Shown here one piece after another: positions 1 through 52,942 of a stretch of 52,942 bases of DNA. The notes beneath the pieces are model-generated. The model was not told the origin of the DNA. It did no database searches and saw nothing but the letters and a program-made list of their open reading frames with translations. The position numbers were made by a program, and so were the translations under genes. Numbering within the stretch: position 1 is the first letter of the stretch; the number at the start of each line of letters is the position of its first letter. This DNA is from Bacteroidales bacterium (GTDB lineage: Bacteria; Bacteroidota; Bacteroidia; Bacteroidales; UBA12077). Location of the stretch: the NCBI GenBank assembly GCA_019038645.1, contig JAHOYT010000058.1, positions 1-52,942 of the forward strand, written 5' to 3'.

Positions 1-74
1 ATATGATTTTCAATACCTTAATTTAATATAAAAATCGGTCAATAAATTTAAGAATAAACCATTACATAAAAAAC

Positions 75-803
75 TCAAAGAGATGTTATTTTCTTTAAAT
101 CAAGAATGTAATTATCTTTAAAAATTGGGATTACGGTTGTAGTATCTGTTTGAAAGCAATAATTAATGGTATCTCCTAATTCAAAATTGGTTAAACGTTT
201 GTACTGAAAGATCTTTTTAATATATTTTAAAAGATCGATTTTGGCTACATTCCACAGATCAATAGAAGATAAGGCTGAATCGGATTCTGTTGTATAATGT
301 TTCGACAATATGAGTTTCTCAGATAATGCACCCGCAAAAAGAGAATCCTCAATGCAAAAGTCCCCTTTCCATCCTGAGCATAATATTAAAACGTCTTTTT
401 TCTGATTCAATAAATAACTAACTACACTGGTTAAATTCAAAAATGAAGCAATTATAACCGTTTCAGATTTTTTAGCAATGTTTATACTGTATGTTCCATT
501 TGTAGTGCTGTAAACTAAAGTTTTGTTCCGGATATTTTCCGTAGAATAATCAAAAGGAGAATTACTAAAATCAGCAAAATCTACTTTCTTTCCGTTTCTT
601 TCGGCTGCAACTAAAAAACCTTTTTCCTTATATTCGAGAGCATCATTAAGGTTTTTTACCGAAATAAGTTTTTCCAAACCATAATGAAACATCGTTGTGA
701 TGATTGTTGTTGCTCTTAAAATATCAACAATTACAACAATTTTATTATCAGAAGAATATTTATTAAAAAGTTCAGGGCTTAAGCAAACTTCAATTTTATG
801 CAT
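75..803 (-). CDS. comB: 2-phosphosulfolactate phosphatase family protein
   Basis: This 242-aa protein matches the ComB family, which hydrolyses 2-phosphosulfolactate to sulfolactate. Visible family motifs in order are DILRATT (27-33), ERNG (68-71), NSP (81-83), STTNGT (99-104), CSGWKG (142-147) and EDSLFAGAL (152-160). Length is normal for the family. No coenzyme M or other sulfonate genes lie next to it, so the physiological substrate is not shown by context. It sits 81 bp downstream of gcvT on the same strand, separated from it by a terminator, so it is probably transcribed on its own. There is no signal peptide, so it should be cytoplasmic. Confidence 0.88.
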   Translation of the reverse strand: MHKIEVCLSPELFNKYSSDNKIVVIVDILRATTIITTMFHYGLEKLISVKNLNDALEYKEKGFLVAAERNGKKVDFADFSNSPFDYSTENIRNKTLVYSTTNGTYSINIAKKSETVIIASFLNLTSVVSYLLNQKKDVLILCSGWKGDFCIEDSLFAGALSEKLILSKHYTTESDSALSSIDLWNVAKIDLLKYIKKIFQYKRLTNFELGDTINYCFQTDTTTVIPIFKDNYILDLKKITSL

Positions 804-833
804 AATAATATTTTTTCGATATGCTAAGGTAAT

Positions 834-860
834 AAAAAACCCTGCTTCAAAATAGCAGGG
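834..860 (-). terminator. Rho-independent terminator after gcvT
   Basis: Read on the minus strand there is a perfect 7-bp stem (CCCTGCT at 840-846 with AGCAGGG at 854-860), a 7-nt loop and then a run of six T. It lies directly after the gcvT stop codon and before comB. Confidence 0.85.
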
Positions 861-884
861 CTCTCAATATGTTATCTTCACAAA

Positions 885-1991
885 TTACTTTGTTTCATGA
901 AATGGTGGACGTGCAACTTTTGCCTTTAATTTTTTGTTACGAACTTCAATAAAAATCTCTGATCCTACTTTCCAGAAGCCTTTATTTAAGTATGCCATAC
1001 CAATTCCTTGTTTAATTATCGGAGACATAGTACCTGAAGTAACTTCACCAATTTCGTTTCCTTCGGCATCAACAACCTTATAATGTTGACGAGGAATTCC
1101 GCGATCTTCCAATATGAATCCTTTTAATCGTTGCGGAACACCTTCTTCAATTTGTTTTTGCCATTTTTCACGATCGATAAAATCGTTTCCATCAACAAAT
1201 TTAGTGATCCATCCCAAACTTGCTTTAATTGCTGAAATATCATCGTTCATATCGTTACCATATAAACAAAAACCTGATTCTAATCTCAGCGTATCACGTG
1301 CTCCTAAACCAATTGGTTTAATTCCAAATTCTTCGCCAGCTTCAAAAACTGCTTTCCAAAGTTTTTCTGCATCTTCATTAGAAACATAAATCTCGCAACC
1401 TCCTGATCCTGTATAACCTGTTGTAGAAAACAGAACATCTTTTATACCTGCGAAATCACATTTTTGGAAAGTATAATATTCCATATCAACTACATTTGCT
1501 GAAGTCAGTTTTTGCATAGCCTTTAATGCTAATGGTCCCTGAACTGCCAACTGAGCAATTTCGTCAGATGCATTATAAACTTCTTTCCCAATTTCCAGAC
1601 CCATTTCCTGCGCGTGTTTGGTAACCCAGTTCCAGTCCTTATCAATATTTGATGCATTAACAACTAACAAGTATGTCTCGTCATCAAATTTGTAAACTAA
1701 TAAATCATCAACAATTCCGCCTTTTCCATTTGGAAAGCATGAATACTGAACTTTTCCATTATATAATTCTGCTACATTGTTTGATGTTAATTTTTGTACT
1801 AATTCAAAAGCTTTTGGTCCTTTTACCCAAAATTCGCCCATGTGAGAAACATCGAAAACACCTACTTTTTCACGAACTGTAATATGTTCATCGTTAATTC
1901 CAGTATATTCTATTGGCATGTTATAACCTGCAAATGGAAGCATTTTAGCTCCACGCTCAATATGAAATTTTGTAAATGCTGTATTTTTCAT
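885..1991 (-). CDS. gcvT: Aminomethyltransferase, glycine cleavage system T protein
   Basis: The 368-aa product is the tetrahydrofolate-dependent T protein of the glycine cleavage system. It takes the aminomethyl group from lipoylated H protein and releases ammonia and methylene-THF. The N-terminus has the conserved block around GYNMPIEYTG and GVFDVSHMGE, and the C-terminal half has the GARDTLRLE and GFCLYGNDM region typical of GcvT. Length equals the usual 360-370 aa. No gcvH or gcvP is adjacent, which is common in this phylum. It has its own likely promoter (2031-2038) and terminator (834-860), so it is a single-gene unit. Confidence 0.96.
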   Translation of the reverse strand: MKNTAFTKFHIERGAKMLPFAGYNMPIEYTGINDEHITVREKVGVFDVSHMGEFWVKGPKAFELVQKLTSNNVAELYNGKVQYSCFPNGKGGIVDDLLVYKFDDETYLLVVNASNIDKDWNWVTKHAQEMGLEIGKEVYNASDEIAQLAVQGPLALKAMQKLTSANVVDMEYYTFQKCDFAGIKDVLFSTTGYTGSGGCEIYVSNEDAEKLWKAVFEAGEEFGIKPIGLGARDTLRLESGFCLYGNDMNDDISAIKASLGWITKFVDGNDFIDREKWQKQIEEGVPQRLKGFILEDRGIPRQHYKVVDAEGNEIGEVTSGTMSPIIKQGIGMAYLNKGFWKVGSEIFIEVRNKKLKAKVARPPFHETK

Positions 1992-2030
1992 TTGTATATT
2001 ATTTTTTATTAATTATTTATACTTGTGCCA

Positions 2031-2038
2031 CAAAGCTA
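2031..2038 (-). promoter_or_regulatory. Bacteroidota -7 box for gcvT
   Basis: Read on the minus strand the sequence is TAGCTTTG, a full match to TAnnTTTG, 40 bp upstream of the gcvT ATG. Transcription would start a few bases downstream. No clear -33 element was recognised. Confidence 0.6.
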
Positions 2039-2086
2039 TAAAATTTTAATCAGAAAAATTATGTTTTTTATATATATCGCAACGAA

Positions 2087-2119
2087 CAAAAATGGATGAT
2101 TTAATTTAACCATCCATTT
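2087..2119 (-). terminator. Terminator after the PD40/OmpA gene
   Basis: On the minus strand AAATGGATG pairs with CATCCATTT (2090-2098 with 2111-2119) around a 12-nt loop, followed by T residues. It lies 22 bp after the stop codon of the OmpA-family gene. Confidence 0.65.
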
Positions 2120-2141
2120 AATATTATTGCTTCAGTAATTT

Positions 2142-4220
2142 CTATTTACTTAATACTTTGAACTCTACACGACGATTCTGACTACGTCCTTCTGCCGTAT
2201 TATTATCGGCAATTGGCTGATTAAAAGAGTACCCTTTATACTCCAGACGACTAGAACCTACTCCTTTACTCACGAGGTATTCAACTACACTTTTTGCGCG
2301 CGATTCGGATAATTTCTGGTTGGCCCGATAGGAACCTACGTTATCTGTATGACCTGAAATTTCCAGCCGGATCGTTGGATTCTCAATTAATAAATTTGCC
2401 AGTCGTTCCAGTTCTGTTGTAGATTCGGGCTTTATAGTTGCTTTATTTGTTTCAAAGAAAATATTATTCAAAACCATCTTAGCACCAACATCAATCTTAT
2501 CCAATTGAAAATTAGCCTGTATTTTACTATCAACAACCTGTTTTTGAGACAAATAAGCTATCTCAACAAAAAACAAATAATCTTTGGCAGTTACTTCTAC
2601 GCCAAAATCCTTTTTCTTCGGAATTTTTAGCTGATAAGCTCCGGCGGTATCTGCCAGTCCGGTTGCAATAACCTGACTTAACTCAAGATCAATCACTTCG
2701 ATCTTTGCTAATTTTATGGGCTCAGCGGTTTTCGAATCTGTTACAAATCCAATCATGAATAATGCTGTATCCACTTTAACCTCATTGGGGTTATGATAAA
2801 AAAGATCATCAATTGGTTTATGGTTCCATGCTAAGAATATATCTTCTTTGCTTAATTTCAGTTCTTTTTCTTCTCCCAGAAAAATAATTTTATATAAATC
2901 TTTTCCTCCAAAACCATTATCCCTAACTGATGAGTAATATGCGTATTTGTTATTTTCATCCATTTTCAGGAAAAGATCATCATTTGGCGTATTAACAGGA
3001 TAACCCAAATTTTCCGGACTTGACCACATGCCATTTTCATCCCTTTCCATTACAAACACATCAAATCCACCCATGGAATTAAATCCTTGCGAACTAAAAT
3101 AAACTTTATCTTCTTTTGGGTGCCAGGAAACACCTTCCTCATCATAAATTGTATTAATGGCAGCTCCCATATTTGTTGGCTCTGTCCATTTTTCCTTTTC
3201 GTCCAGCTTACTATAAAAAATATCCATACCACCTATACTTCCATACTGATTTGACACAAAAAACATTTCGTTTCCTTCCGGACTGAATGTTATCGTTGTT
3301 TCTTTATATTTAGAAAGTATTTTACCTGATATTCCTTTTGGTGATTTCCAGTTTCCTTTTTTTAATTCACTTACCATTATATCACCACCATTTTCGTCGC
3401 CATTGTATAGATAGATGCGATTACCGTCAGGAGAAATTGCAACAACAGATTCATTATTTTTTGAATCCATTTTATTATCCAGCATTTTCGGTTTTTTCCA
3501 TAATTCTCCCGCCTGTTTTGATACAAAAATGTTTTCAAAAAATTTATTATCGGCTTCGTACCTCTTATCTTTATTCTCAGTTTCTCTTCGAGACGTAAAA
3601 TACAATTGATCCTGATTAGGGTGTAATACCGGATTATAATCGTCATATTCTGAATTAATTCTGGGCCCTAAATTATTAATAATTACCCGGTCAGGAGAAT
3701 TAACCAGTTCTTTTCCAAACTTACATTCCTTAATGAATTTATCAATATTTATTTCAAGTTTCTCAAGTTCTTTAACAGAAAAAGAGCTATAGTAAGCCTT
3801 ATAGTTTTCAATTGCATTATCAAAATCCAGATTTAAATGATAAGCCCGCGCCAGTATATAATGAACATCACCTGCTACATTATTATCTTTCAAATACGCT
3901 TTTTCAAGATATTGAGTGGCATGATAAAATTTATCCGTAGCGAGATAACAAACACCAATTTTATAGTTCAATTCTGCACAATCTGAATTATACTTGTTTG
4001 CTTTTAAATAATGTTCAAGTGCATTTGGGAACGTTCCTAAACCAGCTGTAAATAATTTTTCGCCTTCTTTAATTTCTTTCCATGCTTCTTTAAAGCCCAC
4101 CTCTTTTATTTCAATCTGGAAATCACTTTTCTTGATTTTAATATTTTCCTGAGCTATGGATAACGGACCAATAAGCAAAAGGGTAATAAACGACAAAATT
4201 GTTGATTTAATAATTTTCAT
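2142..4220 (-). CDS. TPR / PD40 beta-propeller / OmpA-family envelope protein
   Basis: The 692-aa product has a signal peptide ending near IAQ (about residue 23), TPR-like helices at about 40-150, WD40-like PD40 repeats at about 190-460 (repeated xxLYFTSRR, IYLYNGDE, FFVSNQ and VYFSSQ blades), a carboxypeptidase-regulatory-like beta domain at about 485-575, and a C-terminal OmpA peptidoglycan-binding domain with ISGHTDNVG and SQNRRVEF. That domain order is known from PorE of the type IX secretion system, but many non-T9SS paralogues share it. The mature N-terminus has no lipobox Cys. It probably anchors an outer-membrane complex to peptidoglycan. It follows the TPR gene by 18 bp, so the two are likely co-transcribed. 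Confidence 0.88.
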   Translation of the reverse strand: MKIIKSTILSFITLLLIGPLSIAQENIKIKKSDFQIEIKEVGFKEAWKEIKEGEKLFTAGLGTFPNALEHYLKANKYNSDCAELNYKIGVCYLATDKFYHATQYLEKAYLKDNNVAGDVHYILARAYHLNLDFDNAIENYKAYYSSFSVKELEKLEINIDKFIKECKFGKELVNSPDRVIINNLGPRINSEYDDYNPVLHPNQDQLYFTSRRETENKDKRYEADNKFFENIFVSKQAGELWKKPKMLDNKMDSKNNESVVAISPDGNRIYLYNGDENGGDIMVSELKKGNWKSPKGISGKILSKYKETTITFSPEGNEMFFVSNQYGSIGGMDIFYSKLDEKEKWTEPTNMGAAINTIYDEEGVSWHPKEDKVYFSSQGFNSMGGFDVFVMERDENGMWSSPENLGYPVNTPNDDLFLKMDENNKYAYYSSVRDNGFGGKDLYKIIFLGEEKELKLSKEDIFLAWNHKPIDDLFYHNPNEVKVDTALFMIGFVTDSKTAEPIKLAKIEVIDLELSQVIATGLADTAGAYQLKIPKKKDFGVEVTAKDYLFFVEIAYLSQKQVVDSKIQANFQLDKIDVGAKMVLNNIFFETNKATIKPESTTELERLANLLIENPTIRLEISGHTDNVGSYRANQKLSESRAKSVVEYLVSKGVGSSRLEYKGYSFNQPIADNNTAEGRSQNRRVEFKVLSK

Positions 4221-4238
4221 CTCTTTCTAAAGGTTAAG

Positions 4239-5291
4239 TTATTCACATTCAGTCATATATTTCTCTGCTTCCTCAATACCAAGCTCCAGCGCTTTTTTCC
4301 AGTCAGCACATGCGCCCGGAAATTTTCCTAAAAATTCTTTGGCATATCCCCGGTTCATATATGCTTCGCCATATTCAGTATTTAATTCAATGGCCATATC
4401 CAGATCCTTTTCAGCGCCTAAGTAATTTTCCATTTTTATCTTTGTTATACCCATATTATTATAAGCCGGAGCATATTCCTTATTTATTTCTACTACTCGT
4501 GTAAAATCTTTTAGTGCTGCTTCAAAATCTCCCATTTGATAATAAGCTACACCTCTGTTGTTTAAGGCAATAAAATATTCCGGGTCTTTTTGTACTGCCT
4601 TTGTGTAATCTTCAATAGCACCCTGAAAATCGCCTGTTTTTATTTTACAACTACCCATATTATCGTATGCAATAACTATAGTTGAATCATATGCCAAAGC
4701 CTGTTTGTAATCGTGTATTGCGCCATGGTAATCGCCCAACATTCTTTTTGAGCTTGCACGTTCGTTATACGCATATGCGAAATCATAATTTTTATCAATA
4801 GCGAGAGTAAAATCGATAAGCGCGCTATTATAATCATTCATCTCAAAATACATTAGTCCCCGGTAATAATATGCTTCAGATTTTGAATGACCTTTTTGAA
4901 TAGCGTGAGTGAAATCTGTTAAAGCACTCTGATAATCTTTCATTAACAACTTCATGTATGCTCTTATATAAAAAGCTTCACCCAACTCCTCGTTTATTTC
5001 AATAGCTTTTGCTACATCATTCATTGCCAGATCAAACTCCTGATTCAAAATTTTAATTTTTGCTCTTTCCAGGTACGGAAGATCAAATTCCGGTAAAATG
5101 TATAATGCTTCATCAAATTTAAGATGTGCTTCTGTATATTTTTCGTCGATTGCAAGCCTGACACCTTCGTTATAAATTAATTTTGCCTTTTTTCTCAGCT
5201 CTTTAATTTCTTCTTCAAGTGAAGCCTGGCTCTGGGAAAACATAGTCAGGGATGTCAGTAAAACTAGTAAAGTTATAAAGGTTTTTTTCAT
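4239..5291 (-). CDS. Secreted tetratricopeptide repeat protein
   Basis: The 350-aa product starts with a signal peptide (KKTFITLLVLLTSLTMFSQS) and is then almost entirely TPR units of 34 residues, visible as recurrent GDFQGAIEDYTKAVQ-, NDYNSALIDFTLAI- and YNNMGITKIK-type helices from about 35 to 345. It has no enzymatic motif, so its role is protein-protein interaction, probably periplasmic and together with the PD40/OmpA protein encoded 18 bp downstream. The partner cannot be told from sequence. Confidence 0.85.
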   Translation of the reverse strand: MKKTFITLLVLLTSLTMFSQSQASLEEEIKELRKKAKLIYNEGVRLAIDEKYTEAHLKFDEALYILPEFDLPYLERAKIKILNQEFDLAMNDVAKAIEINEELGEAFYIRAYMKLLMKDYQSALTDFTHAIQKGHSKSEAYYYRGLMYFEMNDYNSALIDFTLAIDKNYDFAYAYNERASSKRMLGDYHGAIHDYKQALAYDSTIVIAYDNMGSCKIKTGDFQGAIEDYTKAVQKDPEYFIALNNRGVAYYQMGDFEAALKDFTRVVEINKEYAPAYNNMGITKIKMENYLGAEKDLDMAIELNTEYGEAYMNRGYAKEFLGKFPGACADWKKALELGIEEAEKYMTECE

Positions 5292-5488
5292 AAAATTCTG
5301 ATATAATGTATCATAATATTGTATTTAACTCAAAAAGAGTTAAAATTGTTTAATTATAAGAAAAGTATTGTAAATATAAAAATTTTATATCTCCTAATTC
5401 TAAATTCAATATCATTAAATTTTTGAATCTCGAAAAAGTTTATTTTATTGCATAAAATAATGAGATCAATATAAATTTTCGATAATAA

Positions 5489-5848
5489 ATGGGAAAAAAA
5501 CATAGATATATAAATCTTTCTTATTTAAATGAAATTAGTGACGGCAGCAATGACCTTATAATTGATCTTATTGATATGTTTTTCATTCAAATTCCGGAAT
5601 ATCAGGTATCTTTATCTGAGTTAAACAAAATAAAAGATTGGAAAAATTTAGGTAAATTAGCTCATAAAGCAAAATCGGCGATACTTATGATTGGAATGAA
5701 AGACCTTGCAAATGAGCTTAAAAAATTAGAAGAAAATGCAAAAGACGGTAAAAATATTAACGAATTTCAGGAAATAATTGCTAAATTTGTAAGAGAAAGC
5801 AATATTGCTATTGAAGAATTAAAAGAAATAAGGAAAAACTATAACTGA
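5489..5848 (+). CDS. Hpt-domain phosphotransfer protein
   Basis: The 119-aa single-domain protein is a histidine phosphotransfer (Hpt) helical bundle. The phospho-accepting site is in LAHKAKSAILMIGM (His at about residue 57), matching the H-x-x-K-[GS] pattern of Hpt domains. Upstream are helices with DLIDMFFIQIPEYQ, a typical Hpt first helix. It would shuttle phosphate between a hybrid histidine kinase and a response regulator, neither of which is in this window. A STAS protein is encoded 26 bp downstream, suggesting a shared signalling output. Confidence 0.85.
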   Translation: MGKKHRYINLSYLNEISDGSNDLIIDLIDMFFIQIPEYQVSLSELNKIKDWKNLGKLAHKAKSAILMIGMKDLANELKKLEENAKDGKNINEFQEIIAKFVRESNIAIEELKEIRKNYN

Positions 5849-5874
5849 ATATATTAACTTAAAAACCGGAATCT

Positions 5875-6213
5875 ATGTTAAAACATGAATCGAACGATGG
5901 GATCGAGATATTAGCTTTTGATAATGTAAGTAAACTAAATATCTTAATTGCCCAATCTTTAAAAGAAGAGGTTGCTCAATATTTAACAAAGGCAAATTCC
6001 AAACTTATTCTTAACCTGGAAGGTGTTGAATATGTGGATAGTTCTGGTTTTGGTGCTTTGCTTTCAATTTTACGAAATGCAAAGAATAACGACAGCCAGT
6101 TCAAAATTTGTAATATTTCAGAAGATGTTATGGAATTGGTTAAATTACTTCAACTGCATAATGTTTTTGATATTTGCGATAGTATTAATCAGTGTATTGA
6201 AACATTTGAATAA
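5875..6213 (+). CDS. STAS-domain anti-sigma factor antagonist
   Basis: The 112-aa protein is a stand-alone STAS domain of the SpoIIAA/RsbV type. The key motif VDSSGFGALLSIL lies at about residues 54-66; the Ser pair after the Asp is where the partner kinase phosphorylates the family. It would control a partner-switching module (anti-sigma kinase, PP2C phosphatase). No such partners are in the window. It follows the Hpt gene by 26 bp and is followed by a strong terminator, so the two form a two-gene operon. Confidence 0.87.
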   Translation: MLKHESNDGIEILAFDNVSKLNILIAQSLKEEVAQYLTKANSKLILNLEGVEYVDSSGFGALLSILRNAKNNDSQFKICNISEDVMELVKLLQLHNVFDICDSINQCIETFE

Positions 6214-6234
6214 AAGAGATAAAATAAATAAGAG

Positions 6235-6258
6235 GGCCGGCTGATACCGGCCTTTTTT
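6235..6258 (+). terminator. Terminator of the Hpt-STAS operon
   Basis: Perfect GC-rich 6-bp stem GGCCGG (6235-6240) / CCGGCC (6247-6252) with a 6-nt loop followed by six T. It lies 21 bp after the STAS stop codon. Confidence 0.92.
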
Positions 6259-6287
6259 AGTTTTACAATAATATTGACTAAATAAAG

Positions 6288-7085
6288 ATGGAGTATTACT
6301 TGCTTAATATGGATATTTTAGATTATAAAGATGGGTTTTTTACCATTTCTATATCACTTAATAATTCTGTTTGTAAAATTCTTTTTTCGCCTGAAACAAG
6401 AGATTTACAATATCCTGAAAAAAATGAACTAACACAGTTTATTAAACTCAAGGAATTTCAACTACGCAAAATATTGCACAATAAACGACCCGAAAGCTAT
6501 TATAAAGGTTTTAGCTTAAAATTTGTATTAAGTGATTCTTTGCCTGATGTAAACTTTTACGATAAAACAAAAATTACGATTCTTGACAATACAATGAATC
6601 AATACATAGTAAAGAAAACCGATAAAAAAACAGAGAACATAATTGAATTATTTACAGATGGCTCTTTTAATCATGAAAAAAGCATTGGAGGTTATGCATT
6701 ATTAATAAAAACAATACAAAAGGATTATTATATTGACACTGTAAAAACGGAACGTAAAGGGAATAATTTAATTGAACTTTTAGCTGTAATAAAAGGTTTA
6801 GAATATTTGAAGAAGGAAAAGTCGTTAAGAATAGTAACAGACAGTCAATATGTAATAAAAGGAATAACGGAATGGTTACCTGTTTGGAAAATAAACAATT
6901 ACTACACGGCAAACGGAACAAAAGCTAAAAACATAACTGAATGGAAAAAGGTCTTTTCCTTAATTAAAGAGAAATATATTGAATTTGAATGGGTAAAATC
7001 CCATACAGATCATTTTGAAAATACTATATGCGATATAAAGGCCAGATCATTAATACAAACTAAAAATGATGGAAAAAATAAATAA
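6288..7085 (+). CDS. Ribonuclease HI-like protein with an extra N-terminal domain
   Basis: Residues 118-260 of this 265-aa protein are an RNase HI domain that cuts the RNA strand of RNA:DNA hybrids. The four acidic catalytic residues are visible: D124 in FTDGS, E163 in NLIELLAV, D185 in VTDSQYVI and D249 in ICDIKAR. His240-241-type residues in KSHTDHF correspond to the flexible His loop. The first 110 residues form an additional domain that is not the usual caulimovirus-type hybrid-binding domain as far as I can see. The gene overlaps the flavin reductase gene by 20 bp and follows the Hpt-STAS terminator. Confidence 0.87.
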   Translation: MEYYLLNMDILDYKDGFFTISISLNNSVCKILFSPETRDLQYPEKNELTQFIKLKEFQLRKILHNKRPESYYKGFSLKFVLSDSLPDVNFYDKTKITILDNTMNQYIVKKTDKKTENIIELFTDGSFNHEKSIGGYALLIKTIQKDYYIDTVKTERKGNNLIELLAVIKGLEYLKKEKSLRIVTDSQYVIKGITEWLPVWKINNYYTANGTKAKNITEWKKVFSLIKEKYIEFEWVKSHTDHFENTICDIKARSLIQTKNDGKNK

Positions 7086-7638
7086 AAAACCAACAACATT
7101 AATATATCCGATTCCTGCTGCTCTGGTTAGCTGTGGTTCAAATAAAGATGAATACAATATTATTACAATTGCATGGACGGGTACAATAAATTCTATTCCT
7201 CCAATGTGTTATATTTCAGTTCGAAAAGAACGATATTCATACGATATTATAAAACGAAATATGGAATTTGTTATTAATTATTCCACCAAAGATCTGGTTG
7301 AAGCTGCTGATTTTTGCGGCAGAAAATCAGGTAGAGACTATAATAAATTTGAAAAAATGAATTTAACTGCTAAGCCCGGAGAAAAAGTTGATGCACCAAT
7401 TATTATTGAATCGCCTGTTAACATTGAATGTAAAGTAACTGAAATTAAAGAGTTGGGATCACACGATATGTTTATTGCAGAAGTTGTTAATATTCAGGTT
7501 TCGGAAAATTTCATTGATCCTTCCAACGGAACAATTAATATGCAACATCATGATTTAATGGCTTATTCGCACGGGAAATATATTCAACTGGGAGAAATAA
7601 TAGAGCAGGCAGGTTTTTCCGTGAAAAACAATAAATAA
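7066..7638 (+). CDS. Flavin reductase family protein
   Basis: The 190-aa protein belongs to the flavin-reductase-like split-barrel family that binds FMN. Typical features are the N-terminal YPIPAALVSCGS strand, NIITIAWTGTI and the PPMCYISVRKERYS segment that contacts FMN, plus NMEFVINY. Members often act as flavin:NAD(P)H reductases or as FMN-binding electron carriers; the partner is not shown here. It begins inside the end of the RNase H gene (20-bp overlap), so the two are translationally linked. The start could also be the next codon, as there are two consecutive Met codons. Confidence 0.87.
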   Translation: MMEKINKKPTTLIYPIPAALVSCGSNKDEYNIITIAWTGTINSIPPMCYISVRKERYSYDIIKRNMEFVINYSTKDLVEAADFCGRKSGRDYNKFEKMNLTAKPGEKVDAPIIIESPVNIECKVTEIKELGSHDMFIAEVVNIQVSENFIDPSNGTINMQHHDLMAYSHGKYIQLGEIIEQAGFSVKNNK

Positions 7639-7644
7639 TTCTGT

Positions 7645-7652
7645 TATCTTTG
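7645..7652 (+). promoter_or_regulatory. -7 box for the TonB-dependent receptor gene
   Basis: TATCTTTG fits TAnnTTTG exactly. It overlaps a TTG that could be read as an upstream start, so the receptor must start at the ATG at 7683, downstream of the predicted transcription start. Confidence 0.65.
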
Positions 7653-7682
7653 TTCGTCCTGTTAAAACTGAACTCAAGATTA

Positions 7683-10034
7683 ATGAAAAAAAGAGTTTTA
7701 CTACTTATAACTTTTACTATTACCATTACATTTTTTTCTTTTTCACAGCAGAATCTGAAACAGACACTACGTGGAGTTGTTGTGGACAGAGAAACGCAAA
7801 TTCCTTTATCTGGTGTTAATATCATATTGACGAATTCCAGTCCTCAACAAGGAACTATTAGTAATGAAAATGGAATTTTCAGATTTGATGAAGTAACCCT
7901 AGGCAGACAATCCATTCAGGCAAGTTATGTTGGATACAAGACTAATACTATTGATAATATTATTATAAATTCTGCAAAAGAAACTATATTAAAAATTGAA
8001 TTGGATGAATCAGTTACTGAAATTGATGAAGTAGTTATAAAAGCAACAATACACAAAGACAAACCATTAAATAAAATGGCTACCATAAGTGCCCGTTCAT
8101 TTACTGTTGATGAAACTAATCGCTATCCGGGAAGTTATGGCGATCCGGCAAGAATGGCTGCTAATTATGCTGGTGTAATGTCAGTTAGGGATAATAGAAA
8201 TGATATTATTATTCGTGGTAATTCATCAACAGGATTGTTATGGAGACTGGATGGTATTGAAATTCCTAATCCGAATCATTTTGCCGCATCGGGAACAACC
8301 GGTGGACCTATTACAATTCTCAATAATAATCTTTTAACAAACTCAGATTTTTTAACCGGTGCTTTCCCGGCAGAATATGGAAACGCACTTGCCGGAGTAT
8401 TTGATCTTAAAATGCGCACTGGTAATAATGAGAAAAGAGAATACTGGATGGAATTTGGTTATAACGGACTTGAGTTTGGTGCTGAAGGGCCGCTTTCAAA
8501 AAACACTAACGCCTCTTATTTAATAACTTACAGATATTCATTGGTCGATATCATTGACCTTTTAGGTGCAGAAGTTGAAACAACAAAATATCAGGATTTA
8601 ACCTTTAAACTCAATTTCCCATTAAAAAAAGGACGTTTAAGTTTAATTGGAATGGGTGGAAAAAGTTACATCGAAATGTTTGATTCAAATGATGATCAGA
8701 TTGACTGGACATTTGAAAGCTGGGGCGAAGATTTAAGTAATGGATCAGACATAGGAACGATATCACTTTCGCACGTTCATTTTTTCGGTACGAAAACAAG
8801 ACTTCAGACCGCAGTTTCTGTTTTTGGTTCACAGGTAACAACAAAAATAGATACTTTGAGTGAATTGAATCCTTCTCCTTATAACTGGGCCGGAGAAAAA
8901 TCGTCGGAAGTAAAGGCAAGTTTTACTACACATCTGAATTCAAAAATTAATAGCAAGAACATATTTAATTTTGGATTAAAAGCAGACCGTTATTTTGTAA
9001 ACTTTATGGATAGCAGTATTACAGATGGTCAGTTCAGAGTTGATACTGATGTGGATGAGGCTTTTAATTTATTTCAGGTTTATGCACAATTTAAACACAA
9101 ATTCTCAGATAAAACTGAATTATACTCCGGGTTACATTCTCAGTATCTTGATTTGAATAACTCATGGTCGCTGGAACCAAGAATCGGTTTTAACTGGAAT
9201 ATTAATGATAATAATTCAGTAAAAATTGGTTATGGACTTCATAGCCAAACTCAACTTCGGATTTTATATTTTACACAAACACAGTTGTATGATGGATCAT
9301 CAATATACACAAACAAGAATCTTGATTTTTCAAAAAGTCACCAGATAATATTAGGATACGATCATTTGTTTAGCGACAATCTAAGGTTAAAAATTGAAAC
9401 ATACTATCAGTATTTATTTGATATTCCTGTTAAGGAAAATCTTCCGGAATATTCTGTATTGAATTATGGTGCTGAATATTTTATTGAGCGAATAGATAGT
9501 TTGTCGAATGAAGGATCTGGAGAAAACTATGGAATTGAATTTACTCTCGAAAGATTTCTAAATAATAATTTTTATTTTTTAATTACCGCGTCATTGTACG
9601 AATCAACATACAAGGGATACGATGGAGTAAAAAGAAATACCGCCTTTAATGGTAATTTTGCAGTTAACGCTTTAGGAGGTTATGAGATTCCCGTAAAAAA
9701 AACCAATGCAATATCCATAGGCTTACGAACAACATATGCTGGTGGCAGACCATATGTACCTTACGATGTTAATGCAACCATCAACCAAAAAACTGAAGTA
9801 TTTGACTGGGAAAATGCATACGAAAGTCAACAGGGTAATTATTTCAGAATAAATTTAAGAGTCGGTTTTAAAAGAAACAAACCAAAGTTTAATGTTGAAT
9901 TAGCTATGGATTTGCAATACAGAACAAACTATACAAGTGTTTATGAATACAGAATTGATCCTTTAACAGGTGAAATATATCACAATTACGAAATGGCATT
10001 GTATCCAATGGCAAGTTATAGAATACAGTTCTAA
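7683..10034 (+). CDS. TonB-dependent outer-membrane receptor with CarboxypepD_reg-like domain
   Basis: The 783-aa product has a signal peptide (KKRVLLLITFTITITFFSFS), then a carboxypeptidase-regulatory-like beta domain (about 28-115, with GVVVDRETQIPLSGVNI and YVGYKT), a plug domain (about 115-245, with IIIRGNSSTGLLWRLDGIEIPNP and FPAEYGNALAGVFDLKMRTG) and a beta-barrel ending in the terminal Phe of SYRIQF. It would import an unknown ligand using TonB energy. No SusD partner follows, so it is not a polysaccharide-utilisation pair. I chose the ATG at 7683 rather than an upstream TTG because the TTG lies within the predicted -7 box. Confidence 0.9.
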   Translation: MKKRVLLLITFTITITFFSFSQQNLKQTLRGVVVDRETQIPLSGVNIILTNSSPQQGTISNENGIFRFDEVTLGRQSIQASYVGYKTNTIDNIIINSAKETILKIELDESVTEIDEVVIKATIHKDKPLNKMATISARSFTVDETNRYPGSYGDPARMAANYAGVMSVRDNRNDIIIRGNSSTGLLWRLDGIEIPNPNHFAASGTTGGPITILNNNLLTNSDFLTGAFPAEYGNALAGVFDLKMRTGNNEKREYWMEFGYNGLEFGAEGPLSKNTNASYLITYRYSLVDIIDLLGAEVETTKYQDLTFKLNFPLKKGRLSLIGMGGKSYIEMFDSNDDQIDWTFESWGEDLSNGSDIGTISLSHVHFFGTKTRLQTAVSVFGSQVTTKIDTLSELNPSPYNWAGEKSSEVKASFTTHLNSKINSKNIFNFGLKADRYFVNFMDSSITDGQFRVDTDVDEAFNLFQVYAQFKHKFSDKTELYSGLHSQYLDLNNSWSLEPRIGFNWNINDNNSVKIGYGLHSQTQLRILYFTQTQLYDGSSIYTNKNLDFSKSHQIILGYDHLFSDNLRLKIETYYQYLFDIPVKENLPEYSVLNYGAEYFIERIDSLSNEGSGENYGIEFTLERFLNNNFYFLITASLYESTYKGYDGVKRNTAFNGNFAVNALGGYEIPVKKTNAISIGLRTTYAGGRPYVPYDVNATINQKTEVFDWENAYESQQGNYFRINLRVGFKRNKPKFNVELAMDLQYRTNYTSVYEYRIDPLTGEIYHNYEMALYPMASYRIQF

Positions 10035-10129
10035 CTTCTTTTATCTTCTATTATAAAATTAATATTGTATCAAAAGCCGTTCAGTAATTTGGGCGACGCT
10101 CTTTTTAATAATTAATTAGAAACTTTTTA

Positions 10130-10137
10130 TATCTTCG
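10130..10137 (+). promoter_or_regulatory. Possible -7 box for the radical SAM gene
   Basis: TATCTTCG differs from TAnnTTTG at one position. It lies about 30 bp upstream of the ATG at 10168. Weak by itself. Confidence 0.35.
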
Positions 10138-10167
10138 CAAACATTAGAATTTGTTTAGGTTTTACAT

Positions 10168-11508
10168 ATGAAGATACTCCTTATAAATACTCCACGCTCT
10201 CCTCATAATATGATTCTTGAATCAGCTCCTGCTGAAGCAAAAAAATACATTCACAAAAGGCTTATAGGACCACCTCTGGGTCTGTTAACGGTTGCCGAAG
10301 CTGTTAAAGATCATGACGTTGTTGTTTTTGACACAAAAGGAGAATATGACTTAAATCCTGATACAACTCCACCTCTTGACAAACTTGTTTTAAACCTGCT
10401 TAAAGAACATAAACCTGATGTTGTAGGAACTACAACAATCGCATCAGAGTTTTATTATGCTATCGAAATTTTAAAAGTTACAAAATCTTATAACCCTGAA
10501 ATATTAACAGTTGCAGGAGGATTGCATACAACATTATCGCCAAATGATTTTACAGATAAATCCGTTGATTTGATTTTACCCGGACAATCTGCATTCACCT
10601 TCAGAAAAGTAATTGAAGCCAAAGAAAAAGGAATCCCATTTGAAAATATTGCCGGGATAATTATTAATAAAAACGGGATATTAAGTAAAACGGCTGAAGC
10701 AATTGAATATAATTCAGCAACAGAAGATTTTCTTTTTCCAAACAGAAAACATCTGGAAAGATGGAAGGAAACGTATATAGTTGGAAACAGTACTTATCCA
10801 TCCACTTACTTGTTTACTTCTCTTGGATGTCCTTATAAATGTACTTTTTGTTCAATTTGGTGCCAGTACGATGGTCGGTATCTAAAGCGTAATATTGAAA
10901 GTATAATTGATGAGCTAAAGCAAATAGATGATTATCCGATTGTTCGCTTTTCTGATGCCAATACCGTTGTTGACACTAAAATGATTGACAAACTTTTCGA
11001 TCGGATACACGAGGAAGGAATTAAAAAGACTTTTGTAATGGATATCAGAACCGATACGGCTGTTAAATATCCGAAACTAATTGAGAAACTGGCAAAAGCC
11101 GGACTGAAAGTAGTAATTTGTGGATTTGAATCATTCCGCGAAGAAGAATTAAAAAAATACAATAAAAGCTCAGAAGCTAAACTGATTCATGAGGCAATTA
11201 ATATATTCCATCAGAATAATATTATGTTACGTGGGAATTATGTAATTCCTAATGATTATGATGAAGATGATTTTAATGCTTTATCGGAATATACGAATTC
11301 GCATAAAGTAACTTATGCAGGATATACAATCCTTACTCCCATGCCAGGAACTCCTTTTTACGAAGAGGTTAAAGATCAGATTATTGATTTTGATCTTTCA
11401 AAATATAATTTCTTTAACAGTGTTTTAAAAACAAAATTACCATTAGAGAAATTCTATGAAAATGTTGGGAAATTATGGCTCATAAAGAAAGGTACTGATG
11501 TTATTTAG
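10168..11508 (+). CDS. B12-binding-domain radical SAM protein
   Basis: The 446-aa protein has an N-terminal Rossmann-like cobalamin-binding-type domain (about 1-180; GPPLGLLTVAEAV, VAGGLHTTLSP) and a radical SAM core beginning with the [4Fe-4S] motif C221-PYK-C225-TF-C228. Family members use SAM and often cobalamin for methylations or rearrangements of unreactive carbons. It is one of three proteins of this type in the window; the other two lie inside the biosynthetic operons. It stands alone about 1.3 kb before the minus-strand operon ends, so whether it serves the same pathway is uncertain. The DxHxxG cobalamin motif is not clearly present. Confidence 0.88.
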   Translation: MKILLINTPRSPHNMILESAPAEAKKYIHKRLIGPPLGLLTVAEAVKDHDVVVFDTKGEYDLNPDTTPPLDKLVLNLLKEHKPDVVGTTTIASEFYYAIEILKVTKSYNPEILTVAGGLHTTLSPNDFTDKSVDLILPGQSAFTFRKVIEAKEKGIPFENIAGIIINKNGILSKTAEAIEYNSATEDFLFPNRKHLERWKETYIVGNSTYPSTYLFTSLGCPYKCTFCSIWCQYDGRYLKRNIESIIDELKQIDDYPIVRFSDANTVVDTKMIDKLFDRIHEEGIKKTFVMDIRTDTAVKYPKLIEKLAKAGLKVVICGFESFREEELKKYNKSSEAKLIHEAINIFHQNNIMLRGNYVIPNDYDEDDFNALSEYTNSHKVTYAGYTILTPMPGTPFYEEVKDQIIDFDLSKYNFFNSVLKTKLPLEKFYENVGKLWLIKKGTDVI

Positions 11509-11657
11509 ATGTGAGATACCATTAATAGATTTTGTTTCACAACATCGAATTTAATTTAGTTAGTATAATTCTCAATACCTGATAATCAATCCTGATTTTC
11601 TTTTCTTCAAAATTTTATTAAATTAGCTTTTGATTAAAAAAGCAGGAGACATATATT

Positions 11658-12032
11658 ATGAAACGTAGATTTACTATTACCGGAATCTTATCAGTTTTAT
11701 TTTTACTATTCACCATAAGCAGTTTTGCCAGTAAAACTTCAGTAACAATATCTGCCCCGGAAAAAGCAGAAAAGGGAACAGAAGTAACTATAAAAATAGA
11801 AGTCTCGCACTCAGGAAATACTAAAGCGCATCATACTGATTGGGTTCTTGTTAAAATTAATGGCAGAGAGTTTAAGAAATGGGAATATAGCAAAGAAACA
11901 TTGCCGGAAAATCAGAATTTTACATTAGAGTTTACTGTTAAAGCTGAATCAAATTTTGAAATTAGTGCCGAAGGAAATTGTAACAGGCATGGTTCAAAAG
12001 GAGAAGATAAAGTAACGATTAAAGTTGAATAA
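11658..12032 (+). CDS. Secreted superoxide-reductase-like (desulfoferrodoxin/neelaredoxin fold) protein
   Basis: The 124-aa product has a signal peptide ending around SSFAS (24-25), followed by a domain resembling the iron centre II of superoxide reductases. His51, His58 and His59 in a SHSGNTKAHHTDW motif, plus C108 and H111 in a CNRHG motif, match the H-(x)n-H and C-x-x-H iron ligands of that family. The fourth usual His, near the N-terminus of known enzymes, is missing: there is no His before residue 51. It could therefore be a variant iron or copper site rather than a true superoxide reductase. It would act in the periplasm. Confidence 0.7.
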   Translation: MKRRFTITGILSVLFLLFTISSFASKTSVTISAPEKAEKGTEVTIKIEVSHSGNTKAHHTDWVLVKINGREFKKWEYSKETLPENQNFTLEFTVKAESNFEISAEGNCNRHGSKGEDKVTIKVE

Positions 12033-12119
12033 TATATAAACTAATTGTTTGTAATATTGATAGTATCAATTGATGCTGAACAGTTAAATTTAAATTAATA
12101 ACCAACTAAAAATAAAATT

Positions 12120-12731
12120 ATGAAAAAAATTAAAATTACATTAGTTGCACTATTAGTACTTGGTATGACTGCTGTACAAGCGCAAAAAATTAAAGTGACC
12201 CAGGGAGATTTAAGTTTTCTTAAAGGACAATCAGAAGTATTATTAGAATATGATTATAGTGAAATGTCTGTTGGGAAATTTGATAAGGAAGAAGATTATG
12301 TTAATAAAAAAGTAGCTGAATATAATAAAGCTGAAGCAGGAAGAGGTGACAAATGGAAAGATAACTGGGAAGGCGACAGAGAAGGTAGATATCATCCAAA
12401 ATTTGAAGAGCTTTTAAATAATTATACAAAAAAGGTAAATTGTGATTTTGATCAGACAAATATTAATGCAAAATACACTTTGATTTTAAAAACAACTTTT
12501 ACTGAGCCCGGTTTTAACATTGGTATTATGAAAAAGGACGCAATGATTCATGTTGAAGTTAAAATTGTTGAAACAGGAAATAAAGAGAATGTTCTCACTG
12601 TTATTACAATGACAAATGTTCCCGGCCGTGGCATGGGTAATGATTACGATTCAGGTTATAGAATTCAGGAATCTTATGCAAAATGCGGAAAATCTCTTGG
12701 AGCGTTCTTAGTTAAAAAAGCATTTAAATAA
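12120..12731 (+). CDS. Secreted protein of unknown function
   Basis: I do not recognise this 203-aa protein. It has a clear signal peptide (KKIKITLVALLVLGMTAVQAQ, cleavage near residue 22), a charged Lys/Glu-rich middle with GDKWKDNWEGDREGRYH at about 78-94, and a beta-rich C-terminus ending in a conserved-looking GNDYDSGYRIQESYAKCG segment. It has no membrane segments after the signal peptide. It lies 87 bp after the superoxide-reductase-like gene and before a bidirectional terminator. Confidence 0.7.
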   Translation: MKKIKITLVALLVLGMTAVQAQKIKVTQGDLSFLKGQSEVLLEYDYSEMSVGKFDKEEDYVNKKVAEYNKAEAGRGDKWKDNWEGDREGRYHPKFEELLNNYTKKVNCDFDQTNINAKYTLILKTTFTEPGFNIGIMKKDAMIHVEVKIVETGNKENVLTVITMTNVPGRGMGNDYDSGYRIQESYAKCGKSLGAFLVKKAFK

Positions 12732-12750
12732 TATATAAACCAGGTAATAA

Positions 12751-12780
12751 AAAAAGGAAATCAGTTTGATTTCCTTTTTT
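12751..12780. terminator. Bidirectional terminator between convergent operons
   Basis: GGAAATCA (12756-12763) pairs perfectly with TGATTTCC (12767-12774) around a 3-nt loop, with A5 before and T6 or more after, so it can terminate both the plus-strand genes and the minus-strand biosynthetic operon. Confidence 0.88.
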
Positions 12781-12840
12781 TATATTTTATAATTTAATCT
12801 CATAATCTCAGAGAATAAATACATAAAATTTCTTTCTCTT

Positions 12841-13617
12841 TTAAAGAATACCAGGAATAATAGCACGTCTTTCAACCGGATAGTCCGGAAATTGTTTTTT
12901 ATACCATCTGTGATGATCAATGGCTCTTGGAATCAAATTGATAAATGTCCAGGTAAAAAATGCTAAGGCAGGAAGACTCCAGACTAATAATGCAAATCCA
13001 ACCCACTCAATAATTTCTCCAAAAAAATTCGGGCATGAAATAAATCTGAATAATCCGCCATAAGGTATCTGATACCCGTTCGCGCTACTTTTTCTAAGGT
13101 TTATTAGTATTTTATCATGATATTTATTTATGATAAATCCTGTAATAAATAGTATGAATCCAATAATAAACCTTATGTCGAAAAGCCAATCGATAGTATA
13201 TGATGCAAAATTACCCAGCCAATATCCGTTAATAAATCCATTAACAAAATTAAAAATGAATGCGAAGAGCATTATCAACACAGGCATTTTTTTATTTTTA
13301 GTTTTAATCCTAAACGGGAAAATTAATGAGCGATGAATATAATGTAGAACCCATAGTAAGAATACTACAATTACAACTATATTATTCATTTCTTTAGCTC
13401 TTAATACCATATAAGCGAAAACTGCTAAAGCAGGAAACTCCATAACTACCCATCCTAACCTATTCCTGATCATTGGCCCCCAGTTGTTTTTTGAGTGACG
13501 TCCGTAGGGAGCTGTAATAAAAAGTACTATTGGAAAAATTAAAACTGCAATTCCTATCCAGATAAAAACAAGAACATTAAAATTATCTATCGTTATCATA
13601 TTAATTGATTGTTCCAT
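12841..13617 (-). CDS. Steroid 5-alpha-reductase family (3-oxo-5-alpha-steroid 4-dehydrogenase-like) membrane enzyme
   Basis: The 258-aa polytopic membrane protein has the C-terminal signature of the SRD5A family: NGYQIPYGGLFRFISCPNF, GEIIEWVGFAL, FINLIPRAIDHHRWYKKQF and RRAIIP closely follow the vertebrate type 1 enzyme, and the length (259 aa there) is the same. These enzymes reduce a carbon-carbon double bond conjugated to a ketone using NADPH. As last gene of the minus-strand operon, with a 17-bp overlap with the 3beta-HSD-like SDR, it may reduce an enone in a lipid or polyene intermediate rather than a steroid; that substrate is inference. Confidence 0.9.
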   Translation of the reverse strand: MEQSINMITIDNFNVLVFIWIGIAVLIFPIVLFITAPYGRHSKNNWGPMIRNRLGWVVMEFPALAVFAYMVLRAKEMNNIVVIVVFLLWVLHYIHRSLIFPFRIKTKNKKMPVLIMLFAFIFNFVNGFINGYWLGNFASYTIDWLFDIRFIIGFILFITGFIINKYHDKILINLRKSSANGYQIPYGGLFRFISCPNFFGEIIEWVGFALLVWSLPALAFFTWTFINLIPRAIDHHRWYKKQFPDYPVERRAIIPGIL

Positions 13618-14581
13618 TTTGTTTATACCATGTAAATGTATCTCTTAAGGTCTCTTCAAGCGGGCGGCTCTTAAAATCAAGCACTTGTGTAGCTTTCGAA
13701 TTCGATATGAGCTTATTTGAATTCTTTAAAATATCTAACGATTCACTTGTGTATAAGGGGTGCTCTTTCATAATAATAGAGTATAACCTAATGAAAGGCA
13801 GTCCTATTTTTGCTAAAAATAAAGGAGCCAGTAATCCGGGAGTTTTGTGCTTACTTATTTTTCCAATCAATGCTGAAAGCTCTTTTAGACTCAAATAATG
13901 ACCGGAAAGTATAAATTTTTCACTGCTGTTCCCTTTAGTTATAGCTTCTATTGAAGCATTTACAATATCTCTCACATCAACCCAGTCGTATCCTCCAGGA
14001 ACAAGCACAGGTAGTTTATTTTGATATATTTTTATTAAAGCCTGTCCCAGATATGAACCTTTAAAATCATTAGGACCAATTACAGCAGTAGGATTTAGAA
14101 CTACAGCATTCAACCCTTTTTGAGCTGCTTTGATTACTAACTTCTCGCTATCTGCTTTTGATTGTTCGTAAATCAGTTTAGTATTACCAATAAATGCTCT
14201 ATTTTCATCTAATACTTCATCTAAAGGGTGAGGATCAAGAGTGTGTATACTACTAAAATGAATAAACCTTTTAATTTTTCTTTTTATACAAATGTCAATA
14301 ATGTTTTGTGTACCACCAACATTGGTATTATATACAACATCTTTATTATTTTTATCAATAGCAATTCTTGCAGCCAGGTGAAATACTACATCCGTATCAG
14401 TACAAAGTTTATCTAAAGAATTTTTATCTGTTAAATCCCCTTTAACTAATTCCAGGTCCAGGTTTTTTAAACTATTATCAAAATTATGAACTAATGCTTT
14501 AATCGTAGCGCCCCTTTTTATTAGTTCACGAATAAGGCAGTTTCCAATATGGCCGCTCCCTCCTGTAATGGCTATTTTCAT
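13601..14581 (-). CDS. NAD-dependent epimerase/dehydratase, 3beta-HSD / dihydroflavonol-reductase-like SDR
   Basis: The 326-aa extended short-chain dehydrogenase has the TGGSGHIG nucleotide-binding loop (6-13), a HLAA motif (68-71) and the catalytic Y138-x3-K142 pair with Ser110/111 upstream. The GGYDWVDVRDIVNA segment at about 198-211 is typical of the dihydroflavonol reductase/3beta-HSD branch. It would interconvert a hydroxyl and a keto group. It is encoded directly before, and overlaps, the steroid-reductase-like gene, which makes a two-step oxidation/enone-reduction pair plausible. No signal peptide, so cytoplasmic face. Confidence 0.88.
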   Translation of the reverse strand: MKIAITGGSGHIGNCLIRELIKRGATIKALVHNFDNSLKNLDLELVKGDLTDKNSLDKLCTDTDVVFHLAARIAIDKNNKDVVYNTNVGGTQNIIDICIKRKIKRFIHFSSIHTLDPHPLDEVLDENRAFIGNTKLIYEQSKADSEKLVIKAAQKGLNAVVLNPTAVIGPNDFKGSYLGQALIKIYQNKLPVLVPGGYDWVDVRDIVNASIEAITKGNSSEKFILSGHYLSLKELSALIGKISKHKTPGLLAPLFLAKIGLPFIRLYSIIMKEHPLYTSESLDILKNSNKLISNSKATQVLDFKSRPLEETLRDTFTWYKQNGTIN

Positions 14582-14604
14582 ATTTTTGATCTTTCATAAT
14601 GTTA

Positions 14605-15501
14605 TTATTTATAAATTGAATTTATTTTATAATCTCCATTTATAAAACGTGCTATTTTTTTCAGATCCTTCCCTGCGCCGCACTCATAAATTTCATTTAC
14701 ATTATTTTCAATCAATTTTTGCATTGTTTTATACCAATTAATCTTCCTTGTTAAATTTAAAACCAACTCTTTCTTTATTTCTGATGCTTCTATTATTTCT
14801 CTCTGATCAAAGGTTGATATTACCGGACACACAGGATCTTTTATTTGTAACTCATTCACAAAGGTGCTGAATGTTTCTTCATATTTTAATAAATATTTGG
14901 AATGATAAGGTGTATTCACAATCAACTCGGCAGCCGATAAAGCGCCCTCATCTCTGGCATTTAACAATAATTTTTGAATATCATTCTTTTCGCCTGCAAC
15001 AACTATAGAATGCTTATTATTTATATTAATAATTTCTGTTTCGAACCTGCTTTTGTTAATCAGACTTTCAATATCATCGATTGATAAACCAATAATTGCT
15101 CCCATTCCGTATTTGCCTGAAACTCTTAGTTTGTTTACCAGATCATATGCAGACTTTATTATTTTTACTCCATCGGTAAGAGTAATTGCTTTTGCAGAAT
15201 ACAATGCAGCATATAAGCCCATACTATATCCGGCAAAAAAATGAGTTGGAATATTTCTCTTTTCAAGAGTGTCACTAATTGTACAACTAAATAAATATGC
15301 AATTATCTGTGAAAGAAGCTCATTATTTTTATACTTATCGTATTCATATGAAAAATCAGGAAGGTCAAAACCAATTACATTAGAGGCTTTAGTCAGATAA
15401 TCTGCAAAATCAATCTTATTTTCATTCAGAAAATCTAATTCCTTTCCGGTATAATCGGTAATAAATGCAGGAAAAATAAATGCTGTTTTATTAATCATCA
15501 T
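14605..15501 (-). CDS. FabD-like acyltransferase lacking the malonyl-binding Arg
   Basis: This 298-aa protein has the fold of malonyl-CoA:ACP transacylases. The nucleophile is S93 in GYSMG, and H200 in NTPYHSKYL matches the catalytic His. Gapless alignment by eye with E. coli FabD (S92, R117) places Ala118 where the carboxylate-binding Arg should be, and the Glu after the nucleophile motif (GHSLGE in FabD) is Leu. The N-terminal GQGSQ loop is replaced by FPAFITDYTG. It therefore probably moves or hydrolyses a monocarboxylic acyl group on one of the two ACPs of this operon. It overlaps the PPTase gene by 11 bp. Confidence 0.83.
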   Translation of the reverse strand: MMINKTAFIFPAFITDYTGKELDFLNENKIDFADYLTKASNVIGFDLPDFSYEYDKYKNNELLSQIIAYLFSCTISDTLEKRNIPTHFFAGYSMGLYAALYSAKAITLTDGVKIIKSAYDLVNKLRVSGKYGMGAIIGLSIDDIESLINKSRFETEIININNKHSIVVAGEKNDIQKLLLNARDEGALSAAELIVNTPYHSKYLLKYEETFSTFVNELQIKDPVCPVISTFDQREIIEASEIKKELVLNLTRKINWYKTMQKLIENNVNEIYECGAGKDLKKIARFINGDYKINSIYK

Positions 15502-15874
15502 TGTTCTGTTTTATTAATAAAACCTTAAAAACTGCGTAATTTTCTTTTAGCTTGATATCCGCTTTAATATCAGTTATTTTCAGATCACTAAAAATATTGT
15601 CAATTTTTTTTGATGTGTATATCTTAAAACCATTTTGTCCGTTAAAAATAATTTCAACATCCATGAAATCTACTTCCGTATTGTTAAGAGCCTTATAAAA
15701 AGCCTCTTTAAAACAAAAGCCTTTTAAAAAGGCTTCTTTTCCGAAAACGGAAAAATTTTCAATTTCTTTCGACGTAAAAAGATCATAAACTAAATCCGAC
15801 AACCTTCCTTTCTCAAAGTAGTGCTTATCGAAACGATCAATTTCTTCAATATCGATACCACAACCAAAAATCAT
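15491..15874 (-). CDS. AcpS-type 4'-phosphopantetheinyl transferase
   Basis: The 127-aa protein is a small holo-ACP synthase-type enzyme. It has the N-terminal GCGIDIEEIDRF motif with the metal-binding Asp8 and the conserved FKEAFYKAL motif at about 55-63 carrying the Glu ligand. It would load the phosphopantetheine arm from CoA on the Ser of ACPs, most likely those of this cluster. It lies 10 bp after an ACP gene and overlaps the FabD-like gene. A dedicated PPTase suggests that the cluster's ACPs are not served by the housekeeping enzyme. Confidence 0.88.
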   Translation of the reverse strand: MIFGCGIDIEEIDRFDKHYFEKGRLSDLVYDLFTSKEIENFSVFGKEAFLKGFCFKEAFYKALNNTEVDFMDVEIIFNGQNGFKIYTSKKIDNIFSDLKITDIKADIKLKENYAVFKVLLIKQNNDD

Positions 15875-15884
15875 TGGTTTAGTT

Positions 15885-16187
15885 TTACAAATCTAAAATA
15901 GTATTCTCGTGTTCAATTATAAGCAATTGCATATCAATTAATTCACCAATAGTTTGCACAGGATTTTTAACTGCATATTTGCCTATCGTCTTTAATTCAA
16001 TATTTAAATTATATTTCTTTTTAAAGATTTCTATTAGTTCCAGAAACATTAAAGAATCACCATCTAAATCACTAATAATATTTGAATCATCAGATATTTC
16101 ATCAAGTTCTATCTCGCATTCTTCAGCAAAAAAATCAAGCACTATCTCTCTTACTTCATCCTTGGTTTTATCAGTAATTTGGGCCAT
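15885..16187 (-). CDS. Acyl carrier protein (DGDSL type)
   Basis: The 100-aa protein is an ACP-like four-helix carrier with the modification site Ser in DLDGDSLMFLELIEIF (Ser at about residue 45). It is acidic and somewhat longer than housekeeping ACP, with an N-terminal extension and a hydrophobic C-terminus. It lies between a 125-aa unknown (9 bp) and the AcpS-type PPTase (10 bp), so it is probably the carrier for the intermediate handled by the FabD-like and other enzymes of the minus-strand operon. Confidence 0.87.
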   Translation of the reverse strand: MAQITDKTKDEVREIVLDFFAEECEIELDEISDDSNIISDLDGDSLMFLELIEIFKKKYNLNIELKTIGKYAVKNPVQTIGELIDMQLLIIEHENTILDL

Positions 16188-16196
16188 ATTTTATAT

Positions 16197-16574
16197 TTAT
16201 TCTGTTATTAAATTATCAACATCTTCTTTAGTCATTTGTTCCCATTTTGGGTTAGCAAATTTATCATTTAATATTTCAAATTGCACTTTATAAAACGATT
16301 CCTGATTAAATGATAGTTTTGTTTTCTTATCAGGAGTATGTTCAATGTAAACTAATTGATTAACATCAATCTTATATTTATCACAAAGTTCTTTTGCAAG
16401 ATTGGTATTCCATTCTGTAATAGATGTTCCCGGATTATCATCAAATAAATCTGTTGCAATAATTATGGATTTATCCTGTTTCATTACAATCTTCAAACCA
16501 CAAATTGATGGAACATCCCATAATCCGTTAAAGTTATATACCTCATCCTGATATTTACTCGCGTTAGCTTCCAT
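16197..16574 (-). CDS. Unknown cluster protein, 125 aa
   Basis: I do not recognise a family. The 125-aa sequence is soluble, without signal peptide or membrane segment. It has Asp/Asn-rich turns (ATDLFDDNPGTSITEWN at about 55-71) and an alternating beta-strand pattern (LKIVMKQDKSIIIATDLF; LVYIEHTPDKKTKLSF). It lies 12 bp after a B12-type radical SAM gene and 9 bp before an ACP gene, so it is probably an accessory of one of these. The strand pattern could suit a small binding or chaperone protein, but nothing proves it. Confidence 0.6.
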   Translation of the reverse strand: MEANASKYQDEVYNFNGLWDVPSICGLKIVMKQDKSIIIATDLFDDNPGTSITEWNTNLAKELCDKYKIDVNQLVYIEHTPDKKTKLSFNQESFYKVQFEILNDKFANPKWEQMTKEDVDNLITE

Positions 16575-16586
16575 TTTATATAACTT

Positions 16587-17861
16587 TTAAGCGATTTTAG
16601 GTTTTACATTTTTACCAAAACTTGTTTTTGATAAATCTGGTCTGCGTTTTCTGAATGTACCATCGTCCATCTCACGCGAAACCACTTTTTTCAGAAGTTT
16701 AAACATTTTTTCTTCCTGAGTTTCGTCCTTATAAAATGTATCCCAGGCATACTGATACAATTCCTGTAATCTTTCCGGACTCATGTGTTTCGGTTGATAC
16801 ACAACCTGACCAGCATTATAGTCATCCCAATTTTTATTAAAAATACGATCTTGTTTTATTAAATCGTTATAAGCTTTAGTATGCGGGAATGGCGCTAATA
16901 CAGTAAATTCAGCGAGATCAAGATCTATTTCTAATAAGAAATCAATTAGTCGTTTTATATCATCTTCGGTCTGATTATCAAGACCTAACAAAATAGTGCC
17001 TTCAACACCAATACCATAATCATGATATTGTTTTACTCTCCTTTTTATATAATCCGAAGTATCAAATACTGCCTGGTAAACATACCATGCACCCGCCTGA
17101 GCTGCCAAATCAAGAACTTCGGGTTTATCTTCAATAGTATGGCTACACCATTTCTTTTTCAACGGAATCATTTCTCTGAATAAATCCTTTTCCCATTGTG
17201 TATCCTGAGCAAGCGAATTGTCTACAATAAAAAGCCTGTTATTGTCAATTGTTTCTAATTCCTCAATTGATCTATCGATTGGTCTTGGACGAAATTGTCT
17301 GCCTCCCAGATAAGAAACTGCACATGGATAACAGCTGTATTTACACCCTCGTGAAGCATGGAAAAGGTCAAGCATTTGTACTCCCTTGTGATAATATAAG
17401 TCTCTATTATAAAGCTCACGACGCGCAGGACCAACAATCTCAATTGGAGGTAAATCGTTCATGTGATTGTAAACTTTTTTCAGCTGACCGTTTCTGAAAT
17501 CCTTAAAAACCTGTTCCATATGTCCTTCTGCTTCTCCAAGAAAAACAGCATCTGCATGTAACATAGTTTCTTCAGCATGTAACATTGTGGAAATACCACC
17601 AAAAATAACTTTTTTACCACGTTTTCTATACTCATCTGCAATTGCCCAACCCCGTTTAATTTGTGTGGTTAACAGCATCGATATACCAACAAATTCAACA
17701 TCATCGTCGAATCGCATTTCTTCAAGATTCTCATCTATAAATTCAACTTCTACATAATCAGGTATTGTTGCTGCAAAAACCACTGCACCATGCGGTGGCA
17801 GGTTAAAAGTTGTTTGCCCCTCAAGCTTTCTCCACTTTGGAAATATTAATTGAAATTTCAT
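16587..17861 (-). CDS. B12-binding-domain radical SAM protein
   Basis: The 424-aa protein has an N-terminal cobalamin-binding-like Rossmann domain (about 1-140; FVGISMLLTTQIKRGW, KVIFGGIS) and a radical SAM core with C173-KYS-C177-YP-C180 that binds the [4Fe-4S] cluster. The C-terminal region (VLAPFPHTKAYNDL) resembles the B12-type methyltransferase/cyclase group. It would make a difficult C-methylation or rearrangement on an ACP-bound or free intermediate of the minus-strand operon. It lies 55 bp downstream of the sulfotransferase gene. Confidence 0.88.
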   Translation of the reverse strand: MKFQLIFPKWRKLEGQTTFNLPPHGAVVFAATIPDYVEVEFIDENLEEMRFDDDVEFVGISMLLTTQIKRGWAIADEYRKRGKKVIFGGISTMLHAEETMLHADAVFLGEAEGHMEQVFKDFRNGQLKKVYNHMNDLPPIEIVGPARRELYNRDLYYHKGVQMLDLFHASRGCKYSCYPCAVSYLGGRQFRPRPIDRSIEELETIDNNRLFIVDNSLAQDTQWEKDLFREMIPLKKKWCSHTIEDKPEVLDLAAQAGAWYVYQAVFDTSDYIKRRVKQYHDYGIGVEGTILLGLDNQTEDDIKRLIDFLLEIDLDLAEFTVLAPFPHTKAYNDLIKQDRIFNKNWDDYNAGQVVYQPKHMSPERLQELYQYAWDTFYKDETQEEKMFKLLKKVVSREMDDGTFRKRRPDLSKTSFGKNVKPKIA

Positions 17862-17916
17862 ATATTTTGTATGTGTTATCTACTGTTCAACCGGATAAAA
17901 ATATCAAAAAAAAAAA

Positions 17917-19005
17917 CTAATCCAAACTATAATTTTTCTCTGTCATCCATGATTTCAGGATGTTATTGATTTCCAGCTTATCGCCTTCCGGCATCATATA
18001 TTTATTTTTTTGGTATCCTTTTAGCGATATTAAAAATTCATTAATTTGTTTCTCAAATCCTTCTGAAACCTGAACATTAAAATGCCTGTAAATTGATTTG
18101 ATTTCCTGTACAGGATTTTTTTCTAAATCCTCAAATTTTATTTCAAAATATCTGTCTTTGGATAAGACATTTAAATCTATATCAACTTTTTCCAACATTC
18201 GTAATAACAAATCGCTTGTGTCCTTTATATTCGGTTTTACCCATTTTCTGTTCATAGCATTTTGTGTACCAACTATATCCCACATTTTTATTGTTGAAGG
18301 AACAACTTTGTGCGGATGCCTAATAATATGAATGTACCTTGCATTTGGAAAGATTTCGTTTAAAACATTAATCCGAAAAGAATGAAACGGGTTTTTTACA
18401 AGAATTGTTTTGTTATTCTCAAGTGTTAATTTCTTATAAAAATATTTTACAGCCTCTTTCCACTCTGTAAGTTTTTTTCCTTCAGGTAAAAATCCCGCAA
18501 ACTGATTTAAAAAATATTCATTTGATTTTGGGAAAATTATACGTTCAAGCGGCGAATAATTGCTTAAACGAAAAAGCGCATACTCATCTTCCAATGGTTC
18601 ATCCATGCTGAGCTTTACCTGATCCATCGGTCGTGTTCCCCTAAGAGCACGTCCCATAATTGGTTCATAGGATTTTCTGGATGTCAGGAAGCTATCCGGT
18701 ATTGATCCCTGAAATACATTTGAAGTTACCAGATTAGAATCTAATGCTAATAATTGATGCAAAAAAGTGCTGCCGGTTCTCCAGTGCCCTATTATTATGA
18801 TAGGATCGTCAGGTAATTTATGAGTCTTAATTTTCTGGTCATAGAGTGACTTCTCTTTTCTGTGAAATATTGAAGCCCATATGCCGTTTTGAAGAAGAAA
18901 TAGAAATCTCACCAGATATTTCGGATACAATGACATTCCGTTTTTCATAATAAGTTTTATGAACCTGGATAGTCGCATCCCTGCTATCAGGTAAGCACTT
19001 TTCAT
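17917..19005 (-). CDS. PAPS-dependent sulfotransferase family protein
   Basis: The 362-aa product has the 5'-phosphosulfate binding loop GHWRTGST (73-80), a 3'-phosphate-type motif in RYIHIIRHPHKVVPS, and the conserved DEPLEDEYAL and KNPFHSFR blocks of bacterial Sulfotransfer_3-type enzymes. It would transfer sulfate from PAPS to a hydroxyl group. Lying between an ACP gene and a radical SAM gene within the operon, it probably sulfates the cluster product, for example a phenolic or sugar hydroxyl. No PAPS-making genes are in the window. Confidence 0.87.
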   Translation of the reverse strand: MKSAYLIAGMRLSRFIKLIMKNGMSLYPKYLVRFLFLLQNGIWASIFHRKEKSLYDQKIKTHKLPDDPIIIIGHWRTGSTFLHQLLALDSNLVTSNVFQGSIPDSFLTSRKSYEPIMGRALRGTRPMDQVKLSMDEPLEDEYALFRLSNYSPLERIIFPKSNEYFLNQFAGFLPEGKKLTEWKEAVKYFYKKLTLENNKTILVKNPFHSFRINVLNEIFPNARYIHIIRHPHKVVPSTIKMWDIVGTQNAMNRKWVKPNIKDTSDLLLRMLEKVDIDLNVLSKDRYFEIKFEDLEKNPVQEIKSIYRHFNVQVSEGFEKQINEFLISLKGYQKNKYMMPEGDKLEINNILKSWMTEKNYSLD

Positions 19006-19047
19006 ATCTTAATTATAATTGAAATTAATTAAACCCAGCAAGTATTT

Positions 19048-19323
19048 TTATACGGATTTACTTTGGATAAAATCTGCAATTGAATTTACATCTTTTAAAA
19101 CTTCACGAGCAAGATTCTGATCATCAATACGTACTTTAAAATCTCTCTGAATAGCCATTACAAGTTCTATTGCATCAATTGAATCCAGACCTAAAGTATT
19201 ATCGCCTCCAAAAAGTAGTAAATCATCTTCTATATCCTCTGGTGTAATATCCTGCATATTCAATGTTTCAATAATCATCTTTTTAATATCTGCCTTCAGA
19301 TCAGTGCCAACATTTTCTCCCAT
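19048..19323 (-). CDS. Acyl carrier protein (GLDSID type)
   Basis: The 91-aa protein is a carrier with the modification site Ser in NTLGLDSIDAIELVMAI (Ser at about residue 46) and the usual four-helix spacing. It closely resembles the ACP at 33643-33897 (both GLDSIDA). It is encoded 12 bp after the BtrH-like gene. In butirosin biosynthesis BtrH takes an acyl group from an ACP, so this ACP is the natural candidate donor for the adjacent BtrH-like enzyme. Confidence 0.9.
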   Translation of the reverse strand: MGENVGTDLKADIKKMIIETLNMQDITPEDIEDDLLLFGGDNTLGLDSIDAIELVMAIQRDFKVRIDDQNLAREVLKDVNSIADFIQSKSV

Positions 19324-19335
19324 TCTATCTAAATA

Positions 19336-20349
19336 TTAAATATTACTAACTACTGTTTTTAATTCGGTATAAAAAGCCTCTTCAGCATCGGCTCTTTCGT
19401 TAATCATTTGACCCAATTCCTCAAGTTTTTCAGGACCAAGATCTCTATTTTTTCCAATTTTGGCTGCAAAGTAAGAAATATTTCTCCAACCATCTCCAAT
19501 TTCCATCATCTTTTTTGACATATCGTCCAATTCTATGTTATTAAGAATCTCCGATGCCTGACGAAGGAATGTTGCATATAAAAATCTGAAGCCACCACCT
19601 CCTGTTCCCTGATCTTCAAGAAATACATTAATTTTCATAACTTCATGTGACAAATGATCAATATCTCTTGTCAATTTTGGCCATCCCAGAAGTTTTTTTG
19701 CAAAAGTTCGTATTCCTCTTACACCTATGAACGGAGGTTGAACTCCAATCATATTATTGATTGTATTTTTAACTGAGAGAGGTATTAATTTTTCATAATC
19801 AATTTTCTTAGGAACTGACTCAATGTAATACATAAAACCTTTAGGAGCTAAATAACCTCCTGCAAAACGGGCTTTTCTCAGATTATCTTTATGAATACGT
19901 GCAATTTTTGGATAATAACTATCACTTAACAGATACTCATCTCCCTCTTTTCCAATAACAGTAATAAAATGAATATTAGCATGAACTCTCTCCCATTGTG
20001 GAATATAATCCATATAATAAAAATCAACCTGACATGCAACGGGAATACCTTCTCCAATAAGTCTGTCCAGTTCTAATTCTGCGTTATTCTGATCTCTAAA
20101 ACGTTGTATCTTAAATTTAATATCTGTTCTTTTAGCAATCTTTTTTCTTAGTTTTCCTGGTTTTGTTCTTAAAATGAACATTGGGAAATTTAAATTCGGA
20201 GTCCGGCTTAAATAACCAAAATACAAACCACTTCCCAAACCAAAAATCATTGGTTCAGTAATTTCAAGACCTTTATGTTTTAGTAATGCTGTCAATGAGC
20301 CAGACTCACAATGAGCTGCCATATTGTGTTTAAAAGATTCTATTATCAT
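19336..20349 (-). CDS. BtrH-like acyltransferase (BtrH N-terminal domain + DUF4872-type C-terminus)
   Basis: The 337-aa protein resembles BtrH, which in butirosin biosynthesis transfers an acyl group from an ACP to an amine. Its N-terminal papain/C39-like domain has the HCESG motif (C14), H127 in NIHFITV and D143 in LLSDSY, a plausible Cys-His-Asp triad. The C-terminal half contains the GGGGFRFLYATFLRQ segment shared with the second copy at 28182. It probably moves the acyl chain of the adjacent ACP to an unknown acceptor. It overlaps the HTH-like gene by 4 bp (ATGA). Confidence 0.87.
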   Translation of the reverse strand: MIIESFKHNMAAHCESGSLTALLKHKGLEITEPMIFGLGSGLYFGYLSRTPNLNFPMFILRTKPGKLRKKIAKRTDIKFKIQRFRDQNNAELELDRLIGEGIPVACQVDFYYMDYIPQWERVHANIHFITVIGKEGDEYLLSDSYYPKIARIHKDNLRKARFAGGYLAPKGFMYYIESVPKKIDYEKLIPLSVKNTINNMIGVQPPFIGVRGIRTFAKKLLGWPKLTRDIDHLSHEVMKINVFLEDQGTGGGGFRFLYATFLRQASEILNNIELDDMSKKMMEIGDGWRNISYFAAKIGKNRDLGPEKLEELGQMINERADAEEAFYTELKTVVSNI

Positions 20350-20846
20350 TTTTTATTTGATTCAATTTTTGTAATAACCACGAAAGGATTTTCTGTTCTT
20401 TTTTGTTTAACTATAATTGGTTGGTTTAATGCATCAGTCTCTGCTTTGTTTTCATTATCCTCTACCACAATTGCCTGAAACAAATTAGAAACAGGAATAT
20501 CAAAAGCATAAGCATATTTATATAAATCAGACAACTTTATTTTCCTGAAAGATTTAACATTTTGATGACGTTTAACCCTAAAAACAGGTATTCCTGTTCT
20601 TCTGGATAATTCAACATTGTTAAAATCATGAATAAGCTTATAAAAATATATTGGTGTTATCTCATTTCTTTTAAGTTTTTCAAGTAAAGAGTTTCTTAAC
20701 TTCATCATTTTTTCCCAAAAATCATCAAGATAATTTTTAGTTATATACGAACCTGTCTGAATGGGTCCAAATGTTCCATCCTCCTTTTCAACATACATTA
20801 TAAGTTGTTGAGGTTCGTAATCAATATAAGCATCTTTTTCTTTCAT
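20346..20846 (-). CDS. HTH-like companion of BtrH (copy 1)
   Basis: The 166-aa protein has an N-terminal beta region (PQQLIMYVEKEDGTFGP), a helical linker (about 37-65) and a helix-turn-helix-like C-terminal region (about 65-130) with LSRRTGIPVFRVKRHQNVKSF and KLSDLYKYAYAFDIPVSNLF. The same arrangement, with shared P..F..., VKRH, F.K and YA..F.I positions, occurs in the 133-aa protein at 27775, which also precedes a BtrH-like gene. It could be a transcription regulator or a protein partner of BtrH. First gene of the minus-strand operon. Confidence 0.65.
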   Translation of the reverse strand: MKEKDAYIDYEPQQLIMYVEKEDGTFGPIQTGSYITKNYLDDFWEKMMKLRNSLLEKLKRNEITPIYFYKLIHDFNNVELSRRTGIPVFRVKRHQNVKSFRKIKLSDLYKYAYAFDIPVSNLFQAIVVEDNENKAETDALNQPIIVKQKRTENPFVVITKIESNKK

Positions 20847-20876
20847 CCAATTAGTTTTTCTGATAGAATTCAGGCT

Positions 20877-20891
20877 TTGATTTCAAATCAA
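20877..20891. promoter_or_regulatory. Perfect palindrome, possible operator
   Basis: TTGATTT-C-AAATCAA, a perfect 7+7 inverted repeat around one base, 31 bp upstream of the HTH-like gene's start codon and inside its predicted 5' UTR. It could be a binding site for that protein; not shown. Confidence 0.35.
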
Positions 20892-20987
20892 TCTAAAAAA
20901 TCTATTTGGGTTTTTAGAATGTTGTTATTTATTGACAGAATAAAGCCAAAATTCAGCCTACTAAAATAATTCAAATTAAATTATTGC

Positions 20988-20995
20988 CAAAATTA
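20988..20995 (-). promoter_or_regulatory. -7 box for the minus-strand operon
   Basis: On the minus strand TAATTTTG fits TAnnTTTG. It lies about 140 bp upstream of the first gene of the leftward operon. Confidence 0.45.
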
Positions 20996-21163
20996 ATCAT
21001 ATAAACAATAAGATAATTCAACTATTTACTTAGGCTTATAGTATTTACAGAAGTTTTATAATTTTTAACTTAACGTACATATACTTTAATGTAATTTTAA
21101 TGTTATTTGATAAAAATATTTGCTAAAACATATTGGATTCTAAGGATTATTAAAAGTATTTAT

Positions 21164-21171
21164 TAAATTTG
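21164..21171 (+). promoter_or_regulatory. -7 box for the TAL operon
   Basis: TAAATTTG fits TAnnTTTG exactly, 70 bp upstream of the TAL start codon. No clear -33 element. Confidence 0.6.
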
Positions 21172-21241
21172 CATACTTAAAAAAAGTCAAAAGAACTAAA
21201 GGGTTAAATATTAACTTCTTTAACATATAACAAGGAAAGAG

Positions 21242-22783
21242 ATGATAATTATTGGGGGCAAGAATCTAAATCTTGATGATTTTTACAAAATTCTTTTTGA
21301 AGGAGAAAAGGTTGATTTAAATACTGAAGCCCTAAAAAAAGTACAGAAGAATTTTGAATTTTTAGATAACTTTTCTAAGAATAAAGTAATATACGGAATA
21401 AACACATGTTTTGGTCCAATGGCTCAGTACAAAATTAGCGAAAAGGACCAAACAGCATTACAGTACAACCTTATTCGTAGCCACGCGGCTGGCTCCGGAA
21501 ATCCTATTCCAAACATTTATGTAAAAGCTTTAATGATTGCGCGATTAAATTCATTTATGCGTGGTTATTCAGGTGTTCATCCGGAACTTGTAATTCTTCT
21601 TAAAGATTTTATCAATAAAGACATTTATCCTAAAATATTAGAGCATGGAGGTGTTGGTGCAAGTGGTGATTTAGTACAATTATCTCATTTGGCTTTAAAT
21701 TTAATTGGCGAAGGTGAAATTTGTTATGATGGTGAGTTTCGGCCTGCTAAAGAAGTATTCAAATTAAATAAACTTAAACCTCTTAAAGTACATTTACGGG
21801 AAGGTTTAGCGTTAATTAACGGCACATCCTGCATGTCAGGAATTGGAATCATTAATCTGATTCATGCCAAAAACCTCATGAATTGGTCAGTAATATCTTC
21901 AAGTATAATTAATGAAGTTGTTGAATCATATGATGATCATTTTTCTAAAGAACTTAACCAGGTAAAACTTCACGATGGGCAAAACCTGATCGCTGCAGAA
22001 ATGCGTAAAATGGTTCATTCCAGCAAATTAATCAAAAAGCGATCCGACCATTTATACAATAATCATGTTAATGTTGGAATAATTAAAGATAAAGTACAAG
22101 AGTATTATTCTCTTCGTTGTGTTCCTCAGGTGTTGGGCCCAGTGTACGAGACTCTTAAAAATGCAGAGAAAATACTTATTAATGAAGTAAACTCAGTAAA
22201 TGATAATCCAATTATTGATAGCGAAAATATTGACGTTTTTCATGGAGGTAATTTTCATGGTGATTATGTTTCGCTGGAAATGGATAAATTGAAAATCGTT
22301 ACAACAAAAATGTCAATGCTAATTGAGAGACAATTGAATTATTTGTACAATAATAAACTGAATGAGAAATTTCCTCCTTTTGCAAATTTGGGCGTCTTAG
22401 GCCTTAATTTAGGAATGCAGGCAGCTCAGTTTACTGCAACTTCTACTACTGCAGAAAATCAGACTTTATCGAATCCAATGTATGTTCATAGCATTCCTAA
22501 CAATGGTGACAATCAGGATATTGTAAGTATGGGAACAAATGCTGCGCTTATTACTAAGAAAGTAATAGAAAATACATTTGAAGTTCTGTCCATTAAATTT
22601 ATAAGTTTATTACAGGTTGTAGATTTTATGGATTTTAAAGACAGACTTTCTGATCCTGCTAAACTACTGTATGATGAAATGAGATCAATTGTTCCTAAAT
22701 TTGTTGAAGATGCTCCTATTTATCCTCATATTGAAAATATAAAACAATACTTAATTAAAAAACAACCAAACCGTATAAACTAA
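21242..22783 (+). CDS. Tyrosine ammonia-lyase (HAL/PAL/TAL family)
   Basis: The 513-aa protein is a MIO-dependent aromatic amino acid ammonia-lyase. The MIO-forming triad is A140-S141-G142 in GGVGASGDL, and the catalytic Tyr is Y51 in IYGINT. Recalled sequence of the Flavobacterium johnsoniae TAL shares FGPMAQY, YNLIRSH, GGVGASGDLVQLSHLAL, QEYYSLRCVPQ and HGGNFHGDY blocks, so tyrosine is the likely substrate and 4-coumarate the product. A Cys (C56) replaces the usual Gly of the NTGFG motif. It is first in the plus-strand operon and would supply the aryl starter; the KR gene follows by 5 bp. Confidence 0.92.
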   Translation: MIIIGGKNLNLDDFYKILFEGEKVDLNTEALKKVQKNFEFLDNFSKNKVIYGINTCFGPMAQYKISEKDQTALQYNLIRSHAAGSGNPIPNIYVKALMIARLNSFMRGYSGVHPELVILLKDFINKDIYPKILEHGGVGASGDLVQLSHLALNLIGEGEICYDGEFRPAKEVFKLNKLKPLKVHLREGLALINGTSCMSGIGIINLIHAKNLMNWSVISSSIINEVVESYDDHFSKELNQVKLHDGQNLIAAEMRKMVHSSKLIKKRSDHLYNNHVNVGIIKDKVQEYYSLRCVPQVLGPVYETLKNAEKILINEVNSVNDNPIIDSENIDVFHGGNFHGDYVSLEMDKLKIVTTKMSMLIERQLNYLYNNKLNEKFPPFANLGVLGLNLGMQAAQFTATSTTAENQTLSNPMYVHSIPNNGDNQDIVSMGTNAALITKKVIENTFEVLSIKFISLLQVVDFMDFKDRLSDPAKLLYDEMRSIVPKFVEDAPIYPHIENIKQYLIKKQPNRIN

Positions 22784-22788
22784 CAAAG

Positions 22789-23517
22789 ATGAAGTTTGCA
22801 CTAGTTACAGGAGGCTCCAGAGGTATTGGTAAATCAATTTGTTTGAAAATTGCCGAATTAGGTTATCATGTAATTATAAATTACAGAAGTAACGATAAGG
22901 AAGCGGAAGATACCTTAAATAAAATTAAAACTTCAGGTGGTAACGGAGAACTTATGAAATTTGATGTTTCTAATCCTGAAGAAATTAAATCGTCAATTGA
23001 TAACTGGAAAGAAAAAAACCCTGATTCTATAATTGAAGTATTAGTAAATAATGCTGGCATTCGAAAAGATGCTTTAATTGTATGGATGAAAGATGAAGAC
23101 TGGAAAGATGTTATTAATACAAATCTTGATAGTTTTTATTATATTACAAAACATTTAGTACAGGATATGATTGTGAACAAATATGGCAGAATTGTTAATG
23201 TTGTTTCATTATCGGGTATTAAGGGATTGCCGGGACAAACAAATTATTCTGCCGCAAAAGGTGGAGTTATTGCTGCCAGTAAGGCATTGGCTCAGGAAAT
23301 TGCAAAGAAAAATGTAACGGTTAATTGTGTTGCGCCGGGTTTTATTAGAACAGATATGACCAAAGAACTTGAAGAAAAGGAATTAAAACGCTTAATCCCA
23401 ATGAGCCGGTTTGGTAATGCAGAAGAAGTTGCTGATGTTGTTACATTCCTTGCTTCTCCAAAAGCATCATATGTAACAGGTGAGGTAATTTCAATTAACG
23501 GAGGACTTTATACATAA
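22789..23517 (+). CDS. 3-oxoacyl-ACP reductase (FabG/ApeQ-like ketoreductase)
   Basis: The 242-aa short-chain dehydrogenase has the TGGSRGIG cofactor loop, the NNAG strand motif, and catalytic Ser and Y-x3-K in SLSGIKG...NYSAAKGG. The GFIRTDM segment after the PG turn is typical of FabG. It would reduce the beta-keto group after each elongation cycle of the polyene using NADPH. It is 5 bp after TAL and 22 bp before a ketosynthase, in the same order of functions as in aryl polyene clusters. Confidence 0.93.
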   Translation: MKFALVTGGSRGIGKSICLKIAELGYHVIINYRSNDKEAEDTLNKIKTSGGNGELMKFDVSNPEEIKSSIDNWKEKNPDSIIEVLVNNAGIRKDALIVWMKDEDWKDVINTNLDSFYYITKHLVQDMIVNKYGRIVNVVSLSGIKGLPGQTNYSAAKGGVIAASKALAQEIAKKNVTVNCVAPGFIRTDMTKELEEKELKRLIPMSRFGNAEEVADVVTFLASPKASYVTGEVISINGGLYT

Positions 23518-23539
23518 TATAACACTGTAATACAGATCT

Positions 23540-24763
23540 ATGAATAGAGTGGTAATAACAGGAATGGGAATTTATTCCACTATTGGTAAAAATATTGAAG
23601 AAGTAAATAATTCGCTTTATGCCGGGAAATCCGGAATTGGTTTTGATCAATTAAGAAAAGAATTAGGTTTTCGTTCTGGTTTAACAGGAATTTTAGAACG
23701 TCCAAATTTAAAAGGGGAATTAAAACGTCGTCAGCGGGTTGGAATGGCTGAAGAAGGTGAATACGCTTATGTTGCTACTGTTGAAGCCTTAAAACAAGCA
23801 AAAATAGAAGAAGATTTTTTAGATAAGAATGATGTTGGTATTTTATATGGAAACGATAGCACTGCCAGATCCGTTGTTGAATCTTATGATATATTAAGAG
23901 AAAAAAAGGATACATCACTTGTTGGTTCAGGAGCTATTTTTCAATCGATGAATTCTACAATTACAATGAATTTATCGACCATTTTTAAATTAAAAGGTAT
24001 AAATCTGACTGTTAGTGCCGCATGTGCCAGCGGTTCACATTCCATTGGAATGGGTTATCATTTTATTAAAAGTGGTTTACAGAATATTATCATTTGTGGT
24101 GGTGGACAAGAAATTAATCATCATTCAATGGGAAGTTTCGATGGATTGAATGCATTTTCTGTTCGCGAAGATCAGCCACAAAAAGCTAGCAGACCATTTG
24201 ATCGCGATCGTGATGGATTAGTTCCAAGTGGAGGAGGAGCTACTGTAATTCTGGAAAGTTACGAATCTGCCATTAAAAGAGGTGCTCCCATTATTGCTGA
24301 AGTAGTAGGTTATGGATTTTCGTCGAACGGAGATCACATTTCGGTTCCTAATGTTGTGGGACCAGCAAAATCGCTGCAAATGGCCCTGAATGATGCACAG
24401 CTTAAAGCTGCTCAAATAGATTATATAAATGCTCATGCAACAGCAACACCAGTTGGAGATTTAAATGAGGCACAGGCTATAAGCAAAATTTTTGGACTAA
24501 TAACTCCTCTTGTAAGTTCAACAAAATCGATGACCGGACACGAAATGTGGATGGGTGGAGCCAGTGAAATTATATATTCCGTATTAATGATGCAAAACTC
24601 TTATGTAGCTCCCAATATTAATTACGAAAACCCTGATGAATACTCGGCAAAATTAAATATTGCTACAGAAACTATTAAAAATCATAATATTGATATATTT
24701 TTGTCAAACTCATTTGGATTTGGAGGTACAAATTCCAGTCTGATTGTGAAAAAGATTAAATAA
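23540..24763 (+). CDS. Beta-ketoacyl-ACP synthase (type II)
   Basis: The 407-aa FabF-type ketosynthase has the full catalytic set: C162 in SAACASG, H299 in NAHATATP and H334 in MTGHEMW with K329 before it. The DGLVPSGGGATVILE segment is the FabF signature. It is likely a starter- or elongation-specific condensing enzyme acting with the ACP encoded 25 bp downstream. It corresponds in position (KR-KS-ACP) to the KS next to KR in aryl polyene clusters. Confidence 0.93.
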   Translation: MNRVVITGMGIYSTIGKNIEEVNNSLYAGKSGIGFDQLRKELGFRSGLTGILERPNLKGELKRRQRVGMAEEGEYAYVATVEALKQAKIEEDFLDKNDVGILYGNDSTARSVVESYDILREKKDTSLVGSGAIFQSMNSTITMNLSTIFKLKGINLTVSAACASGSHSIGMGYHFIKSGLQNIIICGGGQEINHHSMGSFDGLNAFSVREDQPQKASRPFDRDRDGLVPSGGGATVILESYESAIKRGAPIIAEVVGYGFSSNGDHISVPNVVGPAKSLQMALNDAQLKAAQIDYINAHATATPVGDLNEAQAISKIFGLITPLVSSTKSMTGHEMWMGGASEIIYSVLMMQNSYVAPNINYENPDEYSAKLNIATETIKNHNIDIFLSNSFGFGGTNSSLIVKKIK

Positions 24764-24788
24764 TATATTAACCGGTAGATATTACGAA

Positions 24789-25037
24789 ATGGAGAATCAG
24801 GAGATTATTAGCAAGGTAAATGATTTTTTAATTGATGAATTTGAGCTAGACGAAGATCAACTTATCCCTACAGCCAGCCTGAAAGAAACATTAGAGATCG
24901 ATAGTCTCGACTATGTTGATCTTGTAGTCATAATAGAAAAAAACTTCGGATTTAAAGTTAAAGGCGAAGATTTTGCCAATATAAAATCCCTTCAGGATTT
25001 TTATGATTACATCATAAACCGGGCTCAGGAAAACTAA
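24789..25037 (+). CDS. Acyl carrier protein
   Basis: The 82-aa carrier has the modification Ser in LEIDSLDYVDLVVII (Ser at about residue 39) and the normal ACP length. It lies 25 bp after a ketosynthase gene and 32 bp before the LpxL-like acyltransferase gene, so it probably carries the growing polyene or starter in this part of the operon. The helix-2 region DSLDYVDL is different from the GLDSIDA-type ACPs at 19048 and 33643, suggesting separate roles. Confidence 0.93.
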   Translation: MENQEIISKVNDFLIDEFELDEDQLIPTASLKETLEIDSLDYVDLVVIIEKNFGFKVKGEDFANIKSLQDFYDYIINRAQEN

Positions 25038-25069
25038 TCAGAGATTAGAAAGAAATTGGAGGTTTTTTA

Positions 25070-25966
25070 ATGCCATCATGGAAAGGACAATCCCGGGGAA
25101 ATGTACTAGGTTATAAAATATTTGTGTTAAGCCTTAAGTATTTAGGACTATCGTTCGCTTATTTCATTCTACTATTTGTCGCATTTTATTATTTTCTTTT
25201 CTCGCGTAAAAGTTCAAAATTCACATATTTCTATTTTCGGGAAATTCTCAAATATTCCTGGTTAAAAACCAAATGGAGTATTTATAGAAATTACTTTGCC
25301 TTTGGGCAAGTACTATTAGATAAAGTTGCTATTCTGGGCGGCCTTAAAGGCAAGTTCTCATATAATTTTGATGGTGAACATTATTTACGGGATATGGCTG
25401 ATAATAAAACCGGAGGCATTATCGTAAACGCTCATATTGGAAATTTTGAGATTGCAGGACAGTTACTTGAACGATTAAATACCAAAATAAATGTTTTAAT
25501 GCTTGATGCTGAACATCAACGAATAAAAAATTACTTAACCGATGTTTTAGTTAATAAGGACGTGAACATTATCCCGATTCAAAATGATTATACACATATT
25601 GTACCTATCAGTGAAGCGCTTATAAATAAAGAGTTGATTGCAATGGCCGGCGACCGGTTTATTGAGGAAAGTAAAGTAATTGAGGTTGATTTTATGGGAC
25701 AAAAAGCGCTATTTCCTTCAGGGCCCTTTTATCTGGCAGCGAGATTTGGAGTACCAGTTACTTTCGCTTTCGCTATGAAAGAATCAAAAACTCATTATCA
25801 TTTCTTCGCTTCGCCACCAGAGAAAGTAAAGAGATTTAGTAATCCTGAAGAACAGGAAAAAGAACTACAAAAATTTGTAGAGAAATTTGCCGGTGAATTT
25901 GAACGAATTTTAAAAATGTATCCAATGCAATGGTTCAATTATTACCAGTTTTGGAAAACGAATTAA
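25070..25966 (+). CDS. LpxL/HtrB-type lipid acyltransferase
   Basis: The 298-aa protein resembles late lipid A acyltransferases. It has an N-terminal hydrophobic segment (about 19-45), the catalytic H122-x4-E127 motif in NAHIGNFEIAG and the GDRFIEES region at about 204. The N-terminal WKGQSRG...GYKIF motif is recalled from acyltransferases of flexirubin/aryl polyene clusters. It would transfer an ACP-bound acyl chain, perhaps the polyene, onto a lipid or glycerol-type acceptor on the inner face of the membrane. 3 bp separate it from the next gene. Confidence 0.88.
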   Translation: MPSWKGQSRGNVLGYKIFVLSLKYLGLSFAYFILLFVAFYYFLFSRKSSKFTYFYFREILKYSWLKTKWSIYRNYFAFGQVLLDKVAILGGLKGKFSYNFDGEHYLRDMADNKTGGIIVNAHIGNFEIAGQLLERLNTKINVLMLDAEHQRIKNYLTDVLVNKDVNIIPIQNDYTHIVPISEALINKELIAMAGDRFIEESKVIEVDFMGQKALFPSGPFYLAARFGVPVTFAFAMKESKTHYHFFASPPEKVKRFSNPEEQEKELQKFVEKFAGEFERILKMYPMQWFNYYQFWKTN

Positions 25967-25969
25967 CAC

Positions 25970-27328
25970 ATGAAAGAAAATAAAATATTATTTATATCTG
26001 CAAATAAACATACTGTCCCCTATCCGGTTTATCCAATCGGACTTTCATATATTTCCACATACCTGAATGAAAAATTACCTGAATATGAAACTAAAATTGT
26101 AGATCTCAATTTCAATTCTATCGAAGAATTAAAAGGTATTGTAACAGAATATAATCCTAAATACATTGGTGTTTCATTCAGAAATATTGATGATGTAAAC
26201 TCATATAATCGTGAGGAGTTTGTTACTCATTATAAAAATGTTATTGATAATCTTCGTACAGTTTCCGATGCTAAAATTATTGTTGGTGGTTCTGGTTTCT
26301 CAATTTTTCCTGAGCTAATGTTTAAAAGATTAAATCCGGATTTTGGAATCTATGGCGAAGGTGAAGAAGCAATTTTGAAACTAATTAACAATCTTGACAA
26401 AAACGAAGATTATACCGGGTTAAGTCGGTTAGTTTATAAAAAAAACGGACAATGTGTTTTTAATAAGAATGAAAGTTATTTTAGTGATTTAGACCTGGAT
26501 TTCGATGAAAATCTAATTGACTTTTACTGGGAAAAAAGCGGAATGTTAAACATTCAGACAAAGCGTGGTTGTCCTTACAATTGTATATACTGTACTTATC
26601 CTTTAATTGAAGGAAAAAAGGTACGAACATTAAATACAGATAAAATTGTTAACACATTAAAGAAATTATATTATCAAAAAGGTATTGATTATGTATTTTT
26701 TACCGATTCTGTTTTTAATATAAATAATAAATACAATTACGAACTTGCTGAGAAAATTATTGCGAGCGGTATCAAAATACATTGGGGAGGTTATTTTACA
26801 TTCAAAAATCTTGATGAAGATTTTCTAAAAATACTTAAGAAATCAGGCTTACAACATGTTGAATTTGGTACAGAAGCTATTTCTGAAAAATGCCTGAAGA
26901 CATACGGTAAGAATTTTACTGTTAAAGATGTACTTGAAAAATCAGAAATTTGTAATAAACTTGGAATTGATTTTGCACATTTTCTTATTACCGGAGGATA
27001 CGGAGAAACTGATGCTACAGTAAATGAAACTTTTGAAAATTCTAAATTAATAGATAATTCTGTTTTCTTTACTTTTGTAGGAATGCGTATTTATCCGGGA
27101 ACAAAATTACAGGAATATGCAATTAATGAAGGTGTAATTGATAAAAATGATAAGCTACTTGAACCAAAATATTATCTTTCAAAAGATGTAAATTACGATA
27201 CCTTAAAAGAAAGAGCTCTGAAAACACGTAAACGTTGGGTTTTCCCTGATGAAGATACAACAACAATAACAAATAAATTACGACAGAGAAATAAGAAAGG
27301 ACCATTATGGGAATATATGACAATGTAA
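25970..27328 (+). CDS. B12-binding-domain radical SAM protein
   Basis: The 452-aa protein has a cobalamin-binding-like N-terminal domain (about 1-150, YPIGLSYISTYL and IIVGGSGFSIFPE) and a radical SAM core with C201-PYN-C205-IY-C208. Family members with this layout do methylations, cyclisations or other radical reactions. It starts 3 bp after the acyltransferase gene and overlaps the dehydratase gene by 22 bp, so it is tightly coupled to polyene assembly or tailoring. The reaction is unknown. Confidence 0.9.
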   Translation: MKENKILFISANKHTVPYPVYPIGLSYISTYLNEKLPEYETKIVDLNFNSIEELKGIVTEYNPKYIGVSFRNIDDVNSYNREEFVTHYKNVIDNLRTVSDAKIIVGGSGFSIFPELMFKRLNPDFGIYGEGEEAILKLINNLDKNEDYTGLSRLVYKKNGQCVFNKNESYFSDLDLDFDENLIDFYWEKSGMLNIQTKRGCPYNCIYCTYPLIEGKKVRTLNTDKIVNTLKKLYYQKGIDYVFFTDSVFNINNKYNYELAEKIIASGIKIHWGGYFTFKNLDEDFLKILKKSGLQHVEFGTEAISEKCLKTYGKNFTVKDVLEKSEICNKLGIDFAHFLITGGYGETDATVNETFENSKLIDNSVFFTFVGMRIYPGTKLQEYAINEGVIDKNDKLLEPKYYLSKDVNYDTLKERALKTRKRWVFPDEDTTTITNKLRQRNKKGPLWEYMTM

Positions 27329-27744
27329 TTGCTGATGGTGAAACTATATTGCAGTTTATTCCGCAAAGAGCACCAATGGTAATGGTAGAAAAATTGCACA
27401 AAGCCGAAGGTGGTCAAACTATTGGTAGTTTAAAAATTGAGGGTAGTAATATTTTTTGTAAAGATGGATATTTACAGGAACCGGGCTTAATTGAAAATAT
27501 AGCTCAGACTGCGGCAGTTGGAGTTGGGTTTGAATACAGAAATGAGAATAAAGATGTTCCTACAGGATACATTGGAGCAGTTCAAAAACTAACAATTCAC
27601 AAATTACCTGAAGAAGGGAAAATAATTTTAACCGAAGTAAATGTAGAACATAAAGTTTTTAATACGACCTTAATAAATGGGAAAATTACATGCGATAATC
27701 AGTTAATTGCTGATTGTTCCATGAAAATTTTTTTAGACGAATAA
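27307..27744 (+). CDS. Hotdog-fold 3-hydroxyacyl-ACP dehydratase subunit (ApeP-like), retains Glu, lacks His
   Basis: The 145-aa hotdog protein has the LQFIPQRAPMVMV start of dehydratases and an active-site helix EPGLIENIAQTAA with the acidic E63. The catalytic His of FabZ (GHFPG) is not at its place: C51-K52-D53 stands there, and there is no His between residues 32 and about 97. It may work as a heterodimer with the dehydratase at 38426, which keeps the His but has Gln in place of the acidic residue. It overlaps the radical SAM gene by 22 bp. Confidence 0.82.
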   Translation: MGIYDNVIADGETILQFIPQRAPMVMVEKLHKAEGGQTIGSLKIEGSNIFCKDGYLQEPGLIENIAQTAAVGVGFEYRNENKDVPTGYIGAVQKLTIHKLPEEGKIILTEVNVEHKVFNTTLINGKITCDNQLIADCSMKIFLDE

Positions 27745-27774
27745 AGTGTCCATTTTTGAGCTAAATTTATCGCT

Positions 27775-28176
27775 ATGGAAAAAGATAAAGTACCACAAGA
27801 CGAAGGCATAACAGAAGGGATATCCCGCGAAGTGCAATATGCTGTTGACAAAGACGGCAAATATATAAAAGTATTAAGTAAAGGCTGGGAACCAAAAAAT
27901 ATTGTCAACGAGCTTGCCTGGGAAGATATTCAGGAAAGTGTTGACCTTGCCGATGAGAAAATAAAATCAGGTAAAGCAAGTCCTGTAATGCATTTCATGG
28001 CTAAAAACCAGATGAATGCTACTTTGCTGGCCGATTACATTGAATTACCAAAATGGAAAGTGAAGAGACACTTAAAACCTAAAGGATTTAAAAAATTAAA
28101 TCAGAATCAATTAGAAAACTATGCTAAAGTTTTTAGTATCAGCATAGATGAATTACTAAATTTTAAACCAGAATAA
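27775..28176 (+). CDS. HTH-like companion of BtrH (copy 2)
   Basis: The 133-aa protein is a paralogue of the 166-aa protein at 20346: a short N-terminal beta region (REVQYAVDKDGKYIKV), a helical linker and an HTH-like C-terminal half (about 68-130) with LLADYIELPKWKVKRHLKPKGF and LENYAKVFSISIDELL. As at the other locus, it stands directly before a BtrH-like gene (5 bp). The preserved pairing suggests that it works with the BtrH-like enzyme, either as a local regulator or as a physical partner. DNA binding is unproven. Confidence 0.65.
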   Translation: MEKDKVPQDEGITEGISREVQYAVDKDGKYIKVLSKGWEPKNIVNELAWEDIQESVDLADEKIKSGKASPVMHFMAKNQMNATLLADYIELPKWKVKRHLKPKGFKKLNQNQLENYAKVFSISIDELLNFKPE

Positions 28177-28181
28177 ATAAT

Positions 28182-29186
28182 ATGAAACTCGATTTCGATC
28201 ATATACCTGCGGGACATTGTGAAAACGGTGTAATTTCAAGTTTATTAAAATACCATGGATTAAACTTAAGCGAAGCCATGATTTTTGGAATTGGCAGTGG
28301 TTACTTTTTTGCTTACATGCCATTTGTTAAGGTTAATGGAATTCCTTTAGCTTCATTTCGACCTGTTCCGGGAATGATTTTCACAAAAGCTGCAAAGCGA
28401 TTAGGAATTAAAATGAAAAAACAGACATTTAGGAAGCAACCTAAAAGAGCAATGGATGAGCTTGACAAGGTTCTTGAAAAAAAATTACCTGTTGGAATTC
28501 AAAGTGGAGTATATCATTTATCATACTTCCCTCCTGCTTACCGCTTTCATTTTAATGCTCATAACCTTACAGTTTATGGCAAAGAAGATAACTCATATTT
28601 CATTAGTGATCCTGTTATGGAATATGCAACTACATTAACCTACGAAGAACTTAAAAAAGCCAGATTTGCAAAAGGGCCTTTAAGTCCAAATGGAAAAATG
28701 TATTATCCCATAAGTATTCCTGAAGAAATTGATTTAAAACCTGCCATTATTAAAGGAATAAAACAAACTGCAGACTGGATGCTTACTATACCTGTTCCGT
28801 TATTTGGTGTTAAAGGAATCCGGTATTTATCAAAAAGAGTGCGGAAATGGCCCGAAAAACTTGGTCCAAAAAGAGCAGCCTCTTATTTAGCACAATTAGT
28901 GCGAATGCTGGAAGAAATTGGTACAGGAGGAGCCGGATTCAGATTCATTTATGCCGCATTTCTACAGGAAGTAGCTGAGGTTATGCAAGATGATAGATAC
29001 AATGAACTTTCAAAAGAAATGACAAAAATTGGTGATAAATGGAGAACTTTTTCTTCATTATCAGCAAAAACATGTAAGGGCCGGTCATCCGATCCTGATG
29101 GATATAATACGATCGCTAATCTTATGCTGGAAATAGCCGATGATGAAGAGAATTTTTTTATTAAATTAAAAAAACTAATAAAATAA
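28182..29186 (+). CDS. BtrH-like acyltransferase (copy 2)
   Basis: The 334-aa protein is a paralogue of the one at 19336. It has the GHCENG motif with C13, H127 in FNAHNLTVYG and D143 in YFISDPV, which lie at the same positions as in copy 1, and the shared GTGGAGFRFIYAAFLQE segment near residue 246. It would take an acyl group from an ACP and transfer it to an unknown acceptor. It is followed by an ABC transporter whose ATG overlaps its stop codon, so the product of this reaction may be exported by that transporter. Confidence 0.87.
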   Translation: MKLDFDHIPAGHCENGVISSLLKYHGLNLSEAMIFGIGSGYFFAYMPFVKVNGIPLASFRPVPGMIFTKAAKRLGIKMKKQTFRKQPKRAMDELDKVLEKKLPVGIQSGVYHLSYFPPAYRFHFNAHNLTVYGKEDNSYFISDPVMEYATTLTYEELKKARFAKGPLSPNGKMYYPISIPEEIDLKPAIIKGIKQTADWMLTIPVPLFGVKGIRYLSKRVRKWPEKLGPKRAASYLAQLVRMLEEIGTGGAGFRFIYAAFLQEVAEVMQDDRYNELSKEMTKIGDKWRTFSSLSAKTCKGRSSDPDGYNTIANLMLEIADDEENFFIKLKKLIK

Positions 29187-29944
29187 TGCAGGAAAATCAT
29201 CATATTATTGAAATAAAATATCTGACCAAATATTACAAAGGTTTGATTACTCCTGCCATTGATAATATAAATCTGAACATCGACCAGGGAGAAATTTTTG
29301 GTTTACTTGGCCCAAATGGAGCAGGGAAAACAACAACAATATCCATCCTTTGTGGATTATTTGGTCCAACTTCAGGAAATGTGTTTATTGATGGAATGCA
29401 ATTTCAGCATTCTGCAGAAAAAATCAAAAGTATAATTGGTGTTGTTCCTCAGGAAATAGCACTATATCCTTCGTTAACTGCTAAAGAAAACCTTAGATTT
29501 TTTGGTCACTTATATGGATTAAAAGGGAAACACTTAAAAACAAGAATTGACGAATGTCTTGAGCTTTTTGGTCTTGAAAAAAATGCGAATCGCAGAATAA
29601 AAACTTTTTCGGGAGGTATGAAACGCAGGATTAATTTAATCGCAGGCATTCTTCATAAACCTAAAATTATTTATTTAGATGAGCCAACAGTTGGTGTTGA
29701 TGTGCAATCAAGAAATGTAATTCTTGAACATCTTCGTGATCTCAATAAAGAAGGTACTACTATCATATATACTTCTCATTACATGGAAGAAGCTGAGAAT
29801 TTCTGTTCCAGAGTTGCTATTATTGATAAAGGAAATATCATAACAAAAGGCAAACCAACAGAATTGATAGACAGTAAAGAAGAATATACCGATTTGGAAA
29901 GCATCTTTTTAAACATAACAGGCAGAGCTTTACGCGACGAATAA
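29186..29944 (+). CDS. ABC transporter ATP-binding protein
   Basis: The 252-aa ATPase has Walker A GPNGAGKTT (42-50), the signature FSGGMKRR, Walker B IIYLDEP and the switch His in YTSHYMEEAE. It belongs to the CcmA/NodI-type ABC-2 group that pairs with a single-polypeptide permease. Its ATG overlaps the BtrH stop codon, and the permease gene follows 11 bp later. The pair probably exports a lipid-like product or intermediate of the cluster. Confidence 0.95.
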   Translation: MQENHHIIEIKYLTKYYKGLITPAIDNINLNIDQGEIFGLLGPNGAGKTTTISILCGLFGPTSGNVFIDGMQFQHSAEKIKSIIGVVPQEIALYPSLTAKENLRFFGHLYGLKGKHLKTRIDECLELFGLEKNANRRIKTFSGGMKRRINLIAGILHKPKIIYLDEPTVGVDVQSRNVILEHLRDLNKEGTTIIYTSHYMEEAENFCSRVAIIDKGNIITKGKPTELIDSKEEYTDLESIFLNITGRALRDE

Positions 29945-29955
29945 ATTACACAGAT

Positions 29956-31239
29956 ATGCTAAGATTATTATCATCAATATATAAAGAATTCCTGATTCTA
30001 ATAAGAGATAGAGCCGGTTTGGCAATTTTATTTATTATGCCTTTGGTTCTCATTTTAATTATGACTGTAATACAGGATGCGACCTTTAAAACAGTTAAGC
30101 AAGTCAATATTTCTATGATTTTAGTAAATAACGACAAAGACAGTTTGGGAGAAGCAATAAGTGAGGGCCTGTATGCTTCAGAGTTTTTTCAAATTGTTGA
30201 AGAAATTGACGGTGAAAAGATAACTAAAGAAAAAGCAGAAGAACTCGTGGCTCAGGGGAAATACAAATTAGGAATTATAATACCTGAAAGAGCAACAGAA
30301 GCTATTAGAGGAAATGTAAACGCTCTAATTAACAAATCATTTAAATCGTTTAATATTCCGGGAGTTAAAAAAAGAACTAAAAAGAGTACAATTGACATTA
30401 CTATTTATATTGATCCGGTAACCAGTCAATCTTTTAAAAATATGGTAATGAGTTCGCTTAAAGAATTTACATCTCAACTGGAAATTGAAATGTTCTTTAA
30501 AAATTTCTCAGAAGCAATGGCGCAATTAATGCCGGATCAAAAACCTATTAAATTTGAAAGCTTCGGAACAATCAATTATAAAGAAATATACGCATCAACA
30601 ACTAATGATGAAATATTACCAAACTCAGTTCAACACAATGTTCCGGCATGGACTATGTTTGCAATGTTCTTTATAGTTCTTCCTTTAGCTGGAAATATAA
30701 TTAAAGAGCGTGATGATGGCAGTGCATTCAGGTTAAAAACAATGCCGGGATCATTTATTACAATCATGTTCAGTAAAATATTTGTATTTCTTGGTGTATC
30801 ATTCCTGCAATTTATTTTAATGCTATTAGTAGGTGTTTATATAATGCCTTTATTGGGATTACCACAATTGGAAATTGGATCTCATAAAATTGCTCTGGGA
30901 GTTATGGCGTTGGCATCAGGCCTGGCTGCAACCGGATATGGCGTATTAATAGGAACAATAGCTACTACACATGAACAAGCGGCTACTTTTGGTGCCGTAT
31001 CTATAATTATTTTTGCTGCATTGGGTGGTATCTGGGTTCCTGCATATGTAATGCCTCCTGCATTAAGAATTATCAGTCAGTTTTCGCCTTTACACTGGGG
31101 ATTAAATGGCTTTTATGATATTTTCTTAAGAGGTGGTGATTTAACCGTTGTTTTGTCTGAAACAGCCAAATTGTTAACATTTTTTATAATTATGCTTGGA
31201 CTTGCTATTGTGTATAATAAACTTAATAAGACTAAATAG
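29956..31239 (+). CDS. ABC-2 type transporter permease
   Basis: The 427-aa membrane protein has one N-terminal membrane segment (about 22-38, LAILFIMPLVLILIMTVI), a large extracytoplasmic domain (about 40-225) and five more membrane segments in the C-terminal half (about 230-420), the layout of the YhhJ/ABC2_membrane_3 group. With the ATPase encoded just upstream it forms an exporter. It ends the first part of the plus-strand operon: a 142-bp gap with tandem repeats and a new promoter follows. Confidence 0.93.
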   Translation: MLRLLSSIYKEFLILIRDRAGLAILFIMPLVLILIMTVIQDATFKTVKQVNISMILVNNDKDSLGEAISEGLYASEFFQIVEEIDGEKITKEKAEELVAQGKYKLGIIIPERATEAIRGNVNALINKSFKSFNIPGVKKRTKKSTIDITIYIDPVTSQSFKNMVMSSLKEFTSQLEIEMFFKNFSEAMAQLMPDQKPIKFESFGTINYKEIYASTTNDEILPNSVQHNVPAWTMFAMFFIVLPLAGNIIKERDDGSAFRLKTMPGSFITIMFSKIFVFLGVSFLQFILMLLVGVYIMPLLGLPQLEIGSHKIALGVMALASGLAATGYGVLIGTIATTHEQAATFGAVSIIIFAALGGIWVPAYVMPPALRIISQFSPLHWGLNGFYDIFLRGGDLTVVLSETAKLLTFFIIMLGLAIVYNKLNKTK

Positions 31240-31240
31240 T

Positions 31241-31304
31241 TTTGAGTTCTGAGTTCTGAGTTTTGAGTTCTGGGTTTTGAGTTAAAAGTTAAAAGTTAAA
31301 AGTT
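31241..31304. repeat. Short tandem repeats (GAGTTCT and GTTAAAA units)
   Basis: Imperfect GAGTTCT/GAGTTTT units are followed by three exact GTTAAAA units (31281-31301). The tract starts just after the permease stop codon and ends 13 bp before the -7 box at 31317. Confidence 0.85.
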
Positions 31305-31316
31305 CACTTATGTAAA

Positions 31317-31324
31317 TAACTTTG
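31317..31324 (+). promoter_or_regulatory. Internal -7 box before the thioesterase gene
   Basis: TAACTTTG fits TAnnTTTG. It lies 58 bp before the TTG start and would give the second half of the cluster its own promoter. Confidence 0.55.
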
Positions 31325-31381
31325 AGCATTAAACTTTGTTAATAAATTCATAAGAATTAATTTAGCGCTTTATTAAAAAAA

Positions 31382-31816
31382 TTGAAGTTGGAGAAGAAAA
31401 ACCTGAAACACAGAACCGAAATTGTTGTAAGATTCAGTGAAGTTGATTCGATGGGAATTGTATGGCACGGAAACTATGCTAAATATTTTGAAGATGGCCG
31501 CGAAGCATTTGGAAAAGCTTTAGGATTAAGCTATTTAGATGTTTATGCTAATAAGCATTTAACGCCATTGGTGAAACTGGATTTCGAATATAAAACGCCG
31601 CTTGAATATGGCGATACTGCAATAATTGAAACCCGGTATATTGATCACGATGCCGCCAAAATACATTTTGAATACACCATTTACAATAAGAAAAATAACA
31701 ATATTGCCGCAACCGGTGAAAGTATTCAGGTATTTCTAAATCTTGACCGCGAATTAGTGCTCATTAGCCCGGATTTCTTCATTGAATGGAAAAAGAAAAT
31801 GGGATTAATTGAGTAA
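31382..31816 (+). CDS. YbgC-type acyl-CoA/ACP thioesterase (4HBT hotdog family)
   Basis: The 144-aa hotdog thioesterase has the family active-site pattern D22-x6-H29-x-N31-Y32 in VDSMGIVWHGNYAKYFEDGRE. It would hydrolyse an acyl thioester, either releasing the polyene chain or editing misprimed ACP; a thioesterase is also found in aryl polyene clusters. The start is TTG: an in-frame stop lies 24 bp upstream with no ATG between, and the next Met is inside the active-site motif. It begins the second half of the plus-strand cluster. Confidence 0.88.
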   Translation: MKLEKKNLKHRTEIVVRFSEVDSMGIVWHGNYAKYFEDGREAFGKALGLSYLDVYANKHLTPLVKLDFEYKTPLEYGDTAIIETRYIDHDAAKIHFEYTIYNKKNNNIAATGESIQVFLNLDRELVLISPDFFIEWKKKMGLIE

Positions 31817-31831
31817 AAAGATATTCTGATT

Positions 31832-32992
31832 ATGACTAAAATATATACGGTTGCAGATAATATTATTACTTCTTTGGGATTTTCCAGTAAAGAAAATTTT
31901 GCAGCCTTAAAACAAAGGAAATCAGGAATAGCTCAAACAACAGATCCTAATATTACCCAGGTTCCAATGTTTACATCAATTATTGATTCAAACAGAATTA
32001 TATCTGAGTTTACAAAAATTGGAAATCCTGATGTTTTTACCCGTCTTGAGAAGATAATGATTTTATCAATTAACGATGCATTGAAACATACAAATATCGA
32101 TCCTTCCGATAATGACACATTATTTATTTTTTCATCTGTTAAGGGTAATATTGATCTCATAGAAAATGAGAATCATCCTTTTGAAAAAGACAGAGTTAAT
32201 CTTTGGGCAATTTCTGATCAGGTTTGCAAATTTTTCAATTCATCTGTTAAGCCTGTGTTTATTTCAAATGCATGTATTTCAGGAGTAACTTCGATAATTG
32301 CAGGTGCTCAATATTTACAAAGTGAGAAATATAAAAATATCATTGTGTGTGGCGGAGATATTATTTCTGAATTTACACCATCAGGGTTTCAGTCTTTTAA
32401 AGCAGTTAGCGAACAGCCTTGTAAACCATTCGATGCAAACCGCACTGGTATAACATTAGGCGAAGGAGTCGGAACAGTTGTTTTATCTACTAATAAAGAA
32501 TTAGTAAAAGAAGAAAATCCGGTTATTTTTCGGGGTGGCGCTAATACAAATGATGCAAATCATATTTCGGGACCTTCCCGAACCGGCGACGGATTGTATT
32601 ATGCAATCAGCAACACATTGAAAGAAGCAGAAAAAACAAATACAAATATTGATTACATATCAGGTCATGGAACAGCAACTCCGTACAACGACGAAATGGA
32701 ATCAAAAGCCATAAGCCGGGCTGAACTTAACCATGTTCCGGTTAATAGTTTAAAAGGATATTGGGGACATACATTAGGTGCAGCAGGTATAATAGAATGC
32801 ATTGCAGGAATACATTCAATAAAAGAAAATTGTTTAATAAAAACTTTTGGTTATTCTGAACACGGAGTAAGCGAACAGATTAACGTAATCAAAGAATTTA
32901 AGGAAACCGAAGTAAAAAACTTCCTGAAAACGGCATCAGGTTTTGGAGGAAGCAATGCAGCAGCATACTTTTCTGAATTAAATTCTGATTAA
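31832..32992 (+). CDS. Beta-ketoacyl-ACP synthase
   Basis: The 386-aa ketosynthase is complete: C148 in SNACISG, H279 in SGHGTATP and H313 in WGHTLGAAG with K308. The GITLGEGVGTVVL segment is typical of the family. It is more divergent from FabF than the two other active KS in the cluster. It lies 15 bp after the thioesterase gene and 13 bp before the half-KS gene, so it may work with that half-length partner, or in starter-unit condensation. Confidence 0.9.
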   Translation: MTKIYTVADNIITSLGFSSKENFAALKQRKSGIAQTTDPNITQVPMFTSIIDSNRIISEFTKIGNPDVFTRLEKIMILSINDALKHTNIDPSDNDTLFIFSSVKGNIDLIENENHPFEKDRVNLWAISDQVCKFFNSSVKPVFISNACISGVTSIIAGAQYLQSEKYKNIIVCGGDIISEFTPSGFQSFKAVSEQPCKPFDANRTGITLGEGVGTVVLSTNKELVKEENPVIFRGGANTNDANHISGPSRTGDGLYYAISNTLKEAEKTNTNIDYISGHGTATPYNDEMESKAISRAELNHVPVNSLKGYWGHTLGAAGIIECIAGIHSIKENCLIKTFGYSEHGVSEQINVIKEFKETEVKNFLKTASGFGGSNAAAYFSELNSD

Positions 32993-33005
32993 TCAGATCT
33001 TTAAA

Positions 33006-33635
33006 ATGGATAACTATATAAGTAAATATTGTATTATAAAACCACATGAAGTTATTGTAGACGGAAAAACAGAGTTTTCTGATTCTGAAAAAAATGAATT
33101 CGGAGCTTTCATGAAATCTATCTACAAACATTACGAAGTAAAATATCCCAAATATTTTAAAATGGATAATCTTTGTAAAGTTGCTTTTTTGGCTGCAGAA
33201 ATTGTTTTAAAAGAAAATGAGCATTTAAAAGAACTTGATCCAACTAAAATTGGTGTTATTCTCCAAAATTCGCACTCATCAATTGACACGGATATAAAAT
33301 ATAATGAAACCATAAAAGATAAAGCAAACTATTTCCCCAGTCCGGCAGTTTTTGTTTATACTTTACCAAATGTAATGATTGGCGAAATATGTATTCGCAA
33401 TAAGTTTCAGGGCGAAAACACGTGTTTCATTACCAAAGAATTTGATTCTGAATTTCTGACTTACCATGTAAATGAGTTGTTGAATTCAGGTAAAATAGAT
33501 GTTTGTATTACAGGTTGGGCAGATTACTATGAAGGTGAATTTAGCGCAATAATGTTTTTAGTTGAAAAAAATATGGAAAATAAAAAAGATAATATTAGTT
33601 TTAAACCCGAATTCATTAACAGATTAATTAAGTAA
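33006..33635 (+). CDS. Half-length ketosynthase-like protein without active-site Cys
   Basis: The 209-aa protein looks like only the N-terminal thiolase-fold half of a ketosynthase. The SPAVFVYTLPNVMIGEICIRNKFQGEN segment (112-138) corresponds to the region just before the KS nucleophile, but alignment by eye places E145 where the Cys should be, and the C-terminal half with both catalytic His is absent. The reading frame is clean and it has proper spacing to its neighbours (13 bp and 7 bp), so it looks like a maintained gene rather than debris. It may be a scaffold or chain-length partner of KS 31832. Confidence 0.72.
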   Translation: MDNYISKYCIIKPHEVIVDGKTEFSDSEKNEFGAFMKSIYKHYEVKYPKYFKMDNLCKVAFLAAEIVLKENEHLKELDPTKIGVILQNSHSSIDTDIKYNETIKDKANYFPSPAVFVYTLPNVMIGEICIRNKFQGENTCFITKEFDSEFLTYHVNELLNSGKIDVCITGWADYYEGEFSAIMFLVEKNMENKKDNISFKPEFINRLIK

Positions 33636-33642
33636 ACAAGAG

Positions 33643-33897
33643 ATGGAAGAGTTAATAATAAAGATTAAGGAGCAGGTAATAGAAGTTTTAAATTTAGAAG
33701 ATATTGAACCAGATGATATAGATACTGATTCACCACTTTTTGGTGATGGTTTAGGACTTGACTCAATTGATGCATTAGAGTTAATTGTATTGCTTGAAAA
33801 ACAGTACGGGATAAAGATTGAAGATCCAAAAGATGGTAAAAAAATCTTCTATTCAATAAGGACAATTGCAGAATATATCGAAGAAAAAAAGAAATAA
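33643..33897 (+). CDS. Acyl carrier protein (GLDSID type)
   Basis: The 84-aa carrier has the modification Ser in DGLGLDSIDALELIVLLEKQYGIKI (Ser at about residue 39). The motif is nearly the same as in the ACP at 19048 on the other operon, which suggests that the two are paralogues and may share partners. It lies 7 bp after the half-KS and 28 bp before the KS/CLF pair, so it is the best candidate for the elongation ACP. Confidence 0.93.
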   Translation: MEELIIKIKEQVIEVLNLEDIEPDDIDTDSPLFGDGLGLDSIDALELIVLLEKQYGIKIEDPKDGKKIFYSIRTIAEYIEEKKK

Positions 33898-33925
33898 TTC
33901 ATTTTAGCTGAAGAGGAGTTTTTTA

Positions 33926-35125
33926 ATGTCGCAAAGGATTTTTATTACCGGTATAGGTATAATATCAGGAATTGGGAATAATGTTGACGAAACACTTCAG
34001 TCAATTAAGCTGAAAAAGTCTGGCGTAACTGACATAAAATATCTTGAAACAATTCACAAAGGCACAATTCCGGTATCTGAAGTAAAACTTTCAGAAGATG
34101 AATTAATTGAACTCGCCGGACTGGATAAGAATGAACCTTTTACCCGATCAACATTAATTGGTATTATAGCTGCTGATGAAGCAGTTAAAAGTGCTAAAAT
34201 TGATGACATGAAAGAGTATAAAACAGGTTTAATTTCAGGAACTACTGTTGGCGGAATGGATAAGAGCGAACTTTTTTACAGAGATCTTTTAGAAACAAAC
34301 AATCATATTGAATATATCGAAACACATGATTGTGGAGATAGTACCGAACGAATTGCAGACTATATCGGAGTAAAAGATTTTGTTTCAACAACGAGTACTG
34401 CGTGTTCATCTGCGGCAAACTCAATGATACTGGGAGCCAGAATGATAAAAAATGGACTCCTCGACAGAGTAGTTGCCGGAGGAATTGAATCATTAACTAA
34501 ATACCATATGAATGGTTTCAACACATTAATGATTCTGGATAAAGAGCCTTGTAAACCTTTCGATGAAAACCGCCAGGGGTTAAATTTAGGTGAAGGAGCT
34601 GCTTTTCTTGTACTTGAATCTGAAGAACTTGTTAAAAAAACCGGCAAAAAAGTACTAGCGGAATTAAAAGGTTATGGAAATTCATGTGAAGCTTTCCACC
34701 AGACAGCATCAACTCCTGAAGGGAAAGGTGCCTATATGGCCATGAAAGAGGCACTGGAAAGAAGCGGATTAAAACCTGAGCAAATTGATTATGTTAATGC
34801 TCACGGAACAGGAACCGACAATAATGATCTATCGGAAGGCAGAGCAATTGATAAACTTTTCGATAATAATCCACCTAAAGTGAGCTCAACAAAAGCTTAT
34901 ACAGGTCATACAACAAGTGCTGCCGGCGGTGTTGAAGCAGTTCTTTCTGTTTTGGCTATTCAGCATAATATGATTTTCCCGAACCTGAATTTTAAAGATC
35001 AAATGAAAGAGTTAAGTTTTAAACCTGTAACAGAGCTTCTCAAAAATGTAAAGGTTGATCATGTATTATCTAATTCTTTTGGTTTCGGTGGAAATAATTC
35101 TGCATTAATTTTTTCAAGATATTAG
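33926..35125 (+). CDS. Beta-ketoacyl-ACP synthase, KS-alpha of the KS/CLF pair
   Basis: The 399-aa FabF-type enzyme carries C160 in TSTACSS, H293 in NAHGTGTD and H328 in YTGHTTSAAG with K323. It is encoded one base before a second KS-like gene lacking the Cys, the arrangement of KS/chain-length-factor pairs in type II polyketide systems; aryl polyene synthesis is reported to use such a heterodimer (ApeO-ApeC). It would elongate the aryl starter with malonyl units. Confidence 0.93.
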   Translation: MSQRIFITGIGIISGIGNNVDETLQSIKLKKSGVTDIKYLETIHKGTIPVSEVKLSEDELIELAGLDKNEPFTRSTLIGIIAADEAVKSAKIDDMKEYKTGLISGTTVGGMDKSELFYRDLLETNNHIEYIETHDCGDSTERIADYIGVKDFVSTTSTACSSAANSMILGARMIKNGLLDRVVAGGIESLTKYHMNGFNTLMILDKEPCKPFDENRQGLNLGEGAAFLVLESEELVKKTGKKVLAELKGYGNSCEAFHQTASTPEGKGAYMAMKEALERSGLKPEQIDYVNAHGTGTDNNDLSEGRAIDKLFDNNPPKVSSTKAYTGHTTSAAGGVEAVLSVLAIQHNMIFPNLNFKDQMKELSFKPVTELLKNVKVDHVLSNSFGFGGNNSALIFSRY

Positions 35126-35126
35126 T

Positions 35127-36191
35127 ATGGAAGTTTATATAAAAGGTATAGGTAATATATCTCCACAAAATACTGCTGATAGCAGCATATTCTTAGATGA
35201 AGTTGTTGGTCACGATACAGATTTTATTTCTTGTATAGAACCTAATTATAAAGAATTTGTTAATCCAATTCAACTTCGCAGAATGAGCAAGTTAATTAAA
35301 ATGGGAATTAGTGCATCTAAAATTTGTTTATCTGATGCAGGAATTGAAAATCCGGGTGCAATTATTACCGGAACAGGACTTGGATTGGTTGGAGATACTG
35401 AAAAATTCCTGAATCAGGTTATTGATAATAATGAAGAGTTTCTTGCCCCTACTGCATTTATACAATCTACTCACAATACTATTAGCGGACAGGTTGCAAT
35501 TGCTTTAAAATGTTTCAACTATAATAACACCTACTCACATCGTGGTTTTTCATTTGAAAGTGCTTTATTGGATGGAATGCTTTTAATTAAAGATAAAGAT
35601 GCTGAAAATGTATTAGTAGGTGGTTTTGATGAAATAACCAAGGAGCATCATTCAATTATTAGGAAAACGCGTTGGGTTAAAAACGAAACTATAAAAAGTT
35701 TAGAACTTTTAAATCATAAAACACAAGGAACAATTGTTGGCGAAAGTGTTGCTTTCTTTTCATTAACAGGAAAAAAGGATGAAAACACTTATGCTAAAAT
35801 AAAAGATATAAAAACTATATATAAGCCTGAGAATAAGAAAGAAATTGAAGCTAAAATAGATCAGTTCCTTACAGAAAATGCTTTGACTAAAGAAGATATT
35901 GACTTAGTTGTTTTAGGCTTAAACGGAAATGTTGATACCGATGATGTTTATTATCATTTAGCAGATAACTATTTTAATACCAACTATGCTTATTTTAAAC
36001 ACCTTTCCGGTGATTATCACACAGTTGGTTCTTTTGCATTATGGTTTGCAGCTAATACAATTAAACATCAGAAAGTACCCGAAGTTGCTCGTTTCAGAAA
36101 AGAAAACTTTACTGAAAAACCAATAAAAAACGTATTGGTATATAATCATTTTAGAGAAGTTGATCACTCAATATTTTTATTAACTCAATGA
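35127..36191 (+). CDS. Chain-length-factor-like ketosynthase homologue
   Basis: The 354-aa protein keeps the ketosynthase fold (ITGTGLGLVGDTEKF, NTISGQVAIAL, VLVGGFDEI) but has lost the nucleophile: alignment by eye puts G140 (in SHRGFSFES) at the Cys position. It is encoded one base after KS 33926, so it should be its heterodimer partner setting chain length. It corresponds to the ApeC-like subunit of aryl polyene systems. Its stop overlaps the start of the deacetylase gene (ATGA). Confidence 0.85.
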   Translation: MEVYIKGIGNISPQNTADSSIFLDEVVGHDTDFISCIEPNYKEFVNPIQLRRMSKLIKMGISASKICLSDAGIENPGAIITGTGLGLVGDTEKFLNQVIDNNEEFLAPTAFIQSTHNTISGQVAIALKCFNYNNTYSHRGFSFESALLDGMLLIKDKDAENVLVGGFDEITKEHHSIIRKTRWVKNETIKSLELLNHKTQGTIVGESVAFFSLTGKKDENTYAKIKDIKTIYKPENKKEIEAKIDQFLTENALTKEDIDLVVLGLNGNVDTDDVYYHLADNYFNTNYAYFKHLSGDYHTVGSFALWFAANTIKHQKVPEVARFRKENFTEKPIKNVLVYNHFREVDHSIFLLTQ

Positions 36192-36949
36192 TAAAACCCG
36201 GAACTTCACTTGTTCTATTCATCATTGTTTTAATCCTGGTTTATCTCTTTCTTCCATGGAAAGGGATATTTTTTATTATAATCACTCTCCTGTTTTTAAC
36301 TCATTTAGTTTATTGCTCAGCAAATATTTGTTCACAGGCTTATATTAATACCTTTTGCAAAGCAAACACTAAAGAAAAGAAAATAGCAATTACTTTTGAT
36401 GATGGCCCTGATTCAAAGATCACACCAGAAGTTTTAGCTTTACTTGATTCTTACAATGCCAAAGCTACATTCTTTTGTGTCGGTCAAAATATTGCTGACA
36501 ATGAAGAATTATTAAAATCAATTGACGAAAAAGGGCATTTAATTGGGAACCATACCTGGTCACATGCTCGGTGGTTCGACCTGTTTTCTTCGAAAAAAAT
36601 GAAAACTGATATTGAAAAAACAAACGATCATATATTTGAAATAATAAAGAAAAAAACAAAGCTGTTTCGTCCTCCGTATGGAGTAACAAATCCTGCCTTA
36701 AAAAAAGCTATAAAAAATTTAAACTTTAATACTATTGGGTGGAGCATTCGTTCTTTCGATACTATTAATAGTCCTGAAAAAACATTCAAAAGAATAAAAA
36801 AGATACTATCATCAGGCGATATTATCTTATTTCACGATAATCAGCAACATATTGTTGAAATCTTAGAATCTTTTTTAGAATATGCCAGAAACAAAAATTA
36901 CGAAATTGTTGCACTTGATGAGCTATTAAATATAGAAGCATATGAATAG
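36188..36949 (+). CDS. Membrane-anchored polysaccharide deacetylase (NodB/CE4 family)
   Basis: The 253-aa product has one or two N-terminal membrane segments (about 8-48) and a NodB homology domain. The metal-binding Asp pair is in TFDDGPD (about 71-77), the His pair in GNHTWSH (about 121-127), and the FRPPYG motif (about 161-166) is present. It would remove N- or O-acetyl groups from a carbohydrate at the cell surface. Within this cluster the substrate could be a sugar attached to the polyene lipid. It overlaps the CLF gene by 4 bp. Confidence 0.9.
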   Translation: MIKPGTSLVLFIIVLILVYLFLPWKGIFFIIITLLFLTHLVYCSANICSQAYINTFCKANTKEKKIAITFDDGPDSKITPEVLALLDSYNAKATFFCVGQNIADNEELLKSIDEKGHLIGNHTWSHARWFDLFSSKKMKTDIEKTNDHIFEIIKKKTKLFRPPYGVTNPALKKAIKNLNFNTIGWSIRSFDTINSPEKTFKRIKKILSSGDIILFHDNQQHIVEILESFLEYARNKNYEIVALDELLNIEAYE

Positions 36950-36965
36950 AATATATAAAATGGAT

Positions 36966-37067
36966 TGTCATCCTGAGTTTATCGAAGGGTGGCAAATAAG
37001 GTTTGGCAAAAAAAATAACCATATTTATGCTTCGCATGAGAAAAGTTCGACTAAGCTCAATATGACA
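36966..37067. repeat. Degenerate REP/MITE-like inverted repeat, reaching into the LolA-like gene
   Basis: The left arm (36966-36988, TGTCATCCTGAGTTTATCGA) and right arm (37045-37067, GTTCGACTAAGCTCAATATG) are inverted copies with mismatches. They resemble the elements at 43938, 47289 and 50298. The right arm includes the ATG used as the start of the LolA-like gene. Confidence 0.75.
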
Positions 37068-37700
37068 GCTATTTTTTTTATAATCTTTTCATTATTTGGA
37101 CTCAATAATATACATGCACAGGAAAACGGGTTTACGCAAGTTAAAGATCTTACCAAAGCCAAAACAGAACTTAGCAAATTAGCAGATAATACTTCAACAA
37201 TTCAGAGTAAGTTTATACAGGAAAAACATTTAAGTTTTCTAACAGAAAATATTATTTCTAAAGGAGAATTTTATTTTAAAAGTCCGAATCAGTTACGTTG
37301 GGAATACTCCGAACCATTCGAATATATTATAGTTTTTAATGATAAAAATATACTGATTAAGGATGAAGATAAAATAAGTACATTCGATACTGAATCGAAC
37401 AAAATGTTTAGCGAAATTAGTAACATGATGATTGGTACTATTCAGGGAAATATTTTTACCGATAGTGATCGGTTTGCAGTAAAATATTTCGAAAACAATT
37501 CTCAGTATTTATTAGAACTGGACCCGAAATTACCCGAAATGAAAAACATGCTCAAAATAATTAAAATATATATTGATAAATCTGATATTTCTGTTGCAAA
37601 AATTAAAATGATCGAAAGTTCCGATGATTATACCAGCATTGATTTCATAAATAGAAAGCTGAATCAGCCAATTGATAATGAGATATTTAATATTAAATAA
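37062..37700 (+). CDS. LolA-like outer-membrane lipid/lipoprotein carrier
   Basis: The 212-aa product has a signal peptide (TAIFFIIFSLFGLNNIHAQ) and a LolA-like half-barrel (about 25-210) with SKFIQEKHLSFL, GEFYFKSPNQLRWEYSEPF and VKYFENNSQYLLEL segments. LolA-like proteins carry hydrophobic cargo across the periplasm; an equivalent occurs in aryl polyene clusters (ApeL is my recollection). I chose ATG 37062 because it gives a proper signal peptide; the frame also opens at 36942 but those first 40 residues are encoded by a repeat. The start codon itself sits in the repeat's right arm. Confidence 0.85.
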   Translation: MTAIFFIIFSLFGLNNIHAQENGFTQVKDLTKAKTELSKLADNTSTIQSKFIQEKHLSFLTENIISKGEFYFKSPNQLRWEYSEPFEYIIVFNDKNILIKDEDKISTFDTESNKMFSEISNMMIGTIQGNIFTDSDRFAVKYFENNSQYLLELDPKLPEMKNMLKIIKIYIDKSDISVAKIKMIESSDDYTSIDFINRKLNQPIDNEIFNIK

Positions 37701-38421
37701 TATATTATTAAGTAGCACTCCCCCTCGGAGAAGGGGGTTAGGGGGATCGAAAAAAGTTACTTATACAAATCCCCCTGGCCCCCTTTTTAGAAAAGGGGGA
37801 AATTTTTTATTATTGATTTCCATTCTTATTGTTACCAGTTGCTCCAATCCATATAAGAATCTAACTACAACTGAATATTCAATCAACGAAATTCATCAGA
37901 TTCCCTATGCTCTGCCCTTTTCCGAAAAAGCTTTGATATATAAAGCCAATATCAATTTTTTTAATAATGATATCAGTGGATTACTAATCCTTAAGAAAAC
38001 CGATGAAAGTAATTATCGTATTGCTTTAACCACTCAGTTCGGATTAAAAATATTTGATTTTGAACTAAACCACGGCATTTTAAATGTGAAATATTGTGTC
38101 GAATACCTGAATAAGAAAGTAATCATAAATACATTTCAGAATGATTTCAATTTGCTTTTAATGCAGAACCATATTAATAATATTTTTGTAATTGAAAATC
38201 CTGAACAAGATCAAAAAATATGGCAATTAAAATCAGGGAAACTAACTTATAATTATATTCAAGAGACTGAATCAGAAAAGATTGCAAACATTAGCTTTAA
38301 GAAACGAAATTCTGATAAAATATCTGTAGGTTTGTATAATTACAAAGGAAATATTCCTGAAAATATTACTTTGGAACATCACAACATTAAACTAAAAATG
38401 AATCTAAAATTGATACAATAA
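37678..38421 (+). CDS. DUF3261-like lipoprotein with a repeat-encoded N-terminal insertion
   Basis: The 247-aa frame has a lipoprotein signal (FLLLISILIVTSC, Cys at about residue 54) and then a beta-rich domain (IYKANINFFNNDISGLLILKK; GLKIFDFELNHGI) like the DUF3261 lipoproteins of aryl polyene clusters. Residues about 13-42 before the hydrophobic core are encoded by a G/C-rich inverted repeat (37717-37803), which makes the signal peptide far longer than the usual 20 aa. No ATG exists between the repeat and the lipobox, so translation must start before the repeat. It overlaps the LolA-like gene by 23 bp. Confidence 0.72.
   Translation: MRYLILNNILLSSTPPRRRGLGGSKKVTYTNPPGPLFRKGGNFLLLISILIVTSCSNPYKNLTTTEYSINEIHQIPYALPFSEKALIYKANINFFNNDISGLLILKKTDESNYRIALTTQFGLKIFDFELNHGILNVKYCVEYLNKKVIINTFQNDFNLLLMQNHINNIFVIENPEQDQKIWQLKSGKLTYNYIQETESEKIANISFKKRNSDKISVGLYNYKGNIPENITLEHHNIKLKMNLKLIQ
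37717..37803. repeat. G/C-rich inverted repeat inside the lipoprotein signal sequence
   Basis: AGGGGGTTAGGGGGAT (37732-37747) and ATCCCCCTGGCCCCCT (37769-37784) are inverted copies with two mismatches, flanked by further CCCCCT/AGGGGG blocks. The frame stays open through it. Base composition is strikingly unlike the AT-rich surroundings. Confidence 0.85.
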
Positions 38422-38425
38422 TACA

Positions 38426-38800
38426 ATGCTTTTAAAAGATTTCTACACCATAATTGAATTAGACAGCAGCGATAAGGAAAATGTAAAAGCAATTATCGAC
38501 TTAAATAAAGAACACAAGGTTTATAAAGGTCACTTTCCCGGAAATCCTGTAGTTCCTGGCGTTTGCCTTACCCAACTTATTAAAGAAGTAATGGAAAATA
38601 TAGAAGGTATGGAACTTAGCCTTGTTTATGCCAGTAATATTAAATTCATGGCCGTTGTTAATCCGGAAATAAATGACAGACTACAAATCGATCTTAAAGT
38701 AAAATACGATACTGAACAAAACATCATTAAAGTTGATAGTGTTACACACTTTAACGATCAGGTTTTTTACAAATTTAAAGGTAACTTTAAGGCAAAATAA
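38426..38800 (+). CDS. Hotdog-fold 3-hydroxyacyl-ACP dehydratase subunit (ApeI-like), retains His, lacks Glu
   Basis: The 124-aa FabA/FabZ-type protein has the catalytic His (H36) in KGHFPGNPVVPG but Gln50 where FabZ has its acidic residue (PGVCLTQLIKE). The dehydratase at 27307 shows the opposite loss. Since FabZ-type active sites combine His and Glu/Asp from two subunits, the two proteins may form one functional heterodimer, as reported for ApeI/ApeP to my recollection. It lies 4 bp after the lipoprotein gene. Confidence 0.87.
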   Translation: MLLKDFYTIIELDSSDKENVKAIIDLNKEHKVYKGHFPGNPVVPGVCLTQLIKEVMENIEGMELSLVYASNIKFMAVVNPEINDRLQIDLKVKYDTEQNIIKVDSVTHFNDQVFYKFKGNFKAK

Positions 38801-38812
38801 ATACCGGGGAGA

Positions 38813-40033
38813 ATGGCTGCCGATAAATACAGTAAATTGTTCAGGGAGAAAAAGTGTTGTGTTATAATTCCAACTTATAATAACCATCAAACTATAGAAC
38901 AACTTATTAATGATGTACTGGAATATACCAGTCAGGTTGTTGTTGTGAACGATGGATCAACTGATAATACCAAAGAAATTCTAAGTAAATTTAATCAGAT
39001 TGATGTAGTAAGCTATCCTAAAAATAAAGGGAAAGGATATGCCTTAAGAAAAGGATTTCGCTTTGCCTGGACCAAAGCTTATGAATATGCAATAACAATT
39101 GATTCTGACGGTCAGCATTTTGCTTCTGATCTGCCGAACTTTGTGGAAGCTATTGACGAAAATCCAAATGCCATTATTATCGGGAACCGAAATATGGATC
39201 AGGAAGGAGTTCCCGGAAAAAGCAGTTTCGGTAATCGTTTTTCAAACTTCTGGTTTAAATTAGAAACAGGTATAAAAATGCCCGACACGCAATCCGGTTA
39301 CAGATTATATCCTTTGAAGCCTTTGAGTAAAATGATATTCTTCACCCGTAAATTCGAGTTTGAAATTGAGGTTATTGTTAGGGCTGCCTGGAAAGGTGTT
39401 AATGTTACTAATGTTCCAATTCAAATATATTATGCGCCAAAAGAAATCCGTGTTTCTCACTTCAGGCCATTTCGTGATTTTTCCAGAGTTAGTATTTTAA
39501 ATGCTCTTTTAGTAATATATGCTTTTCTTATTGTTAAGCCGTTTGAATTTATCCGAAAGCTGAACAAAAAAAGTATTCAGGAGTTTTTTCGCACACAAAT
39601 AACTCAAAACAAGGAACCTAACATTAAAATCACATTTGCAGTTATGTTAGGATTATTCATGGGTGTTGCTCCTGTTTGGGGATATCAAATGCTTATTGCA
39701 TTTGCACTGGCTCATATGTTAAAATTAAATAAAGTCATCGTTCTGGTAACATCCAATATTAGTATTCCGCCAATGATTCCAATTATAATTTTTGCCAGTT
39801 TTAAAACTGGCGGATTATTTATTGAAGCGAATAAACTTAGCTTAAAATATAATTCCGGAATTAGCCTTGATTTAATTAAAGATAATTTTATTCAATACAT
39901 TGTAGGAAGTCTTGTATTCGGAATAATTCTGGCAATTGTATTTGGTATTATAACGTATATTCTTCTTCTGATTTTCAGAAAAAAACCTGTATTACAGGAA
40001 GAGTATGTAAAATCTTTTCAGGAACAATCTTAG
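38813..40033 (+). CDS. Family 2 glycosyltransferase fused to a DUF2062 membrane domain
   Basis: The 406-aa protein has a GT-A/GT2 domain at about 15-240 (IIPTYNN, VVVNDGSTDNTKE, the DSDGQH metal motif and the DTQSGYRLYP acceptor segment), followed by two to four membrane helices with the DUF2062 motif GVAPVWGYQM and SNISIPPMIP (about 275-390). Such fusions glycosylate lipid-linked molecules at the inner membrane. In this cluster it probably adds a sugar to the polyene lipid. It sits between the dehydratase (12 bp) and the MMPL fusion (5 bp). Confidence 0.92.
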   Translation: MAADKYSKLFREKKCCVIIPTYNNHQTIEQLINDVLEYTSQVVVVNDGSTDNTKEILSKFNQIDVVSYPKNKGKGYALRKGFRFAWTKAYEYAITIDSDGQHFASDLPNFVEAIDENPNAIIIGNRNMDQEGVPGKSSFGNRFSNFWFKLETGIKMPDTQSGYRLYPLKPLSKMIFFTRKFEFEIEVIVRAAWKGVNVTNVPIQIYYAPKEIRVSHFRPFRDFSRVSILNALLVIYAFLIVKPFEFIRKLNKKSIQEFFRTQITQNKEPNIKITFAVMLGLFMGVAPVWGYQMLIAFALAHMLKLNKVIVLVTSNISIPPMIPIIIFASFKTGGLFIEANKLSLKYNSGISLDLIKDNFIQYIVGSLVFGIILAIVFGIITYILLLIFRKKPVLQEEYVKSFQEQS

Positions 40034-40038
40034 AAAAT

Positions 40039-43000
40039 ATGTCAGGTTTATTTAATGGTTTATACGATCTTTTTCGAAAATTTAGAATTTCATTCATATT
40101 TCTAATCCTGATTATTTTTGGATTTTCAGCTTATTTTGTATCTAAAATCAGATTTGAAGAAGATATTACCAGAATGCTTCCTTCTGATGAGAATATTCAG
40201 AGAATAAGCATGGTTTCGCAAAATATCAACTTTATGGATAAGTTGATTATTAACATTGCATTAAGTGATACCAGCATTGCTTCCGATCCACAAAAACTCA
40301 TCGAATTTGCTAATCAGTTAAATGATAAACTAACAGAATATAAGCCTGATTTAATTAAAGATATTAACTACCAGGTTTCCGATCGAGTCATGTCAGAAGT
40401 ATATGATGTTTTCTTTGAAAATCTACCTGTGTTTCTGGAAGAAAAAGATTACGCAAAAATTGATAGTTTAATTCAACAATCCTCTGTTGAGAATTCAATC
40501 AGAAACAATTTCAAAACGCTTATATCTCCTGCAAGTATGGTTATGAAGCAATTCGTAATGAAAGATCCGCTTCACTTCACTCCTATTGGTCTGGATAAAT
40601 TAAACACTTTCCAAATTGGTGATAATTACGAAATTTACAATAGCCGTATTTTTACAAAAGATAAAAAGAACCTTAATATTTTTGTTACATCGGCTTTTCC
40701 TTCAGGTGAAACTCAAAAAAACGGGAGCCTGATTCAGGTTCTTAATCAAACTATTGATAGCCTGGAATCGCAATTTAATCATGAAATTAATGCTCAATAT
40801 TACGGAGCTGCAGCAGTAGCTGTTGGAAATGCTAATCGTATTAAAAAGGATATTAAGCTTACTGTTACTATTGCGCTAATTGTTCTGTTAGTGTTTATGA
40901 GTTTGTTTTTCCGAAAGAAAAGTATTTTTCTAATTCTTTTTCTCCCTGCAATTTTTGGCGGTAGTTTATCCTTAGCAATTCTTTATCTGATTAAAGGTAG
41001 TATATCTGCTATTTCGCTTGGAATTGGTTCTGTCTTATTAGGCATAACTGTAGATTATTCATTACATCTGTTTACTCATTACCGAAGCGTTGGCGATGTT
41101 AAAAAAGTATTGAAAGATATTGCAACTCCGGTATTAATGAGTACGTTAACTACTGCATCTGCATTTTTGTGTTTACTGTTCGTTAGCTCCAAAGCTCTTC
41201 AGGATTTAGGTATGTTTGCGGCAATTAGTGTTGTTGTGGCGGCTTTATTTTCACTAATTGTTTTACCTCACTTCCTTAAAAAGAAAGATTATGAAAAAAC
41301 AATTGTAAGTCAGCGAAAATCAATAATAGAAAAGATCACATCATATCCTTTTGAGAAAAATAAATATTTGATTCTGGTAATAGTTGCATTTACAATTGTT
41401 TCTATGTTTTTCTCCGGAAAAACTTCTTTTGATGGCGATATGGATAAAATGAGTTATCTATCGGACGAGCTAAAAGAAGCTGAAACTAATCTGAATAAAA
41501 TTGCCAATGTAACACTCAAGTCTGTTTATTTAATAAGCACTGGTGATAACCTACAGGAAGCTTTAGTAAACAGCGAAAAAGCCATTCCAAATCTTGAAAA
41601 GCTTAAAAAGAGCGGAATAATAAATCAATATACTTCGCTTAGTAAAATTCTGATTTCAGATTCACTTCAAAATGAAAGAATAAAACACTGGAACGCTTTC
41701 TGGACTCCGGCAAAAATTGATCAATTAAAGTTGAACCTTTTGATTTCAGGTGAAAAATATAAATTCAAGCCCGATGCTTTTTCATCATTTTATCAACTTT
41801 TAGAGAAAGATTTTGAACCGGTGAAACAGGAAGAGTTAGGTGATTTACGAAAGCTATTTTTAGATGAATACATAACCGAAAATGATGATATTACAACTGT
41901 TGTTAGCATCTTAAAAGCTGATGAATCGAACAAACCTTTCATTTACGAAACATTTGCCAACTCTGATAAGCTGGTGGTATTCGACAAAAAATATATGACC
42001 GATAATCTGGTTCGGGTTTTAAAAGATGATTTTAATTTATTGGTTAAACTTTCATTAATTATTGTTTTCCTGATACTTCTTTTATCGTTTGGTAGAATTG
42101 AATTAGCTCTTCTTACTTTTATTCCAATGGCAATTTCATGGATCTGGACATTAGGAATAATGGGTATATTCGGAATTAAGTTTACCATATTCAACATCAT
42201 TATTTCGACCTTTATTTTCGGTTTAGGAATAGATTATTCCATATTTATTATGCGTGGAATGTTACAGGAATACAAGTATGGAGTTAAAAATCTTAATTCT
42301 TATAAAACATCTATTTTCTTGTCAGCAATAACAACAATAACCGGAATTGGAGTTTTAATTTTTGCAAAGCATCCTGCCTTAAAATCAATGGCATTGCTTT
42401 CAATTATTGGAATTTTATCGGTAATAATTATTTCTTATACCATTGAACCGGCATTATTCAAACTGTTTATTTTAAATCGCAAAAATAAGAGTAAAATAGC
42501 TTTCTCTTTTCAGGAATTTTTAAACTCCATTATTGCCTGGAGTATTTTTGTTGCAGGATCAATTTATATAACTTTTGTTGGATTAATATTTAGCAAAGTA
42601 TTTGGAATTAAAAATAAAAGATTTAAACTATTCCTTAATTATTCAATGAGTTATTCAAGTAAGGCTCTATACTACGGAATGTTTAATCTTCGTAAAAAGA
42701 TACTAAATCCGAATAAAGAAAAATTTAAAAAACCATGTATAATTATTTGTAATCATCAGTCGCATATCGATTTGATGTACAATATGTCAATTAACCCTAA
42801 AATCATTATTCTAACAAATGATTGGGTTCAAAACAGCAAAATATACGGACGTATTATTCAAATGGCAGATTTTTATCCTGTTTCGGACGGTTACGAAGCC
42901 CTGGTTCCTAAACTAAAAGAAAAAATTAAAGAAGGATTCTCAATTTTAGTTTATCCCGAAGGTACCCGATCGGTTAATTATAAGATGAAACGTTTTCATA

Positions 43001-43902
43001 AAGGAGCATTCTATTTAGCAGAAAAACTTAATCTTGATATTTTGCCAATTGTTATGCATGGCACAGGTTATTGCATGACCAAAGGTGATGATTTATTAGT
43101 GAAGAATGGAACAATAACAGCTAAGTATTTAGACCGGATTACTCCTGACAATAAAGATTTTGGAGATAATTATTCGGAAAGAGCCAAAAAAATTGGACGA
43201 TATTTCAGGGAAGAATACAAGCAAATGAGGCTTGAACTGGAAGGGCCCAAATATTATCGTAATCAATTAATTAAAAACTATTTATACAAAGGTCCGGTTT
43301 TAGAATGGTATCTTAAAGTAAAACTAAGACTTGAAAAAAACTACGAGCTATTTAATAATTTAGTTCCACGCGAAGGTAAAATTTATGATATTGGATGTGG
43401 TTATGGTTATTTATCATATATGCTTCATTTCGTATCAGACGAAAGAATTGTAACAGGTATTGATCACGATTGTGAAAAGATTTTGGTTGCAAATAACTGT
43501 CCGTCAAAAAATGAGAAAGTAAATTTTGAGTGTGCCGATATTACAAAATATGATTTTGAGCCGGCTGATGTATTTTTATTAAGCGACGTTCTGCATTATA
43601 TGCCGAAAACTGATCAGGAAATGGTTATTTCAAACTGTATTAATAACCTGAATGATAATGGTATGATTATTATTCGTGATGCTAATAGTAAATTAAAAGA
43701 ACGTCATAAAGGAACTCGTTTTACCGAAATATTCTCAACCAAAGTTTTTGGTTTTAATAAAACTGTAAGCGAATCAAAAGAGCTATATTTTATATCTTCG
43801 GATGATATTTTAGAAATATTTAAGAAACATAATATGGAAGTTGAGATTGTAGATCAGACAAAATTAACATCCAATGTTGTTTATATAATCAGAAAGAAGT
43901 AA
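40039..43902 (+). CDS. MMPL/RND exporter fused to PlsC acyltransferase and SAM methyltransferase
   Basis: The 1287-aa protein combines three activities. Residues about 1-830 are an MMPL-type RND transporter with two sets of six membrane segments, large periplasmic loops, and conserved TVDYS and GIDYS motifs. Residues about 870-1075 are a PlsC-like acyltransferase with H906-x4-D911 (NHQSHID) and EGTR 974-977. Residues about 1090-1287 are a class I methyltransferase with DIGCGYG at 1117-1123. In known aryl polyene clusters these are separate genes. It would acylate, methylate and export the product to the periplasm, where the LolA-like protein takes over. Confidence 0.92.
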   Translation: MSGLFNGLYDLFRKFRISFIFLILIIFGFSAYFVSKIRFEEDITRMLPSDENIQRISMVSQNINFMDKLIINIALSDTSIASDPQKLIEFANQLNDKLTEYKPDLIKDINYQVSDRVMSEVYDVFFENLPVFLEEKDYAKIDSLIQQSSVENSIRNNFKTLISPASMVMKQFVMKDPLHFTPIGLDKLNTFQIGDNYEIYNSRIFTKDKKNLNIFVTSAFPSGETQKNGSLIQVLNQTIDSLESQFNHEINAQYYGAAAVAVGNANRIKKDIKLTVTIALIVLLVFMSLFFRKKSIFLILFLPAIFGGSLSLAILYLIKGSISAISLGIGSVLLGITVDYSLHLFTHYRSVGDVKKVLKDIATPVLMSTLTTASAFLCLLFVSSKALQDLGMFAAISVVVAALFSLIVLPHFLKKKDYEKTIVSQRKSIIEKITSYPFEKNKYLILVIVAFTIVSMFFSGKTSFDGDMDKMSYLSDELKEAETNLNKIANVTLKSVYLISTGDNLQEALVNSEKAIPNLEKLKKSGIINQYTSLSKILISDSLQNERIKHWNAFWTPAKIDQLKLNLLISGEKYKFKPDAFSSFYQLLEKDFEPVKQEELGDLRKLFLDEYITENDDITTVVSILKADESNKPFIYETFANSDKLVVFDKKYMTDNLVRVLKDDFNLLVKLSLIIVFLILLLSFGRIELALLTFIPMAISWIWTLGIMGIFGIKFTIFNIIISTFIFGLGIDYSIFIMRGMLQEYKYGVKNLNSYKTSIFLSAITTITGIGVLIFAKHPALKSMALLSIIGILSVIIISYTIEPALFKLFILNRKNKSKIAFSFQEFLNSIIAWSIFVAGSIYITFVGLIFSKVFGIKNKRFKLFLNYSMSYSSKALYYGMFNLRKKILNPNKEKFKKPCIIICNHQSHIDLMYNMSINPKIIILTNDWVQNSKIYGRIIQMADFYPVSDGYEALVPKLKEKIKEGFSILVYPEGTRSVNYKMKRFHKGAFYLAEKLNLDILPIVMHGTGYCMTKGDDLLVKNGTITAKYLDRITPDNKDFGDNYSERAKKIGRYFREEYKQMRLELEGPKYYRNQLIKNYLYKGPVLEWYLKVKLRLEKNYELFNNLVPREGKIYDIGCGYGYLSYMLHFVSDERIVTGIDHDCEKILVANNCPSKNEKVNFECADITKYDFEPADVFLLSDVLHYMPKTDQEMVISNCINNLNDNGMIIIRDANSKLKERHKGTRFTEIFSTKVFGFNKTVSESKELYFISSDDILEIFKKHNMEVEIVDQTKLTSNVVYIIRKK

Positions 43903-43937
43903 TAAAAATTAAGTTAATAAAGTAAAGAAATAGAAAA

Positions 43938-44030
43938 CACTTCGACAGGCTCAGTGTGACAGCCATAATGTTAACGAGTTGTCATCTTGAGCATGCCTGA
44001 CGGCAGTCAGACTTGTCGAAAGATAGACGA
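43938..44030. repeat. REP/MITE-like inverted repeat with a nested palindrome
   Basis: Left arm CACTTCGACAGGCTCAGTGT (from 43938) and right arm TGTCATCTTGAGC... ACTTGTCGAAAG are inverted copies. The right arm is split by a small palindrome TGCCTGACGGCAGTCAG (43994-44010). It fills the gap between the MMPL fusion and the first flavoprotein. Confidence 0.88.
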
Positions 44031-44066
44031 CAATTATAATTGAAAGTTTAGGAATAAAAATTAATT

Positions 44067-45557
44067 ATGCAAAAATACGATGTTGTAATAATAGGTAGCG
44101 GATTGGGCGGTTTACTTTGCGGAAACATTCTTAGCAATGAGGGAAAAAACATCTGTATTCTTGAAAAGCAATTTCAGTTTGGTGGAAATCTTCAAACTTT
44201 TAAGCGTGACGGAAAAATATTTGATACAGGAATCCATTATGTTGGCGGATTATCTCCCGGACAAAACTTACATCAATACTTTAAATATTTTGGAATAATT
44301 GATAAACTCAAACTACGTAAATTAGACGAAAATGCATTTGACAAAATCAATTTTGAAGGTAAAAACTATTCTTATGCTCAGGGATTTGATCATTTTGTAG
44401 AAGCACTTGCAAATGATTTTCCTTCAGAAAAAAATGCTTTAAAAGAATACAAATCGAAGATTAAAGAGATTTGCAGTCATTTTCCTTTATACAATTTAAG
44501 GCCAAATTTAGGATTGGATAAAGAGAAACAATTTTACGAAATAAGTGTTGGAGATTTTATTAAATCAATTACTCCAAATAAAACTCTGCAAAATATTTTA
44601 GCCGGAAATAATCTGCTTTATGCCGGAACCCCAAATAAAACACCTGTTGCAATTCACGCTTTAATCACAAATTCATTAATAGAAAGTGCATATCGATTTG
44701 AAGATGGAAGCCATCAGATTGCCGATTTATTAGTCGAATCCATTAAAAATAATGGAGGAACATTAATGAATAACAGCGAAGTTAAAAAGCTGGAATTAAA
44801 CAATGGTAAAGCAGAGTCTGTTATTTTAAGTAATGGAGAAGTTATCGAAGCAGATCATTTTATTTCAGCTATTCATCCTGCACTTACACTGGAAATGACT
44901 GACACAAAATTATTGCGAAAATCCTATCGTACACGAATAAGTGACTTGGAAGAAAGCATTTCTGTATTTTCTATATATTTTTCACTCAAACCTGGTAGTT
45001 TTAAGTATTTAAATTATAACTATTATCATTTTAACGAAGATACCGTTTGGAGCATACCTAAATACAATCCGGAAAAGTGGCCACAGGAATATTTATTTTT
45101 AACACCTCCATCGAGTAAGTCAAAGGAGTTTGCCGAAACTGCTACTGCAATGACTTACATGAAATATGACGAAGTTAAGCAATGGGAGAATTCTGATAAA
45201 GGAAAACGCGGTAATGATTACGAGGAATTCAAAAAATATAAAGCTGAAAAATTGATCAGTCAAATTGAAATACAATTTCCTGGGTTTAAAGCAAGTATTA
45301 ATAAATACTATACTTCTTCCCCACTCTCTTTGAAAGATTATACAGGAACCCGAAATGGTTCTATGTATGGAATTGTGCACGATTGCAACAATCCGTTAAA
45401 AACTCAAATATATCCAAAAACTAAGATTCCTAATTTATTGTTAAGCGGGCAAAATATTAATTTCCATGGTGTTTTAGGAGTTACAGTTGCTTCAGTTTTT
45501 ACATGTACCGAAATGTTAGGAATGGAATATTTACTTGAAAAAATTAATAATGCATAG
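44067..45557 (+). CDS. Phytoene-desaturase-like FAD oxidoreductase (1)
   Basis: The 496-aa flavoprotein has an N-terminal FAD-binding motif VIIGSGLGGLLCG followed by the acidic ILEKQ end of the second strand and GGNLQTF, and a C-terminal LLSGQNINFHGVLGVTVAS FAD-closure motif. It belongs to the CrtI/carotenoid isomerase (CrtISO, retinol saturase) group, which desaturates, isomerises or saturates conjugated chains. It could act on the polyene. It overlaps the C45 gene by 8 bp. Confidence 0.9.
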   Translation: MQKYDVVIIGSGLGGLLCGNILSNEGKNICILEKQFQFGGNLQTFKRDGKIFDTGIHYVGGLSPGQNLHQYFKYFGIIDKLKLRKLDENAFDKINFEGKNYSYAQGFDHFVEALANDFPSEKNALKEYKSKIKEICSHFPLYNLRPNLGLDKEKQFYEISVGDFIKSITPNKTLQNILAGNNLLYAGTPNKTPVAIHALITNSLIESAYRFEDGSHQIADLLVESIKNNGGTLMNNSEVKKLELNNGKAESVILSNGEVIEADHFISAIHPALTLEMTDTKLLRKSYRTRISDLEESISVFSIYFSLKPGSFKYLNYNYYHFNEDTVWSIPKYNPEKWPQEYLFLTPPSSKSKEFAETATAMTYMKYDEVKQWENSDKGKRGNDYEEFKKYKAEKLISQIEIQFPGFKASINKYYTSSPLSLKDYTGTRNGSMYGIVHDCNNPLKTQIYPKTKIPNLLLSGQNINFHGVLGVTVASVFTCTEMLGMEYLLEKINNA

Positions 45558-47235
45558 ATTAAAAAAAATATTAACAGCTTTACTTAAAGTCTTAATCATT
45601 TTGGTTGTTATTATATTGGTTTTAGTAGTTATTTTCAAAATCACAAGCAAACTTAATCCCCCGGAAATAAATAATCTGCAAATAGAAAATCTGCAAAGAA
45701 CTACAGTTGATTCTAATTTTTATTCCATCAATGATAACTGGTTACAAAAGAACGAGCATGGATTGTGGGAAATGTATGTAGCAGGCAAAGCTTACGAACG
45801 TGGAGTTATAAATGGAAAGCTTACCAAAGAACTCATTTACAAACAGGAAAATGCTTTTGTAAATCAGATAAAAGTGATGATTCCATCTGATTCCTATTTG
45901 AAATTTTTGAAAAGCTTTGTTGCTTTTTTTAACCGTAATATTGATAAACACATAATAAAAGAATATCAGGAAGAAATATATGGTATTTCTCATTCTGCTT
46001 CAGATCAATTTAACTTTATTGCTCCTAATTATCCTCGTATTTTAAACTACCACGCGGCTCACGATATTGGTCATGCTTTACAAAATATGAACTTAGTTGC
46101 ATGTACTGCTTTTTCTGGTTGGGATTCCAATTCTGAAGATAGTTCTTTAATTATTGGTCGCAACTTCGACTTCTATGTTGGAGATGAATTTGCCGAAGAT
46201 AAAATTGTTATGTTTTGTAATCCCCAAAAAGGATATAAGTTTATGATTGTAACCTGGGGTGGAATGATTGGTGCAACTTCCGGTATGAACGATCAGGGAT
46301 TAACTGTTACTTTAAATGCTGCCAAATCAGATATTCCGTTTAGTGCAGCAACTCCAATTTCACTTGTGGCAAGAGAAATATTGCAATACGCAACGACCAT
46401 TGAAGAAGCTTTTGAAATTGCTAAAAAACGAAAAACTTTTGTTTCAGAATCACTTTTTATCGGATCAGCAAAAGATGGAAAAACATCAATCATAGAAAAA
46501 TCACCGGAATATCAGGTGCTATTTGAAACCGACAATGATTATATTATTTGCAGCAATCATTTCCAGAGCAATGAAATGCAAAAGCCTGAAATTATAAATG
46601 CCAGACCATGCGAATATGCTACAACATACAGGTTTAAAAGAGTTGAGGAACTATTAAATCAAAATCCTAAGTTAAATATTAAATCAGTTACCAAAATATT
46701 ACGTGATCAGAAAGGCCTGAAAAATGAAAATATCGGAATGGGAAATGAAAAAGCTGTAAATCAACTTATAGCTCACCATTCGATTATTTTTAAACCCGAA
46801 GAATTAAAGGTTTGGATTTCAATATCACCTTTTCAGTTAGGCGAATTTATTTGTTATGATTTAAATAAAGTATTTGCTGAGGCCGATAACATTAAGGAAT
46901 CTAAAACGATTTATGAAAATAATTTAACTATTCCAGCCGATTCATTTCTGTACTCAAATGATTATAAAAACTTTGTTCGGTTTAAAAACATAAGAAATCA
47001 GATACAGGCTGCAGTAAAGAATGACATAAGAATTCCTGATGAAGCTTTTATTTTTAACGAAATAATTGCATTGAACAGGGAATTCTTTGAAACTTTCGTT
47101 TACATTGGTGATTATTTTAATCATTTTAAAATAACCGACCAAGCAGTTTTAGCATACAAAAAAGCGTTAACAAAAGAAATTCCTAACATTTATCAAAGGG
47201 AAAATATACAGGAAAAGATAAAAGAATTGGAATAA
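45550..47235 (+). CDS. C45-type Ntn hydrolase/acyltransferase with N-terminal membrane anchor
   Basis: The 561-aa protein has an N-terminal membrane helix (about 10-31) followed by an extracytoplasmic domain and a C45/acyl-CoA:6-APA-acyltransferase-like Ntn core. C185 in NLVACTAFSG is the likely autoprocessing nucleophile, followed by IIGRNFDFY and GMIGATSGMNDQGLTV, typical of the family. It would hydrolyse or form an amide bond in the periplasm. The start ATG 45550 overlaps the flavoprotein stop; an in-frame TTG at 45535 would add five residues but is less likely. It lies between two related flavoprotein genes. Confidence 0.85.
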   Translation: MHRLKKILTALLKVLIILVVIILVLVVIFKITSKLNPPEINNLQIENLQRTTVDSNFYSINDNWLQKNEHGLWEMYVAGKAYERGVINGKLTKELIYKQENAFVNQIKVMIPSDSYLKFLKSFVAFFNRNIDKHIIKEYQEEIYGISHSASDQFNFIAPNYPRILNYHAAHDIGHALQNMNLVACTAFSGWDSNSEDSSLIIGRNFDFYVGDEFAEDKIVMFCNPQKGYKFMIVTWGGMIGATSGMNDQGLTVTLNAAKSDIPFSAATPISLVAREILQYATTIEEAFEIAKKRKTFVSESLFIGSAKDGKTSIIEKSPEYQVLFETDNDYIICSNHFQSNEMQKPEIINARPCEYATTYRFKRVEELLNQNPKLNIKSVTKILRDQKGLKNENIGMGNEKAVNQLIAHHSIIFKPEELKVWISISPFQLGEFICYDLNKVFAEADNIKESKTIYENNLTIPADSFLYSNDYKNFVRFKNIRNQIQAAVKNDIRIPDEAFIFNEIIALNREFFETFVYIGDYFNHFKITDQAVLAYKKALTKEIPNIYQRENIQEKIKELE

Positions 47236-47288
47236 TAATTAAAGAATTTGAAAAATTAAATGTTTAAAAAGTAACTATTAAACAAACA

Positions 47289-47380
47289 CACTTCGACAGG
47301 CTCAGTGTGACAGCTCTCATTTATTTTAGTTGTAATCTTGAGCCTGCCTGACGGCAGTCAGGCTTGTTGAAAGATAGACA
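47289..47380. repeat. REP/MITE-like inverted repeat with a nested palindrome
   Basis: Close copy of the element at 43938: left arm from 47289, right arm ending at 47380, with the nested palindrome GCCTGACGGCAGTCAGGC in the right arm (47346-47363). Confidence 0.88.
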
Positions 47381-47432
47381 AATTTCTATGCTGTTAAAAC
47401 ATTATGATGCTTTAAAAAAAAGTAGCTAATAA

Positions 47433-49097
47433 ATGATAAATAAAATACTAAATACAGAATATGACATAGCCATTATCGGCGCCGGAATAAGTGGTTTAAC
47501 AGCCGCGGCAATTGCCGGAAAGTTTGGTCTGAAATGTTGTATTCTTGAAAAAGAACCAAAGGCAGGCGGTTATTTAGCAGGTTTTAGCAAAGAAGGTTTT
47601 CATTTCGATACGGCAATTCATTGGCTTAATCAATGCAATAAAAATGAAATGGCCGGTAGAATTTTTAGTCTGATTGGTTCTGATAGTCCTAAAATAAAGA
47701 TAATGAATAAAATTCACCGGTTTAAAGGTGAAGCTTATGATTATTTACTTACCAACGATCCCGATGAACTTAAAGAAAAATTAATAACTGATTTCATACA
47801 CGAAAAAAAAGGAATTGAAAAATTCTTTAAAGCTGCTAAAAAAATTGGAGCAGGATCTTTAAAATATGCCAGTCTTTTTAGAACAGATGAAAGCATGTCT
47901 GGCTTTGAAAAAGTATTTTTCAAGCTGAAACTATTAAAATTTGTTCTTCCACTTGTAAAATATGTTTTTTATAGCGGAGAAAAAGGCGTTCCAAAAGGAT
48001 TAAATAAATTTTTTAAAGATAAAAATCTACATAAAATATATAGCTCTGAGAAAGATCTGTTATCTTGCTTATTTCCAATTGCATGGGCATATAACAATGG
48101 ATATCAAATTCCGGAAAAAGGCGGAGCAAGAGTTTTTATACAATGGCTGACACATGTAAATAAGCTGCTCAAAAATGATTTGATTTTTAATGCTGAAGTA
48201 AAAAGTCTCGAGCTTGACAATAAAACTTGTGAGAGTATTGTTTATCAGCAAAAAGGGAAAGAGTATAAAATAAAAAGTAAGTATGTAATTTCAACAAATG
48301 ATGTTGAAACATTATATACTAAAATGCTTCCTGAAAATACTGTATCACAAAAGTTTAAAAACAAACTAAATAATGCTGTATTATACAGTTCTGCATTTAC
48401 AGTTTCTATTGCCCTGGATTGCCCTGCGGAAGAATTAGGATTTAATCAGGAATTGATAAACATTAGCCAGGAAGGAATTAAAAGAGATGATCACGACAGT
48501 GGTGATCCTTCAATAAGTGATATTAGTGTTTTAGCACCATCGGCGCGGGACAAATCTCTTACTCCTGAAGGAAAAGGTTTGATTACTTTGTTAATTCCTG
48601 CTTATATTGATTATCAAAATTATTGGCAAACAGAAAAGGATGAAAACGGAAATTATATTCGGGGTGAAAAGTATAAGAAACTAAAAACAGAAACAGCTGA
48701 AACTTTGATTCAAAGAGTCGAAAAAAGATTGTCGGTTGATATAAAAAATCACACTCTGTTTTATGATATCTCAACGCCAATTACGTATTTAAGATATACC
48801 GGAAATAAAAACGGAAGTATGATGGGTGCACGACCCGGAAAAGAAAATATGCAGGCAGGAATAGCACATCATCAGACCTCAGTAAAAAATCTGATTTTGG
48901 CTGGTCACTGGTCTGATTTGGGTGGTGGTGTTCCAATCTCAGTAAAAGCAGCTATTAATTCTGTACTTCTGGTTCTTAAAAAAGAGAACAATAAATCATT
49001 TAAATTATTGGCCAATTATATGGATGGAAAAATTGATATTGATCAATTAAATAATTCTTCGCTTGTTAAAGATTATGATAATTCGTGGAAAAATTAA
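47433..49097 (+). CDS. Phytoene-desaturase-like FAD oxidoreductase (2)
   Basis: The 554-aa flavoprotein has the FAD-binding motif AIIGAGISGLTAA, ILEKEPKAGGYLAGF and a C-terminal LAGHWSDLGGGVPISVKAA motif. It is from the same CrtI/CrtISO-like group as the protein at 44067 but only distantly similar, so it is probably not a recent duplicate. It likely acts on a conjugated lipid chain (isomerisation, desaturation or saturation). It is separated from the C45 gene by a 197-bp gap with a REP-like element. Confidence 0.9.
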   Translation: MINKILNTEYDIAIIGAGISGLTAAAIAGKFGLKCCILEKEPKAGGYLAGFSKEGFHFDTAIHWLNQCNKNEMAGRIFSLIGSDSPKIKIMNKIHRFKGEAYDYLLTNDPDELKEKLITDFIHEKKGIEKFFKAAKKIGAGSLKYASLFRTDESMSGFEKVFFKLKLLKFVLPLVKYVFYSGEKGVPKGLNKFFKDKNLHKIYSSEKDLLSCLFPIAWAYNNGYQIPEKGGARVFIQWLTHVNKLLKNDLIFNAEVKSLELDNKTCESIVYQQKGKEYKIKSKYVISTNDVETLYTKMLPENTVSQKFKNKLNNAVLYSSAFTVSIALDCPAEELGFNQELINISQEGIKRDDHDSGDPSISDISVLAPSARDKSLTPEGKGLITLLIPAYIDYQNYWQTEKDENGNYIRGEKYKKLKTETAETLIQRVEKRLSVDIKNHTLFYDISTPITYLRYTGNKNGSMMGARPGKENMQAGIAHHQTSVKNLILAGHWSDLGGGVPISVKAAINSVLLVLKKENNKSFKLLANYMDGKIDIDQLNNSSLVKDYDNSWKN

Positions 49098-49173
49098 GAG
49101 TTTCTTAATTTATTTCAAAGAATGAAAAAATTTGAATATCCGCTTTTATACTAATGTAGATTTATAAATACTA

Positions 49174-49287
49174 TGTCATTCCGCACTCCTGCCTGCCGGC
49201 AGGCATGTGATGCGGAACCGGGCTTGCGAGTTCACCGAAGGTAATCTCTTTGTTAATTATTAGATTCCTGCTTTCGCAGGAATGACA
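49174..49287. repeat. Composite inverted-repeat element with several nested palindromes
   Basis: Ends TGTCATTCC (49174-49182) and GGAATGACA (49279-49287) are perfect inverted copies. Inside are TTCCGCA/TGCGGAA (49179-49185 with 49211-49217), the 14-bp palindrome GCCTGCCGGCAGGC (49191-49204) and a hairpin ATTCCTGC-TTTC-GCAGGAAT (49264-49283). Confidence 0.9.
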
Positions 49288-49339
49288 AGTTATAGGAATT
49301 ATTAGGTATATTAACGGACATTCATATAAAAAATTATCT

Positions 49340-49347
49340 TATTTTTG
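49340..49347 (+). promoter_or_regulatory. -7 box for the TPR lipoprotein gene
   Basis: TATTTTTG fits TAnnTTTG, 25 bp before the ATG at 49372. It overlaps a TTG that would otherwise extend the frame, which rules out the longer start. Confidence 0.6.
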
Positions 49348-49371
49348 CCAACCTTACAAAATAATAAAAAC

Positions 49372-50247
49372 ATGAATACCTCAAAAATAATTCAAGGACT
49401 CATCATTATTCTAATATTACAATCGTGTGCAAGCACAAAACTATCAGAAGAAGGGGGAACTGCATACCGAGAGGGTAATTATGAAACTGCTTTGAATACA
49501 TATAACCAAATTATTTTGGCTCGCGAAAGTAAAGGCAAAAAAGCTAAAGCTCCGGTTTATATTGGTGCTGGAAATTCAGCTCTGGAATTAGAGCAAATTA
49601 ACAAAGCCAGAAAATATCTTGAGTCAGCAAAAGAGTTGGGATTTTCATCTCCTGAAATGTATGCATCATTGGCCAAAGTGTACAAAACAATTGATAATTT
49701 ATCTAAAGAGATAACTGCTCTGGAAACCTACCATGAAAAATATCCACAAGGGGAAAAAATAAGCTCCATCACTACCCGTTTGTTTGAAACCTATGTAGAA
49801 AGTGAAAACTGGGGTTTAGGTATCGATCTATGGCCGGAAATTGAAACACAAGCTCAATCAAATCCCGACCTGCTTGCAGGATATCTTATCATTAACAAGA
49901 ATCTGGAAAACACAACAGCCTGCGACAAGCTTGCGCAGCAAATCATAAAACTGGAAGCATCTAACATAACAGCACTGGAATATTATGCCGAAAAGTATTT
50001 CCAGTATGCAGAAAACCTTTATGTATCAGAAATGAAGGCCTATAAAAATAAAAGAACTACAAAACAATACAATAAACTTCTTAAAGCATTGAAAGAAGTA
50101 TGGCCTGCATTTAGAAAGTCGCGTGATTATTTCCTGAAATTATATAAAATTGAACCTAAAAAGGAATACGCAAAATATTTGGGTAAAATATATACCCGCT
50201 TTGACGATAAACAAAAGGCTAATTATTATAATAAAAGAGCACAATAA
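49372..50247 (+). CDS. TPR-repeat lipoprotein
   Basis: The 291-aa product starts with a lipoprotein signal (lipobox LQSC at about 16-19) and then TPR-like helical repeats (GTAYREGNYETALNTYNQI; ELEQINKARKYLESAKELG; YASLAKVYKTIDN) over the rest. It would be attached to the inner leaflet of the outer membrane, acting in protein-protein contact. It has its own promoter, so it need not belong to the polyene pathway. A DDKQKANYYNKRAQ C-terminus ends the last repeat. Confidence 0.83.
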   Translation: MNTSKIIQGLIIILILQSCASTKLSEEGGTAYREGNYETALNTYNQIILARESKGKKAKAPVYIGAGNSALELEQINKARKYLESAKELGFSSPEMYASLAKVYKTIDNLSKEITALETYHEKYPQGEKISSITTRLFETYVESENWGLGIDLWPEIETQAQSNPDLLAGYLIINKNLENTTACDKLAQQIIKLEASNITALEYYAEKYFQYAENLYVSEMKAYKNKRTTKQYNKLLKALKEVWPAFRKSRDYFLKLYKIEPKKEYAKYLGKIYTRFDDKQKANYYNKRAQ

Positions 50248-50297
50248 ATTAATAGCAAGATAAAAAATGGTATCCATAGGTCTTAAATGAATATTCA

Positions 50298-50370
50298 CAC
50301 TTCGGCAGGCTCAGTGTGACAAACCTCTTTACAAAATAGTGTCATCTTGAGCCTGTCGAAAGATAGACAC
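50298..50370. repeat. REP/MITE-like inverted repeat, simple form
   Basis: Left arm CACTTCGGCAGGCTCAGTGT and right arm TGTCATCTTGAGCCTGTCGA are inverted copies. It lacks the nested palindrome present in the copies at 43938 and 47289, so it shows the shorter ancestral form. Confidence 0.88.
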
Positions 50371-50442
50371 CAAATTTTCATTCTTTTAGAAAATTATAAT
50401 AAATTAATTCTACGTTTTTTCCTGCTTTTAAGTTTAAGGTGT

Positions 50443-50450
50443 TAAATTTG
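50443..50450 (+). promoter_or_regulatory. -7 box for the ligase gene
   Basis: TAAATTTG fits TAnnTTTG exactly, 23 bp before the ATG of the adenylating enzyme. Identical to the TAL -7 box at 21164. Confidence 0.6.
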
Positions 50451-50473
50451 AGTTTTGTTAAAATTAGAAGATA

Positions 50474-51781
50474 ATGAATATATATCCGGAAGATATCGAC
50501 CTTCGATCAAAAGAAGAAATTAAAACTTACCAGGAAGAGCAATTAAGAGAGCTCTTAAAATATGTAAATAAGAACTCAAAGTTTTATTCCGATCTTTTTA
50601 AAGAGAACAATATCAATATAAACGATATCAAAACAACTGAAGATCTTCAGAAAATTCCTTTTACAACAAAAGATGATCTTTTCGAGCAGAATGATGATTT
50701 TATTTGTGTTGATCGCCAAAAAATAGTAGACTATATTACCACTTCCGGAACAATGGGCGATCCTGTTACATTTGCTATGACTGATGCTGATTTAGAACGA
50801 TTGGCGTACAACGAATATATTTCTTTTAAATGTTCAGATGGAAATCCTGACGATATTTACCAGTTAATGGTTACACTTGATCGCCGGTTTATGGCTGGTT
50901 TAGCTTACTTCTTAGGAATAAAGAAAATGGGTGCAGGAATGGTTCGTGTCGGAAATGGCATGATTGAATTACAGTGGGATACTATTCGAAGAATTAAACC
51001 AAATGCATTAATTGCAGTTCCCTCATTTATTTTAAAACTGATTGAATATGCCGAAGCTAATGGAATCGATTATAAAAACTCAAGCATTAAAAAAGCTATT
51101 TGTATTGGAGAATCATTACGAAATCCAGATTTCACACTTAATACACTCGGACAACGAATAAAAGATAAATGGGATATTAAATTGTATTCTACTTATGCCT
51201 CAACAGAAATGGGTGCTGCTTTTGCAGAGTGTGGAAATAGTATTGGCGGACATCATCGTCCTGAATTACTTATAGTTGAATTTGTAGATGAATATAACAA
51301 TCCTGTTGCTGAAGGCGAAGCCGGAGAGTTGGTTATTACAACGCTTGGTGTAGAAGGTATGCCGTTAATCCGATTTAAAACCGGCGATGTAGTTGAATAT
51401 CATACCGAAGCTTGTGAATGCGGAAGGAGCTCCATGCGTTTAGGACCAGTAATTGGCCGTAAAAACGAAATGATCAAATATAAAGGAACCACATTATATC
51501 CACCTGCATTGTATGATATTTTAAACGATATGGAATATGTAGAAAACTATATTATAGAAGTTTCTACAAACCAGATTGGTACAGATGACATTTTAATTCG
51601 TATTGCAATAAACGGAAATAAACCTGAAAATTTTGAGAAATTAATTAAAGATCATTTCAGAGCAAAATTAAGAGTTGCTCCTACCATTCAGTTCGAATCA
51701 AAAGAGGAAATTAATAAAATCAAGTTCCCTGAGTTGAAGCGCAAACCTGTTGTATTTATTGATAAAAGGAAGAAGAAATAG
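50474..51781 (+). CDS. Phenylacetate-CoA ligase-like adenylate-forming enzyme
   Basis: The 435-aa protein belongs to the PaaK-like branch of adenylating enzymes. It has the P-loop TTSGTMGDP (89-97), YSTYASTEMG, the RFKTGDVVEY core motif and a Cys-rich CECGRSS segment that may bind zinc. It activates a carboxylic acid with ATP and attaches it to CoA or an ACP. The neighbouring TAL makes 4-coumarate, so this aryl acid is a natural substrate; that is inference. It has its own promoter with the same -7 box as TAL. Confidence 0.9.
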   Translation: MNIYPEDIDLRSKEEIKTYQEEQLRELLKYVNKNSKFYSDLFKENNININDIKTTEDLQKIPFTTKDDLFEQNDDFICVDRQKIVDYITTSGTMGDPVTFAMTDADLERLAYNEYISFKCSDGNPDDIYQLMVTLDRRFMAGLAYFLGIKKMGAGMVRVGNGMIELQWDTIRRIKPNALIAVPSFILKLIEYAEANGIDYKNSSIKKAICIGESLRNPDFTLNTLGQRIKDKWDIKLYSTYASTEMGAAFAECGNSIGGHHRPELLIVEFVDEYNNPVAEGEAGELVITTLGVEGMPLIRFKTGDVVEYHTEACECGRSSMRLGPVIGRKNEMIKYKGTTLYPPALYDILNDMEYVENYIIEVSTNQIGTDDILIRIAINGNKPENFEKLIKDHFRAKLRVAPTIQFESKEEINKIKFPELKRKPVVFIDKRKKK

Positions 51782-51830
51782 ATTACTTAAATTAACATAC
51801 CAATTTATACATTGAAATGTAGCTTTTATC

Positions 51831-51838
51831 TATATTTG
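51831..51838 (+). promoter_or_regulatory. -7 box for the 51908 gene, overlapping a palindrome
   Basis: TATATTTG fits TAnnTTTG. Its end overlaps a perfect 12-bp palindrome TTGTTATAACAA (51836-51847), which would sit at the transcription start and could be an operator. Confidence 0.55.
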
Positions 51839-51850
51839 TTATAACAACAA

Positions 51851-51860
51851 GTTGTACACA
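51851..51860. repeat. Left copy of a 10-bp inverted repeat flanking the 51908 gene
   Basis: GTTGTACACA. Its exact reverse complement lies at 52653-52662 just after the gene's stop codon. Confidence 0.7.
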
Positions 51861-51907
51861 ATTATCGAAGCCACAACATCAACAATTGATTATTTAAAAT
51901 TTACGTT

Positions 51908-52651
51908 ATGAGACACATCTTTTTATTATTTTTCTTATTTACTTTTTTTGCTAGTTTTTCAAATAATGCGAAAGCTCCTAGAAAGGAAAATCTTGATAGT
52001 ATTGTAAGTCTCTTACGGGCTAAATTGGAAATTGAAAAAACTGATAAAGAGAAATTAGATAGTTTTAATATTGAATTGAAAAATCAATTAATAATTTATA
52101 AAGCTAAAGAAGACTATTTCGCAGCAGCTTTGGGAGATCAATCTAATAGATTTGCTTTAATAGTTACAGGATTATTAGCATTTATGGCTCTACTCTCCTT
52201 TTCATGGTATAAAGTTGAGAAAATGAAAATTAATAATAAATTTAATTCTTTTAGAGAAGAATTTAATGAAATGAAAAACGAATACAAATGCATGGAAAGT
52301 GACCTTAATAGTAATAACGCTAATTCGTGTGTATTGATAGCTCAAACTTTACTTGAAGATAACGATTTCGTAGGAGCATTTCAGTATAGAATAAAAGCTG
52401 TTTGGGGTGGTTGTAAAAGTCAATCATTATTAGATAATAAAGACTATTCTTTTGTACCAGAAGTTTCTAACCTTAAGAACGCTATTGAGCATTTAGATGA
52501 AATTAAAAAAGATGTTAACTTAAAAGAAAAATTATCAAAAAACCGAGCTGCAATAAATGAATATATTGAGACAATCCAGAAAACAAAAAATGAAGATATA
52601 AAAGATTTATGTGCTGAAATCAGAATTTCAATGAAAAATTACTTGAAATAA
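51908..52651 (+). CDS. Unknown membrane protein with coiled coil
   Basis: I do not recognise this 247-aa protein. It has a signal peptide or N-terminal anchor (about 1-19), a charged coiled-coil stretch (about 25-72), one membrane helix (about 81-98, FALIVTGLLAFMALLSF) followed by a second coiled coil (about 103-135) and a helical cytoplasmic C-terminus. The sequence has no catalytic motif. It is flanked by a 10-bp inverted repeat (51851-51860 and 52653-52662), a sign it may be a mobile or cassette-like unit. Confidence 0.65.
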   Translation: MRHIFLLFFLFTFFASFSNNAKAPRKENLDSIVSLLRAKLEIEKTDKEKLDSFNIELKNQLIIYKAKEDYFAAALGDQSNRFALIVTGLLAFMALLSFSWYKVEKMKINNKFNSFREEFNEMKNEYKCMESDLNSNNANSCVLIAQTLLEDNDFVGAFQYRIKAVWGGCKSQSLLDNKDYSFVPEVSNLKNAIEHLDEIKKDVNLKEKLSKNRAAINEYIETIQKTKNEDIKDLCAEIRISMKNYLK

Positions 52652-52652
52652 C

Positions 52653-52662
52653 TGTGTACAAC
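52653..52662. repeat. Right copy of the 10-bp inverted repeat
   Basis: TGTGTACAAC, exact reverse complement of 51851-51860, two bases after the stop codon at 52651. Confidence 0.7.
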
Positions 52663-52784
52663 AATGCATCATAAAACATAAGGGTTTCAGATGTTTATTT
52701 AAGTTTTTGCAAGAAATTAGTTCCGCCAACTTTCTCACAACCAAAGGGCGTAAATCTGCGATTTGACGGGTAAATAAAAAAAGC

Positions 52785-52792
52785 TAAATTTG
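52785..52792 (+). promoter_or_regulatory. Possible -7 box for a gene beyond the window
   Basis: TAAATTTG fits TAnnTTTG; no start codon with an open frame follows before the window end. Confidence 0.35.
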
Positions 52793-52909
52793 TGTCTAAT
52801 CGCAAATTCGGCTCAGCATAAAACTGATAAGTAAGTGTTTCAAAACCTCTTACGTTTCATATGCGAAGCCGTTGTGGGTAATGCCAAGAAATGAACTTTC
52901 CTGAAATAG

Positions 52910-52930
52910 GTTGACTAAAAATTAGTCAAC
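52910..52930. repeat. Perfect 9-bp stem hairpin
   Basis: GTTGACTAA (52910-52918) and TTAGTCAAC (52922-52930) around AAA. It is not followed by a T-run, so it could be an operator or an element end rather than a terminator. Confidence 0.55.
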
Positions 52931-52942
52931 TTATTATAAAAA

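Follow-up and report, generated by a model that had tools for sequence, protein, structure and literature searches.

The DNA studied here, a window of 52,942 nt (contig JAHOYT010000058.1 of the Bacteroidales bacterium assembly GCA_019038645.1, labelled G000 in the comparisons), probably carries, on balance, a pigment cluster of the flexirubin type, rearranged and enlarged, for which chemistry and transport can be proposed; its host is an uncultured member of the Bacteroidales. The named relatives nearest to the host are Bacteroidales MAGs, not an anammox planctomycete. Flexirubin-type pigments are described as a chemotaxonomic marker of Bacteroidota in the accessible part of PMC3992019. The two divergent operons recognized in the initial annotation are real and form one FlxA-primed flexirubin/aryl-polyene-type cluster. 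The genes it named are likewise all present: the FlxA-type TAL, KR, three ketosynthases with the active Cys, two KS-like proteins without it, two dehydratases, ACPs, thioesterase, MMPL fusion, LolA, lipoprotein, GT2, PaaK-like FlxY, two BtrH-like proteins, C45 enzyme, sulfotransferase and steroid-reductase-like protein. Overlooked were two B12-domain radical SAM enzymes within the coordinates assigned to the cluster and a third at 10168-11508. The plus-strand operon comprises the following genes, with the supporting match in brackets.

21242..22783, +, FlxA tyrosine ammonia-lyase (NF053541, 837 bits, cut-off 700)
22789..23517, +, 3-ketoacyl reductase, FabG-like (PF13561/PF00106)
23540..24763, +, ketosynthase KS1, active Cys retained (Pfam, alignment)
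24789..25037, +, acyl carrier protein (PF00550)
25070..25966, +, lipid-A-type acyltransferase, LPLAT (PF03279)
25970..27328, +, B12-binding-domain radical SAM enzyme, rSAM (TIGR04072, 419 bits, cut-off 360)
27307..27744, +, FabZ-like dehydratase DH1 (NF000582, 34 bits, under cut-off 113; synteny)
27775..28176, +, DarG-family protein, HTH-like (NF053536, 155.9 bits, cut-off 70)
28182..29186, +, DarH, BtrH-related acyltransferase (NF053550, 465 bits, cut-off 300)
29186..31239, +, ABC exporter, ATPase and permease genes (PF00005, PF12698)
31382..31816, +, 4HBT thioesterase (PF13279)
31832..32992, +, ketosynthase KS2, active Cys retained (Pfam, alignment)
33006..33635, +, short KS-like protein without active Cys (Pfam, alignment)
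33643..33897, +, acyl carrier protein (PF00550)
33926..35125, +, ketosynthase KS3, active Cys retained (Pfam, alignment)
35127..36191, +, KS-like/chain-length-factor-like protein without active Cys (Pfam, alignment)
36188..36949, +, polysaccharide-deacetylase-like protein (PF01522)
36942..37700, +, LolA2 (NF053544, 220 bits, cut-off 125)
37672..38421, +, LolB2 lipoprotein, TTG start assigned mechanically (NF053540, 142 bits, cut-off 60)
38426..38800, +, dehydratase DH2, FabA-like domain (PF07977)
38813..40033, +, glycosyltransferase 2 with DUF2062 (PF00535, PF09835)
40039..43902, +, MMPL exporter fused to acyltransferase and methyltransferase domains (PF03176, PF01553, PF13847)
44067..45557, +, CrtI/CrtD-like FAD oxidoreductase (PF01593)
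45535..47235, +, C45 autoproteolytic acyltransferase/hydrolase (NF040521, 215 bits, cut-off 85)
47433..49097, +, second CrtI-like FAD oxidoreductase (family match; not in every genus genome)
49345..50247, +, TPR protein (kept ahead of FlxY within the genus)
50474..51781, +, FlxY, 4-coumarate-CoA-ligase-type enzyme (NF053551, 716 bits, cut-off 520)

This stretch (21242-51781) is a flexirubin operon. Two genomes that carry FlxA as well as DarB, G290 and G422, have DarA-DarB-holding operons with a matching gene order, and the DarG, DarH, FAD and C45 genes are common to all three. FlxA, FlxY, the DarG-family protein, both DarH proteins (one in each operon), LolA2 and LolB2 pass their NCBIfam cut-offs. 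With the DarG-family protein at 27775-28176, the window does contain Dar-named genes; this protein fails the equivalog model flexirubin_DarG (155.7, cut-off 170). The second CrtI-like gene was not found between C45 and FlxY in L021 (G003) and L023 (G016). According to the available text of PMC3992019, the flexirubin clusters of Chitinophaga pinensis and Flavobacterium johnsoniae contain FlxA, FlxY, ketosynthases, reductase, dehydratases and thioesterases, together with deacetylase-like, acyltransferase, LolA, glycosyltransferase and exporter genes, a set from TAL to exporter that is shared with the window.

The minus-strand operon is as follows, with two plus-strand genes further out whose linkage to the cluster is possible.

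20346..20846, -, DarG-like protein (NF053545, 53 bits, under cut-off 170)
19336..20349, -, second DarH acyltransferase, DarH2 (NF053550, 320.5 bits, cut-off 300)
19048..19323, -, acyl carrier protein (PF00550)
17917..19005, -, sulfotransferase (PF13469; weak matches, 27-30 bits, to PKS sulfotransferases)
16587..17861, -, second B12-domain radical SAM enzyme, rSAM2 (PF02310 and PF04055 slightly under cut-offs)
16197..16574, -, u125, small protein, no family (usually adjoins rSAM2)
15885..16187, -, acyl carrier protein (PF00550)
15491..15874, -, AcpS-type phosphopantetheinyl transferase (PF01648)
14605..15501, -, FabD-like acyltransferase, last gene of the conserved operon (PF00698; TIGR00128 under cut-off)
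10168..11508, +, third B12-domain radical SAM enzyme (PF02310, PF04055; linkage possible)
7650..10034, +, TonB-dependent-receptor-like protein, possibly linked (PF13715; PF07715 slightly under cut-off)

The extent of 12841-51781 given earlier has to be shortened on this side: the conserved minus-strand operon ends at 14605, and 12841-13617 and 13601-14581 are not part of it. In G003 and G006 the 5-alpha-reductase-like and SDR genes found there (12841-14581) do not adjoin the operon, and they were dropped as members. Homologues of the third radical SAM gene (61-63%) adjoin the cluster in L254, L256 and L258; its synteny within the genus is less telling, because the synteny continues beyond the gene. 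Homologues of the TonB-dependent-receptor-like protein (47-53%) occur close to rSAM2 in L208, L211, L254 and L257. The protein u125 was not found at the rSAM2 loci L208 and L025.

The divergent layout is preserved in G003, G006 and G016 and in all ten loci spanning the junction, three of which come from these same assemblies. In other families, rSAM2 adjoins FAD/C45 or FlxY/MMPL genes (L209, L210, L212, L251-L254, L257, L261). Both observations make it very improbable that the minus-strand operon adjoins the flexirubin operon without being related to it, a reading compatible with an ordinary flexirubin and favoured by the absence of rSAM2, sulfotransferase and FabD-like genes from the rSAM-free flexirubin operons examined, save rSAM2 in L210 and L211. 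Between the operons, sigma-70-like sites are at chance level (5 observed, 4.5 expected), and when the window was searched for a cobalamin riboswitch, no Rfam family reached its gathering score.

In the plus-strand operon, rSAM stands at the position taken by DarA-DarB in G290, G422 and a fragment of G070. Carriers of the enzyme number 3 among 395 class genomes, 15 among the 20 genomes of the genus and 5 among 78 other relatives. Of the 66 class genomes with FlxA, 63 have no rSAM (E above 1e-110), and in the two that have it besides G000, rSAM and FlxA are on separate contigs. Gene runs holding rSAM together with DarA-DarB occur in L094, L102 and L050. The fold nearest to a predicted, ligand-free model of rSAM is that of TsrM, a cobalamin-dependent tryptophan C2-methyltransferase (TM 0.82 by query length), and the model also places the methyltransferase MgmA and AprD4 nearby. 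TsrM Arg69 sits beneath cobalamin, as far as the accessible part of PMC13331322 describes it; its counterpart in rSAM is Arg71, and all 88 rows that could be read in an 89-row alignment have Arg there. The two enzymes differ at Glu273, which keeps AdoMet off the cluster in TsrM and is not retained in the rSAM set (V in 80, I in 6, L in 2 and T in 1 of 89 rows). A TsrM-type polar mechanism is thus not implied for rSAM, whose substrate is presumably another. Homologues of rSAM2 are 87-92% identical in G003, G006, G016 and G019. Cobalamin use by this second enzyme is doubtful, since hydrophobic residues come right after strand 3 and the nearest fold to its model is AprD4.

Two simpler patterns were considered and rejected. 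A single clade of flexirubin-linked rSAM sequences is not supported: on a tree with a largely unsettled backbone the linked/unlinked label needs 10 changes, against a mean of 12.4 after shuffling, and "unlinked" includes short contigs (L096, L102 and L112 among them). Nor is there a simple relation between rSAM and loss of the methyltransferase domain carried by the MMPL fusion, which is present in rSAM clusters such as L014, L055 and L067 and missing from L184, L189, L196 and L210.

The cluster had been described as lacking dialkylresorcinol (DAR) genes, a description that darA/darB elsewhere in the genome would refute. It fails on that count: a genome search revealed DarB on contig C8 (607.9 bits, cut-off 550) beside a DarA-like gene, the latter named from synteny and matching no family model. 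The reported lack of a KSIII accordingly stands for the window's own contig and fails for the genome, which has DarB on C8 and a divergent KSIII on contig C66. DarA-DarB are not inside the window's operon, nor are they required there, as C. pinensis has its flexirubin genes at two loci, with DarA-DarB separate (PMC3992019, in the text available). FlxA and DarB are on separate contigs in 35 of the 56 class genomes holding both. DarB was found in 18 of 20 genus genomes, in one of them as two fragments; G014, the sole genus genome at least 90% complete without rSAM and without FlxA over the cut-off, is missing DarB too.

The ordered flexirubin gene set and DarB in trans would suit an ordinary flexirubin, a DAR ester of an aryl polyene in which radical SAM chemistry merely replaces known steps, e.g., ring methylation. 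This is rather unlikely, given the distribution of rSAM among FlxA genomes described above. In addition, we know of no flexirubin role for the sulfotransferase, the second DarH/ACP set or the KSIIIx module introduced below.

The earlier reading, a sulfated, amide- or lipid-linked aryl polyene free of DAR, finds support in genomes outside the genus. DarB (E at most 1e-100) was not found in 30 of 34 chosen rSAM genomes there, two of them Flammeovirga strains, and was found in the other four; 26 of the 34 show a TAL within the stretch examined, and Flammeovirga aprica combines TAL with rSAM while no DarB was found in it. In the relatives set, DarB was found in none of the five rSAM genomes outside the genus, and the KSIIIx module offers another possible source of acceptor. 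For the window this reading is distinctly unlikely, as its own genome holds DarB and a DarA-like gene that track the cluster across the genus. The expectation that a genome with DarG/DarH in the operon would also carry DarAB failed, with DarB in 1 of 24 rSAM genomes that have DarH in the operon. By this count and the 4 of 34, a DAR ester cannot be read off from the presence of DarG/DarH. A DAR-free product is a live idea for rSAM-bearing relatives outside the genus, where DarB is usually not found.

Several genes had been put forward as substitutes for the DAR pathway. The second BtrH-like protein and the sulfotransferase are real additions, whereas one BtrH-like protein (DarH) and the C45 enzyme are standard flexirubin genes, both sitting in the DarA-DarB-holding operons L184/L185 (DarH in L195 too), and conservation of the operon does not extend to the steroid-reductase-like gene. 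That a standard flexirubin ester is unlikely holds in part: a TAL-primed product differing from known flexirubins is plausible, as the cluster combines two divergent operons with unusual tailoring genes, but DarB and a DarA-like gene are in the genome.

The divergent KSIII on C66 belongs to a module (KSIIIx) that lies 0-3 kb from FlxY in G003, G006, G007 and G017 and about 5 kb from it in G016. With the module within about 5 kb of FlxY in five relatives, the window is probably cut there, and C66 is presumed to adjoin it. A PF08541 search of the genome did not list KSIIIx, probably owing to low family scores (L251, 20.3 bits, cut-off 26.6). KSIIIx occurs in 19 of 98 relatives, all 19 of which have rSAM2, and is missing from 4 of 23 rSAM2 genomes. 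A mutually exclusive replacement of DarB by KSIIIx was rejected, both being present in 16 genus genomes and G070. More tentatively, and with less than an even chance, these clusters might represent a widespread, undescribed Bacteroidales aryl-polyene class in which a cobalamin-type rSAM replaces DarA-DarB and the acceptor comes from a new KSIII/enoyl-CoA-hydratase/hydroxyacyl-dehydrogenase module; the window's genus would then produce a sulfated pigment of this class, either alongside a dialkylresorcinol or linked to one.

For the rearranged flexirubin-type cluster, we infer each chemical and transport step of the following route from genes whose identity, order, conservation and co-occurrence are observed. 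FlxA would convert tyrosine into 4-coumarate, to be activated by FlxY and extended on ACPs by the KS/KS-like, KR and DH enzymes into an aryl polyene. The rSAM at 25970, and perhaps rSAM2 at 16587, would contribute cobalamin-type radical SAM chemistry, most likely by C-methylating either the ring or the chain; a ring methyl could alternatively come from the methyltransferase domain of 40039-43902. DarH would hand the polyene to an acceptor, either the dialkylresorcinol of the separate DarA-DarB locus or the product of the KSIIIx module, probably just downstream, or both. The second DarH, which has ACPs of its own, may transfer a second acyl group, and the sulfotransferase would modify a hydroxyl, perhaps giving a sulfated pigment. 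The ABC and MMPL exporters, with LolA2/LolB2, would carry the pigment to the outer membrane.

Compared with G290 and G422, the window has a B12-rSAM in the DarAB slot and DarAB in trans, as in C. pinensis. Compared with flexirubin clusters in general, it adds the divergent operon (rSAM2, sulfotransferase, second DarH, ACPs, AcpS, FabD-like), and its genome adds the KSIIIx operon. Arcuflavin/xanthomonadin and APE clusters follow the same type II aryl polyene logic and, to our knowledge, have no TAL; arcuflavin starts, in the description available, from hydroxybenzoate, unlike the TAL-primed window. Literature searches found no paper pairing flexirubin with a sulfotransferase and none joining flexirubin, anaerobic, Bacteroidales and metagenome-assembled; flexirubin and radical SAM never appeared together among the matches listed, subscription papers lying mostly outside the search. 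A flexirubin call in Bacteroidales is already known from the accessible part of a published antiSMASH table, which gives flexirubin in Bacteroidales and Chlorobi bins and ladderane in Brocadiaceae and OM190. In Chryseobacterium, flexirubin and ladderane are reported, in the text available, as separate clusters.

The TIGR04072 match above cut-off also raises the possibility that rSAM cyclizes the polyene to an aryl ladderane or other cyclobutane product. Rattray et al. 2009 (PMC2649909, in its accessible part) described anammox lipid clusters with a B12-rSAM (Kuste2803), phytoene-desaturase-like genes, a PaaK-like ligase and a deacetylase-like gene. These features of the anammox and Desulfotalea "ladderane" clusters, along with a lipid-transport membrane protein and KS paralogues without the active Cys, are common to the window, in a likeness of gene descriptions, not sequences. 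The window differs in its TAL priming, LolA2/LolB2/DarG/DarH and non-anammox host. Cyclization is extremely improbable, as the FAD, FlxY and deacetylase-like genes occur in rSAM-free flexirubin operons too and the folds nearest to rSAM are methyltransferases and AprD4.

If the flexirubin-type reading is true, a branch of mostly uncultured Bacteroidales makes flexirubin-related pigments by radical SAM chemistry, perhaps with another acceptor. antiSMASH "ladderane" clusters have been reported in nine phyla, with ladderanes demonstrated in anammox bacteria only (PMC9902471, available portion). A TIGR04072 rSAM within a flexirubin-type operon would then be one testable explanation for such calls outside anammox. 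The system is experimentally reachable, as carriers of rSAM include two recorded as strains, Flammeovirga aprica ATCC 23126 and Flammeovirga sp. SJP92.

By its gene content, and as far as sequence can tell, the plus-strand operon is a flexirubin operon. The genes on which the comparison turns are the following.

7650-10034: TonB-dependent-receptor-like gene
10168-11508, plus strand: third radical SAM gene with a B12-binding domain
14605-15501: FabD-like gene at the end of the divergent minus operon
16587-17861, minus strand: rSAM2
19336-20349: DarH2, a second DarH
21242-51781, plus strand: operon from FlxA (TAL) to FlxY
25970-27328, plus strand: rSAM, a radical SAM enzyme with a B12-binding domain
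28182-29186: DarH, a BtrH-related acyltransferase
45535-47235: C45

FlxA, FlxY, DarH, LolA2 and LolB2 score above their NCBIfam cut-offs, and 27775-28176 passes the DarG-family cut-off but fails the stricter flexirubin_DarG model. The operon was compared with those of seven other genomes, from the class or from the order, that bear FlxA and have no linked rSAM (G045, G242, G290, G388, G422, G450, G473). G290 and G422 share the order TAL, KR, KS1, ACP, LPLAT, DarA, DarB, DH, DarG, DarH, ABC, TE, KS2, KS-like, ACP, KS3, KS-like, deacetylase, LolA, LolB, DH2, GT2, MMPL, FAD, which in G290 is extended by C45 and FlxY. The single difference in the window is a B12-domain radical SAM gene that replaces DarA-DarB between LPLAT and DH1. 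A fragment from G070 (L222) keeps the same order from ACP to DarG, DarA-DarB included. G388 and G473 have the same flexirubin genes arranged otherwise, only TAL to LPLAT are grouped together in G242, and DarA-DarB and the DarG/DarH/ABC genes are absent from the stretches read in G045 and G450. The initial annotation regarded DarH and C45 as substitutes for the dialkylresorcinol (DAR) genes; since the window matches the G290/G422 order, with C45 present in G290, they are better described as ordinary parts of a flexirubin operon. The second BtrH-like gene and the sulfotransferase, also singled out as unusual, are indeed additions to that order. The MMPL exporter (40039-43902) is fused to acyltransferase and methyltransferase domains, the latter part unmatched in L184, L189, L196 and L210. 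In G006 (L019:4060-13195), about 9 kb without window homologues, perhaps an insertion, lie between LolA and LolB of an otherwise similar operon.

The source genome (G000; 3.39 Mb, 102 contigs, 96.9% complete) includes the window as one entire contig (C21), with 30-33% GC along its whole length; no tRNA was found in the window. Judged by its rSAM protein, the genome has uncultured Bacteroidales MAGs as its closest named relatives. The cluster had been described as lacking dialkylresorcinol genes, a view overturned by a whole-genome check for darA/darB, which found DarB and a DarA candidate on contig C8. A PF08541 search of the genome returned four KSIII genes, among them DarB (G000:C8:42745-43887; 607.9 bits, cut-off 550). 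The adjoining 314-aa gene gave no match in Pfam and NCBIfam searches; a homologue stands next to DarB in 21 of 22 DarB loci, three other families included at 38-45% identity, the exception being a contig-end fragment. The same pair also occurs inside flexirubin operons, and by synteny the 314-aa gene is taken as the putative DarA. Also beside DarB (L032:8434-9603) is a protein of 389 aa in which two stretches match adenylate kinase; its homologue accompanies DarB in most of the genus loci among those 22.

In C. pinensis, darA/darB and flxA-flxY form two separate loci (PMC3992019). A class sample of 395 genomes, searched at E ≤ 1e-200 for FlxA and E ≤ 1e-140 for DarB, yielded FlxA in 66 (62 over the cut-off), DarB in 62 (54 over the cut-off) and both in 56; they lie on different contigs in 35 of these 56, to which assembly gaps contribute. 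Because of this split and the two loci of C. pinensis, the lack of DarAB in the operon says little. Among 14 control genomes, the FlxA cut-off was passed by Bacteroides ihuae alone and the DarB cut-off by none. B. ihuae has a DarB match under the cut-off, and FlxA-type TAL so occurs in Bacteroides too. By the gene features testable here, the cluster is of flexirubin type on sequence grounds, except for DarAB within the operon, which is not required.

The rSAM protein reaches 419 bits against TIGR04072 (rSAM_ladder_B12; cut-off 360). Its presence in 3 of the 395 class genomes (E ≤ 1e-110), in two of them on a contig other than that of FlxA, marks it as an unusual gene for a flexirubin cluster. 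Matches at E ≤ 1e-30 were found in 26 of 98 relatives, 20 of them with at least 50% identity: 15 of the 20 genus genomes and 5 of the 78 others, the five belonging to other families within the order. Two of these five (G027, G051) carry TAL and rSAM on separate contigs. A scan of named genomes gave at least 503 relatives, of which the best 80 were retained; 75 are labelled Bacteroidota (two Flammeovirga strains, the rest MAGs) and five have another or no phylum label. Within the limited flanks of these best 80 loci, the neighbours were DH1 (74), LPLAT (70), ACP (66), KS1 (64), KR (58), TAL (47) and DarH (44). Two loci (L054, L114) have no counted core gene despite 10 kb on each side, and three (L050, L094, L102) combine rSAM with DarA-DarB. 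L104, on a contig titled 'delta proteobacterium', has a 54% rSAM and, over 9.5 kb, no other gene of the set, through transfer or misbinning. A second TIGR04072-like rSAM of G000 (G000:C5:17478-18911, L034:9479-10912; 340 bits, cut-off 360) adjoins genes of cell division and of Mur type (FtsZ, FtsA, Mur ligase and FtsW/RodA), with no pigment gene among seven neighbours typed. In L025 (G009:C364), a cluster with no TAL match, a ladder-type rSAM (33%) is immediately preceded by a homologue of rSAM2 (59%). Homologues of ligase, MMPL, thioesterase, KS, GT2, LPLAT and ACP are also present, and the cluster resembles the published content of ladderane-type lipid clusters.

For operon context, 34 genomes were picked from the best 80 of at least 503, and 26 of them show TAL in the available stretch. 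DarH in the operon had been expected to predict DarAB in the genome. This failed: DarB (E ≤ 1e-100) occurs in 4 of the 34, namely in 1 of the 24 genomes whose operon includes DarH and in 3 of the other 10. No DarB was found in the two Flammeovirga genomes at this threshold. In contrast, 53 of 63 FlxA-bearing class genomes without rSAM contain DarB (Fisher p ~2e-12 against 4/34), a comparison between rows that are non-independent through relatedness, with differing thresholds and with MAGs of unstated completeness as most of the 34. Within the relatives, DarB accompanies rSAM in none of 5 genomes outside the genus versus 15 of 15 inside it. The rSAM gene usually goes without DarAB, and the window's genus is an exception having both.

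The rSAM structure model (mean pLDDT 90) is closest to the solved fold of TsrM (TM 0.82 by query length, E 4e-29), followed by MgmA, AprD4, OxsB, CysS and TokK. In TsrM, as described in PMC13331322 and PMC8992657, Arg69 lies under cobalamin and Glu273 holds AdoMet off the cluster. The arginine corresponds to Arg71 of the window protein in a profile alignment and is kept in all 88 readable rows, whereas at the Glu273 position 88 of 89 rows have V, I or L and the remaining row has T. Since the former is kept and the latter replaced, we expect the enzyme to bind cobalamin and also to use AdoMet radically; it is most likely a putative C-methyltransferase. One possible target would be the methyl on the polyene ring of flexirubin, which in C. 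pinensis derives from methionine (PMC3992019).

With a less strict search of the 34 genomes, 19 of the 30 DarB-free ones gave KSIII genes whose score on the StlD/DarB model is 100-128 bits (cut-off 450). Six of these, read directly, form one family with that of G063 (mutual identity 62-88%, 22-24% to DarB, active Cys kept); the remaining 13 were assigned by score only. Of the 98 relatives, 19 carry this divergent KSIII (KSIIIx): 16 of the 20 genus genomes, together with G051, G063 and G070. Each of these 19 also has rSAM2, and KSIIIx is absent from 4 of the 23 rSAM2 genomes. In L251 the genes that accompany it are a 4HBT thioesterase, two enoyl-CoA hydratase genes and another B12-domain radical SAM gene; G503, G505 and G508 have a ketosynthase and a FabD-like gene close by. 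A B12-domain radical SAM protein is fused to a 3-hydroxyacyl-CoA dehydrogenase in L255:3103-5679 (858 aa). A protein of equal length (858 aa) stands at the corresponding place in L256 (6101-8677). In G000, KSIIIx is on a 17-kb contig (C66, L268) with KS, 3HCDH, ECH, thioesterase and O-methyltransferase genes. The distance from FlxY to the module is at most 0.1 kb in G003 and G006, at most 3 kb in G007 and G017 and about 5 kb in G016. As the window ends 1.2 kb past FlxY, its contig is probably cut inside the cluster, and we infer that C66 is adjacent. The cluster would operate as a flexirubin cluster plus radical SAM and KSIII chemistry; the polyene acceptor may be DAR, a KSIIIx product, or both.

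On the minus strand, rSAM2 is 87-92% identical in G003, G006, G016 and G019, exceeding most neighbouring genes, and 23 of the 98 relatives have it with an identity of at least 68%. It occurs in 25 of the 34 chosen genomes (22 of the 24 whose operon includes DarH, 3 of the other 10), and u125, a small protein of no family, usually adjoins it. Because it lies beside FAD/C45 or FlxY/MMPL genes in other families, rSAM2 is assigned to the pigment cluster. ACP, DarH2 and DarG-like genes are again found with it in G070 (L211) and G503 (L254), with a sulfotransferase in the former. Its model (pLDDT 78.5) is closest to AprD4, and the loop matching that of TsrM Arg69 contains hydrophobic residues, which makes cobalamin use uncertain.

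Upstream, the B12-domain radical SAM gene at 10168-11508 has homologues (61-63%) in G503, G505 and G508 that lie at the cluster, and the TonB-dependent-receptor-like gene at 7650-10034 has 47-53% homologues near rSAM2 in G051, G070, G503 and G508. Both are also retained in G003, G007 and G016. Synteny in the genus reaches farther upstream, to 885 in L273, so that only the neighbours in other families count; these suggest that the two genes are possibly linked to the cluster. A small protein with a desulfoferrodoxin-like domain (11658-12032) has homologues between the third radical SAM gene and the minus operon in G003, G007 and G016.
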